A stretch of DNA of 64,000 nt. Source: Paraburkholderia flagellata. Lineage in GTDB: Bacteria > Pseudomonadota > Gammaproteobacteria > Burkholderiales > Burkholderiaceae. This document shows positions 1 through 64,000 of this stretch, in pieces (the first letter of the stretch is position 1; each line of letters starts with the position of its first letter). The stretch is taken from assembly GCF_021390645.1 (NCBI RefSeq), contig NZ_JAJEJT010000004.1, positions 806,001 to 870,000 on the forward strand. The letters run 5' to 3'. The translations under genes were made by a program, and so were the position numbers. The notes below the pieces were generated by a model, which searched no databases, was not told where the DNA came from, and saw only the letters and a list, made by a program, of their open reading frames with translations.

Positions 1-67
1 GGCTGCCGGCGAAGAAATAGAACGCGTGAAAACGGGCAGGCCAGATGGTGACGATGTCTCGCAACAT
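1..67 (-). CDS. possible 5' end of a gene running off the left edge
   Basis: On the minus strand an open frame starts at an ATG at 67 (or an in-frame GTG six bases earlier) and stays open to base 1. It reads as a hydrophobic, aromatic-rich N-terminus (MLRDIVTIWP then ARFHAFYFFAG). No clear ribosome binding site precedes it, and only about 22 residues are visible, so the family cannot be named. The same bases form a perfect 10-bp hairpin, so the frame may be fortuitous. Confidence 0.25.
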   Translation of the reverse strand, partial: MLRDIVTIWPARFHAFYFFAGS

Positions 68-73
68 CGTCAC
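48..73. repeat. 10-bp perfect inverted repeat (hairpin)
   Basis: GTGACGATGT at 48-57 and ACATCGTCAC at 64-73 are exact reverse complements separated by a 6-base loop. It lies about 30 bp beyond the stop codon of the MFS transporter on the minus strand, where a terminator would be expected. No T-run follows on either strand, so it is at best an atypical terminator or RNA-stabilising stem. Confidence 0.45.
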
Positions 74-101
74 GAAATAGCGCAAGCAGGCTTCACAAAC
101 A

Positions 102-1448
102 TCAGTGGTTGGACGAGAGGGCGACCTCAGCCCTAACCGGATCGAGGCGCAGGCTGAACACGGCAAGCGCAGCACCCGCAAGCGGCACGGCCAGCGCGAG
201 GAAGAAACCCGCAGGGCCGCCCCACGACAGAAATGTGCCACCGATGGCCGATCCGGCAATCGCACCGGCACGGCCCATGCCAATGGCCCAGCCCGTGGCC
301 GTGGCACGCAGGGCCGTCGGGTACGCACCCACGACCAGGTAGTTCAAGGCGATCTGCTGCCCGCCAATGCCGAAACCCGCCGCACCTACGAGAGCGAAGA
401 CGAGCGCCCAATGGGTGCCGGCATAGCCCAACCCGCACGCAATGGCGATACCGAACGCGAACATCGAGCCCAGCAGATTGCGCGTGTTCACGCGCGGCAG
501 CGCAAACGAAAGCGGAATGGCGCAAACGATGAACACGGCGTTAACGATCACGGTGCCGAGCGGCGCCTGCGCCGCAGGCAGCCCCGCGGATTTGAGGACC
601 GTAGGCAACCAGGAGAGGAGCATGAACCACGCAACCCAGTTGAGAAGATAAACGGCCCAGATTGCAAGCGTTTTCGCAGCGTAGCCATCCCTGAACAGCG
701 CGCCGACGCTCGCCTTTGCCACCGCCTCTTCGGGCACGGTGAAGCGGACGTCTGGCGGCAGCGGCTGAGTCACGATTTTCGCGAGCGTGTTGTGCACGTA
801 GCGCTGCCCGCGGGCGCCGCCTCGCGAGGCCTGATAGTAAAGCGACTCGGGCAGCAAAAGCGCGGCGAGAACGAGCACGGCAAGCGGCACGCCGCCGCCC
901 ACGACAAAAATGCCCTGCCAGCCAATTACAGGCAGCATGCGTGCCGCAAGCAGGCCGCCGAGCATCGCGCCAGCGGGCAAACCAAGCAGCACGCCGGTCA
1001 TGATGGCGCCGCGCTGCCGTGCGGGACCATATTCGGCGGCAAGCGCGAGCAACACGGGCGTGCAACCGCCCATACCCAACCCGGCGATGAAGCGAAGCAC
1101 CAGAATGAGTTGGGGCGTCGTCGCCCAGGAGGTCGCCAGCGTCGCGCAGCCAAAGAGCGCGAGGCCGATCATGATCGCGGGCCGGCGGCCTATCCGGTCG
1201 CCGACCAGACCGAGCGTCATCGCGCCCAGCGTCATGCCGATGATCCCGGCGGTCAGAATGGGCGCGAGCGCGTTGGCGGGCAGCTTGAACGCAGCAAGAA
1301 TGGCGGGCCCGGTGAAGGCGATGGCCTGCGTATCGAAGCCATCGAGCAGCGCAATCAGCACGCAGAGTGCAAGTACGCGCCACTGGAACGCGCCGAGCCG
1401 TTCTCTGTCGATGAGCGCCGGAATGGAACGCGAGGAAGCGAGAGTCAT
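102..1448 (-). CDS. MFS transporter, aromatic acid:H+ symporter (AAHS) family
   Basis: Twelve-helix inner-membrane secondary transporter of 448 aa, predicted to import an aromatic or related carboxylic acid with protons. Helix 1 carries the AAHS signature DGFDTQAIAF, and the loop between helices 2 and 3 has the MFS motif GDRIGRRPA. The ATG at 1448 is chosen because GGAG sits about 8 bases upstream and because homologues start just before helix 1; the frame is open further upstream to 1541 but that extension is not transporter-like. The next gene upstream on the same strand is a haloalkane dehalogenase-like hydrolase, which suggests catabolic context, but the actual substrate cannot be read from sequence. 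Confidence 0.9.
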   Translation of the reverse strand: MTLASSRSIPALIDRERLGAFQWRVLALCVLIALLDGFDTQAIAFTGPAILAAFKLPANALAPILTAGIIGMTLGAMTLGLVGDRIGRRPAIMIGLALFGCATLATSWATTPQLILVLRFIAGLGMGGCTPVLLALAAEYGPARQRGAIMTGVLLGLPAGAMLGGLLAARMLPVIGWQGIFVVGGGVPLAVLVLAALLLPESLYYQASRGGARGQRYVHNTLAKIVTQPLPPDVRFTVPEEAVAKASVGALFRDGYAAKTLAIWAVYLLNWVAWFMLLSWLPTVLKSAGLPAAQAPLGTVIVNAVFIVCAIPLSFALPRVNTRNLLGSMFAFGIAIACGLGYAGTHWALVFALVGAAGFGIGGQQIALNYLVVGAYPTALRATATGWAIGMGRAGAIAGSAIGGTFLSWGGPAGFFLALAVPLAGAALAVFSLRLDPVRAEVALSSNH

Positions 1449-1680
1449 GACGAAAGTCTCCAGACTGCACGCATCGGGTGAATGCGTGGCGTTTGTTGTT
1501 TTGACATCGATCGAAGCTCGGCCAAGCATAGAGGCCGTCAAGGGGCGCTGTCCAACACCGAATAGGTATCAATTCCATACTTTGAAGGCATAGTTGTCGA
1601 GACGCCATGGGTCGCAGCGTAAAATTCATGCATAACAGCCTGGCTGGCGATTTCGTCTGAAGTCCTAATCTAATGACGCT

Positions 1681-2592
1681 TCAGGGAACACGCCCTGCCA
1701 CCAACCCGTCCAGGAATTCGCGAACGGCGGCGCCGATCTCGCGCGGCGAATCCTCCTGAATGTAATGGATACCCGCCACTGCCACTTCGCGCTGGTTGGG
1801 CCAGCTACGGCAAGCGTCCAGCGCGCGGCCCGTGAGCAGCGCGCCAGGCTCGGCGCGGATCAGCAGCTTCGGGATATCGCTTGCCGCGAGCCACGCTCCG
1901 TATGCTTGAACCGCTCGCGTCACATCGGCAGGCTCACCTTCTATCGGCAGTTCGCGCGCCCACACAAGCGTCGTTCTGCGCGATTCGCGCGTGGCGAACG
2001 GCCTGCGCCACGCCTCCATTTCTTCTGGCGTCAGCGCGCGCAGCACGCTATGCGGCAACACCGTTTCGACGAAAAAATTCTCGTCGAGCACGAGACGCTC
2101 GCCTGCCTCGCCGCGCATCGCGCGAAAAAATGGTTCGCGTTCGGGCGGGAAATCACGCCACAGGCGCGGTTGCACGATCGCCTCCATATAGGCGATCGCA
2201 TTCACGCGGTGCGGGTGGCGGCGTGCCCAATCGAAGCCCAGCGCCGAGCCCCAGTCGTGCAGCACGAGCGTCACGCGCCCGTGCGGCAGCACGGCATCGA
2301 ACCACGCTTCGAGATACCGCGCGTGATCGGCAAAGCGGCATGCGCCATCGGGCGCGGCAGGAGAATCGCCCATGCCGGCGAGGTCTGGCGCCAGACAACG
2401 GTAAGCGTCACTCAGATGCGGAATCACGTTGCGCCATAGACGCGAAGAAGTGGGATTGCCGTGCAGCAGGACAACGGGGTCGCCCACGCCCGTATCGACG
2501 TAGACGATCGCGCCGCCCGGAATGGCCGCACGCTCGCGCGGGTGCGGATCGCTAGCGCTGATTGCGGCGGCTGGAGTGGTGACGGTACTCAT
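1681..2592 (-). CDS. haloalkane dehalogenase-like alpha/beta hydrolase (HLD-II type)
   Basis: Alpha/beta hydrolase of 303 aa predicted to cleave carbon-halogen bonds hydrolytically in the cytoplasm. The complete haloalkane dehalogenase set is visible in the HLD-II (DhaA/LinB) arrangement. The nucleophile is D113 in HDWGS with halide-binding W114 beside it. The second halide ligand is N46 in HGNPTS, the acid is E137 in YMEAI, and the histidine is H276 in GIHYIQED. About 15 extra residues precede the first strand. The start ATG at 2592 has a purine-rich upstream region. It is divergent from the MocR-type regulator at 2676 across 83 bp, so that regulator may control it. Family members include enzymes of unknown natural substrate, so halide release is predicted, not shown. 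Confidence 0.85.
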
Positions 2593-2675
2593 GGCTCGGC
2601 TCCTGTGCGGTGAGAGGATGAGCCGATGCTAGAATCGAAACCGGCCCAGGAACAGGACCAGATTCGGCAAAGATC

Positions 2676-4142
2676 ATGGAACCAGTCTTGCAGATCGAAA
2701 TCGCTCTGCCCGAGCACGGATCGCGCGAAATCCTGCATGCGCTGCACCGCCAGTTGCGCGGGGCCATTGTCGAAGGCCGGCTCGCGGCCGGGCTGCGTTT
2801 GCCGTCGAGCCGCTCGCTCGCGCGCAGTTGTGGCATCGCGCGCAATACGGTGCTTGCGGCCTACGATCTGCTCCTCGCAGAGGGCTACATCGTCACGCGT
2901 CCGGGCGCGGGGACTTTCGTGGGCGAAGTCGCAGCGCGCGGCGGCCCGTTGCCGTCCAGTCCAGCCAGCGCGTCCAGAATCTCCGCAGAAGGCGACCCGC
3001 GCCTGAACTCGCGTTGGCGTGTGCCACCGGCACTCGTGCGACTCGATCCCAGCGCGAACTACGACTACGACTTCATCCTCGGCTTGCCCGACAAGCGCAC
3101 GGTTGCCTTCGATGTCTGGCGGCGTCTTTCGGCACGCGCGCTACGCGGGCTTTCCAGGGCGCCTGCCGTGTATGCCGAACCGGAAGGCCGCTCCGCGTTG
3201 CGCGAGGCCATTGCACACCACGCTTCCTATGCGCGCGCCGTTGCCTGCGAAGCTGGCGACGTCGTCGTCACGGCCGGCGCGCAGCAGGCGTTCGATCTGC
3301 TCGCGCGCGTCCTCGTCACGCCGGGCAAGACCGTGGTTGCACTGGAGGACCCCGGCTACCCGCCGCTGCGCCGCGCGTTCGCGCTGGCGGGGGCGTGTAT
3401 CGCGGGCGTGAGCGTCGACGCCGAGGGAATCGTCGTGGACGCCCTCCCGCCCGATGCGCGCGTGATCTGTGTCACGCCTTCGCATCAGTTTCCGTTAGGT
3501 GTCCCGATGTCGGCGGCCAGGCGGCGCGCGCTGCTCGCGTTCGCGCAGCGGCACGGCGCGGTCGTGATCGAGGACGACTACGATGGCGAATTCCGTCACG
3601 ACGACCGCCCGCTCGACGCGCTGCAAACGCTCGATCGCCACGCGAGCGTTTGCTATGTCGGCACGTTTTCCAAATGCCTCTTTCCGGGCTTGCGCATGGG
3701 CTATGTCGTCGCGCCCGCCTGGGTGCGCGATGCGTTGGTCGCCGCGCGCCAGTGTGCGGACTGGCACGGCAATCTGCTGGCGCAGGACACGCTCGCGGCA
3801 TTCATGCGAGAGGGGCATCTGGTGCGGCATATCCGCAAGATGCGCACGCAGTACCGCGCGCGCCGTGACGCGCTGCTCGAGGCGCTCGCACGCCATTGCG
3901 GCACGCTCATGCTGCCTGTCGCGCCCGCGGCGGGGCTTCATCTCGCCGCCGGGCTCGATGCGGGCGTGCGTGCCGATGCGCTGGTCAGCGCCGCCGCGCG
4001 AGCGGGAATCCGCGTGCAGGCGCTGGCCGGTTTCGCAATTGAGCCTCGAACGGCGCTCGAGGGACTCGCGTTTGGCTTCGGCATGATCGAGGCGCAGCGT
4101 ATTGACGCGGCGATTGCGCGGCTTGCCGCTTGCGTGCGCTAA
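2676..4142 (+). CDS. MocR/PdxR-type PLP-dependent transcriptional regulator
   Basis: A 488-aa fusion of an N-terminal GntR-type winged helix (about residues 15-85, with SRSLARSCGIARNTV as the helix-turn-helix) and a fold-type I aminotransferase domain (about 115-485). The PLP-binding lysine is in FSKCLFPGLRMGY and the cofactor-contacting aspartates are in EDDYDGEFR. Members bind PLP as an effector and usually regulate a divergently transcribed neighbour. Here the neighbour is the haloalkane dehalogenase-like gene, which is unusual for a family best known for vitamin B6, GABA and taurine genes. Its 3' end faces hipA with a 28-bp gap. Confidence 0.9.
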   Translation: MEPVLQIEIALPEHGSREILHALHRQLRGAIVEGRLAAGLRLPSSRSLARSCGIARNTVLAAYDLLLAEGYIVTRPGAGTFVGEVAARGGPLPSSPASASRISAEGDPRLNSRWRVPPALVRLDPSANYDYDFILGLPDKRTVAFDVWRRLSARALRGLSRAPAVYAEPEGRSALREAIAHHASYARAVACEAGDVVVTAGAQQAFDLLARVLVTPGKTVVALEDPGYPPLRRAFALAGACIAGVSVDAEGIVVDALPPDARVICVTPSHQFPLGVPMSAARRRALLAFAQRHGAVVIEDDYDGEFRHDDRPLDALQTLDRHASVCYVGTFSKCLFPGLRMGYVVAPAWVRDALVAARQCADWHGNLLAQDTLAAFMREGHLVRHIRKMRTQYRARRDALLEALARHCGTLMLPVAPAAGLHLAAGLDAGVRADALVSAAARAGIRVQALAGFAIEPRTALEGLAFGFGMIEAQRIDAAIARLAACVR

Positions 4143-4170
4143 GGCGCAATCTGCACGAACTGCGCCGCTA

Positions 4171-5499
4171 TCACGTAGCGAGCCGCTCCGCGGAAAAACG
4201 CAAGCCGTCGAAGAGACGCGCGGCCACCCGCTCGGGAAAGCCTTCGGGCAGCGCGGCCGCGACTTCTTCTATCGCACCGGGTGTACGCGAGAGCACGCGC
4301 TCGATCAACGGCCCCGCGTCCGGCCCGTAGTGGCACAGTCGCGCGGTAGCGTCGAAATGCGTTCGCTTCACGTCGCGCATGCGATAGTGGCGGGCCTTGC
4401 CCCACACGGCCATGGCGAGCGACGCCTTGTGCCACGACCATTGATTGCCGCCGTCGCCTTCCACGGGCCAGATCGACATCACGTCATAGAGCGGCGCGAG
4501 CTGAAAGCGCCCCGCGGGCAACAGGCGGATGCTGAAATTCTTCGCATGGCCGTCCGGCGCCGCGAGCATCCAGAAGACGATTTGCGCAGCGAGAAACGTT
4601 TCGATGTCCTCACGGGCCTGCTGCGACTGGCGCAGAAGACCCGCAATCTCGCGCACGCCGGGACCGCCATGCGCTTCGTACTTGCGATGCGGCGGCACGC
4701 CGAGCGCCTGGCAGAAGTCCTCCTGCGGCAGGCGCAGCAGGCCGCCCGTGCGCGAACGCGTACGATCGAAGCGCTCGACGCAGAGCACCTTCTGCGTGCC
4801 GAATCTGATGATCTGCGCCTGCGAAGCGGGCAATCCGTAGGCCCTCAGCAGTGCCAGGCAAAGCCATTCGTTTTCGACCGAGGTATTGAAGTCCACCTTG
4901 CGATGGCCGATCAGCCCCAGCGGCAGCTTGAAAATGTGAGTGGTGGGCGTGGCGCCGCGCGGCAGCAGCCACTTGCCGCGGTGGCGCAAGAGCGCGGTCT
5001 TCTCCTGCGCGCCCGCCAGCGAAATGCGCAAATCGTCGGCCTCTACCGCGCCGCCGGGCAGCGCGCCGGCCGTTTCGAGCAGCAGGCGCTCGATGACGGC
5101 GTCGCTCAACGCCGTGCCTTCGATACGATCGACGGGGCCCGGCGTTTCATCCTCACCTAGCAGTTGCACCGCGCCCACGCAATCGCGCCCGATGGCCTTG
5201 AGCAGGTCGAAGGGGTCGAGCGTATCCGTGCGAAAACGCGCAGCGATGCGGCGGCGGATGGGCTCGCTGTCGGGCAGGAGATTGTCGAAATAGTGCTGCA
5301 CGCGTTCGCCGCGCAACGGCACATCGCCAATACCGAACGGCAGCGAGAGCGAAAGCGGCCGGCCCAGGGCCGAGCGTTTCCAGGCGTCGTCATAACGCAG
5401 TTCGGAGTCGCCGGAGGGCGTCATGAGCCACGTGCCCACACGCTCGCCGTTGGCCCAGATCGATAGCGCACGCGAATGCGATTTGCGGCCCATGGTCAC
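4171..5499 (-). CDS. hipA: HipA-type serine/threonine kinase toxin
   Basis: Toxin of a HipBA-type toxin-antitoxin pair. E. coli HipA phosphorylates glutamyl-tRNA synthetase and drives persistence; whether this protein has the same target is not known. It has the N-terminal HipA_N region (about 10-110) and the kinase core with the regulatory serine segment SLAGAQEKTALLR, the catalytic DGHAKNFS and the metal-binding YDV. All key residues look intact. Length about 442 aa is typical. I chose the GTG at 5499 because it overlaps the hipB stop by four bases (GTGA); a GTG at 5502 and an ATG at 5493 are alternatives. It is cotranscribed after hipB and likely autoregulated by HipB-HipA. Confidence 0.9.
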   Translation of the reverse strand: MTMGRKSHSRALSIWANGERVGTWLMTPSGDSELRYDDAWKRSALGRPLSLSLPFGIGDVPLRGERVQHYFDNLLPDSEPIRRRIAARFRTDTLDPFDLLKAIGRDCVGAVQLLGEDETPGPVDRIEGTALSDAVIERLLLETAGALPGGAVEADDLRISLAGAQEKTALLRHRGKWLLPRGATPTTHIFKLPLGLIGHRKVDFNTSVENEWLCLALLRAYGLPASQAQIIRFGTQKVLCVERFDRTRSRTGGLLRLPQEDFCQALGVPPHRKYEAHGGPGVREIAGLLRQSQQAREDIETFLAAQIVFWMLAAPDGHAKNFSIRLLPAGRFQLAPLYDVMSIWPVEGDGGNQWSWHKASLAMAVWGKARHYRMRDVKRTHFDATARLCHYGPDAGPLIERVLSRTPGAIEEVAAALPEGFPERVAARLFDGLRFSAERLAT

Positions 5500-5741
5500 C
5501 ACTCCGGCGTGCCGGCCGCCGCTTCGCGCGACTGCACGCAGAGCTCCAGCCCGTAGAGCGCGAAAAGCGCGAGCATCTGCTCGAGCGAGAGGCTGGCGGC
5601 ACCCGTGGTTTCGAGCGCGGAAAGGCGCGGCTGGCCGATGCCGAGATTCGCCGCGGCCTGCGCCTGGGTCATGCCGCGCGCCTTGCGGGCCGACTGCAAA
5701 ATCTCGCCGAGCCCGCCTGGCGTCTGGACGATGATCTTCAT
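5496..5741 (-). CDS. hipB: HipB-type antitoxin, HTH XRE family
   Basis: Small 81-aa Cro/C1-type helix-turn-helix protein; the HTH covers about residues 12-65 (MTQAQAAANLGIGQPRLSAL). In this family it binds the operon promoter as a dimer and neutralises HipA. The ATG at 5741 has a good Shine-Dalgarno (AGGAAT, 5-8 bases upstream). It is first in a two-gene operon and its stop overlaps the hipA start. AT-rich repeats just upstream (5796-5841) are candidate operator sequence. Confidence 0.88.
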   Translation of the reverse strand: MKIIVQTPGGLGEILQSARKARGMTQAQAAANLGIGQPRLSALETTGAASLSLEQMLALFALYGLELCVQSREAAAGTPEW

Positions 5742-5795
5742 GGCATATTCCTGTGGGGCATAAATCAATTATATGCCTGTGGGAAATATTCCGCC

Positions 5796-5841
5796 AATAT
5801 CACTCACACAAATAAATCACGAATATCACTTACACGAATAA
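5796..5841. repeat. two direct repeats upstream of hipB (candidate operator)
   Basis: AATATCACTCACACAAATAA at 5796-5815 recurs at 5822-5841 with two changes (C to T, A to G). The period is 26 bp, about two and a half helical turns. The pair lies 55-100 bp upstream of the hipB start in an AT-rich stretch inside GC-rich DNA. A second repeated word, CCTGTGGG, occurs at about 5749 and 5776. This is the right place for HipB autoregulation, although the E. coli TATCC-N8-GGATA operator is not seen. Confidence 0.5.
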
Positions 5842-5868
5842 TCGCACGCCAAGCCTCCTGCATCCGGC

Positions 5869-7035
5869 TCAGCCGCCGCGCACGGCGGCGCTCACGCGCG
5901 CGTGCTCCTGCGCCTGCTCACGCGCGCGCACGTCGAACGCGCCGCCGGTCAAGGCCTGATCGCGCAACGTCACCGGTTTCTTGCCCGGCAGCAGCGGGAA
6001 CACCAGCTCGGCGAAGCGGATCGCCTCCTCGAGGTGCGGATAGCCGGAGAGCACGAAGCTGTCCGCGCCGGCATCCACGTATTCCTTGAGGCGCGCCGCC
6101 ACGGTTTGCGGGTCGCCCACCAGCGCCGTACCCGCGCCGCCGCGCACGAGGCCCACGCCGGCCCACAGATTCGGGCTGATTTCGAGCTTGTCGCGGCTGC
6201 CGCCGTGCAGTTCGGCCATGCGGCGCTGGCCCACCGAATCCATGCGCGCGTAGTTTTCCTGGGCGCGGCGGATATCGTCGTCGTCGAGCTTGCTGATGAG
6301 GCGTTCAGCGGCGGCCCACGCTTCGTCGTTGGTCTCGCGCACGATCACGTGCAGGCGCACGCCCAGCCTGAGCGTGCGCCCGTGGCGCGCCGCGCGCGCA
6401 CGGATATCGGCGAACTTCTGCGCGACGGCCTCGGGCGGCTCGCCCCACGTGAGATAGGCGTCCACGTGCCTGGCCGCCAGTTCGTGCGCCGCCGGCGACG
6501 AGCCGCCGAAATACAGCGGCGGATGCGGCGTCTGGACCGGCGTGTGAAAGTTCTGCGCGCCCTCCACGCGCAAATGCTTGCCCTCGAAGTTCACCGTGTC
6601 GCCGCGCAGCAGGTCGCGCCAGATCGTGAGGAATTCGTCGGCGGCCTCGTAGCGCTCGTCGTGCCCGAGGAACACGCCGTCCGCCGCGAGTTCGGTGGCG
6701 TCGCCGCCCGGCACGACGTTGAGCAGCAAGCGGCCGTTCAACGCCTGGTCGAGCGTGGCCGCCTGGCGCGCCGAAGCGGTGGGACCGCCGAGCGACGTGC
6801 GCAACGCGACGAGCAGCTTGATGCGCTGCGTGACGGGCGCAAGGCTCGCTGCCGTCACCCACGGGTCGAGGCAACTGCTGCCGGTGGGAATGAGGAGGCC
6901 GTCGTAGCCGAGCTCTTCGGCGGTCACGGCAATCTGGCGCATATAGGCGTTGGTCGGCGCGCGGCCGAAATCGGATTTGCCGAGGTAGCGGGTGTCGCCA
7001 GAGGTCGGCAAGAACCAGAAAATATCGAGGCTCAT
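5869..7035 (-). CDS. ssuD: SsuD-like FMNH2-dependent alkanesulfonate monooxygenase (LLM family)
   Basis: A 388-aa luciferase-like monooxygenase that in E. coli releases sulfite from alkanesulfonates using FMNH2 supplied by SsuE. The N-terminus [19 protein letters not shown] is the SsuD signature, and the length is close to the usual 380. The ATG at 7035 is preceded by AGGA and is preferred over an in-frame ATG at 7089. Genes for the usual partners, the SsuABC importer and the SsuE reductase, are absent here, so it is an isolated copy that must borrow a reductase. Expression under sulfur limitation is expected from the family, not visible in sequence. Confidence 0.88.
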
Positions 7036-7251
7036 CAGTGATCCTGCTGCGGGTAAATGAAGGCGCGGGCGATGACTTGAAGCGCGCATGCTTGCGGCGC
7101 AATCGCGTGACTATCGCCGCCCGTGCGTCGAACTCAGTCGCGCCCTCATTGAAACAGCCTGCAGCGCTTTCCCCTACCAGTTAATCTGCAATTGCATATC
7201 ATGTATTCGGCTAAACGCCTGCTTTCCACCCTTTGCGCGAGGAACCCAGTC

Positions 7252-7629
7252 ATGGACACACGGACCGTCAAGATCCCCGACCCCGATCATCCGATCACAG
7301 TCGAACCGGCGCGCACGCGCGTGGTGGTGAAAGCAGGCGGGCGCGTCGTTGCCGACACGCGCCGCGCGCTCACGCTGCGCGAGGCGAGCTATCCGGCGGT
7401 GTTTTACATTCCGCGAGAGGACGCCGACATGTCGCTGCTCTCACGCACGGAGCACACGAGCTGGTGCCCGTACAAGGGCGAGGCTTCGTACTACTCGATC
7501 ACACCAGGCGGCGCGCGAGCCGTGAATGCGATATGGACCTATGAAACGCCGCATGAAGCGGTGTCGGCAATCAAGGACCATCTTGCGTTCTACCCGGATC
7601 GCGTCGATGCGATCGAAACGTCCGATTGA
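7252..7629 (+). CDS. DUF427 domain-containing protein
   Basis: A 125-aa cytoplasmic protein made almost entirely of a DUF427 domain, a small beta-tent fold. Typical features are the VYYIPREDV-like segment (here FYIPREDAD), the conserved HTSWCPYKG and the closing AWTYETPH-like segment (here IWTYETPH). Biochemical function of the family is not established. The ATG at 7252 is used because conservation begins just after it; an upstream ATG at 7192 would add a poorly supported extension. It is transcribed alone between ssuD and the GGDEF gene. Confidence 0.85.
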   Translation: MDTRTVKIPDPDHPITVEPARTRVVVKAGGRVVADTRRALTLREASYPAVFYIPREDADMSLLSRTEHTSWCPYKGEASYYSITPGGARAVNAIWTYETPHEAVSAIKDHLAFYPDRVDAIETSD

Positions 7630-7866
7630 ACCCGGCGCGCCGCCTCTCGATGTGTCACGCGTCGAATGGCGACGTGACCTGCTCAAGTTTTTCCCCTAAT
7701 CGGCCGTTACGCATGTTGGCGTACTGGACAACGAATCGGCCGCCACCGACGCCGCAGCGACGCTGCATCTGCATCGTTGACGCCCACTCGGACCCCAAGG
7801 TGTGCCAGGATTCGGATATTCGTGCGGCGCAGCCCGCCGCGCCCCGCTCCCTTACATCCAACCGAC

Positions 7867-9369
7867 ATGCAACAAGGCACCCCGGCCACCGCGGCCAGTT
7901 TTGCCAATATGGGCGTCGATCTGCTCGACTTCTTCGACGTGACGCCCACCTCCTTGTGGCTCGAAGACTATAGCCAGCTGCGCGCGCTGTTCGACCGCTG
8001 GCGCGCGCAAGGCGTGACCAACCTGCGCCGTTTCCTCGAAGACGATCCGCGCCGCGTGGCCGAATGCTCGGCCTGCATCCGCGTGCTCAAGGTCAACCGC
8101 CACACGCTCGATCTTTACGGTGCGCGCGACTATGAAGAACTCGCCGCACATCTCGCGCAGGTGCTGCGCGACGACATGTTTCAGGCGCACGTGGGCGAAC
8201 TCGAGCAGATGTGGGACGGCCATAGCACGTTCGAGAGCAAGAGCGTGAACTACACGCTGCGCGGCCGGCGCATGGACATCTTGTTACGTGGCGTCATCCT
8301 GCCGGGCCACGAAGCCGACTGGAGCCGCGTGCTCGTGGCCATCGAAGACGTCTCGGCGCTCGAGGAAGCGCGCCATCGCGCGGCCGCGAGCGAGCAATAC
8401 GCGCTCGGCATTTTCGAGCACGCGCCGGTTTCGCTGTGGGTCGAAAACTTCTCCGCCATTCGCGAGTTGCTCAACGAAGTCCGCGAGCAGGGCATTGTCG
8501 ACTTTCGCACCTTCACCGACGTACACCCCGAATTCGTCGAGCGCTGCATGAGCGAGATCCAGGTGCTCGACGTGAATCACTACACGCTGGGCATGTTTCG
8601 CGCGCCGGACAAAGCCACGCTGCTCGCACGCCTGCCCGAAGTGTTCCGCGACGAAATGCGCCCGCATTTCCGCGAGCAATTGCTCGATCTATGGGAAGGC
8701 CGCTTGTTCCAGCAGCGCGAAGTGGTGAACTACGCGCTCGACGGCAGCGAAGTCAACGTGCATCTGCAGTTTTCGGTGTTTCCGGGCCACGAGACGCAAT
8801 GGGATCTGGTGCTGCTCGCGCTCACCGACATCACCGCGCGCAAGAAAGCGGAGGCCTACCTCGAATTCCTCGGCAAGCACGACGTGCTCACGAAGCTCAA
8901 GAACCGCTCTTTCTATGTGGACGAACTCAATCGTCTGCATCGCAAGGGGCCATTCCCGGTGAGCGCGATTGTCGTCGATATGGACAACCTGAAGACGGTG
9001 AACGACCAGCTTGGCCACGCGGCCGGGGACGCGTTGCTGCGCCGGGCGGGCGAAGTGCTCGCGAAAGCGATCCAGAAACCGTATCAGGCCGCGCGCATCG
9101 GCGGCGACGAATTTGCAGTGCTGATGCCCGGCGCCGGCGCGCGCGATGCGGAAACCGTGGTGGACAGCATCACCAAACTCGTGGAGTTGAACAACCAGTT
9201 TTACGGCGGACCGAAACTGAGCTTTTCAATGGGTTTTGCGAGCTGCGAGGAAGGCGAAAGCGTGGAAGCGATGCTGCGTGAAGCCGATTCGGCGATGTAC
9301 GAGGCCAAGCGCCGCCGCAACGAAATGAGCCGCACGTCGATGGAAACCGACGCAGCACGTGATGCCTGA
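7867..9369 (+). CDS. diguanylate cyclase with two tandem PAS-like sensor domains
   Basis: A 500-aa soluble protein predicted to make cyclic di-GMP. The C-terminal GGDEF domain (about 335-490) has an intact catalytic RIGGDEFAVL motif. The N-terminal part consists of two homologous PAS-like units (about 15-160 and 175-320) that match along their length: TSLWLEDYSQLRALFDRW versus VSLWVENFSAIRELLNEV, and VNRHTLDLYGA versus VNHYTLGMFRA. No transmembrane helix or EAL domain is present. The inhibitory RxxD site is not obvious five residues before GGDEF. The ATG at 7867 lacks a strong Shine-Dalgarno but matches where the domain begins. Confidence 0.88.
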   Translation: MQQGTPATAASFANMGVDLLDFFDVTPTSLWLEDYSQLRALFDRWRAQGVTNLRRFLEDDPRRVAECSACIRVLKVNRHTLDLYGARDYEELAAHLAQVLRDDMFQAHVGELEQMWDGHSTFESKSVNYTLRGRRMDILLRGVILPGHEADWSRVLVAIEDVSALEEARHRAAASEQYALGIFEHAPVSLWVENFSAIRELLNEVREQGIVDFRTFTDVHPEFVERCMSEIQVLDVNHYTLGMFRAPDKATLLARLPEVFRDEMRPHFREQLLDLWEGRLFQQREVVNYALDGSEVNVHLQFSVFPGHETQWDLVLLALTDITARKKAEAYLEFLGKHDVLTKLKNRSFYVDELNRLHRKGPFPVSAIVVDMDNLKTVNDQLGHAAGDALLRRAGEVLAKAIQKPYQAARIGGDEFAVLMPGAGARDAETVVDSITKLVELNNQFYGGPKLSFSMGFASCEEGESVEAMLREADSAMYEAKRRRNEMSRTSMETDAARDA

Positions 9370-9414
9370 GCTTCGGCACGCGAAACGCTTCGGACACCGT
9401 ACGAGAAACAGGGA

Positions 9415-9446
9415 AGAAAAAGCGGCCGGCAGGTAAGCATGCCGGC
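9415..9446 (-). terminator. Rho-independent terminator candidate
   Basis: A 7-bp stem, GCCGGCA at 9425-9431 with TGCCGGC at 9440-9446, is followed on the minus strand by CGCTTTTTC. It lies between the convergent GGDEF and HU genes, about 155 bp past the HU stop. The T-run is only on the minus strand, so it should end HU transcription. Confidence 0.55.
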
Positions 9447-9599
9447 GTGCCGAGGGCCTTGCGCCCTCGTTTCACACACTCAGGCAAGCGGCGTGGCGCC
9501 ACGTGCCTGAGTCCGCGCCGCCGCACTGGCGTGATACTGCGCCGCGCGCCAGCAAGTGAGCCAGCAGCGCGCGTATCCGCCATGACGGCGGACCTGGCA

Positions 9600-9878
9600 T
9601 CACGACGCGTTGACGGCGTCCTTGAATGCCTTGCCGGCGGTGAACTTCACCGTCTTGGCAGCGGCAATCTGGATCTCCGCGCCCGTGGCCGGGTTGCGGC
9701 CCACGCGGGCGGCGCGCTGGCCAGTCGAGAACGAGCCGAAGCCGACGAGTTGCACGGAGTCACCCGAGGTGACCGCACGCGTGACGACGTCGAGAATCGC
9801 GTCGATCGCTGCGCCCGTGGCTGCCTTGGTCTCGCCCGTGCTAGCGGCGACTGCGTCAATGAGTTCCTGTTTGTTCAT
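9600..9878 (-). CDS. hupB: HU-family DNA-binding protein
   Basis: A 92-aa nucleoid-associated protein that binds and bends DNA as a dimer. It opens [11 protein letters not shown] and has the beta-arm signature [21 protein letters not shown], cut here in two by the reader at the usual HU/IHF position, with the proline of the arm tip in RNPATG. The length is normal. AGGTAG precedes the start. It is a single gene convergent with the GGDEF gene. It is one of several HU paralogues usual in Burkholderiaceae, so the exact symbol is tentative. Confidence 0.92.
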
Positions 9879-10495
9879 CTGCTACCTGTGTTGAGTTGAG
9901 AAAACCTGCATACCCTACCTCACGCGGGCAAAACAGGCAAATCGCGTTGCATATGGAAACGCGTCGATCGCCCGCCCGGCACGTGTTTTGCGATGGGCGC
10001 GCAAGGGGCGAAAGCCGAATCAATAGCACAACGCGGAGTCACTGTGTAGACAAAACCCCGTTAAATATTGGCAAAAATGCACAAAAACGACAATACGGCG
10101 GTTTCAAGCGGGTTGATACAGGAACGATTCGTGCAGATGACCGCTGACGATAACAAAAATCAGCGATATTTCCGATTTTGACCAGGCCGAAAAAAAATGC
10201 CTCGCCGGGACAGTCGCCGGTCTGTTTTCCCTGCGGGGATGTCGCCGGCCAGGCATCCGGCAAGCCGCCCGGGCGGCCCGAGCGGGCGGTTACGCGAGTT
10301 CAAAACCGCGATCCCAAGCTGGAATGGCGGCCTACAAAATCGCATTCTGTCTTTCAGTTGCGCAACGTAAGACAACGTGAGCGCCTTTCTACTTTGATGT
10401 TTTCAGCGCAAAAGGATGTTGCGTGCTCAATCGGTATGTTGCTCAGTCATACTGACTATTTGCCAACTTGCCGCGTTCGACCTCGACGACCGGGC
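9879..10495. other. 617-bp intergenic stretch between divergent/tandem minus-strand genes
   Basis: No gene is supported. The half next to hupB is AT-rich (10050-10150) and should hold the hupB promoter. The segment 10195-10300 is very GC-rich with several GCCGG/CCGGC words that could fold, but I see no terminator or known RNA family. The open frames here lack ribosome binding sites and codon bias. Confidence 0.5.
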
Positions 10496-10885
10496 TCAGG
10501 TGAAATCCCATAGCACGCGCGCGGGCGCATCGGCGAAATTGGCATAGCGGAAACGGCGGCGCGCCGGCAACTGGAAACTGTCGTTGGCACGCTGGGTCAC
10601 GGGTTCTTCGTTGCCCTCCAGCCAGATCGTGAGCTTGCCTTCGAGCACGAAGCCGCCCTGCTCGCCGCTGTCGTCCACGGGGCGCTCGCGGCTCGTCGCG
10701 CCGGGGTCTAGCTGGCTCTCCAGCATCGAGAAACCCGACGACATGCTGGGCGAAACGAGCACAACCGTAATGCCACCGCCATAGTCGAGCGTGCGCGCTC
10801 GCCAGACCTCGTGACCCCCGGCAGCTCGCGCGGCATATTCACGAACACAGGGTGCGAACGTGAAATTTTTCATTATGAATTTCAT
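10496..10885 (-). CDS. cupin-fold protein
   Basis: A 129-aa single-domain cupin-2-like protein. The beta-barrel core runs about residues 40-125, with a GSFSML-like strand and the typical EGKLTIWLEGNEEPV strand pair followed by a QLPARRRFRYAN turn. The histidines of the classical metal-binding cupin motif are not obvious, so catalytic activity is doubtful; it may be a sensor or binding protein. An ATG at 10873 is an alternative start. It lies just downstream of an amino-acid ABC importer on the same strand, with a 75-bp gap. Confidence 0.75.
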   Translation of the reverse strand: MKFIMKNFTFAPCVREYAARAAGGHEVWRARTLDYGGGITVVLVSPSMSSGFSMLESQLDPGATSRERPVDDSGEQGGFVLEGKLTIWLEGNEEPVTQRANDSFQLPARRRFRYANFADAPARVLWDFT

Positions 10886-10891
10886 GAAAAA
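10866..10891. repeat. inverted repeat over the cupin start codon
   Basis: TTTTTCAT at 10866-10873 and ATGAAAAA at 10884-10891 are exact reverse complements separated by 10 bp. They span the two candidate start codons of the cupin gene and could be an operator or an mRNA fold that masks initiation. The AT-rich composition makes chance occurrence more likely than usual. Confidence 0.3.
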
Positions 10892-10960
10892 AATCGCGAC
10901 AATTTCACGTAAGCGACCTGGCTATAGTGCGCACCGCAGTAGTCCTCCGAGTCCGGCGAA

Positions 10961-11671
10961 TTAGAGTTGCGCGCTTTGGCGCACCTGAAGCCTCGGCAGC
11001 TTGCGGCGCGCGAGCAACGCATTGGCACTCCACTGCAGCGCACCGCACAGCAGCAAATACACGAGCCCGACGAACAGGAAGATCTGCGCCGGATACACCA
11101 GCAGCCGATTATTAAGCTGATTGGCGAGGAACGTGAATTCCGGCACGCCGACGATATAGGCGAGCGATGTGTCCTTGATCAACGCCACCCATTGATTGAC
11201 GAACGACGGCATCATCACCCGCACCGCTTGAGGCAGGACGACTTCGCGCAATGCCTGCCAGCGCGTCAAGCCAAGCGAGAGCGCGGCCTGCCACTGCCCT
11301 TCGCCGATCGACGTGATGCCCGCATAAACCGAATGAGACAGATACGCGCCGCCGATCAGCGCCAGCGCACACACGACGGTCGCAAGGCCCGGAACGTCGA
11401 CGCGCAGCAGGATCGGCATCAGGAAGAAGGTCCAGAAAATTAGCATGAGCACAGGTATCGCGCGAAAGAACGCGACGCCGGCGGTCAGTGCCAGACGCAC
11501 AACTCCGCTCGTCATTGCGAGCGCAACGCCAAGCGCGAGTCCGATCAACGCCGCGAGCAGCGCCGACACCATGGAGAGCGCGATCGTCAGTGCAACGCCG
11601 CCCAGCGGGCCCGCCGGAAACGCGCCGAGCATCAGATAACGCAAAGCGGGAAACCACTCGAACTCGTTCAC
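10961..11671 (-). CDS. polar amino acid ABC transporter permease (GltK-like)
   Basis: A 236-aa inner-membrane permease of the HisM/GltK type with about five helices. The EAA loop that contacts the ATPase is visible as AALSLGLTRWQALREVVLPQA, here given as the segment around LTRWQALREVVLPQ. The GTG at 11671 is selected because it overlaps the stop of the upstream permease by four bases (GTGA) and because the protein then has family-typical length. It is the last gene of the binding protein - permease - permease operon. No ATPase gene follows. Confidence 0.88.
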   Translation of the reverse strand: MNEFEWFPALRYLMLGAFPAGPLGGVALTIALSMVSALLAALIGLALGVALAMTSGVVRLALTAGVAFFRAIPVLMLIFWTFFLMPILLRVDVPGLATVVCALALIGGAYLSHSVYAGITSIGEGQWQAALSLGLTRWQALREVVLPQAVRVMMPSFVNQWVALIKDTSLAYIVGVPEFTFLANQLNNRLLVYPAQIFLFVGLVYLLLCGALQWSANALLARRKLPRLQVRQSAQL

Positions 11672-12390
11672 GCACGGCCTCGCTGCAAACCGCCGCGTTG
11701 CCAGAGCACAAGCACGACCTCGATCACCGCGATGGCCAACACATAGAAGAGGGTCGCCGTGCCGAACGCCTGGAAGGTCCTGAAGCTCTCCGTATCGACC
11801 TGGCGCGACATGTACGACAGTTCCCCAACGCCGATCGCCATCGTGAGCGACGAGTTCTTTATCACGTTCATGTATTGGCCAGCGAGCGGCGGCGTCGCAA
11901 TGCGCAACGCCTGCGGCAGGATCACATAGCGCAGGGTTGCGTAACGGCTCATGCCAAGCGCCGCAGCCGCGTGCCACTGTGCATGGTTCACGCCACGCAT
12001 ACCGGCCAGAAACTCTTCGCCGATGAACGCCGTGGTATAGCAGGTCAGTCCGACCCAGCCAGCGAACAGTTCGAAACTCGGCCAGCGCAGCGTGAGCGGC
12101 CCGAACGTTGCCAGGTGCGGCGTGTTAAGCCAGTTCATCCAGGCGGACGGCAACACAGCCGCGGCGCCGAAATACCAGAACAGCAGTTGAACGAGCAGCG
12201 GCGAATTGCGGAAGACGAACACGTAGAGCGCCGCCGCGCGTGTGATCGCACGGCTACGAGCGGTGCGCGCGACCGCCAGCAGAAAGCCCAGCGGCGTCGC
12301 GCACGACGCCGCGCAGGCGGAGAGCATCAACGTAACGAAGAAACCCTGTTCGAGCCACGCGAGATACTTCGGTTCAAGCCAGTTATGCAT
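11668..12390 (-). CDS. polar amino acid ABC transporter permease (GltJ-like)
   Basis: A 240-aa inner-membrane permease of the His/Glu/Gln importer type. It carries the FRNSPLLVQLLFWYF segment typical of GltJ and an EAA loop around AALGMSRYATLRYVILPQ. It forms the membrane channel with the GltK-like partner whose start overlaps its stop. It begins 16 bp after the binding-protein stop, so all three are one transcript. Substrate is likely an acidic or polar amino acid by similarity only. Confidence 0.88.
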   Translation of the reverse strand: MHNWLEPKYLAWLEQGFFVTLMLSACAASCATPLGFLLAVARTARSRAITRAAALYVFVFRNSPLLVQLLFWYFGAAAVLPSAWMNWLNTPHLATFGPLTLRWPSFELFAGWVGLTCYTTAFIGEEFLAGMRGVNHAQWHAAAALGMSRYATLRYVILPQALRIATPPLAGQYMNVIKNSSLTMAIGVGELSYMSRQVDTESFRTFQAFGTATLFYVLAIAVIEVVLVLWQRGGLQRGRA

Positions 12391-12406
12391 GAATCAGCCG
12401 CAGCGC

Positions 12407-13240
12407 TCAACTGTTCTTTTGCGCATCGCCGATCTTGAAGAGACGGGGCAGCGGTGCAGCACTCTTCGGGCCGAACCACTTGTCATAAATCTGTGCAGCT
12501 TCGCCGTCCGTTTCCAGGTGAGTCAGCGTGCTGTTCACCGCATCGAGCAAACGCGTCTCGCCTTTGGGCACGCCAACGCCTTCGTAATCGTTCGAGATCG
12601 TGAACGGGGAAATCTCGTAGTTCGCCTTATCGGGCGCGCGTGCAAGCAGCGCGACGAGTTTCGGACCGTCCTGCGTGATGGCCTGCACGTTGCCCGTGCG
12701 CAGCGCAGCGAAAGCGAAAGGCGTGTCATCGTAGGCGACGATGGTTGCGTTCGGGAATTTCGCCCGCACCTGCTGTTCGTTAGTCGTGCCTTTGTCTGCG
12801 CCAATACGCAGGCTGTTGATCTGTTCCGAAGACTTCAGCACGCCCTTCTTCGCAATGAACTGGGTGCCGGACGCGAAATACGGCGTGCTGAAATCCACTT
12901 CCTTCTTGCGATCGTCGGTAATCGTAAAGTTGGCGAATACCAGATCGACCTTGCCCGACTTCAGAAACGCGATGCGGTTGGCGGGATTGGTGGGCTGAAC
13001 TTCGAGTTTCACACCGAGGCTCTTCGCCACGGCGCGCGCGTAGTCCACGTCGAGTCCAACGATCTGATTGTCCTTCGGATCGACGGAACCAAACGGCGGG
13101 TTGCTGTCGAATGCAGCAACGCGCAACACGCCCGCCCGTTTGATGTCGTCCAGACGATCCGCATGCGCGGAAGTCGATGCCACGACCAGAAGTGCCGTCA
13201 ACAGTGCGCCCGGCACTGCGCCCCAGATGCTGTTTTTCAT
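12407..13240 (-). CDS. amino acid ABC transporter substrate-binding protein
   Basis: A 277-aa periplasmic binding protein (SBP_bac_3 fold). The signal peptide runs about residues 1-27 with cleavage after SAHA. The mature protein starts with a typical LDDIKRAGVLRVA segment and has the family signature GLDVDYARAVAKSLG. The ATG at 13240 has AGAAGG upstream; the longer frame to 13486 is not protein-like. It is first in the operon, which fits its need for higher expression. The related GltI binds glutamate/aspartate, but the ligand here is not determined. Confidence 0.9.
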   Translation of the reverse strand: MKNSIWGAVPGALLTALLVVASTSAHADRLDDIKRAGVLRVAAFDSNPPFGSVDPKDNQIVGLDVDYARAVAKSLGVKLEVQPTNPANRIAFLKSGKVDLVFANFTITDDRKKEVDFSTPYFASGTQFIAKKGVLKSSEQINSLRIGADKGTTNEQQVRAKFPNATIVAYDDTPFAFAALRTGNVQAITQDGPKLVALLARAPDKANYEISPFTISNDYEGVGVPKGETRLLDAVNSTLTHLETDGEAAQIYDKWFGPKSAAPLPRLFKIGDAQKNS

Positions 13241-13769
13241 TATCAAAATACCTTCTTCTTTTGTTGCCCTTGCGCTGCCATTGATCATTCGCGCTGGCGA
13301 AGTACGCAGCGTATCGGCATGACGCGTACGAAGGAACCAAGCATTTCTCAGATCGAAAGCGCTGTTGGTGATATGGGCCAACGGCACGGTCCGCGCGGAG
13401 CGGAGTCGTTGCCGCATTCGAGGATTTCTCGCGTTATGCGCACATAGACATAGCGATGTTAGTGTCCTCACGCTCACCACAGACACCGGAAGTAATGTTG
13501 ACGCATGTTTTTTCGCATACGTGGCTTGCGTCGCAACTCTTGCCGGTCAGATCGCGTCGATTCGGTAATGTCGACAATCGCCAATGCCATCGACGCGCAT
13601 TTCTTTCGCGCGAGACAATTGAACGCAAATACGTTTCGAAGTTCTTACAACTTCATTGGCCTATCACCCTTGACCCGGGCACATCGCCTGCTTACGATCA
13701 ACGTGATCCAGTCTTCAGCAATGCTGGCTGCAAAGCCCGGTTTGTATCTGCATCATCAGGGGGACTCTT
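13241..13769. other. 529-bp intergenic stretch between divergent genes
   Basis: This region holds the promoters of the ABC importer operon (minus strand) and of the small membrane protein (plus strand). It is less GC-rich than its flanks. I find no gene, RNA or strong repeat in it. Confidence 0.5.
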
Positions 13770-14189
13770 ATGTCTTACCGCCGCTGGACGTCTCCTGCCG
13801 AGACCGCAGAATGGATAATCCTCGTCGGCGCGGCTTTCGCAGTGCTGGGCGGGTGGATACCCTGGATGGGCCACGCGCCTTACTACTTCGTTGCGGGCGT
13901 TGCGTTGATCGGCGCCGGCATCCTCATGCTATGGAATCGCTCCGCGGGACTATGGTGGTATTTCGCCATGTTCGCCGCTGCCCTGCTCTGGTCGATCTTC
14001 AAGGTTGGACTGGATGGCTGGAGCCTTCTGTCGCGACTCCTCGTGCTCGCCCTGATCGGCATCGGGATAAGCCTGGTCATTATCACCAGCAATTCGAAAG
14101 CTGGCCGGCCGCTACGCGTAGCGGCAATCATCACGGCGGTGATCTACGTCGCCGCAATTGCCAGCATGCTCTGGTCCGCCATCTCCTGA
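13770..14189 (+). CDS. stand-alone homologue of the PQQ-dehydrogenase N-terminal membrane domain
   Basis: A 139-aa protein with about five transmembrane helices (roughly 15-33, 38-56, 60-78, 84-104, 115-135). The order and the words LWWYFAMFAAALLW and KVGLDGWSLLSRL resemble the membrane anchor that precedes the beta-propeller of quinoprotein glucose/quinate dehydrogenases. They also resemble the separate small subunit SldB of Gluconobacter polyol dehydrogenase. That anchor passes electrons to ubiquinone. No PQQ dehydrogenase large subunit is nearby, so its partner is unknown. The start ATG is preceded by AGGGGGA. The similarity is by eye and should be treated as probable. Confidence 0.65.
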   Translation: MSYRRWTSPAETAEWIILVGAAFAVLGGWIPWMGHAPYYFVAGVALIGAGILMLWNRSAGLWWYFAMFAAALLWSIFKVGLDGWSLLSRLLVLALIGIGISLVIITSNSKAGRPLRVAAIITAVIYVAAIASMLWSAIS

Positions 14190-14566
14190 GCGCGACCGGG
14201 CGCGTCCATTCACACACGATTCGTACTGGTTCAGCAAATAGCAGCGTTCGCCATCGGTCGGATTTTCATGTAGTTGATTATTCAAATGAATAATCAAACG
14301 GCAACACGTACTGAACACCAAACGCATTCATAAAATGGTGCGGTGCGTTTTACCGCAGGCACGTATTCATCCTACTACGCCTCTTCCACGCATTAGTCGT
14401 CCGCCGCCAATTTCAAGCAAACGGAATACTTTGGCGCGCTGCGCGTCTTATTTCGATGGATCATATGGATATGCCTCCGATGTTCATACGTATCTTGTTC
14501 GGAGTCCATATCGATAGGGAAATGTGAAATCGCCACGCCGCTGAATCGGACTACCGGGACAACATA
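14190..14566. other. 377-bp intergenic stretch with two palindromic elements
   Basis: Besides the repeat at 14274-14297, the segment 14460-14517 is an imperfect inverted repeat. A CATATGGA / CCTCCGA arm pairs with TCGGAG / TCCATAT around a central ATACGTAT palindrome. These elements lie 60-110 bp upstream of the 14567 gene and could regulate it. No gene is seen. Confidence 0.4.
14274..14297. repeat. 10-bp perfect inverted repeat
   Basis: TTGATTATTC at 14274-14283 and GAATAATCAA at 14288-14297 are exact reverse complements around a 4-base centre. It lies 85 bp past the stop of the membrane protein and about 270 bp before the next gene. It lacks a T-run and is AT-rich, so it looks more like a protein-binding palindrome than a terminator. 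Confidence 0.55.
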
Positions 14567-15775
14567 ATGCGAAACTCACCGACCGAGACCGCTTTCCTTC
14601 CCGACATCGCCGCCCGCGCGAACACGGGTAGTATTCGCCACGAAATCCGCGTATGCGAATCCCTCGCGGACTTCACGAAACTGCGACCTTCCTGGGAAGC
14701 CGTCTGCACCGCGTGTCCAGCGACGCTCGAATTCACCTACTGCGAGCTCGCCGCAATGCGGGCATTCGCCCGCGGCGTGGTGGTCAATGTTGCGCTGGTC
14801 TACGACGGCGCCACGCTCGTCGCGCTCTGGCCGCTGTGCGTTGCGCGCGAAGGCGCATGCCGGGTCGCGCGCGCACTGGGCTGCGGAAGCAACGAGGAAT
14901 ACGGCGGCCCGCTCGTAGCCGATCGAGGCGACAGGCGCTTTTATGACGCCGCCGTCGAGGCATTGCGCAGCATCGACGCGGACTTGCTGGAGATACGGTT
15001 CGTCGAGTGCCAGGGTCCCCTTCACGCCGCGCTTTCGCGCGCCTCGCAGTCGTGGGTCCTGCGCGCCCTGCCGGAGCGCTGGCGTCTGCTGTCCGGCTAT
15101 TCCATGGAGCTGTCCCGATTCCCCACCTTTGACGCCTTCATCGCGACGAGACCCGATTCGCTGCGGCGCCCGTTGCGGCGTCTCGCGAGGCGCCTTTCGG
15201 AAGACGGCGCAGTTGAATACGGTTGGTGTCGGGACGCCAGCGATGCCCGCGCGGTACTGACCTGGCTCTTTGAGAAGAAGCGCAACTGGGTGATCGCGCG
15301 CGGCCTCGACGCCCCCTATCTGATGAACGACGACGTCCGCGACTTCTTCATCGAACTTGCCGAGCGGACCGATCTCGTTGCGACGCCTTTGGTTTCGTTC
15401 GTCAAGCTTGACGGCGTGCCCATCGCGGCATCCGTCAACCTGACCGGGCCGCGCAGGCTGGAGTATTTCATCACGACCTATGACGAAGCCTATGCCGCCC
15501 GCTCCGTGGGCAACCTGCTTGTTGATAGCATGGCTCGGTGGGCGCTCGCGAACGGCCGCGATTTCGACTTCCGGCCATACTTTTCGAGCTATAAGGAGCG
15601 TTGGTCAAATCGGAAGAGCTGGTACGAGTCTCATTTCGTCATACTGACATGGCGTGGCAGACTCGCTGAGTTTCCACTTGCCGCTCAGCAGCTTCGGCGC
15701 GTATTTCGTAGAGCGCGCGAGTTTGCCATCGACCCGCTGCGCGCGAAAGTGCGCGCCCTCACGTCGGCGCGGTGA
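14567..15775 (+). CDS. BioF2-like / GNAT-fold acetyltransferase family protein (CelD-like)
   Basis: A 402-aa soluble protein of the Acetyltransf_6 (BioF2-like) family. The C-terminal GNAT-like domain covers about residues 190-345, with the characteristic EKKRNWVIARGL region and VASVNL-like strand (here AASVNLTGPRRLEYFITTYD) shortened: AASVNL, then EYFITTYDEAY. Relatives occur in polysaccharide and envelope gene clusters and often have unknown acyl acceptors. The start follows a purine-poor leader, so an internal start cannot be excluded. It is a single gene convergent with the PNPOx-like gene, with 16 bp between stops. Confidence 0.75.
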   Translation: MRNSPTETAFLPDIAARANTGSIRHEIRVCESLADFTKLRPSWEAVCTACPATLEFTYCELAAMRAFARGVVVNVALVYDGATLVALWPLCVAREGACRVARALGCGSNEEYGGPLVADRGDRRFYDAAVEALRSIDADLLEIRFVECQGPLHAALSRASQSWVLRALPERWRLLSGYSMELSRFPTFDAFIATRPDSLRRPLRRLARRLSEDGAVEYGWCRDASDARAVLTWLFEKKRNWVIARGLDAPYLMNDDVRDFFIELAERTDLVATPLVSFVKLDGVPIAASVNLTGPRRLEYFITTYDEAYAARSVGNLLVDSMARWALANGRDFDFRPYFSSYKERWSNRKSWYESHFVILTWRGRLAEFPLAAQQLRRVFRRAREFAIDPLRAKVRALTSAR

Positions 15776-15791
15776 ACGTCGCATTCGATGG

Positions 15792-16484
15792 TCAGTCGCA
15801 ACGCCGGTTCGTCCAGTCCTTCACGTACGCGGGTGCTTCACGCTCCGGCATCGCTGTGTCGGCGACGGGCGGCAACGGTGCAAGCGTGAGCGGCAGCACA
15901 CCTGCCCAGACGGGTCGATCCATGTCCTCCTCGTCGTCCTTCGGGCCGCCCGTGCGGATCTTCGTAACGGACTCCGAGAGCGCAATGCGCATGACCGTGG
16001 TCGCCGTCAGTTCCTTGCCATTGCCCGCGCGCACCTCATGCCTGCGCCCCGGCGCAATGTGCTCCATGAAGGCATCGAGCACGGCAGCCTTGTGCTCCGG
16101 GGGCACCACCTCGAATACGCCGTAAATCACCGCGGAACGATAGTTCATCGAGTGATTGAACGCCGAGCGCGCAAGCACGAGGCCATCCAGATGCGTAACG
16201 GTCACGCAAACCTGGGCGCCTTCGGCTGCCAGGCGCAGCATGCGGCTGCCGTTCGAGCCGTGAATGTAGAGATGGTCGCCCTCGCGCCAGCACGCGGTGG
16301 GAATGCAATGCACGCCGTGCTCGTCAGCGAAGGCGACGTGGCAGACGTAGGCTTCGTCAAGAATCGCGTGCAACGTTGCCGCGTCGTAGTTCGCGCGTTG
16401 CGCGACCCGGCGCACGCGCGTGCGTTGCGAAGTTGCCGCGCTGGTGTTGGCGGCGGGTTCGTTGACGGCATCGGCGAGGGACAT
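15792..16484 (-). CDS. pyridoxamine 5'-phosphate oxidase-like flavin-binding protein
   Basis: A 230-aa split-barrel protein of the PNPOx-like family, which binds FMN or related cofactors. Recognisable segments are the N-terminal ILDEAYVCHVAFAD, the barrel GDHLYIHGSNGSRMLR and SMNYRSAVIYG. The length and lack of the B6-specific C-terminus argue against true PdxH. The ATG at 16484 has AGAGGAAG upstream. It is transcribed towards its convergent neighbour, and tRNA genes lie behind it. Confidence 0.85.
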   Translation of the reverse strand: MSLADAVNEPAANTSAATSQRTRVRRVAQRANYDAATLHAILDEAYVCHVAFADEHGVHCIPTACWREGDHLYIHGSNGSRMLRLAAEGAQVCVTVTHLDGLVLARSAFNHSMNYRSAVIYGVFEVVPPEHKAAVLDAFMEHIAPGRRHEVRAGNGKELTATTVMRIALSESVTKIRTGGPKDDEEDMDRPVWAGVLPLTLAPLPPVADTAMPEREAPAYVKDWTNRRCD

Positions 16485-16729
16485 CGTTTTGCTTCCTCTA
16501 CGGTTCGGGTTGAGATTCCGCGTACGATAGACAAGCTGTGGCCCTATGGGTAGATCCAGACTCGCATTGAGTGATGGGGCCACGAGATCATCGAGCCCCC
16601 GATGATCGTAGGTAATACACCGTAAACCGTTAAATTTCTGACTAAATCATCCGCAATACGTCTTTTCGATATTCGTCAGGAAAAAGCTGCAACATCAAAA
16701 AATCTCCTGTACAATCCGGCCTCCTTGAT

Positions 16730-16805
16730 TCCCCGATAGCTCAGTCGGTAGAGCGCCGGACTGTTAATCCGTAGGTCCCTGGTTCGAGCCCAGGTCGGGG
16801 AGCCA
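16730..16805 (+). tRNA. tRNA-Asn (GUU)
   Basis: A 76-base cloverleaf. The acceptor arms TCCCCGA and TCGGGGA pair, the D arm is GCTC..GAGC, and the anticodon loop is CTGTTAA, giving anticodon GTT. The T loop is GGTTCGAGCC and the 3' CCA is encoded. It is followed after 5 bp by tRNA-Gly, so the two are probably one transcript. Confidence 0.96.
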
Positions 16806-16810
16806 GACAT

Positions 16811-16886
16811 GCGGGAGTAGCTCAGTTGGTAGAGCGCAACCTTGCCAAGGTTGAGGTCGCGAGTTCGAGACTCGTCTCCCGCTCCA
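16811..16886 (+). tRNA. tRNA-Gly (GCC)
   Basis: A 76-base cloverleaf. Acceptor GCGGGAG pairs with CTCCCGC, the anticodon loop CTTGCCAAG gives anticodon GCC, the T loop is AGTTCGAGACT, and CCA is encoded. It is the last gene of the tRNA pair. The accessory-looking signalling island begins directly behind its 3' end, where integration often occurs, but I see no duplicated tRNA 3' end or integrase. Confidence 0.96.
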
Positions 16887-16889
16887 GCA

Positions 16890-17055
16890 CCCAGGCGCGC
16901 CATCCGCCTGCGATGAGGGCAGCAAGCCAGCGCGCTTGCCTTTGTCTTGCGGTAGTGAAAACCGGAAGCACGCCCCCTTCCCCTCCAGCGAAGTCGCTTC
17001 GATCTCCATTCCGAAAATATTCGAATTGGATCGCAAGTAACCTGCGCCGTCTTCA
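16890..17055 (-). pseudogene. remnant of a histidine kinase C-terminus
   Basis: On the minus strand a frame opens after a TAG near 17060. It reads a short segment ending IEATSLEGKGACFRFSLPQ, which is the last beta strands of a HATPase_c domain (compare the usual G-x-ATS-x-x-G-x-GT-x-F-x-FSLP). The ATP-binding N, G1 and G2 boxes are missing. The frame has no stop of its own but runs on through the reverse strand of the tRNA genes. It therefore looks like the scar of a deleted sensor kinase. Confidence 0.55.
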
Positions 17056-17150
17056 CGCTAATCACGCGTGCCGCGCAGTGTGTTCCCGGACGCGCCCTCT
17101 CCCAAACGGCGCTCGCATGGTTGCCGGTGTTGTGAATACTCACACCCGCT

Positions 17151-17162
17151 ATACGAGCGTAT
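17151..17162. promoter_or_regulatory. ATAC-S-NN-S-GTAT operator, copy 1
   Basis: ATACGAGCGTAT, a palindrome centred about 100 bp upstream of the GTG start of the receiver protein at 17257. It is one of seven copies in the signalling island (see the copies at 29188, 36903, 40772, 41669, 45109 and 45984). Confidence 0.65.
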
Positions 17163-17256
17163 GATTCCGCCAGGCGGATTCCGTCATTACTATCAGCGCT
17201 GTCGGCCCGCGCTGGAGTTCTGTTCGGGCGCGCCGTTGTTGTTCAGGAGATCATGC

Positions 17257-17631
17257 GTGTCCGCCGCTCATCACGTCTGTGTGGTCGACGACGATCAGTC
17301 GGTTCGGCTAGCACTTGCCAGCTTGCTTCGTTCGCTCGGCTACGAAGTCGAAACCTTCGAATCGGGGAATGACGTCCTGCGCTGGCTCGCGCACAATCGC
17401 ACCGCGTGCGTCGTCTCCGATCTCCAGATGCCCGGCATGTCCGGCCTTCGAATCTTCGAGTGCATGATCGGCATGGGAGTCGATGCCCCGTTCGTGCTGA
17501 TCACGGCGTATCCGACTGCCGAAGTTCAGGCGCGGGCACTGTCGATTGGCGTTCGCGCATTCCTCACAAAACCGGTCAGCGCCCAGACGCTGGCAACGCA
17601 CGTCAAACAGGCCGTCAATCGAGACGATTAA
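17257..17631 (+). CDS. single-domain response regulator (receiver only)
   Basis: A 124-aa CheY-like receiver with no output domain. The acidic pair is in VVDDD, the phosphoacceptor is D55 in SDLQMPG, the switch threonine lies in LITAYP and the lysine is K105 in FLTKPV. The GTG at 17257 is chosen because AGGAGA stands just upstream and because the protein then matches its 124-aa paralogue at 29295 residue for residue in spacing. It is convergent with the giant kinase at 17615-22792, and their 3' ends overlap by 17 bp. A partnership with that kinase is inferred from position and from the matching arrangement at the other end of the module. Confidence 0.88.
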   Translation: MSAAHHVCVVDDDQSVRLALASLLRSLGYEVETFESGNDVLRWLAHNRTACVVSDLQMPGMSGLRIFECMIGMGVDAPFVLITAYPTAEVQARALSIGVRAFLTKPVSAQTLATHVKQAVNRDD

Positions 17632-20600
17632 CGCTTGAGCGCTGTGTTCCCGCCGGCGCCGCAAATGCAGCGGCGAGCGTAAAAACGAAGCACGCGCCAT
17701 GTGGCGTGTTGGGCTCGAACTCCAGCGTGCCGCCATGCCGTTCGATAATCGAGCGGCAGATCGACAAACCCAGACCCATGCCTGTGGCCTTGGTCGTCAC
17801 GAATGGTTCGAACAACGAACCCTCGACGCAGGGTTGCAACCCATGCCCCGAGTCGGCCACCGTAATTTCGGCCCGGCCGCCGCCCACATGCCGACTGGAG
17901 AGTGCGAGCACCCGCGCGCGCGAATCGACACTTGCCATCGCCTCCACGGCGTTGACAATGAGATTGAGCGCGACTTGCTGAATCTGCACGCGATCGCCCT
18001 TGACGAAAAAGTCCGGCGCGATGGCGTTATCGACTTCGACGTGGTTATTCTCGACTTCCGCGCCCGCGAGCAGCAGCGCTTCGGCAACCGCGCTCCTAAG
18101 GTCGAACACGGTTAGCGTGGGCGGCGCGTTCTTCGCCAACTCGCGTATGCCGTGAATGATGCTCGACGCGCGCAGGCTCTCGCCCGCCACGAGCGCGAGC
18201 ATCTTGCGCGCCTCATCGAGCGCGGGCGGCTCGCGCTCGAGCCAGTGCACGCCCGCCGAGGCCGACGAATGAATCGCGCTCATCGGCTGACTGATTTCAT
18301 GTGCGATGGATGCCACCAGTTGGCCCATGGTCGTGAGGCGCGTTACGCGTGCAAGCTCCGCCATGGCGTTGCGCAGCGCTTCCTCCGTATGCGCGATTCG
18401 CTGATTTTGCTCGACGAGATCCTGATAGAGGCGCGCGTTTTCGAGCGCGATGGCGGCCTGTGCGCCGAGCACCGAAAGCACCGCGATCTTGTCCTCGGTA
18501 AATGCGCTTTCGCTCAGCCGGTTCTCCAGAAAGATCACGCCGACCAGACCGCCTTGCTTGAGCAGCGGCAGGCAGAGCACCGACTTCGCCTGGGTCCTTC
18601 GCACATACTCGTCGCGCGTATAGCCGCCCTCTGTCGCCGCGCTGCCGAGCGCGAGTGGCTGCCCCGTGCGGATCACCGTGCGCACCAGCGTAAGCGGCAG
18701 GTCGTCACTCGAAATCTCGCGCCGCACGACGTTGACTTCGGCGAGTTCGGCGCGCGTCACGGCCTCGGCGTGAATCTGCAAGCCGCCCTCGTGGGTCAGC
18801 GCGAGCACGCAGCGCTGGGCGCCCGCGTGCTCGAGCGTCACGAGTGCGAGCGTCTCGATCAGACGGCTCAGCACGATTTCGCTGGACAGCGCACTCGAAG
18901 CCTTGATGATCGCGGCGATATCGAGTTGCTGCGAGGGGTAATCGAAAGCCGGCATCGGTGCGCTGGCCGCAGCCTCGGTCTTGAGGCCTCGCTCCGTCAT
19001 GGCGCGCACCTTGGCATTCGCGCCCCACCATGCATAGGCATGCGAAGCATCGCGCAAGTAGGCGTCGGCAATTGCGCCGCGGCCTTGCTGGCGATGAAAT
19101 CCCGCCGCGAGTTCGCACGCAAGCGCTTCGACATGCAGAATCCGCCGTTCGTGAGCGTGACGAATGGCCTTGTTATAGAGGTGTTCCGCTTCGCGGGCGC
19201 GGCCGTCGAGCCGCGCGATTTCGGCATCGACGAGCGCGGCCCGGCCCGTGAGATTCGCGGGACCGACATGCGCCCACGCAGCCAGTGCCGCGCTATGCGC
19301 GTCGAGCGCTTCACGGTGCGCGTCCTGTTCGTGCGGCGTAGCTGCCGTTTCGCACAGCTTCGCTCGCGTGAGTGCGCCAAAGAAGCGATATTCGATCAAT
19401 TCGAGGAACATTCTCGACGCGCCGATCGATCGCCTCGCCGCCACCTCCGCCTCGAGCGCCGCTTCGAAATCGCCGCAAATAAAGCTCGCCTGAAGCATGC
19501 ACGTCCAGTAGGCAAAGCCGACGCTCGTGTTGTTCGCACGCACCGCGTCGATGTCCCGCTGGTATTCCTCGTCGCCGGCTTGACCCGCCGAATCGCGCCG
19601 TCCCGCATTGCCAAGTTGTTCGACGAGCTGGATCTGCGCGCGGAAAACGCCCGAATACAGAAAGAAGCGCGACAACCTCGCGACGTTCAGACCATTCTTC
19701 GCCTCCGCCAGCACTTCGTCCAGCGGCCGGCCCGCGAGAAGCAGCACGCTCACGACATTGCGGGCGCCCGACACATCGAATACCAGATCGCCGTCCTCTT
19801 TCGCCACCTTCTTCGCTTGCTCGATATAAGGCATGGCGTCCTGGGCCGGCCGGCTCCAGGGAATCACGAGACTGCCAAAGCGCATGTAGATGCGCGCCTT
19901 GTAGCGGGATCGCTTGCAACGATCGACCACGTCGACGGCCAGTTGCGCGAACTCATAGCCCGTCTTGTAGTCGCCATAGCGCTCTGCGAACACGAGATTC
20001 AGGCAGACGAATCCATAGGCCGCTGAATCGGAAAGACCGTGCCGCAAACTCAGCAAGGTCAGGTTCAGCAGAATCACGTCGAGCAGATTGGCGTTGAAAA
20101 AGAGCGCGGGCGGAATGAGATCGGCGAGCACGTCGAGCGCGCAGCGCCACACCGGGTCTTCGACCCACGTGTTTTCGGCAAGTTGCGCAACCGATCTTTC
20201 GCCCAGCTCACTGCGCAATTGCCGGTAAAGTCGATCGACCTCACCGTCCGAAGGGCGCTCTTCGATGTTGACGCCGAGGCGGACCAGAAAATCGAGCCCC
20301 GTGGTCAGCGCCTGAATCTGCCGGTTCTGCGCGGTTTGCAGGCTCGCCGTCAAGCGCGTCAATTCCGCTCGCAACGCCATGCTCACCGGCTTGCGCCCGA
20401 GCGCCGCGAGCCGCGCCTCGGCGGGCGCGAGCGTGCCGATCAGGCATTCCACGTCGGCCCGGTGGAATTCCGTCCACTGCGCCGTGTCTTCGTCGGTGGT
20501 TTCGTCGATCAGCGCCGCCGCCGTTTCGAAATAGACGAGCGCCGACGTGTACGCGGTCGCCGCCTTCGCTCTTTCCCCTGCGAGCAGATTGAGGTAGGCA

Positions 20601-22792
20601 AAGCGCTTGCGCTCCTCGGGCGAAACGATCCGCGAAGCCCCACGATTGATCTGATTCGCGACGACGAAAAGTTCGTCGCCCGGCTCGTCCTCGCGCAGGC
20701 GCATGGCGAGCCTGCGCCCGATGTCGAGGTGCAGCGCTGCCTGTTCGCTTTCGCTCATCGACGCGTATGCGGCTTCGCGAATGCGGTCGTGCGTAAAGCG
20801 CAGCATGTCCGCATCGCGGTCGATGAGCGAAGCGTTGATCGCCTCGCGCAGGCTCGCCTCCAGCGCCGGCTTGCCGAGGCTCGCCGCCGCCGCGAGATCC
20901 GCGATCTTCGCGGCGCCACCCAGACTGGCAAAGACCTGCAATGCGTAGCGCGCGGCCTCGCCAAGGCGTGCGAAGCGCAGCAGCATGAGGTCCGCCACGT
21001 TGTCCGAATAGAGCTTGGCGCGAATGCGATCGACGTCCCGCAAGCGTAACGCGCCCTTTTCCTCGAATTCAATCAGCCCTTCGCTCGCGAGTTCCGCGGC
21101 AAGCTGAATCGTGAAAAATGGATTGCCGCCCGTCTTTTCCCGAATGATGTCGATCACCGGCAGCGACGCGTCGAGCTTGCAGCCCAGCGTATCGCCAACC
21201 AGGCGCGCCATGTCGCCGCGTTCGAGCGGCTCGACTGCAATCACCTGATGCCGGTCTTTCGCCTCGTCGATCAGCCGGGCGAGCGCATGCCCCGGTGTCA
21301 CTTCGTTGCTGCGAAACGCCGCGATGAGCATCACATGAGAGAGTTCGCCGTCGTGGGTCAGATAGTCGAGGACCGTGAGCGTGCCTTCATCGACCCACTG
21401 CATGTCGTCGAAAAACAGCACGAGCGGGCGCTCGGGTTGCGACACGCCTTTGAGCAGGTCGGCAATCGTGCGCAAATAAAGCGCTCTGTCTACATTGAAT
21501 TCCGTTTCGCCGGCGCTCGACAGTTCGCCCAATATTAGTTTTAGATCGGGCAAGAGGCCATAGAGAATTTCCGCGCGCCCGCCCATGCGCGCCACGAGGC
21601 GTTTGCGCGTCGCTGCGAAGTTCGCGTCTTCCTGACCGAGAATCGGGCGAATGAGCCGCTCGATCGCACGGACCAGCGCGCCATAGGGTTGGGTCGAATC
21701 GAGCTGTTCGCACACGCCCCGCGCGTACGAGATCGTCGTCGTGCCGATTGCGCTTGCCCATTGATCGATCAGCACGGATTTGCCGCTGCCCGAATAGCCG
21801 GCAACGAAGACCAGTTCGACCGCACCGCTCGCACTCACGCGGCGCAAGGTTGCATTGAGGGCGTCCATCTGGCCGCGGCGGCCATAGAGCGCGCCGGAGT
21901 GCCGGCTGATCGCAACGCTCGCGTGGAGGTCCAGCGGAAACGCGAGGGGAGCCTTGCGCTCCGACCCGGCGTTCAGGCAGCGCAACAAATCGGCCTGCAG
22001 CCCCGCCGCCGACTGGTAGCGGTCATTGGGATTCTTGGCGAGAAGCTTTATGACGACCGCTTCGACCTGACGCGGCAATCCAAGCGCATAAGCGGAAGGA
22101 CGCATGGGCTCCTTGGCGAGTTGCGCATGCGCGAGCGCCATTCTGTCGACTCCCGTGAACGGCAGCACGCCGGTGAGCATTTCGTAGTACAGACAGCCCA
22201 GCGAATAGAGGTCGGCGCGACAGTCCAGCATCCGCTCCATCCGGCCGCAAAGCTCCGGTGCCATGTATTCGATCGACCCGCTGCTGGCGCGATGAAGATT
22301 GGCTTCGTGAACCGAACGATCGACCGTCATCGCGTGACCAAAGCCAAGGAGGCACGCCGATTCTTCGGCATCGTCGAGCAGAAAATGATCGGGATTCAGG
22401 TCGCAGTGGATCAGCCCGGCTTCATGGAGCGATTCCACGGCGGCGGCCATCGCAATCGCGGCGCGCAGAAAGCGCTCGATTTTTTTCGGTGAACGCCAGC
22501 GCGCGCGCAAGAGCGTGCCGCCGGGGTCGCACAACGCGAGCGCGAAACAGCCGTTTTCCCGCAATAGCGCCTGGGGCCGTGCAGCCCATGGCGCTGTGAG
22601 ACGCGTGCGCAACGCATAGGCGTGCTCCAACTGCGCGCGCCGCTCGTGCTCCTTCGGGCCGTCCTCCGTCACCTCGAACAACACGCGTGCGCCTTCCTTG
22701 TTCACGCCGCGATAGAGCGCAGGCGGCCCTGCGACCAGTTGCGTGAGATCGTAGTCGGCCAGTTGATCGAGAATGGGCACGTAATGGCTCAT
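17615..22792 (-). CDS. multidomain kinase-like / AAA ATPase / GAF / sensor histidine kinase
   Basis: A 1725-aa cytoplasmic signalling protein. Its parts are a protein-kinase-like domain (about 10-275), an AAA-type ATPase (about 300-560; P-loop GYSGSGKS at 332-339, Walker B FFDDMQW), a long helical repeat region (about 600-1270), a GAF domain (about 1295-1455), and a histidine kinase. The histidine kinase has phospho-His 1498 in AHEISQP and ATP lid GMGLGLSICRSII. The kinase domain looks inactive: the VAIK lysine is missing, HRD is HCD at 129-131, and DFG is GFG at 150-152. The ATG at 22792 overlaps the upstream kinase stop (ATGA), so translation is coupled. The histidine kinase part appears intact, and the likely target is a receiver protein nearby. 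Confidence 0.9.
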   Translation of the reverse strand: MSHYVPILDQLADYDLTQLVAGPPALYRGVNKEGARVLFEVTEDGPKEHERRAQLEHAYALRTRLTAPWAARPQALLRENGCFALALCDPGGTLLRARWRSPKKIERFLRAAIAMAAAVESLHEAGLIHCDLNPDHFLLDDAEESACLLGFGHAMTVDRSVHEANLHRASSGSIEYMAPELCGRMERMLDCRADLYSLGCLYYEMLTGVLPFTGVDRMALAHAQLAKEPMRPSAYALGLPRQVEAVVIKLLAKNPNDRYQSAAGLQADLLRCLNAGSERKAPLAFPLDLHASVAISRHSGALYGRRGQMDALNATLRRVSASGAVELVFVAGYSGSGKSVLIDQWASAIGTTTISYARGVCEQLDSTQPYGALVRAIERLIRPILGQEDANFAATRKRLVARMGGRAEILYGLLPDLKLILGELSSAGETEFNVDRALYLRTIADLLKGVSQPERPLVLFFDDMQWVDEGTLTVLDYLTHDGELSHVMLIAAFRSNEVTPGHALARLIDEAKDRHQVIAVEPLERGDMARLVGDTLGCKLDASLPVIDIIREKTGGNPFFTIQLAAELASEGLIEFEEKGALRLRDVDRIRAKLYSDNVADLMLLRFARLGEAARYALQVFASLGGAAKIADLAAAASLGKPALEASLREAINASLIDRDADMLRFTHDRIREAAYASMSESEQAALHLDIGRRLAMRLREDEPGDELFVVANQINRGASRIVSPEERKRFAYLNLLAGERAKAATAYTSALVYFETAAALIDETTDEDTAQWTEFHRADVECLIGTLAPAEARLAALGRKPVSMALRAELTRLTASLQTAQNRQIQALTTGLDFLVRLGVNIEERPSDGEVDRLYRQLRSELGERSVAQLAENTWVEDPVWRCALDVLADLIPPALFFNANLLDVILLNLTLLSLRHGLSDSAAYGFVCLNLVFAERYGDYKTGYEFAQLAVDVVDRCKRSRYKARIYMRFGSLVIPWSRPAQDAMPYIEQAKKVAKEDGDLVFDVSGARNVVSVLLLAGRPLDEVLAEAKNGLNVARLSRFFLYSGVFRAQIQLVEQLGNAGRRDSAGQAGDEEYQRDIDAVRANNTSVGFAYWTCMLQASFICGDFEAALEAEVAARRSIGASRMFLELIEYRFFGALTRAKLCETAATPHEQDAHREALDAHSAALAAWAHVGPANLTGRAALVDAEIARLDGRAREAEHLYNKAIRHAHERRILHVEALACELAAGFHRQQGRGAIADAYLRDASHAYAWWGANAKVRAMTERGLKTEAAASAPMPAFDYPSQQLDIAAIIKASSALSSEIVLSRLIETLALVTLEHAGAQRCVLALTHEGGLQIHAEAVTRAELAEVNVVRREISSDDLPLTLVRTVIRTGQPLALGSAATEGGYTRDEYVRRTQAKSVLCLPLLKQGGLVGVIFLENRLSESAFTEDKIAVLSVLGAQAAIALENARLYQDLVEQNQRIAHTEEALRNAMAELARVTRLTTMGQLVASIAHEISQPMSAIHSSASAGVHWLEREPPALDEARKMLALVAGESLRASSIIHGIRELAKNAPPTLTVFDLRSAVAEALLLAGAEVENNHVEVDNAIAPDFFVKGDRVQIQQVALNLIVNAVEAMASVDSRARVLALSSRHVGGGRAEITVADSGHGLQPCVEGSLFEPFVTTKATGMGLGLSICRSIIERHGGTLEFEPNTPHGACFVFTLAAAFAAPAGTQRSSVNRLD

Positions 22793-25700
22793 GCGGCTAT
22801 CCCGTTCGCGTGCGCGGCGACCGCGCCTTCGACGCAGCTTCCTGGTGCGGCAAGTTCGAAGCAGAACGTCGCGCCCGCGTCCTGATTGTTGAACGCCCAG
22901 ATCGAACCGCGATGTTCCTCGATGATCGAGCGGCAAATGGACAGGCCAAGCCCCATGCCGTCCGACTTCGTCGTGAAGAACGGCTCGAATAGCCGATCGA
23001 CGATATCGGCAGCGATCCCTGTGCCCGAATCGCACACACACACGCGCACGGACTCCGCGCCAGCGCGTTCAGCCGAGATCTTCAGCACTCGCGTGCTGCC
23101 CGAGCACTTCAGGATTGAATGCATGCCATTGAAGATCAGGTTCATGACCACCTGCTGAATCTGGATCTTGTCGGCGGCCACCTTGGGCAAACCGTCTTCT
23201 GCGACGACACGCAGGCGAATATTGTTCTTTTCCATTTCCTGCCGAACGAGAGCCACCACCTCGGTGACGGTCTGCGTCAAATCGATGGCGGCGCGATTCG
23301 GGCGCTCCTTGCGCGCAAGCGCGCGCAGGCGGTTGATCACTTCACTCGCGCGATCCGCGTCGCTCACGATACGCGCAAGATTGTTGCGCGCTTCGGCGAC
23401 CGAAGGCACTGCGCGGTCCAGCCAGCGCATGCCCGCCTCGCCATGCGTGATGATCGCCATGAGCGGTTGCTTGAGGTCGTGCGCGAGCGACGCCGTCAAT
23501 TCACCGAGCGTCGAAACGCGCGTGACGTGCGTAAGTTCCGCCTGCGCACGCAGCAGCGCATTCTGCGCCTGGTGAATTTCAGTCATGTCGGCAAGGGCGC
23601 CGACGTATTCCACAGCCCGGCTAGCGGACGCGATTGGCCTCGCCACCATGCGCAGATACTTCACCGCGCCCGTTTCCACGCGCACGCGATACTCGGCTTC
23701 GATGATCGACGCGCCTTCCTCCGCCTCACGCAGCGCGCGCCTCACCTGATCTACGTCGTCGGGATGAATGCGCTCCAGCATGAGATCCATATGCAGCCGC
23801 CCGGGCTCGTCCATTTCCAGGATCCGATAGGTTTGCGCGGAGCACGTCATGTCGCGCGACTCGACATTCCACCCAATACTGCCGATATTGCTGAGCCGCT
23901 GGGCTTCGGAGAGATACATCTCGCCGCGCCGCAAAGCGTCTTCGAAGGCGCGCCGGTCCGTGACATCGGTCGTCGCGCCGATATACTCGCGCGCGCCGCT
24001 CTCGTCGCTCGACCACGGGCGGAAAATCACCTGCAGCCGGCGCACGCTGCCGTCGCTCTGCCGTGTCGAGAATTCGTGGCTGTGCATGCCGTCTTCGCAG
24101 ATCGCATTGACGAAGACTTCCTTGAAACGCAGCCGGTCCTCCTCCAGCACACACTCGAGGCACATTTCGATGGTCGGCCGCTCACACGTGAACGCCACGC
24201 CCCATAACTCGTAATTCTCGCGCGACCACAGCAATTGCCCCGAGGTCGTGTTCCAGATCCAGGTGCCCGTCTTGCTGATGCGCTGCCCCTCTTCGAGGAA
24301 CGCCTCGCTGCGCCTGAGACGCGCTTCAGTTTGGCGGCGCTCGACGTTCTCGCGCTTGAGCGCGGAATAGAGTCTCGCGTTCTCAATAGAAATGGCGGCC
24401 TGAGCGGCCAGCATGTTCATCAAGTTAATGCGTGCGAAATCGAACACATACGGCGTGACGCCGTTCTCCATATACAGCATGCCAACGAGCCCCGCATGCC
24501 GCAAAAGCGGCAGGCAGAGCAGCGACCGGCAGCGGCCCGTGCTGAGGTAACGGTCGTCGCGGAAGTCGTTGGGCTCCGCGCCGTCGTCGATGACGACGTT
24601 CTCGTGAACCCGCATGACATGGCGAATCACGGTAAGCGGCACCACGGACTCGCACAGTCCCATGTCGCTTGCTTCCACGGTAATGCCGTTCTCCCCGGAG
24701 CCAGCCTGGGCCACAATACGAAAGCTCTCGCCCGACCAGAGAATGAGCAACGCACGTTGCGCGCCGCTGTGCCGCACGGCAATCTGCATGAACGCCTGCA
24801 CCAGTTTGTCGAGGTCGATCTCGCTCGAAACGGCCTGGGACAACTGGACCATCGCGGCGACATCGACCGTGCCCTGTGGCGCAACATGACCTCCCGAACT
24901 GCGTGCGGCGGGTGCCCAGTCACGTAGATGGTGAAACGCCTGCTCGAGACTGCGCACCTTGGCGTCGGCGCCCCAACGCGCATAGACGTCGCGAGCCGAG
25001 CGCAGGCACGCGTGGGACACCGATGTCAGACCGCGTTGCAGGTAGAAGTGCGCCGAGCATTCACGCGCCATGGCCTCGTAATGCGGCTGCCCATTCTCAC
25101 GCGCCAGTTCGATTGCGCGTTCGTATTCCTGCTCCGCGTGGACATAGTCGCCCACGAGCCGCGCATATTCGGCCGTGACGAGCGCACAGCGGCTGCCGAA
25201 GTTCTCGGGCGCGCTTTGTGCCCATGACTTGAGCCGCTCGATGGCGTCGATGAGTTCGCGCTCCATCAATTCGCGTGCGGCTTCTTGTCCTGTTTCCTGC
25301 TGAACGTCGTCGATCACGCGCACGAGCGCAAGCGCGCGCAGAAAGTAGTACGTCACCTCAATCGGCATGGCCATGACCGCGCCGAGCAGCGGCTCGATCT
25401 CTCTCGCACGCGTAACCGTGGCAGCGAAGCGGTTGTGCAGAAAGTCCAGTTTCATCGCCATGATCGCGGCATAGGCGATACCGCAGCCAAACTGGCTCTC
25501 GCGCACGAACGAGACGAGTGCTTCATGCGTGCAAGCGATGCCCAGGTCCGCCGCGTCGACGCCCTGCAAGCGCAGCAGGAACATCAATTCGAGTTCGATC
25601 GTGACGCTAATCGTCTTGTTACGCAACTCGTTGGCAAAGCGCAGATTCTCGCGGCACAGGTTGGTCACCTCGTTGAGGTGCTCGCCGCGTTCATAGGCCT

Positions 25701-28700
25701 GCCAGATGCTCTCGAACGCGATATATCCTGCGTAGATGAAGTCGCCCGCTTCGACGCATTGGCTCATTGCGCGGCCCAGCACAGGAATCGCCGCACGAAA
25801 TGGCCGCCGCCAGATCAGGATGTGATCGCCGTGCAAGTGCAGCAGCGTGCCGGTCAGACGCGGTTCGCCATAACGCTCGTTTACGGCGAGCGCAAGCTCG
25901 GAAAAGCGCAGCGCGAGATCATAGTCGCGCGTGGTGCCGACCAGCAACAGCGCGTAGATGGCGTAGACATAGCCTGCCAGACGCGTGTTGCCGTGCGACA
26001 AGCACAATTCGGCCGCCTTGAGCACGAGAATCGGGAACAGTTTCTGTACGCCGATATACGCACTGGGAATCGCGTCGACAATGAGACCGATCACGGCCTC
26101 GTGCATGGGGTCGTCGAGGCAGCCGCGCGTGAGCAGCGCCGCCACCTGATGCGGCGGACACCACTCGCGCAACGCCGCGAGTTTTTGCGCGACTAGCGCA
26201 TCGTCGATGCCTTCACCCTGCACCTCCACGTTCAGCAGCGAGAGCGCCCTGAGCGTCGTGTCGACCGCGAGCCGATAGTCGCCCGACGCCTGGTGAATGC
26301 GGATTTCCATCCGCAATGCGGCAGCGCGTTTGAGCAAACCGCCCGCGCGGTTGCACGCTTTGCGCGCCGTTTCCAGCGCCTGGCTGAAATCGCCGGTGAG
26401 GTACTCGCATTCCGCCATGTCGAGCAGCAGACGGAATACGTCGATACGCCCCTCGCTCACGCCATACTGCGCGATGAGCTTTTCCGCCTGCGCGAAATAC
26501 TCGCGCGCCGAACTCCACGCCGCCGCCGCTTTGGCTGCGTTGCCCGCCAGCACGTCGAGTTCGGCTAGCCGCGTGCGGTCGGGTTGCGAAAGGATCCGCT
26601 GCGAGCGGTTCAGGTGGCCGACTACTTCGAACACTTCGGCCGTGCTCGGCGCAGTTGGCATGGCAAAGAGCAGATTGGTGCCGATCTGCGCGTGCGCGAG
26701 TTCGCGCGCGGTTTCACCGAGCATCGCGTACGAGGCTTCCTGCACGCGGTCATGCGCGAAGCGGTAAGCTTCCCCCTTGCGCGACACGAGGCCCGCCGTT
26801 TCCGCTTCACGCATCGTCGCCAGTACGCGGCGGCTATCCGTGCCGAGCACGCGTGCCAGCGCGCCCACGCGCGCCGTTCCTCCCACACACGCGAAGACCG
26901 CGAGGACATGCTTTGTTTCGTCGTTCAGGCGCGTGAGACGCAGCGTGAGCAGGTCGACCACGTTGTCGGTGTAGCCCTTGTCGCGAATCTTGTCGATGTC
27001 CCACGTCCAGCCGACGCTGTACGAGTCCGGCACGATGAGCCGGTCCTGAATCAGTTCGCGCAGAAATTCGATCGTGAAGAACGGATTGCCGCCCGTCCTT
27101 TCGAAGATCACCGAAGCGAGCGGCGCTACGGCCTCGGGCGGCTCGACCAGTGTCTCGGCGATCAGCGTCACGATGTCCGCGAGCGTGAGTGGCAACAGAC
27201 CGATTTTCTCGGTCACCTTTCGGCCGAAAAGAATGCCGTTGAGCCGTTCGCTCGCCACCCGCGAGCGGCCCAGATCGATGCTGCGATGCGCGAGTACGAG
27301 CAGCAGATTCTTCAGTTCGGCGTCCGAAGCAAGCCCGTCGATGATTTCCAGCGTGCCGGAATCGAGCCATTGCACGTCGTCCAGAAAGAGCACGAGTGGC
27401 CGTTGCTTGTCCGAAAACAACATGAGAAAGCGTTTGACGACCAGCAGAAACCGGTTCGTCGCCTCCTGCGGCGGCAGGGTTTCGATTGCAGGCTGCGGCC
27501 CCACCATGGCGCCAATTTCCGGCACCAGATTGACGATCAGTTGGCCGCCCTTGCCCACGGCTTCTTCGAAGCGCCCCTTCCATACCGCGATTTCCGGGCC
27601 GGTCTTCCTCAGGAGCGGGCGCACGAGCCCGCGCAGCACCTGGACAAAAGCCGCGTATGGCACATTGTCGTTGTACTGATCGAATTTCCCGAGCGTGAAA
27701 TGTACGCCGGCCGAACCGATATTGCGCTTGAATTCCTCGATAAAAAAGGTCTTGCCAACGCCGGGCTCGCCCTCGACGATCACCGCCATAGCGTCGCCAG
27801 TCTGGCGCACACGTTCCAGCGCGCCGTGCAGCTGTTCGAGTTCGCGCTGCCGCCCATACGTGCGCACGGGAAACACGGCCTGCGATTGACGGTCGCCCCG
27901 GCCGAGCAGCGCGGGCGAAACCTCCGCACCGTGGGTCATTTCGTCGAGGCAGAGCTGCAGGTCCGCCTCGACGCCCGCGGCGCTCTGATAGCGGTCGTCG
28001 ACCGCTTTCGCCAGCAGCTTGTTGATGACGAATTCTATCTCGGGACGGATATCGGCAACGAGACTGCCCAGCGGCCGCGGCGTGCTCACGAGATGCGAAT
28101 AGATCCATTCCTCGCGTTCGCGCGCCTCGTAGGGCATCCGCCCGGACAGCAGTTGATAGAGCAGCACGCCGAGCGAATACAAGTCGCTGCGTGGATCGTT
28201 ACGCTGGCTCACGGCGCTGGTGCGCTCGGGCGCGAGATACGGCAACTGGCTCATGGGCACGACGCCGATTTCGCCGCCCCCCGCATAGTTGCCCTCGATG
28301 CCACAAGCGCTGCCGAAACCCGTGATCCACACGCGCTGCTCCCAACCTACGAACAGGCTGGCGGGGCTCAGGTTGTGATGAACGAGTCCACGCGCATGCA
28401 TGCCTTTGAGTGCCGAGGCGAGCGACACCGCGAGCGAAAGAAAGCGCCGCAACGAGCGGCCATGCGCAATATCGCCGCTGAGCGATACACCTTCGCAATT
28501 GTGCAGCGTGAGGAGAAACTGGCCGCCCGACCGAAACAGCTCCCGCGGACGGATACCCCATTGGGCGTCGATCGATTCGCGCAGACCGTATTCTTTTTCA
28601 AACGAAGCGAGGAGTTCACGCGACGCGCGTGCCTCGAATGGCGCTTTCACGATGAGCGGCTGATCGCTCGCGTCGGTGGTCACGCGGTACATGACCAGGT

Positions 28701-28815
28701 CGTCTTCGCGATGGAGACGTTGCGCGCCGGTGATGCGCCCGTGAATTTCCGCTGCGCCCGTCGCTTCCCAACCCGGGATAACGATGATCGAATACCGACC
28801 CGCTCTAACTGCCAT
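22789..28815 (-). CDS. multidomain kinase-like / AAA ATPase / GAF / PAS-PAS / sensor histidine kinase
   Basis: A 2008-aa cytoplasmic protein, paralogous to the 1725-aa protein it overlaps. It has a protein-kinase-like domain (about 15-290), an AAA ATPase (about 320-580; P-loop GEPGVGKT at 349-356, Walker B LFLDDVQW) and a helical repeat region to about 1290. A GAF domain (about 1310-1480) and two PAS domains (about 1490-1615 and 1620-1745) follow. The histidine kinase has His1779 in AHDLKQP and GMGLGLSICRSII. The kinase-like domain lacks catalytic residues: HRD is HHN at 146-148 and DFG is GFG at 166-168, while APE (LAPER) is kept. GGAGAG precedes the ATG. The divergent receiver gene at 29295 is its probable partner. 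The two PAS domains are the main difference from its paralogue. Confidence 0.9.
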   Translation of the reverse strand: MAVRAGRYSIIVIPGWEATGAAEIHGRITGAQRLHREDDLVMYRVTTDASDQPLIVKAPFEARASRELLASFEKEYGLRESIDAQWGIRPRELFRSGGQFLLTLHNCEGVSLSGDIAHGRSLRRFLSLAVSLASALKGMHARGLVHHNLSPASLFVGWEQRVWITGFGSACGIEGNYAGGGEIGVVPMSQLPYLAPERTSAVSQRNDPRSDLYSLGVLLYQLLSGRMPYEAREREEWIYSHLVSTPRPLGSLVADIRPEIEFVINKLLAKAVDDRYQSAAGVEADLQLCLDEMTHGAEVSPALLGRGDRQSQAVFPVRTYGRQRELEQLHGALERVRQTGDAMAVIVEGEPGVGKTFFIEEFKRNIGSAGVHFTLGKFDQYNDNVPYAAFVQVLRGLVRPLLRKTGPEIAVWKGRFEEAVGKGGQLIVNLVPEIGAMVGPQPAIETLPPQEATNRFLLVVKRFLMLFSDKQRPLVLFLDDVQWLDSGTLEIIDGLASDAELKNLLLVLAHRSIDLGRSRVASERLNGILFGRKVTEKIGLLPLTLADIVTLIAETLVEPPEAVAPLASVIFERTGGNPFFTIEFLRELIQDRLIVPDSYSVGWTWDIDKIRDKGYTDNVVDLLTLRLTRLNDETKHVLAVFACVGGTARVGALARVLGTDSRRVLATMREAETAGLVSRKGEAYRFAHDRVQEASYAMLGETARELAHAQIGTNLLFAMPTAPSTAEVFEVVGHLNRSQRILSQPDRTRLAELDVLAGNAAKAAAAWSSAREYFAQAEKLIAQYGVSEGRIDVFRLLLDMAECEYLTGDFSQALETARKACNRAGGLLKRAAALRMEIRIHQASGDYRLAVDTTLRALSLLNVEVQGEGIDDALVAQKLAALREWCPPHQVAALLTRGCLDDPMHEAVIGLIVDAIPSAYIGVQKLFPILVLKAAELCLSHGNTRLAGYVYAIYALLLVGTTRDYDLALRFSELALAVNERYGEPRLTGTLLHLHGDHILIWRRPFRAAIPVLGRAMSQCVEAGDFIYAGYIAFESIWQAYERGEHLNEVTNLCRENLRFANELRNKTISVTIELELMFLLRLQGVDAADLGIACTHEALVSFVRESQFGCGIAYAAIMAMKLDFLHNRFAATVTRAREIEPLLGAVMAMPIEVTYYFLRALALVRVIDDVQQETGQEAARELMERELIDAIERLKSWAQSAPENFGSRCALVTAEYARLVGDYVHAEQEYERAIELARENGQPHYEAMARECSAHFYLQRGLTSVSHACLRSARDVYARWGADAKVRSLEQAFHHLRDWAPAARSSGGHVAPQGTVDVAAMVQLSQAVSSEIDLDKLVQAFMQIAVRHSGAQRALLILWSGESFRIVAQAGSGENGITVEASDMGLCESVVPLTVIRHVMRVHENVVIDDGAEPNDFRDDRYLSTGRCRSLLCLPLLRHAGLVGMLYMENGVTPYVFDFARINLMNMLAAQAAISIENARLYSALKRENVERRQTEARLRRSEAFLEEGQRISKTGTWIWNTTSGQLLWSRENYELWGVAFTCERPTIEMCLECVLEEDRLRFKEVFVNAICEDGMHSHEFSTRQSDGSVRRLQVIFRPWSSDESGAREYIGATTDVTDRRAFEDALRRGEMYLSEAQRLSNIGSIGWNVESRDMTCSAQTYRILEMDEPGRLHMDLMLERIHPDDVDQVRRALREAEEGASIIEAEYRVRVETGAVKYLRMVARPIASASRAVEYVGALADMTEIHQAQNALLRAQAELTHVTRVSTLGELTASLAHDLKQPLMAIITHGEAGMRWLDRAVPSVAEARNNLARIVSDADRASEVINRLRALARKERPNRAAIDLTQTVTEVVALVRQEMEKNNIRLRVVAEDGLPKVAADKIQIQQVVMNLIFNGMHSILKCSGSTRVLKISAERAGAESVRVCVCDSGTGIAADIVDRLFEPFFTTKSDGMGLGLSICRSIIEEHRGSIWAFNNQDAGATFCFELAAPGSCVEGAVAAHANGIAA

Positions 28816-28845
28816 AGCTCTCTCCGTCAGTGTCGTGCCGGCGCA

Positions 28846-28929
28846 TCATTGAATGCGCGCGTGCTCCGCGGCGCTAATGGCCTCCATCTTCCTCACGAGA
28901 TCGGCGACCGACTGATCGAGCTTGCGCAT
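28846..28929 (-). CDS. possible 27-aa small ORF upstream of the 2008-aa kinase
   Basis: A minus-strand frame from an ATG at 28929 encodes MRKLDQSVADLVRKMEAI plus nine residues, a charged amphipathic helix. Its stop lies 30 bp before the kinase start, so it could be a leader peptide. There is no convincing Shine-Dalgarno, and the frame is open for some codons upstream, so it may instead be a remnant of a larger gene. Confidence 0.22.
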   Translation of the reverse strand: MRKLDQSVADLVRKMEAISAAEHARIQ

Positions 28930-29294
28930 GGCGGAGCCGCGGTGAATGTCCGGCAGGCACGGCTCGCATTCACGGCCGCGCGCTCACCACGATCGCTCTC
29001 GATTGGGTACATGCCAAACTCCGCCGGTTGCCGATTTCAGGCATCAATCCATAGGAAATGCCACGCGCGAGGCGCGCGATTGCGCAATCATTTTTGTAAG
29101 CGTTGTGCGCTCAGCGAGGGGCCGTGCTGTGGGTGAACCCTCATATCCCCCTGGCATCTTACCCACCGATTGCGGCAAACCCTATCTATACCTCCGTATG
29201 ATTTCGGCGGCTGGAGGTCTCCTGTAAGCTCAGGCCGCGTACACGCGACGAATCACAGCCATACCGCCTTCCAGCACGCAACGGGAGATATTCA
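28930..29294. other. divergent promoter region of the kinase module
   Basis: This stretch separates the minus-strand giant kinase from the plus-strand receiver gene. Apart from operator copy 2 at 29188-29199 and a GGGAGA ribosome binding site at 29283 for the TTG start of the receiver, I see no gene or RNA. Confidence 0.5.
29188..29199. promoter_or_regulatory. ATAC-S-NN-S-GTAT operator, copy 2
   Basis: ATACCTCCGTAT, centred about 101 bp upstream of the receiver gene at 29295. The distance is almost identical to that of copy 1 from its receiver gene (about 100 bp), which supports a shared promoter architecture. Confidence 0.65.
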
Positions 29295-29669
29295 TTGTGT
29301 ACGCCACAAGTCATCTGGGTGGTTGACGACGACCCTTCGGTCCGCTCCGGCCTCTCCAGCTTGCTACGCTCACTCGATTACGACGTCGTGACATTCGAAT
29401 CCGGCATGGAGTTGCTGGCCGCCGCGGGCGCCCGCCATCCACGCTGTATCATTTCGGATGTCCAAATGCCTGGCATGACCGGCGTCGACATGTTCTTGCG
29501 CCTGATTGGCGCCGGCATTCGCATACCCACGATTTTCGTCACGGCCTACCCCATGCCCGAACTCCAGAGCCTGGCGCTGGACAATGGCGCGAGCGCATTC
29601 CTCATCAAGCCAGTCAGGGCCAGGGATCTAGCCGCTGCCGTCGCCGTGGCAGCGGCTGCCGCAACCTGA
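29295..29669 (+). CDS. single-domain response regulator (receiver only)
   Basis: A 124-aa CheY-like receiver paralogous to the one at 17257. It has the same length and the same positions for D55 (SDVQMPG) and K105 (FLIKPV), plus a shared VTAYP switch segment. The start is a TTG with GGGAGA six bases upstream; no ATG or GTG fits better. It lacks a DNA-binding or enzymatic output and so must act through protein contacts or as a phosphate relay or sink. It is divergent from the 2008-aa kinase, which is its likely phosphodonor. Confidence 0.86.
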   Translation: MCTPQVIWVVDDDPSVRSGLSSLLRSLDYDVVTFESGMELLAAAGARHPRCIISDVQMPGMTGVDMFLRLIGAGIRIPTIFVTAYPMPELQSLALDNGASAFLIKPVRARDLAAAVAVAAAAAT

Positions 29670-29842
29670 ATCATCATCGCGCATTGCCGGGGCATCCCAA
29701 GGTATAGGCCGCAGTTGACTTTCGTATAGTGCGAACCACCTAACGTCTGATAGAACCAGGACGGCCGACGGTCTAAGCTTCCCACCGGGCAAGACCCGCA
29801 TTGACAACTCCTCGTTCATACTCAACGTCAACAGGTGATTCC

Positions 29843-30205
29843 ATGACGCTTCGCTCCAAGGTGCTTACCGCCGCACTCGCCGTGCTGCTCTCTTCCGCCG
29901 CTCTCGCACAAACCACGACGGCCGGCGACACGCCCGCGCTCACCAAGCAGCAGATCCGCGCCCAAATGCATGCCGACCGCGCCGCCAACCACGCATTGGC
30001 GAAAAAAGTTCGTGAGGCGCTCTACAAGAACCACGACCTGAACGACACAGACATCGCCGTGTTCGCCAATACGCGCACGGGCAAGGTCATCCTGGCCGGC
30101 ACGATTCTCGACGAATCGCAGGACCAGATCGCTCAGGACGTCGCATCGAAAGTGTCGGGCGTGCAGTCGGTCGAGACCAAGCTGACGCTCTACGCAGCGC
30201 CCTGA
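29843..30205 (+). CDS. periplasmic BON-domain protein
   Basis: A 120-aa exported protein. Residues 1-22 form a signal peptide cleaved after ALA, and the BON domain covers about 45-118 (VREALYKNHDL, VILAGTILDESQ, VSGVQSVETKLTL). BON domains bind phospholipid or other envelope ligands and occur in OsmY-type stress proteins. AGGTGA lies upstream of the ATG at 29843. It is transcribed alone. A hairpin 63 bp past the stop may terminate it. Confidence 0.85.
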   Translation: MTLRSKVLTAALAVLLSSAALAQTTTAGDTPALTKQQIRAQMHADRAANHALAKKVREALYKNHDLNDTDIAVFANTRTGKVILAGTILDESQDQIAQDVASKVSGVQSVETKLTLYAAP

Positions 30206-30267
30206 TACTCTGTTTCCTCGCAATTTCCTCGTAGTTACCTGACACTCGCGGTTTCACAGTAAGCGAA

Positions 30268-30288
30268 TGCGCCGGCCATGCCGGCGCA
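30268..30288. terminator. bidirectional terminator-like hairpin
   Basis: TGCGCCGGC at 30268-30276 and GCCGGCGCA at 30280-30288 form a perfect 9-bp GC-rich stem with a 3-base loop. It sits midway between the convergent BON gene and the acyltransferase gene. No T-run is present, so termination is inferred from position and stem strength. Confidence 0.5.
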
Positions 30289-30326
30289 CTTCACACTTCA
30301 CCTCAGCCGCAACCTCGGTTGTCAAA

Positions 30327-31595
30327 TCAGGCAGCAACGGCCTCGCTCAGTACGGCGCTCACTTCGTCGAGCAGTCCCGGCATGGCGGTGTAGCTCGCCT
30401 GCGTGAGACGCAGCACACCTCCGTGCGTGCAGACGCCGACGACCTGATCGTCCGCGAAGCCCGAACTTACGATCGGCCCCCATAGCGCCTTCAGTGCAAA
30501 TCCTTCGTATGCCGAAGCGACCGGCTCGCGGCCCAGATTCGAAAGCAGGAGGTCGAACGCCAGCATGTGCGAAAGAAAACCCGCTGCGTCCTCAACGGAC
30601 GGATTCGATGACATGAATGCATCGAGCGCTTTCGTCTCCTGTACGACCGAGGCGTGCGTTTGCGCGGGTGCGAGCAATCCCTTGATCTCGCGCGCTGCGT
30701 CCCAGAACGGCGCGCCGCGCGCACGGTCGTCGACCGTCACGGTCTGCGTGATGTACACGCCATTGGCCTGACCCATGCCGCCCACGGTTCGACGCACGTC
30801 TATCGGCGAAACGGTACGCACGGGCCGCTCGCGCCATACGCGCGACAAGCGCCGCCCCGCTTCATGAACTGCCGCCGCGAGCGCGCCGTGCACCGTCGTG
30901 CGCTCGATGCGTGAGCGCTCCACAACAGCGCGCGTGAGTTGCGCGCTGAGCGCCAGCGCGGCAACCTCGGCGCGCGCGCCCGAAGCCGCACGGAAGACCT
31001 TGGGCTCCGGCGCCGGCGCGATCGCGCCGGGTACGGTCGCCGTCGCCATTTGCGCTCTTAAAAGGCATTCCAGCGGCTGCACGAGGGGCAAGCTCATGAG
31101 CGAGCCGCCCGCTAATGCGCTCAGCAGGTCCTCCATCACATACGCACCGCCCATGCCGTCGAGCACCGAGTGATGCGCCGCAAGAATGAGCGTCGAGCCG
31201 TCGTCGCCCTGCAGCAAGGTTGCACGCACAAGCGGTGCAGTCGACCAGTCGAAAGGCGTGTTCATTTCCCTCGCCGTCTCCACTTGCCACGAAGCCCGCG
31301 CACTCTCGACCACGCGCAGGGGAATTCGCGCATCGGGATCACGAAAGAAGGCAGGCACCGCGTCAGAGTCGGCGACGATCCGTGTAGAGAGCAAAGGATG
31401 CCGCTGCTGGAGCGCAAGCAATGCAGCGTGCCAGACGCTGGGCTCGAATACACGGTCGATTTCCGCGACCAGCGCGAAATGAATCGCGCGATTGCGGTCG
31501 AGCAACCAGAACAAATGTTCCGTACCGCCGAGCGCCCGCACCCGAACAGGCTCCTGTTTCATGTTGCTTTCGATATCCGCTTGTAGTTTTCGCAT
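30327..31595 (-). CDS. PapA-like condensation-domain acyltransferase
   Basis: A 422-aa protein of the condensation/PapA5 superfamily, which transfers acyl groups to alcohols or amines. The active-site motif HHSVLDG is complete at residues 141-147. The C-terminal half has a structural NLG segment (LLLSNLGREP) but no DFGWG motif is apparent. It is a free-standing domain: no peptide or polyketide synthase and no acyl carrier gene is near it. CGGAG precedes the ATG at 31595. The substrate is unknown; an alcohol acyltransferase making a lipid ester is one possibility. It is divergent from the ECF sigma gene. Confidence 0.75.
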   Translation of the reverse strand: MRKLQADIESNMKQEPVRVRALGGTEHLFWLLDRNRAIHFALVAEIDRVFEPSVWHAALLALQQRHPLLSTRIVADSDAVPAFFRDPDARIPLRVVESARASWQVETAREMNTPFDWSTAPLVRATLLQGDDGSTLILAAHHSVLDGMGGAYVMEDLLSALAGGSLMSLPLVQPLECLLRAQMATATVPGAIAPAPEPKVFRAASGARAEVAALALSAQLTRAVVERSRIERTTVHGALAAAVHEAGRRLSRVWRERPVRTVSPIDVRRTVGGMGQANGVYITQTVTVDDRARGAPFWDAAREIKGLLAPAQTHASVVQETKALDAFMSSNPSVEDAAGFLSHMLAFDLLLSNLGREPVASAYEGFALKALWGPIVSSGFADDQVVGVCTHGGVLRLTQASYTAMPGLLDEVSAVLSEAVAA

Positions 31596-31947
31596 CTGAA
31601 CTCCGTGTTATTCAAAAGTGGGGAAACGTTGAACGCAATCGCTTCCTGATCGAGAACACCTGTCGAGCCCTCTGCATTCCACGATGTATTCTCCGTTCCG
31701 CACGATGGTTTGTGTCGCAATGTGTTTGGCTTCCGGCATTGATACAAATAATTTCAATAATCAGTTAGCCGGACATATGACAGATACCTTCTCTGGTTTT
31801 AATCCGTTTTGTCTCCAGCCCGCCACGCGCCCGGCTCGTCATCAAGATGAAGACGAACGGCGATATCTGGCGCATATGGAATTTCGTTCGCCCGCCGGGT
31901 GTTCTGGTCATGGCGACTGTTTTTCCGCTTACCCTTATCGTCGACAC
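31596..31947. other. 352-bp divergent promoter region
   Basis: The stretch separates the acyltransferase from the sigma factor gene and is AT-richer than its surroundings, especially 31740-31800. An in-frame upstream extension of the sigma gene reaches back to 31684, but its residues do not look like sigma-factor sequence. It contains a half-match to the operator (ATACCTTC at about 31776) without its second arm. No other feature is seen. Confidence 0.45.
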
Positions 31948-32517
31948 ATGAAATCTACCAGGACGATGACTGTCGCCGAATTGTCCGCACTCCTGCCTTC
32001 CATGCTTCCACGATTGTGGGCATTCGCGCTGCGCATTTCGGGCGATCAGCACGACGCCGAAGACCTCGTGCAGCGGGCGTGCGTGCGCGCACTCGAACGC
32101 GCGCATCAACTCGAACCCGGAACGGCGCCACTCAGCTGGATGTTCTCCATCGTCCAGTCCACGTGGCTCAACGAAATGCGAGCCCGCAATGTGCGCAACC
32201 GTTCGGGCATGGAATGGGATGACGGGTTTCTCGAAACCGTTCCCGATCCTTCTGCACGGACGCCGGAAGAACAGGTCATGAACGGGCAAATCATCCGCGC
32301 CGTTGAGCAATTACCCGAAGCACAGCGCATTGTCATGTTGCTCGTCGCCGTGGAAGGCTTAAGCTACAGCGAAGCCGCCGAAGTGCTGGACGTGCCGATC
32401 GGTACGATCATGAGCCGGCTTTCGCGGGCACGCCAGGCGATCGGTGCCCTGTTCGACGTCCAGAAAAAAGAAGAACGCGCGAAAAGCGCGGCGAACCGCA
32501 AGGAAATTGAGGCATGA
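31948..32517 (+). CDS. ECF-family RNA polymerase sigma factor
   Basis: A 189-aa extracytoplasmic-function sigma factor. Region 2 covers about residues 14-80 (LWAFALRISGDQHDAEDLVQ, RALERAH) and region 4 about 120-172 (LPEAQRIVMLLVAVEGLSY, DVPIGTIMSRLSRAR). The ATG at 31948 is preferred, with an ATG six codons later also possible. Its stop overlaps the start of the membrane anti-sigma gene (ATGA), so they are translated together. It probably recognises its own promoter upstream, though I could not pick that promoter with confidence. Confidence 0.9.
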   Translation: MKSTRTMTVAELSALLPSMLPRLWAFALRISGDQHDAEDLVQRACVRALERAHQLEPGTAPLSWMFSIVQSTWLNEMRARNVRNRSGMEWDDGFLETVPDPSARTPEEQVMNGQIIRAVEQLPEAQRIVMLLVAVEGLSYSEAAEVLDVPIGTIMSRLSRARQAIGALFDVQKKEERAKSAANRKEIEA

Positions 32518-33428
32518 CTATGGATGACATCCTGCTCATGGCTTATGTCGACGGCGAACTCATGCCGCGTGAGCGCGAGGACGTGGAGAAGACGATCAGC
32601 GCATCGCCCGAGATCGCGGAGCGCGCTGCGCTATTCACGGCGTCGGCGCTGAGGTATCGGCACGCTTTTGCGCACCAGAAGCTGCCGCCCGTACCTGAGC
32701 AGCTCTCGCTCAAGATCGCTCAACTCAGCCGCGCGTATTCCGGCACGCCGCAGTCAGCCGGCAGCACGGAACCTGCCTGGTTTTCGCGGCTTCTCTCGCG
32801 CTTGCCGTTTCGTTGCGCGCAGAATCTATCACTGCCGGGTCTCGCCATGACATTCGCCGCCGGCGCGCTAAGCTGCGCGCTCGTGCTGCGCTACGCGACG
32901 GACTGGACACGCAGTGACCGTCGTACAGGCGCCATCACGCTGCACACCGCGGCCGCGAAAGTCTCGCCGTGGATCGCCGCGGCGGTGAACTATCAACAGC
33001 TTTACACGCGCGACACCGTCGCCTTCGACGCGCTCACGCCGGAATTGGCCTCACAGGTGATCGCGCAGATTCACAGCGACGACGGCGTACCGATACGTGT
33101 GCCGGACCTGCGCCCTGCGGGGCTCACATTCACGCGCGTTCAACGGCTGCGCTTTCACGAGAGACCGCTTGTGCAGATCGTGTATCTACCCAAAACGGGT
33201 TTGCCCGTTGCCCTGTGCGTGATGAAGGACGAAAAACCGGACGCAAGCATGACGCATGAGCATGTCGAAAGCATGAATGTCTTGATGTGGCGGCGCGCCA
33301 ACCTCAGCTACGCGTTGATTGCGTCGCTCGACGATGACCAGCTGCTCGCAATCGGCAAACAGATTGCCAAAGACCAGACGCTCGAAACCGTGGGCTGGGT
33401 GGCGCCGGCCGGAAACGCTGCGGGGTGA
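32514..33428 (+). CDS. membrane-bound anti-sigma factor
   Basis: A 304-aa inner-membrane protein. An N-terminal cytoplasmic anti-sigma domain (about 1-60; LLMAYVDGELMPRERED) is followed by one transmembrane helix near 103-124 and a periplasmic domain of about 180 residues. The HxxxCxxC zinc motif of many anti-sigma factors is not seen. It should hold the preceding ECF sigma inactive until an envelope signal acts on the periplasmic part. It starts inside the sigma stop codon. Confidence 0.85.
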   Translation: MTMDDILLMAYVDGELMPREREDVEKTISASPEIAERAALFTASALRYRHAFAHQKLPPVPEQLSLKIAQLSRAYSGTPQSAGSTEPAWFSRLLSRLPFRCAQNLSLPGLAMTFAAGALSCALVLRYATDWTRSDRRTGAITLHTAAAKVSPWIAAAVNYQQLYTRDTVAFDALTPELASQVIAQIHSDDGVPIRVPDLRPAGLTFTRVQRLRFHERPLVQIVYLPKTGLPVALCVMKDEKPDASMTHEHVESMNVLMWRRANLSYALIASLDDDQLLAIGKQIAKDQTLETVGWVAPAGNAAG

Positions 33429-33615
33429 CTGATCTCACATCATTACTTCTGGATTCCGAATTATATTTAAAGAGAGATTTTCCGGCGGCGAATCGCGGCG
33501 TAACACCAACTAGCACATCGCCGGGAATAAACACCGATCACGGATTGTTCTGATTGCGCGGCCAGACATCTTGCCCTCCGGGACGAATCCACTGGCCGAC
33601 CTTCATGTTCAGTCT

Positions 33616-33633
33616 GGAGCCGCCAGCGGCTCC
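33616..33633. repeat. 8-bp inverted repeat in the leader of the stress-protein gene
   Basis: GGAGCCGC at 33616-33623 and GCGGCTCC at 33626-33633 are exact reverse complements separated by two bases. It lies 20 bp before the ATG of the universal stress protein. It could fold in the mRNA leader or bind a regulator. Confidence 0.4.
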
Positions 33634-33652
33634 GTTAAGTTATCGACATACT

Positions 33653-34102
33653 ATGTCTTCCTTTTCCCGCATGCTGCTCGTGTACGACGGCACGAGCGAG
33701 GCCCAGGCCGCTCTGCAACGCTGCTCGCAGCTCTCGCTTGCCTTGTGCGCCCCAGTCGACGTGGTCGCCGTCGTCGATACCGAAAGCGTGAACGCAAGCT
33801 GCGGCGGCCTGCTGAGCGACGTCGCCTATACCCATCTCGAGGAAAGGGCCCGTGGCACACTCTGCGATGCCGTCGCACAGTTGGCCAATATCGGCATCAC
33901 CGCGAATGGCTACGTCAAATACGGGCGAATCGCCGATGTCGTGACGCGTCACGCGCAAACGTTCAACCCCGACCTCATCGTGCTCGGCCACCGTGCGCGA
34001 GCAAGGCGCTCGCGGTGGTGGAGCGAGCGTCCCGCTCATATCGATCTCACTGAGCGCTTGTGCGGAACGACCATCGTTACCGTGACGCTGGCATCGGCTT
34101 AA
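33653..34102 (+). CDS. universal stress protein (UspA family)
   Basis: A 149-aa single-domain UspA-like protein. The N-terminal strand MLLVYDGTSEAQAAL and the GRIADVV / DLIVLGHRAR segments are typical. The second glycine of the ATP-binding G-2X-G-9X-G(S/T) motif is replaced (GHRARARR), so nucleotide binding may be lost. The ATG at 33653 matches where family similarity begins. It is a monocistronic gene after the sigma/anti-sigma operon. Confidence 0.85.
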   Translation: MSSFSRMLLVYDGTSEAQAALQRCSQLSLALCAPVDVVAVVDTESVNASCGGLLSDVAYTHLEERARGTLCDAVAQLANIGITANGYVKYGRIADVVTRHAQTFNPDLIVLGHRARARRSRWWSERPAHIDLTERLCGTTIVTVTLASA

Positions 34103-34150
34103 GTCTTGCGTAACACTGCGCCGATGGCCCGGCGATTCGACATGCCAGCC

Positions 34151-35194
34151 TCACGCTGCCGCCAACGGCAGTATCAGACGCGCCTCGAGGCCGCCCGTGC
34201 ACCGGTTTTCGAGTTCGAGTTCGCCGTGCATGGCGAGCGTGAGGCGTCGCGCAATCGTGAGCCCGAGGCCCGAGCCCGTCGCCGAGGCGGCCGTTTCGGG
34301 CGCGCGGTACCAGGCGGCGAAAACCGACTCCAGACGCGCGGGAGCGATGCCCGGCCCCGAATCGAGTACCGCCAGCACGAGACGCTGCGCCTCGACCCTC
34401 ACACTAAGATGGACATCCACGCCGTAGCGCAGCGCATTGTCGATGAGATTCACAAGCACGCGGCGCAGCGCATGGGGACTCGTCATCACGGGACGTCCCA
34501 CCCGCCCCTCGAGTTCGACGATGCGCCCGGCGTCCCGATAGTCCGCAATCAGCACGCCGAGCAAGCTGTCTGCATCGATGGAACGCATGGGCTCCAGCGC
34601 GCTGCATTGCATACGCGCGCAGGAAAGACTGCCTTCGACCAGTTCGGTCATCTCTGCAAGGTCGCGGGCGAGCGCGTCTCTTACCGCCGCTTCCTCCACG
34701 AGTTCCGAACGCATGGTCATGCGCGTAAGCGGCGTGCGCAAATCGTGCGCATAGGCGGCAAGCACATGTAGCAACTCGGCCTGGCGGCGCGCCCGATGGC
34801 GCGCGCCCACATTGAACGCGCGGGCGAGACGCGCAATCGTAGCGGGCCCCGTGTCTTCGGGCAGGACCGCCTCCGCCCCTTCGCCGAGGCTGCGCTCGAC
34901 CCTGGCCTCCATGCGCCGAACGTACACGTGCAACTCGACGAGCTTCAGCGCCACGAGCGCAGTCACGAGTATGGCGGGCAGCACCAGGGGCAAGCCGAAG
35001 CGCACGAGCACCTGCCACGACACTGCATGGGTTGAGTAAGAGGCGTAAGCGCAGGCCGCCGCAAGCAGCACCCATAAGGGCCGCGACCACGCTTCGAAAG
35101 ACCGCCACGCGCCGCGAGGCGCCGAAGCGCGGGCATCGGTTGCGTGCAGGTAAGCGTTTGGGGTACCCGATGGTTCGATGGCGTGCGCGTTCAT
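34151..35194 (-). CDS. membrane sensor histidine kinase (EnvZ-like)
   Basis: A 347-aa inner-membrane histidine kinase. Two closely spaced transmembrane helices (about 39-57 and 65-85) leave almost no periplasmic loop, so it likely senses within the membrane or cytoplasm. A HAMP-like linker leads to the phospho-His150 in AYAHDLRTPLTRM and a HATPase domain with NLIDNALRYG, DSGPGIAP and GSGLGLTIARRL. AGGAGA precedes the ATG at 35194. The OmpR-type regulator that normally accompanies such a kinase lies 1.8 kb away at 37034 on the other strand and is its probable partner. Confidence 0.88.
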   Translation of the reverse strand: MNAHAIEPSGTPNAYLHATDARASAPRGAWRSFEAWSRPLWVLLAAACAYASYSTHAVSWQVLVRFGLPLVLPAILVTALVALKLVELHVYVRRMEARVERSLGEGAEAVLPEDTGPATIARLARAFNVGARHRARRQAELLHVLAAYAHDLRTPLTRMTMRSELVEEAAVRDALARDLAEMTELVEGSLSCARMQCSALEPMRSIDADSLLGVLIADYRDAGRIVELEGRVGRPVMTSPHALRRVLVNLIDNALRYGVDVHLSVRVEAQRLVLAVLDSGPGIAPARLESVFAAWYRAPETAASATGSGLGLTIARRLTLAMHGELELENRCTGGLEARLILPLAAA

Positions 35195-35327
35195 ATCCGT
35201 TCTCCTGTACTGGCCAGGAAACGCGCATTTGACAGACAGCAGACGCGCTGCCCGGAACATCTGCTTCGTGGCACCCCCTGCCCGGCAGCGCCAGAATAGG
35301 GCACCTCAGGCGCGCGGCGCCATTATA

Positions 35328-35343
35328 TGAACGTATATGTTCA
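35328..35343. repeat. TGAAC-N6-GTTCA inverted repeat
   Basis: TGAAC at 35328-35332 and GTTCA at 35339-35343 flank GTATAT. It lies about 140 bp upstream of the sensor kinase gene and 75 bp past the stop of the epoxide hydrolase gene. It is a possible operator. Confidence 0.35.
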
Positions 35344-35416
35344 AGCCTACGGATGGGTACCATCACGCGGCGCGCCCCACACGCTGAAAGGGTCAAGCGT
35401 GCGGGACGCGACACCG

Positions 35417-36697
35417 CTAAGCGAGCTTGCGTATCGGCCTGAATCCGGCGCGAACCTCCTGTGCGAAGAGCAACGGTTCTTCCCAGGCCGCGAAATGGCC
35501 GCCCTTGTCGACCGTGTTGAAGTAGACGAGATCGTGATAACTGCGCTCTGCCCAACTGCGCGGCGCCTGATAGATCTCACCCGGAAACACAGTGATGGCC
35601 GCCGGCAACGCGATATCGACCGCGTTGAAGTTATTCGAGTGATCTTCCCAGTAAATCTGGGCCGACGACGTCGCGCTGTTGGTGAGCCAGTAGAGCGAAA
35701 TATCGTCGAGAATCTCGTCGCGGCTCAGAGAACGCTCGGGAACACCGCCGCTATAAGTCCATTGGGAAATCTTGTCGTACATCCATGCCGCCTGGCCCAC
35801 GGGCGAATCGGCCAGGGCGTAGCCCACCGTCTGTGGACGCGTCACCATCATGGCCGAATAGCCGCAGTTGTCGCGATAGAAAACATTCAGTTTTTCGTAC
35901 GCACGTTTCTCGTCCGGGGAGAGGCTCGCGGGCGCGGGTTCACCCAGCGCAAGCAGCCGCGCAATATCCGGCGGCACGGTTGCGGGCATGTTCACGTGAA
36001 TGCCAATCAAGCCTTTTACGTGCTGCATGGCCATGCGGTGCGAGACGACCGAGCCGCAATCGCCCCCCTGGGAGACAAAACGTGCGTAGCCAAGGCGCCC
36101 CATCAGTTCGCCCCAAGCCCGCGCGATATGATCGGAGCCCCAACCTGGCGTGGTCGGCTTTCCCGAAAAGCCGAAGCCGGGCAAAGACGGTACGACCACG
36201 TGGAAAGCGTCGTCGGCGCTCCCGCCGAAAGCTGTGGGATCGGTCAGCGGTTTGATGGCCTTGGTCAGTTCGAGAATCGAGCCGGGCCAACCGTGCGTCA
36301 TGATCATCGGCAAAGCATTCTCGTGTTGCGAGCGCACGTGAATGAACTGGATATCCAGCCCGTCTATTTCCGTCACGAACATGGGAAATTCATTGAGTTT
36401 CGCCTCACCCTTGCGCCAGTCATAATCACTGCCCCAATACTGAACCAGCTGCTGCATGCGTGCGAGGCGAACGCCTTGCGATTCGTCGGCCACGGTTTCC
36501 TTTCCGGGCCAACGCGTATTGGCAAGACGCCGGCGCAAATCGGCCAGCGCAGCGTCCGGAATATTCGCCTTGAATGGGCGAATTTTTGCGTTCTGCGTGT
36601 CGGCGTAAATCGCTTCAGGAAAGAGCGCAAACGCGCCAACCGCCGCCGATGCGGCTAGCAGGTGGCGTCGCATTGGGGAAAAATCATTCGAAAACAT
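35417..36697 (-). CDS. exported epoxide hydrolase (EHN family)
   Basis: An alpha/beta hydrolase with the N-terminal EHN domain of microsomal-type epoxide hydrolases (about 40-150). The oxyanion segment is HGWPGS, the nucleophile is the aspartate of QGGDCGS and the catalytic histidine is in KGGHFAAWEEP. An N-terminal export signal with a twin arginine (PMRRHLLAASA then AVGAFAL) and cleavage near IYA suggests Tat export. I start at the ATG at 36697 because AGGATG precedes it; the ATG at 36715 has no ribosome binding site. The substrate is unknown; juvenile-hormone-like or xenobiotic epoxides are possibilities from the family only. Confidence 0.85.
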   Translation of the reverse strand: MFSNDFSPMRRHLLAASAAVGAFALFPEAIYADTQNAKIRPFKANIPDAALADLRRRLANTRWPGKETVADESQGVRLARMQQLVQYWGSDYDWRKGEAKLNEFPMFVTEIDGLDIQFIHVRSQHENALPMIMTHGWPGSILELTKAIKPLTDPTAFGGSADDAFHVVVPSLPGFGFSGKPTTPGWGSDHIARAWGELMGRLGYARFVSQGGDCGSVVSHRMAMQHVKGLIGIHVNMPATVPPDIARLLALGEPAPASLSPDEKRAYEKLNVFYRDNCGYSAMMVTRPQTVGYALADSPVGQAAWMYDKISQWTYSGGVPERSLSRDEILDDISLYWLTNSATSSAQIYWEDHSNNFNAVDIALPAAITVFPGEIYQAPRSWAERSYHDLVYFNTVDKGGHFAAWEEPLLFAQEVRAGFRPIRKLA

Positions 36698-37024
36698 CGC
36701 TGGCATCCTGTTCATAAGGGATAGTCAAATTGACGCGGCGACACGGCAACGCGTGGCTTTCACGCTGACGATCGTTTCCGGAAAGTCGCACCCCATTAAA
36801 GGCAGGCAATGTATCTCGCGTATGTCGGCTATGTAATCTTTCGTAAGCCGTAAATAAACACAGCCCACCCGGTTATGTTTTTCATTACGGCGGAATATCC
36901 ATATACGAAGGTATGTGGCTACCTATCCGTAAACATCTGTCGGCTCAATCCAGAATGGAATGGTCTGATCGTCTGCATCCGGTTACTCTGCTGGCAGCGG
37001 TAGAAATGCTCCGCCGTCCCGTTT
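36698..37024. other. divergent promoter region
   Basis: This region lies between the epoxide hydrolase gene and the OmpR-type regulator. It is AT-richer than the genes (36790-36910) and contains operator copy 3 at 36903-36914. I see no small gene. Confidence 0.45.
36903..36914. promoter_or_regulatory. ATAC-S-NN-S-GTAT operator, copy 3
   Basis: ATACGAAGGTAT, centred about 116-125 bp upstream of the OmpR-type response regulator and about 210 bp upstream of the divergent epoxide hydrolase gene. It could serve either gene. Confidence 0.6.
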
Positions 37025-37033
37025 ATGACGATC

Positions 37034-37825
37034 ATGGAAAAAATCGATCACATACTGGTTGTCGACGACGACCGCGGCATACGCGAACTGGTTGCCGGTT
37101 ATCTCCAGCGAAACGGCATGCAGGTCACGACCGCGTGCAACGGAAGGGAAATGCATGAGTATCTGGGAAGACATACACCCGACCTCGTCCTGCTCGACCT
37201 GATTCTGCCTGGCGAAGACGGTCTCGCGCTCTACCGCGGGTTGCGCGAAAGTCGCCATCGCGCGCTGCCCGTCGTCATGCTCACGGCCCGCTGTGATGTC
37301 ACCGACCGCATCGTCGGGCTCGAAATGGGTGCGGACGACTATATGGCCAAGCCATTTCAGGCCCGCGAACTGCTCGCCCGCATCCGGGCGGTGCTGCGCC
37401 GCACGCGCATGCTGCCACCCGACCTGCAGCCCGTGGACGATACGCCGGTCCTCGGCTTCGGGGACTGGCGCCTCGACACCACCGCGCGCCATCTGCTCGA
37501 ATCCGACGACACGGTCGTCGCGCTCAGCGGCGCCGAATATCGCTTGCTGCGCGTGTTTCTCGACCACGCGCAACGCGTATTGACGCGCGACCAGTTGCTC
37601 AACCTCACGCAGCGGCGCAACGCCGACCCGTTCGACCGCTCGATCGATTTGCTGGTGAGCCGGCTCAGGCAAAAATTGAACGACACGGCACGCGCGGCCC
37701 GTTACATCAAGACTCTGCGCAACGAGGGCTATGTTCTTTCCACGCCAGTGACGGTTCACCACGACGCGCGCGAAACCGCGCCGGGCAGTCGCGCCCGCGT
37801 AGAAAGCGAGGCGCTCTGTTTTTAG
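37034..37825 (+). CDS. OmpR-family response regulator
   Basis: A 263-aa two-domain regulator. The receiver spans about 5-120 (acidic DDD, phosphoacceptor D55 in LLDLILPG, K106 in MAKPF). The winged-helix DNA-binding domain spans about 135-235 (LSGAEYRLLRVFLDH, DRSIDLLVSRLRQKL, TLRNEGYVL). An ATG three codons earlier at 37025 is an alternative start; neither has a good Shine-Dalgarno. It resembles regulators of the OmpR/TorR group. The EnvZ-like kinase at 34151-35194 is the nearest candidate partner, although a P450 gene and an epoxide hydrolase gene flank it instead. Confidence 0.88.
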   Translation: MEKIDHILVVDDDRGIRELVAGYLQRNGMQVTTACNGREMHEYLGRHTPDLVLLDLILPGEDGLALYRGLRESRHRALPVVMLTARCDVTDRIVGLEMGADDYMAKPFQARELLARIRAVLRRTRMLPPDLQPVDDTPVLGFGDWRLDTTARHLLESDDTVVALSGAEYRLLRVFLDHAQRVLTRDQLLNLTQRRNADPFDRSIDLLVSRLRQKLNDTARAARYIKTLRNEGYVLSTPVTVHHDARETAPGSRARVESEALCF

Positions 37826-38050
37826 CCGCCCCGGCCTCTCGACGTGGCCTGGACACGAGCCAATTTGTAGCGCAATGTATCGAGCTTGCGCCACGAAACA
37901 ACGGCTTACAAACCGCCCGAATACGGAAACATGCCCGACACATGCGCGGCTTCTAATCCCTGCGTGCAACGGCGATTCAAAACCGCCTGGCCAAACGCAC
38001 GCTCCACACCCTCGTCAAGACGCTCGAAGAGAAACCCACCGCTCACACCT

Positions 38051-39253
38051 ATGCAATTCTCCGACTTCTCCTCGCCCGCCTTCTTCACCAATCCTTATCC
38101 CCTGTACGAAAAGATTCGCGCAGCAGGGCCGATCTTGCAGGTTGGGCCCAAAGCCTTCGTGACGGGGCGCTTCGAGATCATCGACGCCCTGCTGCGCGAC
38201 CCGCGCATGGGCAAGACCTATCTGCAAAGCGTGGCCGCTCGCTATGGCGATGAGGCGACGGCACAACCGGTGTTTCAGTCGCTGAGCCGTACCTTGCTGA
38301 TGATGAATCCGCCCGCGCATACACGATTGCGTGCTTTGTTGATGAAGACGTTCAACGCCCGAAGCATCGAGAAGCTGACTTCGATTATCGAGGCGACCAC
38401 GCATGAATTGCTCGAACGCGTGGCCTCGCGCGCCGAGTTCGATCTGGTCAGCGACTACGCATTCCCGTTGCCGGTGCAGATCATCTGCCGGCTGCTCGAC
38501 GTACCCGTTGCGCACGCGAGCGCACTGGGCGGCGCGGCAGGCCAGCTCGTCGCGGCATTCGATCTCGCACCGCTCGACGAAAACGGCCTGCGCGCGGCCG
38601 ACGAAGCCGCGCTCACGCTCGAACGTTACTTTCACGGCGTGATCGAGCAGCGTCGCGCACAACCCGGCGACGATCTGGTCTCCGCCATGCTCTGCGTGGA
38701 AGACGAAGGTTCGCGGCTCACGGATGAAGAAGTCGTTTCGAATGCCGTCCTGCTATTCATTGCCGGGCACGAAACGACGTCGAACATGATCGGCAATATG
38801 ATGATCGCGCTCTTTCGCCATCCGCAGCAAATGGAGGCGCTAAAGCTCAACCCGAAGCTGTTGCCGCGGGCGATCGCGGAGTGCATGCGTTATGACGGCG
38901 CGGTGCAAATGCTCGTGCGCACCGCGCTCGAAGACATCACGCATGGACCCGCCTCGCTCGCGCGCGGCTCCGTCGTGTTCATGTTGATCGGGTCGGCCAA
39001 CCGCGATCCGGCCGCATTCCCCGCGCCCGATACGCTGGACTTCGCGCGCAATGCGAGCACGCCTTCGGTCGCGTTCGGCGCGGGCATTCACTACTGTCTG
39101 GGCGCGCGGCTCGCAGTACTTGAGCTGGATGTCGCGATGCGCTCCCTGCTTGCCCGTTTCCCCGAGATCCGCCCTGTGGATCTGGACGGACTGGTCTGGC
39201 ATCGTCGCAATAACCTGCGCGGCGTGACGTCCCTGCGCGTGCGCACGCGTTGA
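38051..39253 (+). CDS. cytochrome P450
   Basis: A 400-aa soluble class I-type bacterial cytochrome P450. The I-helix oxygen-activation motif AGHETTS is at 238-244, the K-helix ExxR is E277-x-x-R280, and NRDP is near 317. The heme-binding loop FGAGIHYCLG has the ligand cysteine C349. The ATG at 38051 gives a canonical N-terminus with a NPYPLYEKIRAAGP segment; in-frame codons upstream to 37886 are not P450-like. No ferredoxin or reductase gene is adjacent, so electrons must come from elsewhere. A remnant of an alpha/beta hydrolase lies just downstream on the other strand. Confidence 0.92.
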   Translation: MQFSDFSSPAFFTNPYPLYEKIRAAGPILQVGPKAFVTGRFEIIDALLRDPRMGKTYLQSVAARYGDEATAQPVFQSLSRTLLMMNPPAHTRLRALLMKTFNARSIEKLTSIIEATTHELLERVASRAEFDLVSDYAFPLPVQIICRLLDVPVAHASALGGAAGQLVAAFDLAPLDENGLRAADEAALTLERYFHGVIEQRRAQPGDDLVSAMLCVEDEGSRLTDEEVVSNAVLLFIAGHETTSNMIGNMMIALFRHPQQMEALKLNPKLLPRAIAECMRYDGAVQMLVRTALEDITHGPASLARGSVVFMLIGSANRDPAAFPAPDTLDFARNASTPSVAFGAGIHYCLGARLAVLELDVAMRSLLARFPEIRPVDLDGLVWHRRNNLRGVTSLRVRTR

Positions 39254-39293
39254 CGTCGAGCGCTCACCGCGGACTATAGCGCTTCAAGGGTCG

Positions 39294-39416
39294 CTACAGA
39301 TGCTGGACTTGCAGCATGGTATCCGCGAACGCTCTGGGTGCATCTTGCGGCAGATTGTGGCCAATACCGCCGCTGATGTCGCGATGCAGGTATTTGCCCG
39401 TGAACTGTCCGGCATA
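39294..39416 (-). pseudogene. C-terminal remnant of an alpha/beta hydrolase
   Basis: The last 40 residues of a minus-strand frame match the end of an alpha/beta hydrolase. They include YLHRDI, then GGIGHNLPQDAPRAFAD with the catalytic-histidine GHNLPQ turn, and end at a natural stop at 39294. The nucleophile elbow and the rest of the fold are absent upstream (39420-39600), so only the 3' end of the gene survives. Confidence 0.6.
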
Positions 39417-39609
39417 AGCCGCCGGCCGCGCATGTGGCGCGCCGTTGGCATTCCTTTCCATTACGATTATTTCGTTATCGAAAATAATTGGCATGGGAAC
39501 TCAAGCAGCGAGGCGCGAAGTGAGGGAGTCAAGAGACGCGAAAGGGTACCATTGCTGAGCAAGACAGCACGATACAGCGATTGGTTTACGCACTCTGCGC
39601 GCCTGATAG
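39417..39609. other. non-coding scar between hydrolase remnant and response regulator
   Basis: A short AT-richer stretch with no gene. Together with the hydrolase remnant it makes a 356-bp gap between the P450 and the FixJ-type regulator genes and probably marks a deletion. Confidence 0.4.
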
Positions 39610-40296
39610 CTAGCGCTTGCGATCGCGCTGCGGCGACAAACGTAGCTTCGTCGCCATATTGACAAGCTCCGGCAGCGAATCGGCGCTCATCTTCTGCATA
39701 ACCTTACCGCGGTGCATCTTCACGGTAATTTCGCTGATGCCGAGTTCGCCGCCTATCTGCTTGTTCAGCAATCCCGAAACCACGAGCGCTATGACTTCCC
39801 GCTCGCGCGGTGTGAGCGTCGCATAGCTGTCGTGAAGCGCGCGCAACGCCATGTGGCTTTCGAGGGCGTCACGGCTTCGCTCGACGGCGTCGTGAATGGC
39901 CTCGAGCAACGTCTCGTCGTTGAAAGGCTTGGTCAGGAATTCGACTGCACCGGCTTTCATCGCTTTCACGGTCATGGGCACGTCCCCGTGACCGGTGATG
40001 AAGATGATCGGCATATCGGGCCGGTCGGCGGCAATGCGCTGCTGCAGTTCCAGGCCGTTCACCTGCGGAAGCGATACGTCCAGAACCAGACAGGTGGGCG
40101 CGAAAACGCGCGGATGAGCAAGAAAATCTTCGGCGCAAGCGAATATCTGCGCGTGCAGGCCTGCACTGCGCAGCAATAACTCCAGCGATTCGCGCACGGA
40201 AATGTCGTCGTCGATAACAAAGACAATGGGCTCGGCACGCGAACCGCTCGACGGCATGACGCCCTGACCTGCTCCACCTGCGTTACTTTGAGGCAC
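39610..40296 (-). CDS. FixJ/NarL-type response regulator with LuxR-type HTH (first of three)
   Basis: A 228-aa transcriptional regulator. Its receiver (about 22-140) has phosphoacceptor D73 in VLDVSLP and K123 in LTKPF. The DNA-binding domain (about 160-220) has LTPREREV, the turn GLLNKQIGGELGISE and the recognition helix EITVKMHRG. The GTG at 40296 has AGAGGA upstream. It is a close relative of FixJ/StyR/TodT regulators, which pair with PAS-type kinases such as the one at 41715-43952. It follows the receiver-only gene on the same strand with a 38-bp gap, so the two are probably cotranscribed. Confidence 0.9.
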   Translation of the reverse strand: MPQSNAGGAGQGVMPSSGSRAEPIVFVIDDDISVRESLELLLRSAGLHAQIFACAEDFLAHPRVFAPTCLVLDVSLPQVNGLELQQRIAADRPDMPIIFITGHGDVPMTVKAMKAGAVEFLTKPFNDETLLEAIHDAVERSRDALESHMALRALHDSYATLTPREREVIALVVSGLLNKQIGGELGISEITVKMHRGKVMQKMSADSLPELVNMATKLRLSPQRDRKR

Positions 40297-40334
40297 GTTG
40301 TTCCTCTTTATCGCCCCGAAGCACTGAAACGCTC

Positions 40335-40694
40335 TCAGTTCTCGCGCAGCGCAACCTTGAGCGCCGCGAGAAGTGCCGTATCGCTAAAGGGTTTGAACAG
40401 GCAATCGCATGCACCCTGCGCGATCAGGCGATCGCGAACGGCGGCGTCTTTGTGAGCGGTAATGAAAACGACCGGCACGTTCTTGCCAAGACGCTTCAAC
40501 TCACGAAAAAGCCCCATCCCGCCCATACCCGGCATATTGATGTCGAGGATCAGACACTGGGTTTGATCGACAACTTCGGACGCGAGAAAAGCCTCGGCAG
40601 ACGAGAACACGCTCACGGCATATCCGAACACTCTCACCAGATCTGGAAGCGATTCCCGCACTGCTTCGTCATCATCGACCAACGTTACCAGCAT
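40335..40694 (-). CDS. single-domain response regulator (receiver only)
   Basis: A 119-aa CheY-like receiver with no output domain. It has the DDDE acidic pocket, phosphoacceptor aspartate in LILDINMPGMGG, a FITAH switch and a lysine in CLFKPF. The ATG at 40694 is used; a TTG at 40706 is possible. It lies directly upstream of a FixJ-type regulator gene on the same strand, and operator copy 4 is 70-85 bp upstream of it. It may compete with or relay to the FixJ-type regulators. Confidence 0.86.
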   Translation of the reverse strand: MLVTLVDDDEAVRESLPDLVRVFGYAVSVFSSAEAFLASEVVDQTQCLILDINMPGMGGMGLFRELKRLGKNVPVVFITAHKDAAVRDRLIAQGACDCLFKPFSDTALLAALKVALREN

Positions 40695-40771
40695 GATTGC
40701 CCGCAATCAAGTCTCGTTGAGACCACTACCCCGCTCCTTGAGGATGCACCATGCCGGGTGGAGAATCTACG

Positions 40772-40783
40772 ATACCTTGGTAT
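40772..40783. promoter_or_regulatory. ATAC-S-NN-S-GTAT operator, copy 4
   Basis: ATACCTTGGTAT, identical to copy 7, lying about 75-85 bp upstream of the receiver-only gene on the minus strand. It falls between that gene and the FixJ-type gene at 40839. Confidence 0.65.
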
Positions 40784-40838
40784 CACTCGAATAAAATAAC
40801 CTGTCCGCAAGGACGGCGCAAACTCGCCACGCACCGCA

Positions 40839-41570
40839 TCAAAGCCGCTGTGAACCGGCTAACGCCGAGCGGCGGCCTCTTGCGCGCGCACCGCCGGGCT
40901 GCCACGCAGCCTGGGCCTGCGGGCAAACCTTCGCGGCCATGATCACGAGTTCAGGCAAGGATCCCGCCTCCATTTTCTCCATCAGTCTGCCGCGATGCCC
41001 CTTTACCGTGATCTCGCTGATGCCAAGCTCCGCCGCCACCTGCTTGTTGAGCAAGCCGCACACCACGAGCGTCATCACTTCCCGTTCGCGCGGGGTGAGC
41101 GCGGCATAGCGCGCCTGGAGCACGCGGAGTTCGCTCTCCGTGTCGATCGCCTCGCGGCTGCGCTCGATGCCTTCGCGAATAGCGTCCACCAACGCTTCGC
41201 CATTGAATGGCTTGGTGAAGAATTCAATGGCGCCGGCTTTCATGGCCCGCACCGTCACAGGTACATCGGGGTAGCCGGTAATGAAAATGATCGGCATGTC
41301 GGCACGGTCGGCCACGATTTGGCGCTGCAAGTCCAGACCGTGCAGATCCGGAAGCGACACATCGAGCAGCAGGCAACTTGGCCCGCAAACGCGAGGGTGA
41401 GCGAGAAATGGCTGCGCGGAGCCGAACACCTGCGGCTGCCATCCGGCGCTGCGAATGAGCAATTCCAGCGATTCGCGCACGGACACGTCGTCGTCCACCA
41501 CGAACACAACAGGAAGCGCCTGCGAGACGCTCGCGGACATCTGTCGTTGAGTTTCGCCAGGTCTTTGCAT
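40839..41570 (-). CDS. FixJ/NarL-type response regulator with LuxR-type HTH (second of three)
   Basis: A 243-aa regulator. The receiver has phosphoacceptor D in LLLDVSLPDLHG and lysine in FFTKPF; the LuxR-type domain has LTPREREV, GLLNKQVAAELGISE and recognition helix EITVKGHRG. GAGGTAGGCC precedes the ATG at 41570. It is nearly parallel to the regulator at 39610 along its whole length, so the two are recent paralogues. About 25 extra residues rich in Arg and Ala follow the DNA-binding domain. It lies downstream of the PAS kinase on the same strand, with operator copy 5 between them. Confidence 0.9.
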   Translation of the reverse strand: MQRPGETQRQMSASVSQALPVVFVVDDDVSVRESLELLIRSAGWQPQVFGSAQPFLAHPRVCGPSCLLLDVSLPDLHGLDLQRQIVADRADMPIIFITGYPDVPVTVRAMKAGAIEFFTKPFNGEALVDAIREGIERSREAIDTESELRVLQARYAALTPREREVMTLVVCGLLNKQVAAELGISEITVKGHRGRLMEKMEAGSLPELVIMAAKVCPQAQAAWQPGGARARGRRSALAGSQRL

Positions 41571-41668
41571 GGCCTACCTCGCTAATATCCGCCGCCAATA
41601 TGCGTGAGGGCGTCAGATGCGTTGGAGCAAACACCGCACGATGCCCGATCCCATCGCGCGCGTCCATC

Positions 41669-41680
41669 ATACGGAGGTAT
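41669..41680. promoter_or_regulatory. ATAC-S-NN-S-GTAT operator, copy 5
   Basis: ATACGGAGGTAT, centred about 105 bp upstream of the FixJ-type regulator at 41570, in the 144-bp gap behind the PAS kinase gene. It implies a promoter independent of the kinase gene. Confidence 0.65.
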
Positions 41681-41714
41681 GTATACGCGCCGCTGGAGGG
41701 CGCGTAAGCGTCAG

Positions 41715-43952
41715 TCACGCTCCATAGACGGGAAGCGAGAACGAGAAGATCGCGCCGGGACCGTCCGTTGGGATCTCCGCCCAGAGACGCCCGTTCTGGC
41801 TCTCGATGATCGATCGGCTAATCGCGAGACCAATGCCCATGCCGTCTTGCCTCGTCGTATAAAAGGCATCGAAAAGCCGTTGCGCGTCTTGCGGGTCAAA
41901 GCCGATTCCCGAGTCCCGCACGGTCAAGCGGATCACTTCGTCCGACTCGGATTCGGTCTTCACCGTCACGCGCCGGGGCCGGTCGTCCACCGTGCGCATG
42001 GCATCCGCCGCGTTGCGCAACAAGTTCATGATGACCTGCTGCACCTGCACGCGGTCGCAGCCCGCGAAAGGCAGGCCCTCTGCGAACTCCATGCGCATGA
42101 TGACGCGCGCGCGGTCGAGATCGCCCTGCATGAGGGCGATGATGTCCCGCGCAGTGTGAGCGAGATCGACCGGTTCGATCGTGACGCTGCGCCTGGTGAA
42201 GAGCGCGCGTAGCCGCGTGATGACGTCGGCGGCGCGGTTGCCGTCGCGGATCGTGCGCCGCGCCGTTTCCTGCGCGCCTTCAATATTGGGGGGCACGGCC
42301 GCCAGCATGCGCAGGCAGGTGCTCGCGTTGGTCACGATACCCGCGAGCGGCTGATTGACTTCATGGGCAATCGAAGCCGTCAACGCGCCAAGGCTCATCA
42401 CTCTCGCGACATGCGAAAGTTCCGCGCGTGCCTTGTCGAGCGCCTCTTCCGAACTGCGGCGCTGGCTGATATCGAGCGTCGTGCCGCTATATTCCTTGCG
42501 GCCCGGCAGGTCCGTCACGCGGTGCGCGATCAGATGCAGATGCTTGATGCGCTGGTCCGGCATCAATAGCCGGTGCTGGCATTCGATATCGCTTTCGCCG
42601 CGCCGCCCCTGCTCGATGAACTGCGCGATGAACCCCATGTCCTCCGGGTGCGCTCGCTCGGCGATACGCTCTAGCGTAACGGGCGTGCCCGGCTCGAACT
42701 CGAAGATGTGGTAAATCTGCTCCGACCAGGCGATCTCATCCGTATCGGCATCCCACGTAAAGTTGCCCATTCTGGCCAGCGCCTGACCTTCGGCGAGGAA
42801 GGCCTCGCTGCGCCGCAATTCTTCCTCTGTGCGCTTGCGATCGTCGATGTCGATGTTGATGCCATACCATTTGACGACGTTTCCATCCTGGTCCCGCAAC
42901 GGGCTCGTGCGAAACAGAAACCATCGGTACTGGCCGTCGTAGCGCTGCATGCGCGCTTCCGCTGCGCCCGGCATGCGGCTTGCCATAATGTTGGTCCAGG
43001 CGCCCATGAGCCCCGGAAGGTCATCGGGATGCACTGCCTTGGTCCACTCGTGGTCCTTCACCTGCGAGAGCGTTCGCCCGAGATAATCCAGGTAGTACTG
43101 GTTATAGAATTCGCCCGTCCCATCCGGGCGCGCTGACCAGATGAGCGCGGGCAGCGCGTTGATCGTTTCGTTGAGGTGGCGCTCGCTCTCCGCAAGCGTG
43201 ATCTCGGCTCGCTTCCTGTCTTCGATATCGATGCACAGGAGAAACCAACGCAGAATGCTGCCGGCGCGATCGCGCAGCGGAAATCCACGCACGTTGACCC
43301 AGCGGTAAACGCCGTCTGCGCGCCGATGGCGGCTTTCGACGTTGTACGTCTTGCCGCTCGCAAGCGAGGCTTCCTGCGCCGCAATCGCCGCGTCGAGATC
43401 GTCCGGATGCACGATGTCGTGACTGCGCCAGGCTTTGAGTTCCTCGGATGACTTTCCGAAATAATCGAGCGTGAGCTGATTTTGACCTTCGACTTCGCCA
43501 GTCGGCGACGTCACCGTGACAGGCACCGGAATACACTCGACAATCAATTGCAGGTCGAGCGCCTGCCGATCGAGCGCTTCCTGAGCGTGCCGCAAGTCGT
43601 CGATATCGTTGCACGTCCCGCACCAGCGAACGATCTGGCCTTCGGCGTCGCGGATCGGACTGATTTGAATATCGAACCAGCGATGCTGGCCGTCGAAGCG
43701 ACGCAGACGCGCCGCGATTGCTCCAGGCTCCCCGGAAGCGAGAATGGCGTGGTGGCGCCCAAGCAGTTCTGGCAGGTCGCCGGGGTCTACCGTGTCCTGC
43801 CACTGCGAGCCGGAAGACGCCGCGAGGCCAAGGCCCGTGTATTCGGACCATTTTCGGTTGACGAAGTCGACCCGTCCGTCGGGCAACGCAGTCCATGCAA
43901 TAACAGACAGCGCATCCAGCACGAGGCCGGGATCAATGGCCAATCCCATCAT
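41715..43952 (-). CDS. cytoplasmic multi-PAS sensor histidine kinase
   Basis: A 745-aa soluble kinase. Four PAS/PAC units in a row (about 5-125, 130-255, 260-385 and 390-510) are followed by a DHp domain with His530 in SIAHEVNQPLAG and a HATPase with NLLRNAADAM, DSGIGF and GMGIGLAISRSII. The HEVNQPL box is typical of the FixL/TodS/StyS group, whose partners are FixJ-type regulators such as the three around it. No transmembrane segment is present, so it senses an internal signal. The first two codons are both ATG. PAS ligands (heme, flavin, aromatic) cannot be told from sequence. Confidence 0.9.
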   Translation of the reverse strand: MMGLAIDPGLVLDALSVIAWTALPDGRVDFVNRKWSEYTGLGLAASSGSQWQDTVDPGDLPELLGRHHAILASGEPGAIAARLRRFDGQHRWFDIQISPIRDAEGQIVRWCGTCNDIDDLRHAQEALDRQALDLQLIVECIPVPVTVTSPTGEVEGQNQLTLDYFGKSSEELKAWRSHDIVHPDDLDAAIAAQEASLASGKTYNVESRHRRADGVYRWVNVRGFPLRDRAGSILRWFLLCIDIEDRKRAEITLAESERHLNETINALPALIWSARPDGTGEFYNQYYLDYLGRTLSQVKDHEWTKAVHPDDLPGLMGAWTNIMASRMPGAAEARMQRYDGQYRWFLFRTSPLRDQDGNVVKWYGINIDIDDRKRTEEELRRSEAFLAEGQALARMGNFTWDADTDEIAWSEQIYHIFEFEPGTPVTLERIAERAHPEDMGFIAQFIEQGRRGESDIECQHRLLMPDQRIKHLHLIAHRVTDLPGRKEYSGTTLDISQRRSSEEALDKARAELSHVARVMSLGALTASIAHEVNQPLAGIVTNASTCLRMLAAVPPNIEGAQETARRTIRDGNRAADVITRLRALFTRRSVTIEPVDLAHTARDIIALMQGDLDRARVIMRMEFAEGLPFAGCDRVQVQQVIMNLLRNAADAMRTVDDRPRRVTVKTESESDEVIRLTVRDSGIGFDPQDAQRLFDAFYTTRQDGMGIGLAISRSIIESQNGRLWAEIPTDGPGAIFSFSLPVYGA

Positions 43953-44180
43953 TATTCTGATATTTGCGAGCAGGCGTCAGAGTTTCAAACATGCGCAAAA
44001 AGCCCGCGCTCAGGTATGTTTTCCGTGGGTTGTCCGGTCTGACCAAGGAATTTTGGGATTATTGCATGCGAAAACAGGCGTCGCAACAGCGCCTGTTTCT
44101 GAAAAGCCGCGGAATTTCGTTGCGTACGCATCGGTCCGATGCCGCGCCACCCAACTCAGCGTCAGGTCCGCAACGTACTG

Positions 44181-44906
44181 CTATGAACGCATCCAAAAGG
44201 TTGAGGGACCCTGAACCGTCGTGTTAGCTGACTGCCCCGACGGCTCGACCCCGAGCACGACGGTTTGGCGTACCAGGTCGGCCACGGAGCGCACATTCAT
44301 TTTGCGCATGGCCTGGCCCCGGTGGATCTTGACCGTGACCTCCGCTATGCCCATTCTCGAAGCGATCTGCTTGTTCATCAACCCCGCCGCGACGTTGAGC
44401 AACACCTCCCGCTCGCGCGGCGTCAGCGCGTCCCAGCGCTCGCGCGCTTGCACGAGCGAGTTGTCCGCTTCGATACGTTGCGCGTCGCGCTGCAACGCGG
44501 CGACCACGGCGTCGATCATGTCCTGATCGCGAAAGGGCTTGGTGAGGAAGTCGATTGCACCCGCCTTCATCGCTTCGACAGTCATGGCGATATCGCCGTA
44601 GCCCGTCATGAAAACGACCGGCATGGGCGCGCGTTCCTGCCGTTCCTGCGTCAGGAGTGACTTCTGCAGCGCCAGGCCGCTTTGACCGCGCAAGCGGACG
44701 TCAAGCACGAGACACGATGGCCCCGGGCTCTTGGGCGCCGCCAGGAACGCTTCGGCGGAGTGAAAGGCATGGGCTTCCAGGTCAATCGAGCGCAGCAGGC
44801 TCGCGAGTGCGTCGCGCACCGAATCGTCGTCGTCCACGATATAGACGACTCCGGCAGGGGTGTTGACGTGAGGGGCAGCCGACCGGTCGGTCACAGTGTT
44901 TAGCAT
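44181..44906 (-). CDS. FixJ/NarL-type response regulator with LuxR-type HTH (third of three)
   Basis: A 241-aa regulator. The receiver has the phosphoacceptor in LVLDVRLRGQSG and lysine in FLTKPF; the DNA-binding domain has LTPREREV, GLMNKQIASRMGIAE and recognition helix EVTVKIHRG. It is more diverged than the other two FixJ-type proteins but keeps the same recognition-helix core. It is upstream of the PAS kinase on the same strand with a 228-bp gap. A weak operator-like match (CTACGATAGTGT) lies just before its start. Confidence 0.9.
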   Translation of the reverse strand: MLNTVTDRSAAPHVNTPAGVVYIVDDDDSVRDALASLLRSIDLEAHAFHSAEAFLAAPKSPGPSCLVLDVRLRGQSGLALQKSLLTQERQERAPMPVVFMTGYGDIAMTVEAMKAGAIDFLTKPFRDQDMIDAVVAALQRDAQRIEADNSLVQARERWDALTPREREVLLNVAAGLMNKQIASRMGIAEVTVKIHRGQAMRKMNVRSVADLVRQTVVLGVEPSGQSANTTVQGPSTFWMRS

Positions 44907-45108
44907 CTACGATAGTGTTCTGCAGTATTACGTTGTGCGAATTGAACCATCACACACACCTCCCGGGACCCATGGGACGCCGATGCCTGACTCACCAGCT
45001 GAAACGTCGCCCTTTGAAGCGCCAGCCGCGGGGCCGGCAGCCACCACGTGGCGCAATCGCTGCAACGCCAAGCCTGAAGCTTACATCGCGCGTTCATGCG
45101 AGGCTGTA

Positions 45109-45120
45109 GTACTTTGGTAT
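45109..45120. promoter_or_regulatory. degenerate operator, copy 6
   Basis: GTACTTTGGTAT differs from ATAC-S-NN-S-GTAT at two positions. It lies about 80 bp upstream of the small plus-strand ORF at 45195 and about 210 bp upstream of the FixJ-type regulator at 44906. Confidence 0.4.
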
Positions 45121-45194
45121 TGGGGAGTCCGGCCGCGCCGATGCAGCCCGATCGTTTCGCGGGAAATACTGAAGGGAAGGAGAAATCCCAAATA

Positions 45195-45338
45195 ATGAAT
45201 CTTACGCGCCGGGTTCTAATGTTTTTGTGGCGCCATGCCTGGCTATTCGGGGTCGGCCGTGTGAGCGCCCCACTGCTCAAGCGACACGGCCAGTATCATC
45301 GCCCCCGAATTCAAAGGGATCTTGTAGCGCCGCGCTAA
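45195..45338 (+). CDS. possible small protein, 47 aa
   Basis: A plus-strand frame opening MNLTRRVLMFLWRHAWLFG, a short hydrophobic basic N-terminus that could insert in a membrane. AAGGAG lies about 12 bases upstream, slightly far. Its last 96 bp overlap the 3' end of the DUF3331 gene on the other strand. No family is recognised. The upstream degenerate operator is the main reason for listing it. Confidence 0.3.
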   Translation: MNLTRRVLMFLWRHAWLFGVGRVSAPLLKRHGQYHRPRIQRDLVAPR

Positions 45339-45809
45339 CGGCCGAAAAACGGCATCGCCTCGCTTGATCGTCGCTCCGGAAAGTACGCAGATGCCCGACT
45401 TTCTGGCGATTGCCCGCTTCCAGACCTGTTCACGGTAGCTGCAGCGCGTCGGGTCGCTCCACGAGAGCGTGAACGAAGAATTGGCCAGTCGCTCTTCGAT
45501 CGTGACCGTGCAGTTTCCGTATGCCTTGTCATCCGCGGGCCGGAGGTCGCTTCGCGTGTGCGTCGCGCTCACGCGGCGCGCAACGCTCGTCCTCGAAGCC
45601 GGCGAGGCAAGCAGGCCCGAGACCACGTGCGCCCACGCATTCCGCGAGCAGTCCGGCGCTGAGACTTCCACGCAATCGCGCGGCGCGTGTGTTTCGTCGT
45701 TGGCGTCATTGACACCACGTGGCTGCGCGAGGCGCATGCTTTCGCCAGGGCCGCCGCCATCGAGTGCGGCTCCCGCGTATGTCGACCGCAACGAATCCAA
45801 TCTCACCAC
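45243..45809 (-). CDS. DUF3331 domain-containing protein
   Basis: A 188-aa protein whose second half (about 95-180) is a DUF3331 domain: LSWSDPTRCSYREQVW, CVLSGATIKRGDAVFRP and SGAMILAVS are the family landmarks. The family is known mostly from Burkholderia-group genomes and has no assigned function; the Cys-x2-SG pattern hints at a small metal- or DNA-binding fold but this is a guess. The start is one of two adjacent GTG codons (45809 or 45806), because GGAGG stands just upstream. Operator copy 7 lies about 180 bp upstream, so it may belong to the two-component regulon. Confidence 0.75.
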   Translation of the reverse strand: MVRLDSLRSTYAGAALDGGGPGESMRLAQPRGVNDANDETHAPRDCVEVSAPDCSRNAWAHVVSGLLASPASRTSVARRVSATHTRSDLRPADDKAYGNCTVTIEERLANSSFTLSWSDPTRCSYREQVWKRAIARKSGICVLSGATIKRGDAVFRPLARRYKIPLNSGAMILAVSLEQWGAHTADPE

Positions 45810-46253
45810 GGCTACCTCCCATATTCTGGATGAGCGTGAATGTCACGCGTGCCCCATCTTCCGAAGCCGGAACGCCTTTGTATTGCGTCCACATATTTCG
45901 AATGACCGAAGCTTAAGGAGAAGTGCGGCAAGCCGGTATTCTTCCCGCGCATAGACTGATTGACGCTTTTGGATGGCGACCCTATACCTTGGTATACATT
46001 CATCGGTCGGCACCATGTTCAGCGGCGCAGCGCCCACGGCGCCGCCCGCCCCGCAGCACGAGGACTCAGTCGCATGATTGCCAACGACGCGCAGGCATTC
46101 GCCTGCATTGACGGCCGCCTGCAGCCCGGCGAACGCGAACGACGCGGCGGTTGATGAATTCGATGATAATGACAGCCTGAATATTTTAATTCAGCATGCC
46201 AAATTAATTAACCGATCACCATTCCAGATGAGGCGGCTCTTTGATCTGTCTTC
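45810..46253. other. 444-bp intergenic stretch
   Basis: Besides operator copy 7 it has two tiny plus-strand frames (20 and 26 codons at about 46016-46155, overlapping as ATGA) with no ribosome binding site. The segment 46165-46245 is strongly AT-rich and includes a CTGAAT/ATTCAG inverted repeat at about 46178-46195. It is probably the end region of the DUF3455 gene and promoter of the DUF3331 gene. Confidence 0.4.
45984..45995. promoter_or_regulatory. ATAC-S-NN-S-GTAT operator, copy 7
   Basis: ATACCTTGGTAT, identical to copy 4, with flanking T and A extending the symmetry to TATACCTTGGTATA. It lies about 180 bp upstream of the DUF3331 gene on the minus strand. Confidence 0.6.
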
Positions 46254-46757
46254 CTACTTATAAAAGACGTAAGTCGCGATATAAGGCGAACTACCCGACT
46301 CGTGCTCGACTGTGCACGGCGCAGCCGGCTTTACGCCGCCAACCGTCATGACCCGCTGCACGTAGCGCACGGATTCGAGCACGCCCTGCGCTCCGGTGGA
46401 GTGCGTCTGGAGCAGAAGCTGCGGCACGCTACCCGGCGTATCGCTTGGCTTTTGCGCGACGACTTTGCCCTCGATGCGGCTGCCGTCGCGCGCTTGCCAG
46501 GAGGGTCCGGCAGAATGCTCGATCACCGCCGCGCCGTGCGCGTCGTATAGCGTCGCGCGCGGGTGCTGGAAGACCCAGCCGAGCGTGTGATCCGCACCGT
46601 ACTCACAGGCGTAGATCTGCACGCCCGCTGCAGTCGTGGACAGAAACGGCTGTGCGCCCGGAATATCGAGCGAATCCGCTTGCGCGTGCACTGCGCTCAT
46701 TATCGAAATCAGCGCTGCCCCAATTGCAATCTGCTTCCCGCGTGAGAGGTGTTTCAT
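46254..46757 (-). CDS. exported DUF3455 protein
   Basis: A 167-aa secreted protein. The signal peptide covers about residues 1-27 (cleaved after VHAQA) and a DUF3455 domain fills the rest: GVQIYACEYG, the WVFQHPRATLYD segment, EHSAGPSWQARDGS, LLLQTH and the closing YVFYK. Family function is unknown; members occur in bacteria and fungi. A strong AAGGAG lies at ideal distance from the ATG at 46757. It is monocistronic. Confidence 0.85.
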   Translation of the reverse strand: MKHLSRGKQIAIGAALISIMSAVHAQADSLDIPGAQPFLSTTAAGVQIYACEYGADHTLGWVFQHPRATLYDAHGAAVIEHSAGPSWQARDGSRIEGKVVAQKPSDTPGSVPQLLLQTHSTGAQGVLESVRYVQRVMTVGGVKPAAPCTVEHESGSSPYIATYVFYK

Positions 46758-47026
46758 GGAGAAGCTCCTTTAGGCTACGCGGTCGATCCAGTTCGGTCCG
46801 CTCTTCCAAAACAACCGGGGCGAAAATCTATTCCATTTTTAGCAGTCTATCGGCAAAGGTGCGCGGTGTTCAGTCGGTCACCAGCAAGCCGACCGTGTAC
46901 GAAGCGCACTGAGCGGCGCCTGCCCTGCGCACGCCGAATTCGACGGCCTTACACCGTTGCCTGGCGCCAAATGAGTCATTGGATGCGCCGGGCAAGTCTT
47001 GCGTCATTGGGTGTTCACTAGCGGGA

Positions 47027-48037
47027 TTATTCCGTGCGGGCGCGCGTGGCCGTGCCCTCTGTGCGGCGCTTTGACGGCCAGCCATATTCGGCGGCCTGCC
47101 AGGCAAGCAGCCCGGGCAAATAGAACAGCAGGTCGCGCACGCGCCTTGCGCCCGCGAGTGCGAGGCAAGTGGGCGCGTCGAACCCGAGCAGTCCGCCTAT
47201 CACGACGAAACCGCCCTCTTGCACGCCAAGGCCGGCCGGGACAAGAAACGCGATGCTGCTCAACATCTGGATCAGGGCTTCGATCACGAACGCCTGCATG
47301 AAGGTCGCATCCGTGCCGAGCACACGCAACGCGATCCAGATCTCGAGCGCGTAGCCGAGGCATTGAAGCGTCTGCCAGATGAGCACGTAACGCACGACCA
47401 CGCCGGTCTGCCGCCAGATCAGCTTGAGCGATAAATCGACGCGCACGGATTTGCCCACGAGATCCACGACCTTGCCGCTCGTGACGCGATTGAGCGTGCG
47501 TGCAGCACGCTCGAACGGCCGCGCGTGCTGCACGAGCGCAAAGAGCACGAGCAGCGGTATGAACCCCGCGAGACCCCATGCGAGACGCCCCACGAACCGC
47601 GCGGTATCGGAGGAGGAATGTTCGAGCAGATAGCCGGCGGCGACCAACGCAAAGAGAACCTGGCTGATCAGCGTGAGTTGCATGTCGGCGATGAGGCTCG
47701 CGACCGCCGTGGCCGGCCGCACGCCCGCACGGCCAAGCAGGCGGAACGAAACGAGTTCGCCGCCCACACGTGCAACGGGCAGCAAGCCGTTGATCGACTC
47801 GCGAATCCATACGAGTTTGAGCATCGCCGCGAACGACGGACGCTGCGCCGCGCGAATCAGGCTGCGCCAGTCCCAGGCATTCGCGCACATCGGCAGGATA
47901 TGCACGACGGCCGCCAGCACGAGGCCCATGCCCGCGCCGCGCAACAGTTGCAACACTGCCGCAGGATGTTCGCGCCATACAAGCCACACGGCGATCGCGA
48001 GACCAGCCAGGGCGGCGATACGTCCCATGTGCTTCAT
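47027..48037 (-). CDS. hpnL: hopanoid-associated flippase-like membrane protein HpnL
   Basis: A 336-aa inner-membrane protein with about eight helices, of the lysylphosphatidylglycerol-synthase transmembrane / YbhN-like group. It carries the HpnL landmarks WIRESINGLLPVARVGGELVS and a C-terminal LVPAGLGVQEGGFVV, both under 25 residues here and cited in part. In hopanoid clusters HpnL is proposed to move hopanoid-related lipids. It is last in the minus-strand hpnJ-hpnI-hpnL set, 58 bp after hpnI. Confidence 0.85.
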   Translation of the reverse strand: MKHMGRIAALAGLAIAVWLVWREHPAAVLQLLRGAGMGLVLAAVVHILPMCANAWDWRSLIRAAQRPSFAAMLKLVWIRESINGLLPVARVGGELVSFRLLGRAGVRPATAVASLIADMQLTLISQVLFALVAAGYLLEHSSSDTARFVGRLAWGLAGFIPLLVLFALVQHARPFERAARTLNRVTSGKVVDLVGKSVRVDLSLKLIWRQTGVVVRYVLIWQTLQCLGYALEIWIALRVLGTDATFMQAFVIEALIQMLSSIAFLVPAGLGVQEGGFVVIGGLLGFDAPTCLALAGARRVRDLLFYLPGLLAWQAAEYGWPSKRRTEGTATRARTE

Positions 48038-48095
48038 CTGCGGGTGCTCTCTAGTGCTTGCTCCCGTCTCATTGTGCCCCCATCAACTGTGACGC

Positions 48096-49364
48096 TCAGG
48101 TCTCGTGGACTGGCGAAAGCATGCCATTCCTGTCGACGCGAAAGCGCGTGCCGCGCCAAACGACGCCAGACGAACAAAAACTCGCGACATAGATCGCGAA
48201 CTGGACCATTTCCCAAAGGGGTAAGCATAACAGTCCGCTGGACTCGTCGGCGGTCGCGCGATCGGTCCTCCAGATCAGCCACGCCCGCGCGCAGAGCGCC
48301 ACGGCGGCCAGTATCCACGCCGGCGCCGCGCCGCCGGACAACGCCACAGCCAGCATCGCGAGCGCGAACGGATGCATCAGCACGGCGCCCAGATGCCCCG
48401 AGCGGTCCGCCGCGCGCACGGTGCGGCTCCAGCGCAATTCGTGCGCAAAGAGTTGTGCGAACGTATTCTCCACGCACGCGTGCCGCACGAGAATGGGCGG
48501 AATGGAAACTTCCGCGCCGGCGCGGCGCACGGCTTCACCAATCGCATGATCTTCGGCGAGATGATGCGCGAATTGCGCAAGACCGCCAATGCGTTCGAGC
48601 ATTTCACGCGTCATGGCGATGGACTGGCCGAAACACGGCCGCGCGCGCCCGATAGCGAGCCCGGTCACGACGCCGGGCAGGAAATGATAGTTGGTCAAGG
48701 CCGACGCAACACGCGGCCAGAATCCGGGGGCGCACAGGCCGCGATACACCGCGCTCACCAGACCGACGCCTGGTTGCTGTAGCGCGCCGACCACCTGGCG
48801 CAGATAGTTTTTCTCGACGAGCACGTCGCTATCGGCAAAGCACAGCACGTCGTGCTCGGCCTTTTCTAGCATGTTCACGAGATTCGCGATCTTGCGGTTG
48901 GGACCATAAAGGCGCGAATCGGCGACGACCGTGATGTGTGCAGCGGGATAACGCACGCGTAGCCGTTCGATGGCGTTGAGGGCTTCATCACGCGCATCGT
49001 GAACGCCGAAGAGATACTGGACTTGTCCAGGATAGTCCTGCTCGAAGAAGCTGGCGAGGTGCTCCTCGAGGTGCCATTCGTCGCCGTGCAGCGGCTTGGC
49101 GAGCGTGATTGCCGGAAAGTGCCGCGGCGTTGCCACCTCACGCGCGAAGAAACGGCCGACGAGCGCGCTGGCCGTGCAGGTATAGATAATGCCGACCACG
49201 GCGCAAAGACCGAGTAGCACTGCTAGCGAGTCGAATAGCAGATGCGAAAACCCGGGCAGTTCAGCGCGCATGACTTCAATTGCCGCAGAAGCGACGGCAA
49301 GCGCCGTCACGGCCATCGCAACGATGGCGCCGGTTCGCCCCGTCGCGTGCGTGCGTTCCATCAT
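48096..49364 (-). CDS. hpnI: hopanoid glycosyltransferase HpnI
   Basis: A 422-aa membrane-bound family 2 glycosyltransferase, which in characterised bacteria adds N-acetylglucosamine to bacteriohopanetetrol. It has N-terminal helices (about 15-70), a GT-A domain with KPLHGDEWHLEEHLASF and the metal-binding FADSDVLV, a QXXRW-like ELRWSRTVR, and C-terminal helices. The ATG at 49364 overlaps the hpnJ stop by four bases, so the two are coupled. The usual next enzyme, the deacetylase HpnK, is not encoded between hpnI and hpnL. Confidence 0.9.
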   Translation of the reverse strand: MMERTHATGRTGAIVAMAVTALAVASAAIEVMRAELPGFSHLLFDSLAVLLGLCAVVGIIYTCTASALVGRFFAREVATPRHFPAITLAKPLHGDEWHLEEHLASFFEQDYPGQVQYLFGVHDARDEALNAIERLRVRYPAAHITVVADSRLYGPNRKIANLVNMLEKAEHDVLCFADSDVLVEKNYLRQVVGALQQPGVGLVSAVYRGLCAPGFWPRVASALTNYHFLPGVVTGLAIGRARPCFGQSIAMTREMLERIGGLAQFAHHLAEDHAIGEAVRRAGAEVSIPPILVRHACVENTFAQLFAHELRWSRTVRAADRSGHLGAVLMHPFALAMLAVALSGGAAPAWILAAVALCARAWLIWRTDRATADESSGLLCLPLWEMVQFAIYVASFCSSGVVWRGTRFRVDRNGMLSPVHET

Positions 49365-50782
49365 GCCTCGTGCGCGCGCAGGAAGCGGAAGAACTCCACG
49401 CCTTCGCGCAGACGCCGCTTCATCATGTCCCAGCTCGTGAGCATCTCGCGCACGATCTCCCAGATCTTCGACGGCCGGAAGTAGAACTGGCGGTAAAACT
49501 GCTCGAGGTGGTGATAGATCTCCTCGCGCGGCAGGTTGGGATACCCGATCGCCGCGAGCTGCACACCTTCCTTGCTCACCAGGTTGATCGTCTTGTTCTC
49601 TTCCATCCAGCCGTTTTCCACAGCCTGCTTGTAGAGCGTCGTGCCCGGATACGGCGCGGCAAGCGACACCTGAATCGTGTGCGGATTGATTTCCTTCGCG
49701 TACTCGATCGTCTTCTTGATCGTGTCCTGCGTCTCGCCCGGCAGCCCCAGAATGAAGGTGCCGTGAATCTTGATGCCGAGCGTCTTGCAGTCGGCGCTGA
49801 AGCGGCGCGCGAAGTCCGTGCGCACACCCTTCTTGATGTTCACGAGAATCTGGTCGTCGCCCGACTCGAAGCCCACGAGCAACAGGCGCAGGCCGTTTTC
49901 CTTCATGACCTTGAGCGTCTTGTACGGCACGTTCGCCTTGGCGTTGCACGACCACGTCATGCCGAGCTTGCCCAGGCCGATCGCGATCGCTTCAGCGCGC
50001 GGCAAGTCGTCGGTGAACGTGTCGTCATCGAACATGAGTTCCTTGACTTCCGGCATGTTGTCGCGGATCCACTTCGCTTCCTCGAGCACGTTTTCCACCG
50101 AGCGCGTGCGGTAGCGGTGGCCGCTCACCGTCTGCGGCCACAGGCAGAACGTGCAGCGCGACTTGCAGCCGCGGCCCGTGTAGATCGACACGTACGGGTA
50201 GTTCAGATAGCCGATGAAGTAGTTGTCGATCTTCAGGTCGCGCTTGTAGATCGGCGCGACGAACGGCAGCTCGTCCATGTTCTCGAGGATCGGACGCGCT
50301 TCGTTGTGCTCGATCGAGCCGTCCTTCGCGCGCCAGCTCAAGCCCTTGATCTCGGGGAACGGCTTGCCTTCGGCGATTTCCTTGCAGGTGTAGTCGAATT
50401 CTTCACGGCAGACGAAATCGATCGCTTCGGTCGCCGTGAGCGAGTTGTGCGGATCGACCATCACCTTCGCGCCGACCATCCCGACCAGCAGCGACGGCTT
50501 GCGCTTCTTGAGATCCTCGGCAAACAGCGCGTCGCTCGGGAACGACGGCGTGCTCGTGTGGATGATGACGAGGTCGTAGTCCATCGCGATCTTCAGCGTT
50601 TCTTCCACGTCGATGCCGTCGGCCGGCGCGTCGAGCACGCGGCTGCCGGGCACGAGGGCCGCGGGCTGCGCAAGCCAGGTGGGATACCAGAACGAGCGGA
50701 TCTCGCGCTTTGCCTGGTAGCGCGAGCCCGCGCCACCGTCGAAGCCGTCATACGACGGGGCCTGCAGAAACAGCGTTTTCAT
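49361..50782 (-). CDS. hpnJ: hopanoid biosynthesis radical SAM protein HpnJ
   Basis: A 473-aa B12-binding-domain radical SAM enzyme; HpnJ forms the cyclitol ether head group of bacteriohopanepolyols. The N-terminal cobalamin-like domain spans about 1-150. The radical SAM cluster cysteines are in GCKSRCTFC, with a GFESG strand and LGLPGE following. GAGGAAT precedes the ATG at 50782; the longer frame upstream is not conserved-looking. It is first in the operon. Confidence 0.93.
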   Translation of the reverse strand: MKTLFLQAPSYDGFDGGAGSRYQAKREIRSFWYPTWLAQPAALVPGSRVLDAPADGIDVEETLKIAMDYDLVIIHTSTPSFPSDALFAEDLKKRKPSLLVGMVGAKVMVDPHNSLTATEAIDFVCREEFDYTCKEIAEGKPFPEIKGLSWRAKDGSIEHNEARPILENMDELPFVAPIYKRDLKIDNYFIGYLNYPYVSIYTGRGCKSRCTFCLWPQTVSGHRYRTRSVENVLEEAKWIRDNMPEVKELMFDDDTFTDDLPRAEAIAIGLGKLGMTWSCNAKANVPYKTLKVMKENGLRLLLVGFESGDDQILVNIKKGVRTDFARRFSADCKTLGIKIHGTFILGLPGETQDTIKKTIEYAKEINPHTIQVSLAAPYPGTTLYKQAVENGWMEENKTINLVSKEGVQLAAIGYPNLPREEIYHHLEQFYRQFYFRPSKIWEIVREMLTSWDMMKRRLREGVEFFRFLRAHEA

Positions 50783-51521
50783 ATTCCTCGATTGTCCGCG
50801 CAGTGTGGTGAAACCCGGTTTGCAGCCTGGTGCGTCTCGTGGCCTGCATGGTCGGCGTCCAGCGCCGCCCAATTTCCTCGAAACACATTACACAAAACAT
50901 TCGATTTGCATTCCGGTTCACATGTTTGTTATCGAATTGAAGGCATAACGGCCCCAGCTCAACTCTACGATACTAAGCTGAAAATCTGATGGTGACCTTA
51001 AGCGCTTTCCCTTTTTTTGATGTCTTGAAACATGCGAGACCTCTATTGTGACAAATCGATGTGACAGTTTTCATCTTATTGCCGCAATTGACGGAAATTG
51101 TGATGACAATCGATTACGAGCCAGGTTTGCACGTCAGGCTTACGATCCAGGCACGACCCCTGCTCTGCCATGCAGAAGCGGCTTGTAACGATCTGATCTA
51201 TGCAAGCCGCGTGCCATTTTTGGTGCGCACCCTGCGCATTGACTGGAAAAAATGTCCGGCAGGTTTTCATTCGGTTTGCATCGACTCCGCCATATCGGAC
51301 AAGTTTTCGCTGATCGCCGACATTGCGTAAAAACGACTCACAATCGGGTTACGATGATCCAAACGGCGTGACTGCGGGTCCCCGCCGCGAATGTGCGAGC
51401 GGCGTGGCGTAGCGAACGCTGCCCGGCAGGTCGGGACGACTGTCCGGGATTTCATGCTGGCCAGGCACCGTCGCGGTGCGTTGCCTGCTCAACCAAGCGC
51501 CACCGTGAGCCGTCATTGTCC
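50783..51521. other. 739-bp divergent intergenic stretch
   Basis: It separates hpnJ from the glycosyltransferase. The part 50885-51110 is AT-rich and likely carries promoters. A 75-codon plus-strand frame from an ATG at 51103 has no good ribosome binding site and no recognisable family, so I do not call it. A short GC-rich stem (GCGGGTCCCCGC) is at about 51375. Confidence 0.45.
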
Positions 51522-52712
51522 ATGCGCATCCTCTTCGTCATCGGCAACCTGGGCGACTATCACGTCCCTCGCTACGAGGCGCTCGTTCGCGCGGCCTCCG
51601 GTCGCGGTCACCAGGTGGCGCTTCTCGAGGTCTTCGCGCGCTCCGGCGTGTATGGCTTTCCGCAGGAACGCCGCGCCGCCTTCTTTGCGAGCCGCCCGCG
51701 AATGGCGGAAACGTTGGTCGAAAACGGCGCAGACAGCGACGGCCTCGGCGCGCGCGACACTGCGCGTCTCATCGCGAAGGTACGCAACTTCATGCCTGAC
51801 GTGGTCATCACGCTCGGCTACAACACCGGCTATTCGGCGGTGCTCTGTTTCCTCAGACATCTCACGCGGCGCTTCAAGCTCATCTACATGTCGGACTCGA
51901 AGGCCGACGACGGGCTGCGCCAGCGCACGAAGGAGCGGCTCAAGCGTTTCATCGTGAGCCGCTTCGACGGCGCGCTCGTCGCGGGCGAGAAGCATCGCCG
52001 TTACGCGCAATCGCTTGGCATACCGAAGGAACGCTCGCGCATCGGCTTCGACGTGATCGATGTCGATTATTTTTCGGATCTCGCGCAGGCCGCGACCGAT
52101 AACCCCGAGGCCGTGCGGTCCCGCTTCGGACTGCCGCAGCGCTACGTGTTGTGCGTGAGCCGCTTCGTCGCCCGCAAGAACGTCGACGTGCTGATCGACG
52201 CCTACCGTAAATCCGGCGTGTACAACGAAAATATCGGCCTCGTCCTGGTGGGTCAGGGACCGCTCGAAGCGCAATTGCGCGCGCGCATCGCCTCGTTCGG
52301 CCTTACCCCGCATGTGACGATACTCAACTCACTCGCTAATCAGGAAATGCCGAATCTTTATGCGCTCGCGGAATTCGTCGTACTGGCGAGCGAATTCGAT
52401 CAATGGGGATTGTGCGTGAACGAAGCGTTTGCGGCCGGGTGTCCTGCCATCGTCACGCGCACCTGCGGCGTGGCTGGCGAGGTCGTGATAGACGGCGTGA
52501 ACGGTTTCGTGGTCGAACCGCGCGACGTCTCGACGCTCGCGCAACGTATCGGCGAGCTGGGCGGCGAGCCCGCGCTGCGTGAGCGCTTTGCCGCCGGCGC
52601 GCAAAGTACGATCCGGCGCTGGACGCCGTTGCTCTTCGCATCGAGCGCGCTGGAGCTTGCCGAGGTCACGACCCGCAAGGCAAGCGACCCCGCGCAGCAC
52701 GAACTCGTTTAG
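51522..52712 (+). CDS. family 1-type (GT-B) glycosyltransferase
   Basis: A 396-aa cytoplasmic glycosyltransferase. The N-terminal Rossmann domain starts MRILFVIGNLGDYHVPRYEA. The C-terminal nucleotide-sugar domain (about 205-375) shows YVLCVSRFVARKN, LVLVGQGP and the donor-binding ExxGLxxNEAFAAGCP region (WGLCVNEAFAAGCPAIV). The ATG at 51522 has only a weak ribosome binding site. It probably builds a surface polysaccharide or glycolipid. Its 3' end faces a BioF2-like gene, a type often found in capsule and exopolysaccharide loci. Confidence 0.88.
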   Translation: MRILFVIGNLGDYHVPRYEALVRAASGRGHQVALLEVFARSGVYGFPQERRAAFFASRPRMAETLVENGADSDGLGARDTARLIAKVRNFMPDVVITLGYNTGYSAVLCFLRHLTRRFKLIYMSDSKADDGLRQRTKERLKRFIVSRFDGALVAGEKHRRYAQSLGIPKERSRIGFDVIDVDYFSDLAQAATDNPEAVRSRFGLPQRYVLCVSRFVARKNVDVLIDAYRKSGVYNENIGLVLVGQGPLEAQLRARIASFGLTPHVTILNSLANQEMPNLYALAEFVVLASEFDQWGLCVNEAFAAGCPAIVTRTCGVAGEVVIDGVNGFVVEPRDVSTLAQRIGELGGEPALRERFAAGAQSTIRRWTPLLFASSALELAEVTTRKASDPAQHELV

Positions 52713-52752
52713 CGCGCATCGCAGTTCACCACAACGCCTAGAGCGCCACCGC

Positions 52753-53757
52753 TCAGAGATTGGGCGCGAAAACCCGCCCGGGCGCGAACTTCCGCTTGAG
52801 CGTACGCATCAGCAAATACACCGTGCCGTGGCGCTCGACGCCTAGCCGCTGCGTGAGCGTCGCACCGAACCCGTTGAGGAAACTGAATGTCGACGGACTC
52901 GAAAAGCCGTCGAAGTCGAACGTGAGCTTGCGCTCCAGCGCGCGGCCAATGCCGCTCCACAGCAGCAGGCTGATCGATCCGCTGTGCGCGTCCTGCACCC
53001 GCGACGAAAGCAGGTAATACATCGTCTGATGGTCCCAAACGAGGCCGATCGCCGCCACGAGTTTTCCACCCTGCCCATAGGCGCCGAGCAGCATCCCGGT
53101 CTTGCGCTGGACGAATGCGTTGACGAGCTCGCGCATGACCACATCCCCGTAGGCGTTGGTTCGAGAGCGTGCCGCGAGATTCGCTTCGTAGAACGCGATG
53201 AACTCGCTGGGCGTGAGGTCCGGCACGATGGTCAATTCACGCGACGCGCTGCGGATCACGTTGCGCGTCTTGCTGTTCAGACGCTTCCACGCTTCATCTG
53301 CCGTGGTATTGCGGTCGATGCGGAAGGTGTAGCGCGCCGATACCGTAAAACCATGCAGCGCGAACGCAAGCGCATCGCCAATGCGCGGGTCGAGCACCTG
53401 GAAAAAACTGTCGCAATCGGGCAACTGTTCGATCAGCTTGCCGGTGACGTCGAGTTCATGATGCAGTTGGCGGGCTTCGCTGCCGGTCACGGACTTGATG
53501 ACCGGCCCGAGCGTGCGCGTGAGCGGCGGCAGGTGCGAGACACGCCACAGTCGCGTGCGCTGCATCGCGTACGGCATCTCGCCGATGACCTCGTCGTTCT
53601 GCTTCACCACCGCAAGCTTCCAGTTGCCTTGCGTGGCGATATCGAGCCACCAGCGCTCATGAAAGATCGAAGGCGCCGCGCGTACCGGCACCGGCGCAAC
53701 TGTCTCAGCCGGTGCCTCGAAAACGGGCAACGTCCGGTCGTTTATGGTCGTCATCAA
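52753..53757 (-). CDS. BioF2-like / FemAB-type GNAT-fold protein
   Basis: A 334-aa soluble protein of the Acetyltransf_6 family. It has the acceptor-side region about 30-110 (FHERWWLDIATQGNW) and the C-terminal GNAT-like domain about 155-290 with TRNVIRSASRE, FVQRKTGMLLGAYGQGGK and LLLWSGIGRALE. The first two codons are ATG, so the true start may be 53754. It is convergent with the glycosyltransferase, with 40 bp between stops. A role in modifying a surface glycan or lipid is inferred from the context only. It is not obviously a paralogue of the 14567 gene beyond family level. Confidence 0.75.
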   Translation of the reverse strand: MMTTINDRTLPVFEAPAETVAPVPVRAAPSIFHERWWLDIATQGNWKLAVVKQNDEVIGEMPYAMQRTRLWRVSHLPPLTRTLGPVIKSVTGSEARQLHHELDVTGKLIEQLPDCDSFFQVLDPRIGDALAFALHGFTVSARYTFRIDRNTTADEAWKRLNSKTRNVIRSASRELTIVPDLTPSEFIAFYEANLAARSRTNAYGDVVMRELVNAFVQRKTGMLLGAYGQGGKLVAAIGLVWDHQTMYYLLSSRVQDAHSGSISLLLWSGIGRALERKLTFDFDGFSSPSTFSFLNGFGATLTQRLGVERHGTVYLLMRTLKRKFAPGRVFAPNL

Positions 53758-54270
53758 TCACCGGTATATTCTGTCTGCAAGCGCCGCGGGTGACACACGC
53801 GCTCTACCTCCCCCCCGGCGCCCACGCTCCTCAACCGCTTCTAGTCGGCATGGCAACGGCGTGTACTCAATGTGGCAGTTCACGCGGCAGGTGGTTTTAT
53901 CCCTCCCGGGTCTCGCGAGACTACGCGCAAGACGGCGCTTCGAGCGCTTCTGTTTTCGCTTCCGGGTTCACCTGCTCGCGCTGCGATGGAACGCAAAGCC
54001 CCATGGCGGCGAACTGCCATCCGTACATCGCCTCCAGTCTACGAACAGCACCCTGCCCGTTTACGCCAAAACCAAGACGTATGCGGTTGGGTTATCCCCC
54101 TAGCCGATTTTCGTCGGATCATACTGCTCGATTTCGCATTGCAGCATTGTGTCAGCCTGCAAACTGCTTGCGCGCCGAACGCCGAACGCCGAACGCCTAA
54201 CGAGAACGATTCGCGATTCACTAATTTGGTTAGGAATCCATCTGACATGACGCCCCCAACCCGTCGCCGC
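53758..54270. other. 513-bp intergenic stretch with a heptamer repeat
   Basis: No gene is supported. Several frames are open but have no ribosome binding site or recognisable sequence. The only structure is the GCCGAAC tandem repeat at 54174-54201. The region has lower coding character than its flanks and may be the wreck of a lost gene. Confidence 0.45.
54174..54201. repeat. four tandem GCCGAAC heptamers
   Basis: GCCGAAC is repeated at 54174-54180, 54181-54187 and 54188-54194, with a fourth unit GCCTAAC at 54195-54201. It is a short simple-sequence array about 70 bp beyond the IclR stop. Seven-base units make it a candidate variable-number repeat. Confidence 0.6.
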
Positions 54271-55134
54271 TCAAGCCAATGGTTGCGTCGTCATCGCTCG
54301 CGTGAGCCCGTGCATGGGACGGCGCACCGCCACGTCGAACGGGTTCGTTTGCGGCCCGATGATTTCGGCCTGCCGTTTTAGCAGTTCGACGATCGTGGGC
54401 AACCGGTCTTCAGTGAGACGCGCAGCCAGCGTGCCCACGCTCAGTGCGCCGACGGCGCAACCGTTCTGGTCCAGAATCGGCACGGCCACGCCCGCCATGC
54501 CCTCCAGCACGCCAGTATTGCGCCCCGCGTAGCCGAGCTTGCGCACGCGCTCGATCTCCGTGCGCAAATACACCTCGTCCAGCACACCGTAGCTGCGCAA
54601 GCGTGGCACGTTGAAACGAATGATTTCTTCGCGTTCGGCTTCGGGCTGGAACGCGAGAATGGCAAGACTGCCCTGCCCCACGCCGAGCGCCACGCGCCCG
54701 CCGATATCGCCCGTGAACGAGCGGATCGGAAATGGACCTTCGCACATGTCGAGGCAAACCGCGTCGAAACTGCTCTTTACGAGCAGGAAAATGGTGTCGC
54801 CAAGGCTTGCGCACAGGCGCAGCAACGCGGGCCGGCATAGCGTGCGCATGCCGCTGGGATCGCCCGCCTGCGCGGCGAGCGCAAAGAAGTCCACGCTCAG
54901 CCGATAGCGTTTGGTGCCTTCGTCCTGCTCGACCACACCTTCGGCGATCAGCCCCTGCAGCAGCCGATGCACGGTGGCCTGCGTCAGCCCCACAGTCTTG
55001 GCGAGCGCTGTGACGCGGCTACCTTCCGCCTGGCTCGCGCCCAGGGCGCGGATCACCGCGAATGCGCGCTGCAACACGCCCGCGCCGCGTGCGTCGTCGG
55101 CTGGCGTTCCACTTTTCTCTTCCACTGCCGTCAT
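54271..55134 (-). CDS. IclR-family transcriptional regulator
   Basis: A 287-aa regulator. The winged helix is at about 20-80 (LQRAFAVIRAL, GLTQATVHRLLQGL) and the ligand-binding IclR domain about 95-270 (GRVALGVGQGSLAILAF, TGVLEGMAGVAVPILDQNG). It is divergent from the eight-gene-scale ABC/oxidase operon, with a 321-bp intergenic region carrying two near-identical palindromes, so it is the probable regulator of that operon and of itself. The natural ligand would be the operon's substrate or its first breakdown product. Confidence 0.92.
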   Translation of the reverse strand: MTAVEEKSGTPADDARGAGVLQRAFAVIRALGASQAEGSRVTALAKTVGLTQATVHRLLQGLIAEGVVEQDEGTKRYRLSVDFFALAAQAGDPSGMRTLCRPALLRLCASLGDTIFLLVKSSFDAVCLDMCEGPFPIRSFTGDIGGRVALGVGQGSLAILAFQPEAEREEIIRFNVPRLRSYGVLDEVYLRTEIERVRKLGYAGRNTGVLEGMAGVAVPILDQNGCAVGALSVGTLAARLTEDRLPTIVELLKRQAEIIGPQTNPFDVAVRRPMHGLTRAMTTQPLA

Positions 55135-55148
55135 ATCGACCTCAATTT

Positions 55149-55167
55149 ATTCCATTCAGCGGAATAT
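55149..55167. promoter_or_regulatory. IclR-type operator candidate, proximal copy
   Basis: ATTCCATTCAGCGGAATAT is a palindrome (TTCC-N7-GGAA) just upstream of the iclR-type start codon. It matches the second copy at 55303-55321 at 17 of 19 positions. Confidence 0.65.
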
Positions 55168-55302
55168 CCGCCGAACGCTCGTACGAATGCGCGTGCTGGC
55201 CGAATCGTTGGCTCATCAGACGGTGCCTCGTCTGTGACGTCTGATTCAGGGATTTCCCGAAGTTCATCGGATGAAATAGCCAACAGGCTAGCGCGCCGCC
55301 AC

Positions 55303-55321
55303 ATTCCATTAAACGGAATAT
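55303..55321. promoter_or_regulatory. IclR-type operator candidate, distal copy
   Basis: ATTCCATTAAACGGAATAT, 135-150 bp upstream of the ABC operon start, is the second copy of the palindrome at 55149-55167. The centre-to-centre distance is 154 bp, so looping between the two is possible. Confidence 0.65.
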
Positions 55322-55455
55322 AAGTCAGATTTCTCTCGCTCGATGGAATTTTAAATTGACGTCCCAAAATTTGGCTAGCTACAGTCGGCTCAACGCCATG
55401 CACCGCGATTCACCCAGCGAGTGTCGGCGCAACCCATGCACTGGAAGGCCAAACC

Positions 55456-56556
55456 ATGTCGTTCCTCACCCTGACCGATGTGTCGAAATCGTTCGGCGAC
55501 CTGCAGGCGGTCACCGGCGTCAATTTGTCGGTGGAAAAAGGCGAGTTCGTCTCGCTGCTCGGCCCCTCGGGCTGCGGGAAAACCACGACGCTGCAGATGA
55601 TTGCCGGGTTCGTTGAGACCACGCGCGGACGCATCACGCTCGACGGTCGTGACATCACGCATATGCCGCCGAACAAGCGCGGCCTCGGCATCGTGTTCCA
55701 GAGCTATGCGCTCTTTCCGCACATGAGCGTGGAGCAGAACGTGAGCTTCGGCCTCGAAATGCGCGGCGTGGACAAAACCGAGCGCAGGGATCGCATCCGC
55801 GAGGCGCTCGCGCTCGTGCGCCTCGACGCTTACGCGCACCGCTTTCCGCGCGAGCTTTCGGGCGGCCAGCGCCAGCGTGTGGCGATCGCGCGCGCCATTG
55901 TGATCGCGCCGCCCGTGCTCCTGCTCGACGAACCGATGTCGAATCTCGACGCCAAGCTGCGCGAAGACATGCAGTTCGAGCTGCGCGCCATCCAGCGCAA
56001 GATCGGCACGACCACGCTGATGGTCACGCACGATCAGTCGGAGGCGCTCTCGATCAGCGACCGCGTGGTCGTGATGGAAAGCGGCCGCATCACCCAGGTC
56101 GACACGCCTTATCGCGCGTATGAGCGGCCCGAGAACGACTTCGTCTCGCAGTTCATCGGCAAGGCCAACATGCTCGCGGGCCGCATCGTCGCGCGCGAGG
56201 GCGACACGATCCGCGTGGATCTCGGCCACGATCTCGCGGAAACGGGGTCGACGGCGCAACTGCCCGAGCGCGGCCGCGCGGTGGGTGTGGGCGACGCGAT
56301 CACGCTGTGCATCCGCCCTGAAAAGCTCAAGCTGTGCGCAAGCGGCTCGGGCCGTCTTGCAGGACGCGTGACGAGCCGCTTCTTCCTCGGCAGCCAGTGG
56401 CTCTACCGCCTGGACAGCCGTGCGGGGGAGATGCTGGTGTGCTGCCAGAACGAGGGGAAGGAGCCGCTTGCCGAAGGCGACCAGGTGGGCATTGACTGGC
56501 ATAGCGACGCGATTCGCTTCATCCACAAGGAGGGCGCCCGTGTCCAGCACGCTTGA
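55456..56556 (+). CDS. polyamine/opine-type ABC transporter ATP-binding protein (PotA-like)
   Basis: A 366-aa importer ATPase. Walker A GPSGCGKTT is at about 36-44, the Q-loop is in FQSYALFPHM, the signature LSGGQRQR at about 134-141 and Walker B LLLDEPMSNLD just after; a TOBE domain fills about 285-360. It energises the two permeases encoded next. PotA-like ATPases serve spermidine/putrescine, opine and related amine importers. It is first in an operon, and its stop overlaps the permease start by 17 bp. Confidence 0.92.
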   Translation: MSFLTLTDVSKSFGDLQAVTGVNLSVEKGEFVSLLGPSGCGKTTTLQMIAGFVETTRGRITLDGRDITHMPPNKRGLGIVFQSYALFPHMSVEQNVSFGLEMRGVDKTERRDRIREALALVRLDAYAHRFPRELSGGQRQRVAIARAIVIAPPVLLLDEPMSNLDAKLREDMQFELRAIQRKIGTTTLMVTHDQSEALSISDRVVVMESGRITQVDTPYRAYERPENDFVSQFIGKANMLAGRIVAREGDTIRVDLGHDLAETGSTAQLPERGRAVGVGDAITLCIRPEKLKLCASGSGRLAGRVTSRFFLGSQWLYRLDSRAGEMLVCCQNEGKEPLAEGDQVGIDWHSDAIRFIHKEGARVQHA

Positions 56557-57445
56557 CGCTTCACAACGCGCGCCGCGCGCCACGATGCGCGCCGGCTGGC
56601 AGGCCTACATGCCGCTCTGGCTCATGAGCGCGCCCGCGATGCTGCTGTTCGCCGCGCTCGTGCTCGTGCCGCTCGCCATGACCCTGGCACTCACGTTCTA
56701 CCGCTTCGATCCGATGAGCGGCCCCATCGCCGCATTCGATCTGCACAACTACGTAGAAGTGCTGGGCTCGTCGTACTTTCACACCATCTTCCTGCGCACC
56801 TTCGGCATTGCGGCGCTCACCACGCTGCTGTGCGTCGTGATCGGCACGCCCGAGGCGTACATCCTCTCGCGTATGCGCGACCCGTGGCGCTCGCTGTTCC
56901 TGCTCGTGATCCTCGCGCCGCTACTGGTTTCCGTGGTGGTGCGTGCGTTCGGCTGGAGCATGCTGCTCAACATGAACGGCCTCGTGAACCAGTTCTTCGG
57001 CCTGTTCGGCGCGGGGCCCTTCAAACTCGAATACACGACCTTCGCTATCGTCATTGCGCTCGTGCACGTGATGCTGCCATTCATGGTGATACCGGTGTGG
57101 ACCGCGTTGCAAAGACTCGATCCGCAAACCGAGAACGCGGCGCTCTCGCTGATGGCCTCGCCGTTCACCACCATGCGCCGCATCGTGCTGCCGCAACTCA
57201 TGCCCGGCATTCTCTCCGGCAGCCTCATGGTGTTCGGTCTTTCGGCAAGCGCTTTCGCGATTCCTGGCCTGCTCGGCGGCCGGCGTCTGAAAGTGGCGGC
57301 CACCGCCGTGTACGACCAGTTCCTCAGTTCGATGAACTGGCCGCTCGGCGCGACGATTGCCGTGCTGCTGCTCGTCGCCAATCTCGTGGTGATGCTCACC
57401 TACTACCGCGTGCTCGAACGGCGCTACGCGCGCAGCATGGGCTAA
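56540..57445 (+). CDS. ABC transporter permease (PotB/PotH-like)
   Basis: A 301-aa inner-membrane permease with six helices. The EAA loop that docks the ATPase is around NAALSLMASPFTTMRRIVLPQ, of which I cite ASPFTTMRRIVLPQLMPG. The GTG at 56540 is selected for a near-perfect AAGGAGG 7 bases upstream and family-typical length. It pairs with the following PotC-like permease. Confidence 0.9.
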   Translation: MSSTLDASQRAPRATMRAGWQAYMPLWLMSAPAMLLFAALVLVPLAMTLALTFYRFDPMSGPIAAFDLHNYVEVLGSSYFHTIFLRTFGIAALTTLLCVVIGTPEAYILSRMRDPWRSLFLLVILAPLLVSVVVRAFGWSMLLNMNGLVNQFFGLFGAGPFKLEYTTFAIVIALVHVMLPFMVIPVWTALQRLDPQTENAALSLMASPFTTMRRIVLPQLMPGILSGSLMVFGLSASAFAIPGLLGGRRLKVAATAVYDQFLSSMNWPLGATIAVLLLVANLVVMLTYYRVLERRYARSMG

Positions 57446-57457
57446 GGAAAACACATC

Positions 57458-58252
57458 ATGCGCAAAAACGGACCGCTCGCCCTCACGTTCCACAGCTTCG
57501 TCATTCTGTTCGTGCTGGCGCCGCTCGTCATCGTCATTCTCGTGGCCTTCACGCCCGACGAAACCTTGACGCTCCCCACGCACGGCCTTTCGCTGCGCTG
57601 GTTCCGCGCGATTCTCGACTACCCCGACTTCATCACGGCGTTCCTCAACAGCCTCAAGCTCGCGTTCGCTTCGGCCACGCTCTCGCTCGTCATCGCGTTG
57701 CCCGCGGGTCTCGCTATCGGTCGTGCGCGCTTTCCGGGCCGCGGCTTTCTCAACGCGCTGCTGCTTTCGCCGCTCGTGATTCCGGGTCTCGTGCTGGGCA
57801 TCGCGCTGCTGCGCTTCTTCGCGATGATCGGCGCAACCGGCTCGTTCGCGTGGCTGATCCTCGCGCACATGATCATCATCACGCCGTTCGTCATGCGGCT
57901 CGTGCTCGCCTCGGTCAGCGGCCTCGACCGCAGCATCGAGCATGCGGCGGCCTCGCTCGGCGCGAACGCGTGGACCACGTTCCGCCGCGTCACGCTGCCG
58001 ATGATCGTGCCCGGCATCACGGGGGGCTGGCTGCTCGCATTCATCAACAGCTTCGATGAACTGACGATGTCGATCTTCGTGACCTCGCCGCAAACCGTCA
58101 CGCTGCCCGTGCGCATGTATATGTACGCGACTGAATCGATCGACCCGATGATGGCTTCCGTTTCCGCGCTCGTCATCTTCATCACGGCTGGTGCGATGTT
58201 TCTGCTCGACCGCGTGTACGGGCTCAACCGCATTCTGATCGGGCAGCACTGA
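57458..58252 (+). CDS. ABC transporter permease (PotC/PotI-like)
   Basis: A 264-aa inner-membrane permease with six helices and an EAA loop around AAASLGANAWTTFRRVTLP. AAGGAAAA precedes the ATG by a good distance. It starts 12 bp after the first permease and completes the channel. Confidence 0.9.
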   Translation: MRKNGPLALTFHSFVILFVLAPLVIVILVAFTPDETLTLPTHGLSLRWFRAILDYPDFITAFLNSLKLAFASATLSLVIALPAGLAIGRARFPGRGFLNALLLSPLVIPGLVLGIALLRFFAMIGATGSFAWLILAHMIIITPFVMRLVLASVSGLDRSIEHAAASLGANAWTTFRRVTLPMIVPGITGGWLLAFINSFDELTMSIFVTSPQTVTLPVRMYMYATESIDPMMASVSALVIFITAGAMFLLDRVYGLNRILIGQH

Positions 58253-58299
58253 ACACCGCCCGCCTCTTCCGATTCCTGCTGCCGCGCCACTGACCTTCC

Positions 58300-58638
58300 A
58301 TGAGCACCGTCACGCCGCTTTCCCCTGCCCAGTTCGTCCGCGTTGCCGAGACCGCGCGCGCGAGTGTTTCCTTCGTATTAGATGGCGTCGAAATCAAGGC
58401 GCTCGCGGGCGATACGCTGCTCACCGCGATCCTCACGCACCAGCGGCACGTGCGCCTCAGCGACTTCAGTACAGCGCCGCGCGCGGGCTTCTGCCTGATC
58501 GGCGCTTGCCAGGATTGCTGGGTCCGCAGCGAGGACGGCACGCGCCTGCGCGCCTGCTCTACGCCGCTGCGAGAAGGCATGCGCGTGCTGACGCGAATTG
58601 ATCTGGATGCCGAAGTTTACGACGGAGGTGCGCGATGA
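58300..58638 (+). CDS. [2Fe-2S] subunit of an HcnABC/opine-oxidase-type dehydrogenase
   Basis: A 112-aa ferredoxin-like protein. Cysteines C65, C70 and C73 (FCLIGACQDCWV) and C86 form the plant-type [2Fe-2S] site. Its relatives are HcnA of hydrogen cyanide synthase, OoxC-type subunits and the gamma subunit of D-hydroxyproline dehydrogenase. It shuttles electrons within the three-subunit enzyme whose other parts follow. Its stop overlaps the next start by four bases (ATGA). Confidence 0.88.
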   Translation: MSTVTPLSPAQFVRVAETARASVSFVLDGVEIKALAGDTLLTAILTHQRHVRLSDFSTAPRAGFCLIGACQDCWVRSEDGTRLRACSTPLREGMRVLTRIDLDAEVYDGGAR

Positions 58639-60071
58639 GCATGACCAAGCCTCCTCGCGTTGTCATCGTCGGTGCGGGGCCGGCCGGCATTCGCGCCGCG
58701 CAAACGCTCGTGGCAGCCGGACTGCGCCCCACTGTGATCGACGAAAACGCGCGCTGGGGTGGCCAGATCTATCGCCAGCCCGCCTCCGAAGCGGGCTTCT
58801 CGCGTACGAAAGCCGCGCTGTATGGCTTCGAGGCAAAGAAAGCCGATGCCGTCCATCGCGCCATGGCCGACCTCCTCCCGAAGATCGACTATCGGCCCAA
58901 TACGCTCGCCTGGTCGTGCGAGCCGGGGCGGCTCGACACCCTGCGCGAGGGCCGCGAGGCCAGTGTGCCGTGGTCGCATCTGATCATCGCGAGTGGCGCG
59001 ACCGACCGCATCGTACCGCTGCCCGGCTGGACGCTGCCAGGCGTTTATACGCTCGGCGGCGCGCAGGTCGCGTTGAAGGCGCAGGGCTGCGCCATTGGCC
59101 AGCGCACAGTGTTCGCGGGCACCGGGCCGCTGCTCTATCTCGTCGCCTACCAGTATGCAAAAGCGGGCGCGCAAGTGGCCGCCGTGCTCGACACGAGCCC
59201 GTTCGCGCGCCAGGCCGCCGCTGCGTCGAAGCTGCTCAACCAGCCGGGCACCTTCGCCAAGGGCGTGTATTACGTCGCGTGGCTCAAGGCGCATGGCGTG
59301 CGCATGGAGCATGGCGTTTCGCTCGCGGCCATCGAAGGCGACGAAGCGGCGCAATACATCCGCTGGCACGCGGCCGATGGGAAAGAGCATGCGATTGCTT
59401 GCGATGCAGTCGGCCTCGGCTACGGCTTGCGGCCCGAAACCCAGCTCGCCGATCTCGCGGGCTGCCGCTTCGCCTTCGACAGCCTCAACCGCTGCTGGCT
59501 GCCCGAACGCGATGCGGCAGGCCGCAGCTCCGTGCCGGGCGTCTATCTGGCCGGCGACGGCGCGGGTATCGCAGGCGCCGATGCCGCCGAACTCGCGGGC
59601 CGCCGCGCCGCACTCGCGGTGCTCGAAGACATGGACATCAAAGCGCCACGGCACGATGCCGATTTGCCCGATGCCGCGACGATCGAAAAGCGCCTCGAGC
59701 GCATTACGCGCTTTCGCGACGGCATCGAGCAGGCATTCGCGCCTCCGGCCAACTGCGCCGCCAACTGGCCCGACGACCTGACCATCTGCCGCTGCGAGGA
59801 AGTCGATGCCGGCACGCTGCGTAGTTGCATACGCAACGGTCTCGCCACCGAAGTCAATCGCCTGAAGGCGCTCACACGCATCGGCATGGGGCGCTGCCAG
59901 GGGCGTATGTGCGGCGAATCCGCCATGGCGCTCCTCAGCGCTGAAACCGGCAAGCCGCTGCACGAAGTGGGCCGTTTGCGCAGCCAGGCGCCCATCAAGC
60001 CGATCCCGATTTCGCCCATGCTGTTCGACGACGGCGTGCAGGTCATCGAAGAGGAAGCCCACGATGAGTGA
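58635..60071 (+). CDS. FAD/NAD-fold subunit with C-terminal BFD-like [2Fe-2S] domain (HcnB/OoxA type)
   Basis: A 478-aa flavoprotein. The N-terminal Rossmann motif is VVIVGAGPAGIRAA, a second dinucleotide site VFAGTGPLLYLVA is near 160, and the C-terminal BFD-like domain has CRCEEV and GRCQGRMCG cysteines (about 390-430). Proteins of this build are the A subunits of opine oxidase and alpha subunits of D-hydroxyproline dehydrogenase. It overlaps its neighbours on both sides, so the three genes are translationally coupled. Confidence 0.9.
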   Translation: MSMTKPPRVVIVGAGPAGIRAAQTLVAAGLRPTVIDENARWGGQIYRQPASEAGFSRTKAALYGFEAKKADAVHRAMADLLPKIDYRPNTLAWSCEPGRLDTLREGREASVPWSHLIIASGATDRIVPLPGWTLPGVYTLGGAQVALKAQGCAIGQRTVFAGTGPLLYLVAYQYAKAGAQVAAVLDTSPFARQAAAASKLLNQPGTFAKGVYYVAWLKAHGVRMEHGVSLAAIEGDEAAQYIRWHAADGKEHAIACDAVGLGYGLRPETQLADLAGCRFAFDSLNRCWLPERDAAGRSSVPGVYLAGDGAGIAGADAAELAGRRAALAVLEDMDIKAPRHDADLPDAATIEKRLERITRFRDGIEQAFAPPANCAANWPDDLTICRCEEVDAGTLRSCIRNGLATEVNRLKALTRIGMGRCQGRMCGESAMALLSAETGKPLHEVGRLRSQAPIKPIPISPMLFDDGVQVIEEEAHDE

Positions 60072-61200
60072 CACGCGCCACTTCCAGGTTGTGATTGCGG
60101 GCGGCGGCCTCGTCGGCGCATCGGCGGCGCTCGCGCTCGCGCGCAAGGGCGTGAGCGTCGGCTTGTTCGAGCGGCGCTTTTGCGGCGCGCAGGCGAGCGG
60201 CGTGAACTACGGCGGCGTGCGCACTCACGGCCGCAGCGCCGAGCAACTGCCGCTCGCGGTGCGCGCCCGCCGCGTGTGGAACCGCTTGCCGGAACTGATC
60301 GGCATCGACGGCGAATTCGTCGTGTCGGGGCACTTGCGCCTCGCGCGCCGCGACAGCGACCTCGAGGCACTCCACGCATGGTCTGCCATGGCGCGCGAGT
60401 TCGGCGTGGAGTCGCTGGTCATGAGCGGCGACGCATTTCGCCGCCGCTACCCGTGGCTCGGCCGGGCTGCCATCGGCGGGGCGCTCTGCGCGAGCGACGG
60501 CCATGCGAATCCGCGTCTCGTCTCGCCAGGCTTCGCGGCGGCGGCGCGGCGCGCTGGCGCACACGTGCAGGAGCAGACCGCGCTCAGCGACTTGAGCTTC
60601 GACGGCCGGCGCTTTCAGATGCGTGCGGGCAACGAGCGCATCAGCGCCGACTGGCTCATCAACTCGTCGGGCGCCTGGGCCAATACGGTGGCGGGCGCAT
60701 TCGGCGAAACCGTGCCGATGAAGCCGATCTACCCGAACATGTGGGTGACCGAGCCGCTGCCGCGCTTCATCGAACATAACCTCGGCGTGTACGGCGGCGG
60801 CGTCTACGCACGGCAGGTCGAGCGCGGCAACTGCGTGATAGGCGGCGGACGCGGACATGGCGACGGAGAATACGCGCAGCCTTCCACCGCCACCACGCGC
60901 GCCGTCATGCGCGACGCCTGCGCGCTGCTGCCCGGCCTGCGCGACGCCCTGCTGATCCGCACGTGGAGCGGCGTGGAAGGCGAAACGCCGGACAGCAACC
61001 CGATCATCGGATTCAGCAACACCACGCCGCGCCTCTTGCATGCCTTCGGCTTTTCCGGCGGCGGCTTTTTGCTCGCGCCGGGCGTGGGCGAAGTCCTCGC
61101 AGAACTCGTCACCGATGGCGCGACGAGCACACCCATCGAAGCGTTCGCTATCGGCCGCTTCACACAGTCTTCCGTTCATGCCGCTCTCCCAATCAAATAA
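60064..61200 (+). CDS. FAD-dependent amine/amino-acid oxidase subunit (DAO family, HcnC/OoxB type)
   Basis: A 378-aa D-amino-acid-oxidase-fold flavoprotein that should carry the catalytic site of the complex. The dinucleotide-binding VVIAGGGLVGASAALALA is at the N-terminus, with INSSGAWAN in the middle and a C-terminal GFSGGGFLLAPGVGE that closes the FAD site. It overlaps the preceding subunit by 8 bp. The substrate is likely an imino acid, opine or N-alkyl amino acid brought in by the adjacent ABC system. Confidence 0.88.
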   Translation: MSDTRHFQVVIAGGGLVGASAALALARKGVSVGLFERRFCGAQASGVNYGGVRTHGRSAEQLPLAVRARRVWNRLPELIGIDGEFVVSGHLRLARRDSDLEALHAWSAMAREFGVESLVMSGDAFRRRYPWLGRAAIGGALCASDGHANPRLVSPGFAAAARRAGAHVQEQTALSDLSFDGRRFQMRAGNERISADWLINSSGAWANTVAGAFGETVPMKPIYPNMWVTEPLPRFIEHNLGVYGGGVYARQVERGNCVIGGGRGHGDGEYAQPSTATTRAVMRDACALLPGLRDALLIRTWSGVEGETPDSNPIIGFSNTTPRLLHAFGFSGGGFLLAPGVGEVLAELVTDGATSTPIEAFAIGRFTQSSVHAALPIK

Positions 61201-61212
61201 GGAGTCCCCACG

Positions 61213-62259
61213 ATGAAATTCACACGCACGCTGGTTTCGCTCGCCGCACTCGTTGCCGTTGGCTTCTCCGCCAGCGCCTGGTCGCAAACGAAGACGATCT
61301 ACGTCGGCATGAACGGCGGCCCGATGGAGAAGGCCTACACGAGCCAGGTCCTGCCCGACTTCGAGAAGGCCAACAACGTGAAGGTGGTGGTCGTGCCGGG
61401 CACCTCCTCCGACGTGCTCGCGAAGCTCCTCGCCAACCGCAACAGCCCGCAGATGCATGTCGCCTTTCTCGACGACGGCGTGATGGCGCGCGCCGTGAGC
61501 ATGGGCGTATGCGAGAAGCTCGACGATTCGCCGGTGCTCAAGGAGCTTTATCCGTTCGCGCGCATGAAAGGCGACGTGGGCGCGGGCGTGCAACTCGGCA
61601 TGACGGGGATCGGCTATAACACGAAGCTGTTCGCGGATAAAGGCTGGGCTCCGCCCACTTCGTGGCTCGATTTCGCCAATCCCAGGTACAAAGGCAAGGT
61701 CGTGTTCCAGTCGGCTTCGAGCAGCACCTTCGGGCTGCATGGCTTTCTCGCCATCAACCGCCTGATGGGCGGCAGCGAGACCAATGTCGAGCCGGGCTTC
61801 ACGAAGTGGGCTAGCACGGTGGGGCCGAACGTCGTTGAATACATTCCGAACTCGGCCAAGCTCTCGGAGATGATCCAGACCGGCGAGGCCGGCCTCTTCC
61901 CGCTCACGCCCACGGCAGTGGGCGATCTGAAGGACAAGGGCTTGCCCGTGGCCTACGCCAACCCGAAGGAAGGCGCGGTGTTGCTGCTCGTAGACCTGTG
62001 TGTCGTGAAGAACAACCCGGACCCGCAACTCGCGCAAAAGCTCGCGCAGTTCCTGCTTTCGACGCCTGCGCAAAGCAAGGCGGCCGCCGCCGGCAAGCAG
62101 ATCCCGACCAACCAGAACGCGACCATGCCGCCCGACATGCAAAAGAGCCTGGGCAACCTCGACCAGCTCGTGAAGAAGGTGACGGTGGTGGACTGGGACG
62201 TCATCAACGAACACCGTGCGCAGTGGGATTCGCGCTGGAACAGGCAGATCGAGCAATGA
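61213..62259 (+). CDS. ABC transporter periplasmic substrate-binding protein (PotD-like)
   Basis: A 348-aa periplasmic binding protein. A signal peptide covers about residues 1-25 (cleaved after SAWS), followed by KTIYVGMNGGPMEKAY and the typical GYNTKLFADKGWAPPTSW. AAGGAG precedes the ATG at good spacing. It is unusual in that the binding protein is last in the operon, after the oxidase subunits. The ligand cannot be told from sequence. Confidence 0.9.
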   Translation: MKFTRTLVSLAALVAVGFSASAWSQTKTIYVGMNGGPMEKAYTSQVLPDFEKANNVKVVVVPGTSSDVLAKLLANRNSPQMHVAFLDDGVMARAVSMGVCEKLDDSPVLKELYPFARMKGDVGAGVQLGMTGIGYNTKLFADKGWAPPTSWLDFANPRYKGKVVFQSASSSTFGLHGFLAINRLMGGSETNVEPGFTKWASTVGPNVVEYIPNSAKLSEMIQTGEAGLFPLTPTAVGDLKDKGLPVAYANPKEGAVLLLVDLCVVKNNPDPQLAQKLAQFLLSTPAQSKAAAAGKQIPTNQNATMPPDMQKSLGNLDQLVKKVTVVDWDVINEHRAQWDSRWNRQIEQ

Positions 62260-62343
62260 TCGATTGATTGGCGGGCAACAGTGAGGGCGGCGGGCGCGGC
62301 GCGTCCTGTATCATCCACGGGTTGTCGAACCGCCCGCTCGCCC

Positions 62344-63900
62344 ATGCGCTCTGCCCTCGATTCTTCCTTTCGCCTTTCCGCTTTCTCCCGCGCTTCGCGC
62401 GAGCGCATCCTCGCACTGGCGCTAGCCGCCGCGTGCGTGCTGCCGGGGTGCACAACCGGGCCGGTCTCGCAAAATCAGGCGCAAACGCTCCCGCCCGATA
62501 CGGTCACGCTCTTTCCGATCGAGCATTACGACCAGAACGTCGATCACTGGATCGATCCGGCCAGCGCCGATTACGACAAGCCGTTCTTGTCCCCCGAAGT
62601 CCAGCGCGTGCATTTCAATGCGCTCGTCGCGCGCTATTTCGGTGCGGGTCCGAACGACCCCTCGCCGTGGAATCGCGCGTTTGTCGAGCAGCACGTGTAT
62701 CGCGACGGCGGCAGCGACATTGCCGCCCTGCAAACGCGCCGCCTCGCCTACTTCGACAACACGGACAAGGCGCCGCGACGCATTGGCTACGGCATGAATT
62801 TCCGGCCGCACACGAAGGCGTGGATCGACGCCATCGAGCGCAACGCCAACGTCAACCAGTTCGAGCAGGCGAGCGGCTTCGACGCGACCCGACGCGCCAT
62901 CGCCACGACCGCGCTATACGTGCGCGAACTGCCCACCATTGACCCGTCGTTCTACTCACACCGCATTGCTGGCGAAGGCTATCCCTTCGACAACCTCCAG
63001 GTGAGCGTCGTGCGGCCGGGCACGCCGCTCTACGTGCTCGGCACGAGCGCCGACGGCGCCTGGCGCTACGTGCAGACGCCGGACGTCCAAGGCTGGGTGC
63101 GCAGCGACGGCGTGGCGAGCGTCGATGAGGCCTTCGTTTCGGCGTGGCGCGCGGCAGCGCGCCAGTCGCTCGGCGTCGTGGTGGTGGCGTCCGCCGTGCT
63201 GCGCGACGGCGGCGGCGTGTTCCGCTTCGAAGCGCCCGCAGGCACGCTGCTGCCGCTGCGGCCCGCTTCGGGCGCGACGCCGGGCGAAGTGCTCGTGCCT
63301 GCCCGCGACATAAACGGCCGCGCCGCGATCCGCACAGCGGCGCTCGATTCCAGCGCCATCGTGCCGGCGCCGCTCGCGGCCACGCCGCGCCATCTCGCGC
63401 AGCTGATGAAGGCGCTGATCGGCCGCCCCTATGGCTGGGGCAACACGAACTTCGACAACGACTGCTCGGCCGAACTGCAGAGCATTTTCGCGGCGTTCGG
63501 CGTGTGGCTGCCGCGCCATTCGTCCACGCAAATGAACGCCGGAGCGATGACCGATCTTTCGGCGTCCACGCCCGCGCAACGCCTCGACTGGCTCGTGCAG
63601 CACGGCGCGCCCATGCGCACGCTCATCTATATTGGCGGCCACGTGATGCTCTATCTCGGCAACACGGAGCGCGACGGCAAGACTGTGCCGCTCGTCTATC
63701 AGGACGTGTGGGGCCTGCGACCCGCCGACAACAGCCGCCGCTCTGTGATTGGCGGCTCGGTGATCCTCCCGCTGCTGCTGAGCTACCCCGAAGACCCGAG
63801 CCTCGAATCGCTTGCGGGCACAGCGGTCTTCCAGGTCAGCATTCTGGGCACGCCCGCGGGGACCACGCCGCCTCAGGATGAGGAAAATCCGGCGGGATAA
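62344..63900 (+). CDS. NlpC/P60-family lipoprotein with SH3-like domains
   Basis: A 518-aa exported lipoprotein. The signal peptide ends in the lipobox LPGC with the modified cysteine in CVLPGCTT (about residue 40). An N-terminal NlpC/P60-associated stabilising region and an SH3-like domain (about 190-300, TPLYVLGTSADGAWRYVQ in part) precede the catalytic domain (about 355-500). That domain has the nucleophile in DNDCSAEL, the histidine in GGHVMLYLG and a third polar residue in YQDVWG. It should cut peptidoglycan stem peptides near the outer membrane. It is transcribed separately from the ABC operon. Frame continuity upstream to 62281 is not needed. Confidence 0.87.
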   Translation: MRSALDSSFRLSAFSRASRERILALALAAACVLPGCTTGPVSQNQAQTLPPDTVTLFPIEHYDQNVDHWIDPASADYDKPFLSPEVQRVHFNALVARYFGAGPNDPSPWNRAFVEQHVYRDGGSDIAALQTRRLAYFDNTDKAPRRIGYGMNFRPHTKAWIDAIERNANVNQFEQASGFDATRRAIATTALYVRELPTIDPSFYSHRIAGEGYPFDNLQVSVVRPGTPLYVLGTSADGAWRYVQTPDVQGWVRSDGVASVDEAFVSAWRAAARQSLGVVVVASAVLRDGGGVFRFEAPAGTLLPLRPASGATPGEVLVPARDINGRAAIRTAALDSSAIVPAPLAATPRHLAQLMKALIGRPYGWGNTNFDNDCSAELQSIFAAFGVWLPRHSSTQMNAGAMTDLSASTPAQRLDWLVQHGAPMRTLIYIGGHVMLYLGNTERDGKTVPLVYQDVWGLRPADNSRRSVIGGSVILPLLLSYPEDPSLESLAGTAVFQVSILGTPAGTTPPQDEENPAG

Positions 63901-64000
63901 GGGGTGTTGTTCCTATGCAGAATGTGATCGTTTCTCCCAGGATGACAGATTCCGCACGGTCGTACAAAAATAGCCCCCATCGAACGTAGCATTCCGTCAA

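Follow-up and report, generated by a model that had tools for sequence, protein, structure and literature searches.

A 12-bp palindrome with the core ATAC-N4-GTAT recurs in a signalling island of the window (the whole 64-kb stretch of DNA analysed here), and comparative evidence indicates that it is very probably a genuine operator. We think it likely that FixJ/NarL-type regulators carrying the helix TVK-[I/V]-HRG use ATAC-(S W W S)-GTAT as their operator, and that here it is bound by the regulator encoded at 44181–44906, with activation in class II fashion. A phosphorylated dimer of this regulator would bind ATAC-N4-GTAT and, when centred near −43.5, would activate sigma-70-type promoters beside the −35 region. 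Its targets would be two single-domain response regulators (sites 17151 and 29188), its own gene (site 45109) and a DUF3331 gene, the last through an array of three copies 21–22 bp apart; sites 36903, 40772 and 41669 would bring in OmpR-type and other FixJ-type regulators.

Six exact copies of ATACSNNSGTAT were found by scanning the window (17151, 29188, 36903, 40772, 41669 and 45984) and there are no others; dinucleotide shuffles give an expectation of 0.04 (s.d. 0.20), and none of 100 shuffles reached six. The one-mismatch pattern ATACNNNNGTAT occurs at 12 places against 4.71 expected. An initial annotation had reported these six copies, together with a degenerate one at 45109, and all are present (GTACTTTGGTAT at 45109), the six exact copies all inside the island. 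Its statement that five copies lie upstream of response-regulator genes is confirmed for five of the six exact ones, at 66–111 bp from site edge to start (given there as about 70–125 bp). The sixth, 45984, is upstream of a DUF3331 gene and not of a response regulator, and the 44181–44906 regulator gene starts approximately 200 bp from the 45109 site. The annotation was right that such copies are rare, its figure of 0.25 per 64 kb being conservative beside the 0.04 from shuffles. Its S positions hold as a preference and not as a fixed rule: of 129 unique ATAC-N4-GTAT sites collected in the window and at loci L075–L254, 61% have SNNS spacers.

The genome-wide scan proposed in the annotation was run in part. 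The motif occurs 16 times in the 9.0-Mb genome and the reversed pattern 3 times; 6 of the 16 sites are in the island. The binomial probability of at least 6 of 16 within a 28.8-kb stretch is around 8e-12, a value that is no more than indicative owing to the post hoc choice of the stretch. For nine of the 10 sites outside the island, the surrounding 10 kb contain no receiver gene, and TANNNT is absent at 25 nt from all 9 outside sites for which the locus was fetched, so most of them could be chance occurrences. Site C4:583871 is the exception; it is near two receiver genes and has, on the minus strand, TANNNT at offset 68 and a copy matching 4 of 8 core bases at 43. These background-like sites (9 of 10) are what a chance or compositional palindrome would leave; against that explanation stand the excess in the window and, as set out below, the specificity for a 4-nt spacer, the top rank by helix class, the intergenic bias, the hexamer at offset 25 and the recurrence in distant organisms. 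We give it almost no credence; chance is already a very unlikely source of the island sites as a set.

Recurrence in the genus was evaluated with 100 relatives of the FixJ-type regulators of the window (loci L075–L174), taken in list order from the leading part of a candidate list on which at most 48 were scored per genome. Own-genome rows were omitted, rows within fetched stretches were merged and row G027:C1:3429090 was passed over. Duplicate sites were dropped by flank similarity, and helix-class counts omit receiver-only proteins and two full regulators, L160 and L161, that did not fit the HTH expression. Among the matches listed, ATAC-N4-GTAT is the top of 256 × 11 gapped palindromes near TVKxHRG regulators (x not A), with 47 unique sites against 1.81 expected and sites at 27 of 42 loci. 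It is also first at 12 loci with mixed or other helices (20 unique sites against 0.74 expected), and it falls outside the six listed top palindromes for the AHRA, AHRG, xHRA, HRR and YR helix groups among the same matches. The helix rule is not clean, because all three listed genus loci with helix KTHRA have sites (6 in total).

At 40 loci picked by regulator homology alone, a spacer of 4 nt gave 41 sites and spacers of 2, 3, 5 and 6 nt gave 2, 0, 4 and 7. Intergenic DNA contains 75 of the 85 unique genus sites among the matches listed, and makes up 18.6% of the bases. Across 58 genus genomes there are 554 occurrences of the motif against 227 of the reversed pattern, with the motif above the control in 50 genomes, equal in 6 and below in 2. 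The sites are thus intergenic, promoter-proximal and recurrent with the regulator in relatives, as an operator should be.

Three FixJ-type regulators are encoded in the island, all on the minus strand (39610–40296, 40839–41570 and 44181–44906). Each has a NarL/FixJ architecture, with Response_reg (PF00072) followed by a GerE HTH (PF00196), and each carries TVKxHRG, where x is M, G and I, respectively. The initial annotation read the palindrome as the operator of a FixJ-type family acting across the island, and the comparisons strongly support such an operator; in the genus, they tie it to one clade. Among the matches listed, the 44181 clade (TVK-[I/V]-HRG) has sites at 41 of 56 loci (76 sites against 2.5 expected), leaving 15 of 56 without an exact site, whereas the 39610/40839 clade has sites at 5 of 34 (6 against 1.9 expected). 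The contrast gives a Fisher P of approximately 7e-8 with loci treated as independent of kinship; clade counts used a looser HTH expression and left out L075.

The annotation's own version, in which all three regulators would share the operator and cross-regulate (or a variant with binding mainly by 39610 or 40839), fits the TVKxHRG helices of all three, the exact site before the start of 40839 and another exact site before 40335, which is followed by 39610. Among the best 80 loci from distant named organisms, enrichment extends to the 40839 clade (sites at 5 of 13 loci, 6 in total against 0.31 expected), beside 14 of 25 for the 44181 clade and 13 of 39 for loci of ambiguous clade, and these counts weaken the assignment to 44181. 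The low genus counts for 40839 and 39610 relatives speak against sharing, as do the helices of those relatives, which among the matches listed are mostly AHRA, AHRG or VHRR. We regard a shared operator as unlikely, and the 44181–44906 regulator as most likely the binder, judging from sequence comparison.

Only the best 80 relatives in named organisms were retained, and within these ATAC-N4-GTAT ranks first near TVKxHRG-type relatives in four broad groups. Regulators of this subclass occur in many soil and plant-associated bacteria among the matches listed.

Two promoter layouts were recognized, with every site taken in both orientations. Layout A has TANNNT at a distance of exactly 25 nt after the site. 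Of 172 oriented exact sites, 22 show it, against a mean of 1.66 per offset; one-mismatch sites, counted separately, have it in 17 of 312 (mean of 1.98 per offset). Measured from this −10-like hexamer, the operator centre would fall near −43.5, the position of a class II activator. The 25-nt spacing is rare outside Burkholderiales among the best 80 loci: it was found at 1 of 38 oriented sites in a mostly alphaproteobacterial group, at 1 of 10 in the remaining organisms and at none of 20 in the Pseudomonas group, where TANNNT lies at 24 in 4 oriented sites and at 67/68 in 6.

A site centred at −43.5 touches the −35 region, and the regulator might instead repress by abutting it; StyR has been proposed to act as a repressor once both STY1 and STY2 are occupied (PMC2442086). 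In layout A, the operator is followed by a stretch with the consensus gaTTtc and not TTGACA, as expected of activator-dependent promoters, and we consider repression improbable. Activation by the 44181–44906 regulator remains the preferred reading.

In layout B, degenerate copies lie 21 and 42–43 bp downstream of an exact site. TodT boxes are also about 21 bp apart, a likeness that carries no weight here. Among 17 arrays with a hexamer at 68, 14 have the third copy (at least 4 of 8 core bases) 25 nt ahead of it, as do 5 of 7 with a hexamer at 67; in arrays L129 and L148, the third copy is at 42 and the scored hexamer at 68. We prefer the hexamer at offset 68 as the −10 of this layout, as it is similar to the TANNCT hexamer of layout A and is mostly 25 nt from the third copy. 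TAGAAT at offset 40 (12 of 172 at that offset) is a possible but less favoured −10. A leaderless start at the ATG commonly present after the offset-68 hexamer was dropped, as the first ATG/GTG frames are shorter than 50 codons in 20 of 24 cases. Among 93 site entries, 22 have layout A, 20 have layout B and 51 have neither, including 36903, 40772 and 41669.

Both layouts occur in the island. The first operator (ATACGAGCGTAT, 17151–17162, plus strand, layout A) is followed by the −10-like TACTAT (17188–17193) and a single-domain response regulator (17257–17631, plus strand; Pfam Response_reg). The start of this gene was re-set from the longest open reading frame, which begins at 17068, to GTG 17257, 94 bp from the site, a probable start given the reading frame and a Shine–Dalgarno-like AGGAG. 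Convergent with it is a protein kinase–AAA–GAF–histidine kinase hybrid of 1,808 amino acids (17615–23041, minus strand). A second hybrid, with an added PAS domain (2,008 amino acids; 22789–28815, minus strand, longest-frame bounds), diverges from the next operator (ATACCTCCGTAT, 29188–29199, plus strand, layout A), which precedes TAAGCT (29225–29230) and a single-domain response regulator (29295–29669, plus strand). The operator at 36903–36914 (ATACGAAGGTAT, unstranded) lies between an OmpR-type response regulator (37025–37825, plus strand) and a divergent epoxide hydrolase with EHN and alpha/beta hydrolase domains (35417–36715, minus strand).

The remaining features are on the minus strand. 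A single-domain response regulator (40335–40706) begins 66 bp from the operator at 40772–40783 (ATACCAAGGTAT on the transcribed strand; CATCCT and no TANNNT at offset 25) and probably forms one transcript with 39610–40296, from which it is separated by 38 bp. The operator at 41669–41680 (ATACCTCCGTAT on the transcribed strand) is 99 bp from the start of 40839–41570, with CATCGT and no TANNNT at offset 25. A PAS histidine kinase of 745 amino acids (41715–43952) is, by position, a candidate partner. Upstream of the 44181–44906 regulator gene, the one-mismatch operator ATACCAAAGTAC (45109–45120, layout A) has TAAGCT 25 nt beyond it (45078–45083); autoregulation is probable. The DUF3331 gene (45243–45809) stands behind the three-copy array: the exact distal copy (45984–45995, layout B), a second copy 21 bp from it (45963–45974) and a third (45941–45952), each of the latter two with 5 of 8 core bases, the third being 25 nt ahead of TAAGCT (45910–45915, offset 68). 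The relative G016 keeps five of these sites (36903, 40772, 41669, 45109 and 45984) despite differing flanks; at 45984, its spacer is changed and its arms are unchanged.

Layout A leads, in 39 sites, to 31 genes, 22 of which encode single-domain (receiver-only) response regulators. The others are one FixJ-type regulator (the 44181 regulator itself), two histidine kinases, one MFS transporter, one AraC-type regulator, two DUF417 proteins, one acetolactate decarboxylase and one protein without a family. The 20 layout-B sites lead to 16 genes, all scanned; 50 genes face sites at named loci, of which 49 were scanned and one (70 amino acids) was left out. OmpR-type regulators account for 2 of the 14 layout-B genes scanned in the first set, and the island encodes further regulators, so that the palindrome could belong to another DNA-binding protein that travels with the FixJ-type ones, such as the OmpR-type 37025. 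OmpR-type proteins usually bind direct repeats, which counts against this. Moreover, the motif tracks FixJ-type regulators across phyla among the matches listed, and the palindrome of a sister class is a different one that retains the 4-nt centre; we judge another protein very improbable.

An operator common to the subclass, its promoter geometry fixed at some of the sites, makes target genes readable from sequence and suggests that these regulators switch on single-domain response-regulator genes, which would connect two-component systems in feedback or feed-forward fashion. We put forward tentatively, with slightly less than even confidence, that the TVK-[I/V]-HRG subclass keeps ATAC-SWWS-GTAT across Proteobacteria and Acidobacteria/Verrucomicrobia as standard wiring of single-domain response-regulator genes (repeatedly with an epoxide hydrolase), and that one or two helix-residue changes yield sister operators in which the 4-nt centre is kept, which would amount to a readable code. 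The contrast between helix class and half-site makes the DNA-recognition code of the family directly testable.

In titles and abstract openings of open-licence papers, we found none that assigns ATAC-N4-GTAT (including the string TACNNNNGTA) to a response regulator, a negative of limited weight; two string matches concern a CsoR-type regulator of Thermus (PMC10318464) and an unrelated plant study (PMC5435750). The nearest solved relative is StyR. StyR, TodT, TutB and TmoT are reported to recognize ATAAAC-N4-GTTTAT (PMC5874301), and StyR has a high-affinity site at about −40 among several in its promoter and activates from STY2 (PMC2442086). On that description, the systems share a NarL/FixJ-type receiver and HTH and a palindrome with a 4-nt centre and half-sites ending in AC; by the −10-like spacing, part of our sites would also lie near −40. 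They differ in the half-site (ATAC here, AAAC there), the sites here being ATAC-N4-GTAT and not ATAAAC-N4-GTTTAT, and in targets: a styrene or toluene operon there, and in the present case genes for single-domain receivers, other regulators and DUF3331. At the StyR contact residues Lys175, Val176 and His179, as given in PMC5874301, the 44181 regulator has K, I and G, which sets it outside that subgroup. AAAC-N4-GTTT is near background at loci L075–L254 (two loci omitted) among the matches listed (19 against 15.2 expected). Two named loci with the StyR-type helix KVHRH, which served as a positive control, also lack AAAC-N4-GTTT, so that the control failed. The operator proposed for TdiR, which serves anaerobic toluene genes (GGTGTTCGCACC; PMC5874301), shares the 12-bp length, 4-nt centre and NarL/FixJ family, and differs in its half-site, GGTG. 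FixJ (PDB 5xso) has the same domain architecture and is a sequence relative (E = 2.4e-38), but its helix aligns as TIEVYRANVMTKM against TVKxHRG here, in a comparison made at the protein level. The sister class in the genus, with helix AHRA, has the palindrome CAATTGGACCWWGGTCCAATTG among the matches listed, and so keeps the same 4-nt centre with a different half-site (TGGAC).

We confirmed the six exact copies of ATACSNNSGTAT reported by the initial annotation in the window (17151, 29188, 36903, 40772, 41669 and 45984) and found no further exact copy; 0.04 would be expected from shuffled sequence. A genome-wide scan, which the initial annotation had proposed, placed 6 of the 16 sites in the 9.0-Mb, 6-contig genome (window at C4:806001-870000) within this 29-kb island (the reversed pattern, used as a control, occurs 3 times). 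Of the 10 sites elsewhere, only that at C4:583871 lies within 10 kb of receiver genes. Near the island sites are two very large protein kinase–AAA–GAF–histidine kinase hybrids (17615-23041 and 22789-28815), a PAS histidine kinase and a smaller histidine kinase, three single-domain, three FixJ-type and one OmpR-type response regulators, an EHN-type epoxide hydrolase (35417-36715), a DUF3331 protein (45243-45809), a P450 and a sigma-70-family factor; apart from the starts that were re-set, gene starts are guesses taken from the longest ORF. Five sites have counterparts in a relative, G016 (36903, 40772, 41669, 45984 and the degenerate copy at 45109), and all are kept amid diverged adjoining sequence; at 45984 both arms are unchanged and the spacer is altered.

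Genus-wide (58 genomes), the motif occurs 554 times and the reversed pattern 227 times. The number of regulator matches (E ≤1e-30, ≤48 candidates scored per genome) correlates with motif number when genome size is allowed for (rank-based partial r 0.36, p 0.005), whereas the reversed pattern shows no correlation with it (r 0.01). We also took 100 genus loci (1.37 Mb) around relatives of the FixJ-type regulator 40839 (regulators are named by start coordinate) in homology-list order, blind to the motif. The first 40 contain ATAC-N4-GTAT 41 times; spacers of 2, 3, 5 and 6 give 2, 0, 4 and 7 occurrences, and seven control palindromes 0–3 each. The palindrome ranks first of 2816 gapped palindromes in the 42 loci with a TVKxHRG recognition helix (x not A), with 47 unique sites in 27 loci against 1.81 expected, and is likewise top in 12 loci whose helices are mixed or of other types (20 unique against 0.74). 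Because the loci are related, probabilities are indicative. ATAC-N4 is absent from the six top palindromes listed for each remaining helix group. In 19 AHRA loci the top palindromes, TTGG-N8, GGAC-N4 (21 unique versus 3.3 expected, 11 loci) and ATTG-N10, are pieces of CAATTGGACCWWGGTCCAATTG, apparently the operator of this sister class. This near-perfect palindrome often flanks AHRA-helix regulators (for example, L088:9093, L094:16944 and L104:11641). Three KTHRA loci, which hold six sites, depart from the helix-to-operator rule. Its StyR control failed: AAAC-N4-GTTT was not found in two named loci with StyR-type helices.

By clade, and excluding the G016 locus, sites occur in 41 of 56 genus loci around relatives of 44181 (76 sites, 2.5 expected), 5 of 34 around those of 40839/39610 (6 sites, 1.9 expected) and 3 of 9 around ambiguous relatives. 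This clean separation is lost among the 77 assignable of the best 80 loci from named organisms beyond the genus, where the corresponding counts are 14 of 25 (19 sites, 0.77 expected), 5 of 13 (6 sites, 0.31 expected) and 13 of 39 (20 sites, 0.77 expected). In these best 80 loci ATAC-N4-GTAT is the top-ranked palindrome in all four organism groups: mostly Burkholderiales (12 sites, 0.54 expected), Pseudomonas plus one Stenotrophomonas (10, 0.18), mostly Alphaproteobacteria (19, 0.99) and Acidobacteria, Verrucomicrobia and others (5, 0.30). Intergenic sequence accounts for 19.8% of bases here and holds 36 of the 46 unique sites. Of 50 genes facing sites, 49 were scanned, 18 of them with a receiver domain and 5 with the ATPase domain of a histidine kinase. 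EHN-type epoxide hydrolases face the operator in three distant lineages: the window, Novosphingobium (L253:8759-10033) and an Acidobacteria MAG (L254:3046-4425).

Every site was counted in both directions. Of the 172 oriented exact sites that this yields, 22 have a −10-like TANNNT exactly 25 nt further on, against a mean of 1.66 per offset; offsets 68 and 40 have 17 and 12. For oriented one-mismatch sites the count at 25 nt is 17 of 312 (mean 1.98). This spacing (layout A) puts the operator centre near −43.5 and is matched by 17151, 29188 and 45109. Behind it stand 31 genes: 22 receiver-only by Pfam, one the 44181 regulator and eight others. Each huge hybrid in the island neighbours a layout-A single-domain regulator. 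Two loci carry two such promoters each (L160:1414 and L160:2051; L161:871 and L161:1547), with a common gtttgt after the operator and seemingly upstream of non-receiver genes; DUF417 occurs among scanned targets. In layout B the exact site is distal and is followed at 21 bp by a degenerate copy, which averages 4.21 of 8 core matches in 24 sequences (background 1.91). A third copy, matching at least 4 of 8, precedes the hexamer by 25 nt in 14 of the 17 sequences that have the hexamer at 68 and in 5 of the 7 that have it at 67. Site 45984 has this layout, and each of its degenerate copies matches 5 of 8 core bases. The 16 layout-B genes scanned include three LysR-type, two OmpR-type and one single-domain regulator. 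DUF3331 genes, such as 45243-45809 in the window, recur behind this array (3 of the 16). Neither layout is seen in 51 of 93 site entries, including 36903, 40772 and 41669. In the best 80 named loci the 25-nt spacing is rare outside Burkholderiales, and TANNNT lies at 67 or 68 in 6 of 20 oriented Pseudomonas-group sites.

The operator precedes the gene for 44181 itself, which suggests that this regulator autoregulates. It would also drive single-domain regulators, which could serve as phosphate sinks or as connectors to the large kinases. Binding, the sign of regulation and which of the three FixJ-type regulators binds in vivo are beyond the reach of comparative evidence. Among proteins of solved structure, StyR is the closest to 44181 (E 1.1e-50); it is reported to dimerize and bind DNA when phosphorylated, and to activate from a site at about −40 (PMC2442086). 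The StyR subgroup is said to recognize ATAAAC-N4-GTTTAT, with the StyR residues Lys175, Val176 and His179 as putative contacts (PMC5874301); 44181 has Lys, Ile and Gly at the aligned places. The simplest reading is that 44181 acts in a StyR-like mode through a different half-site.
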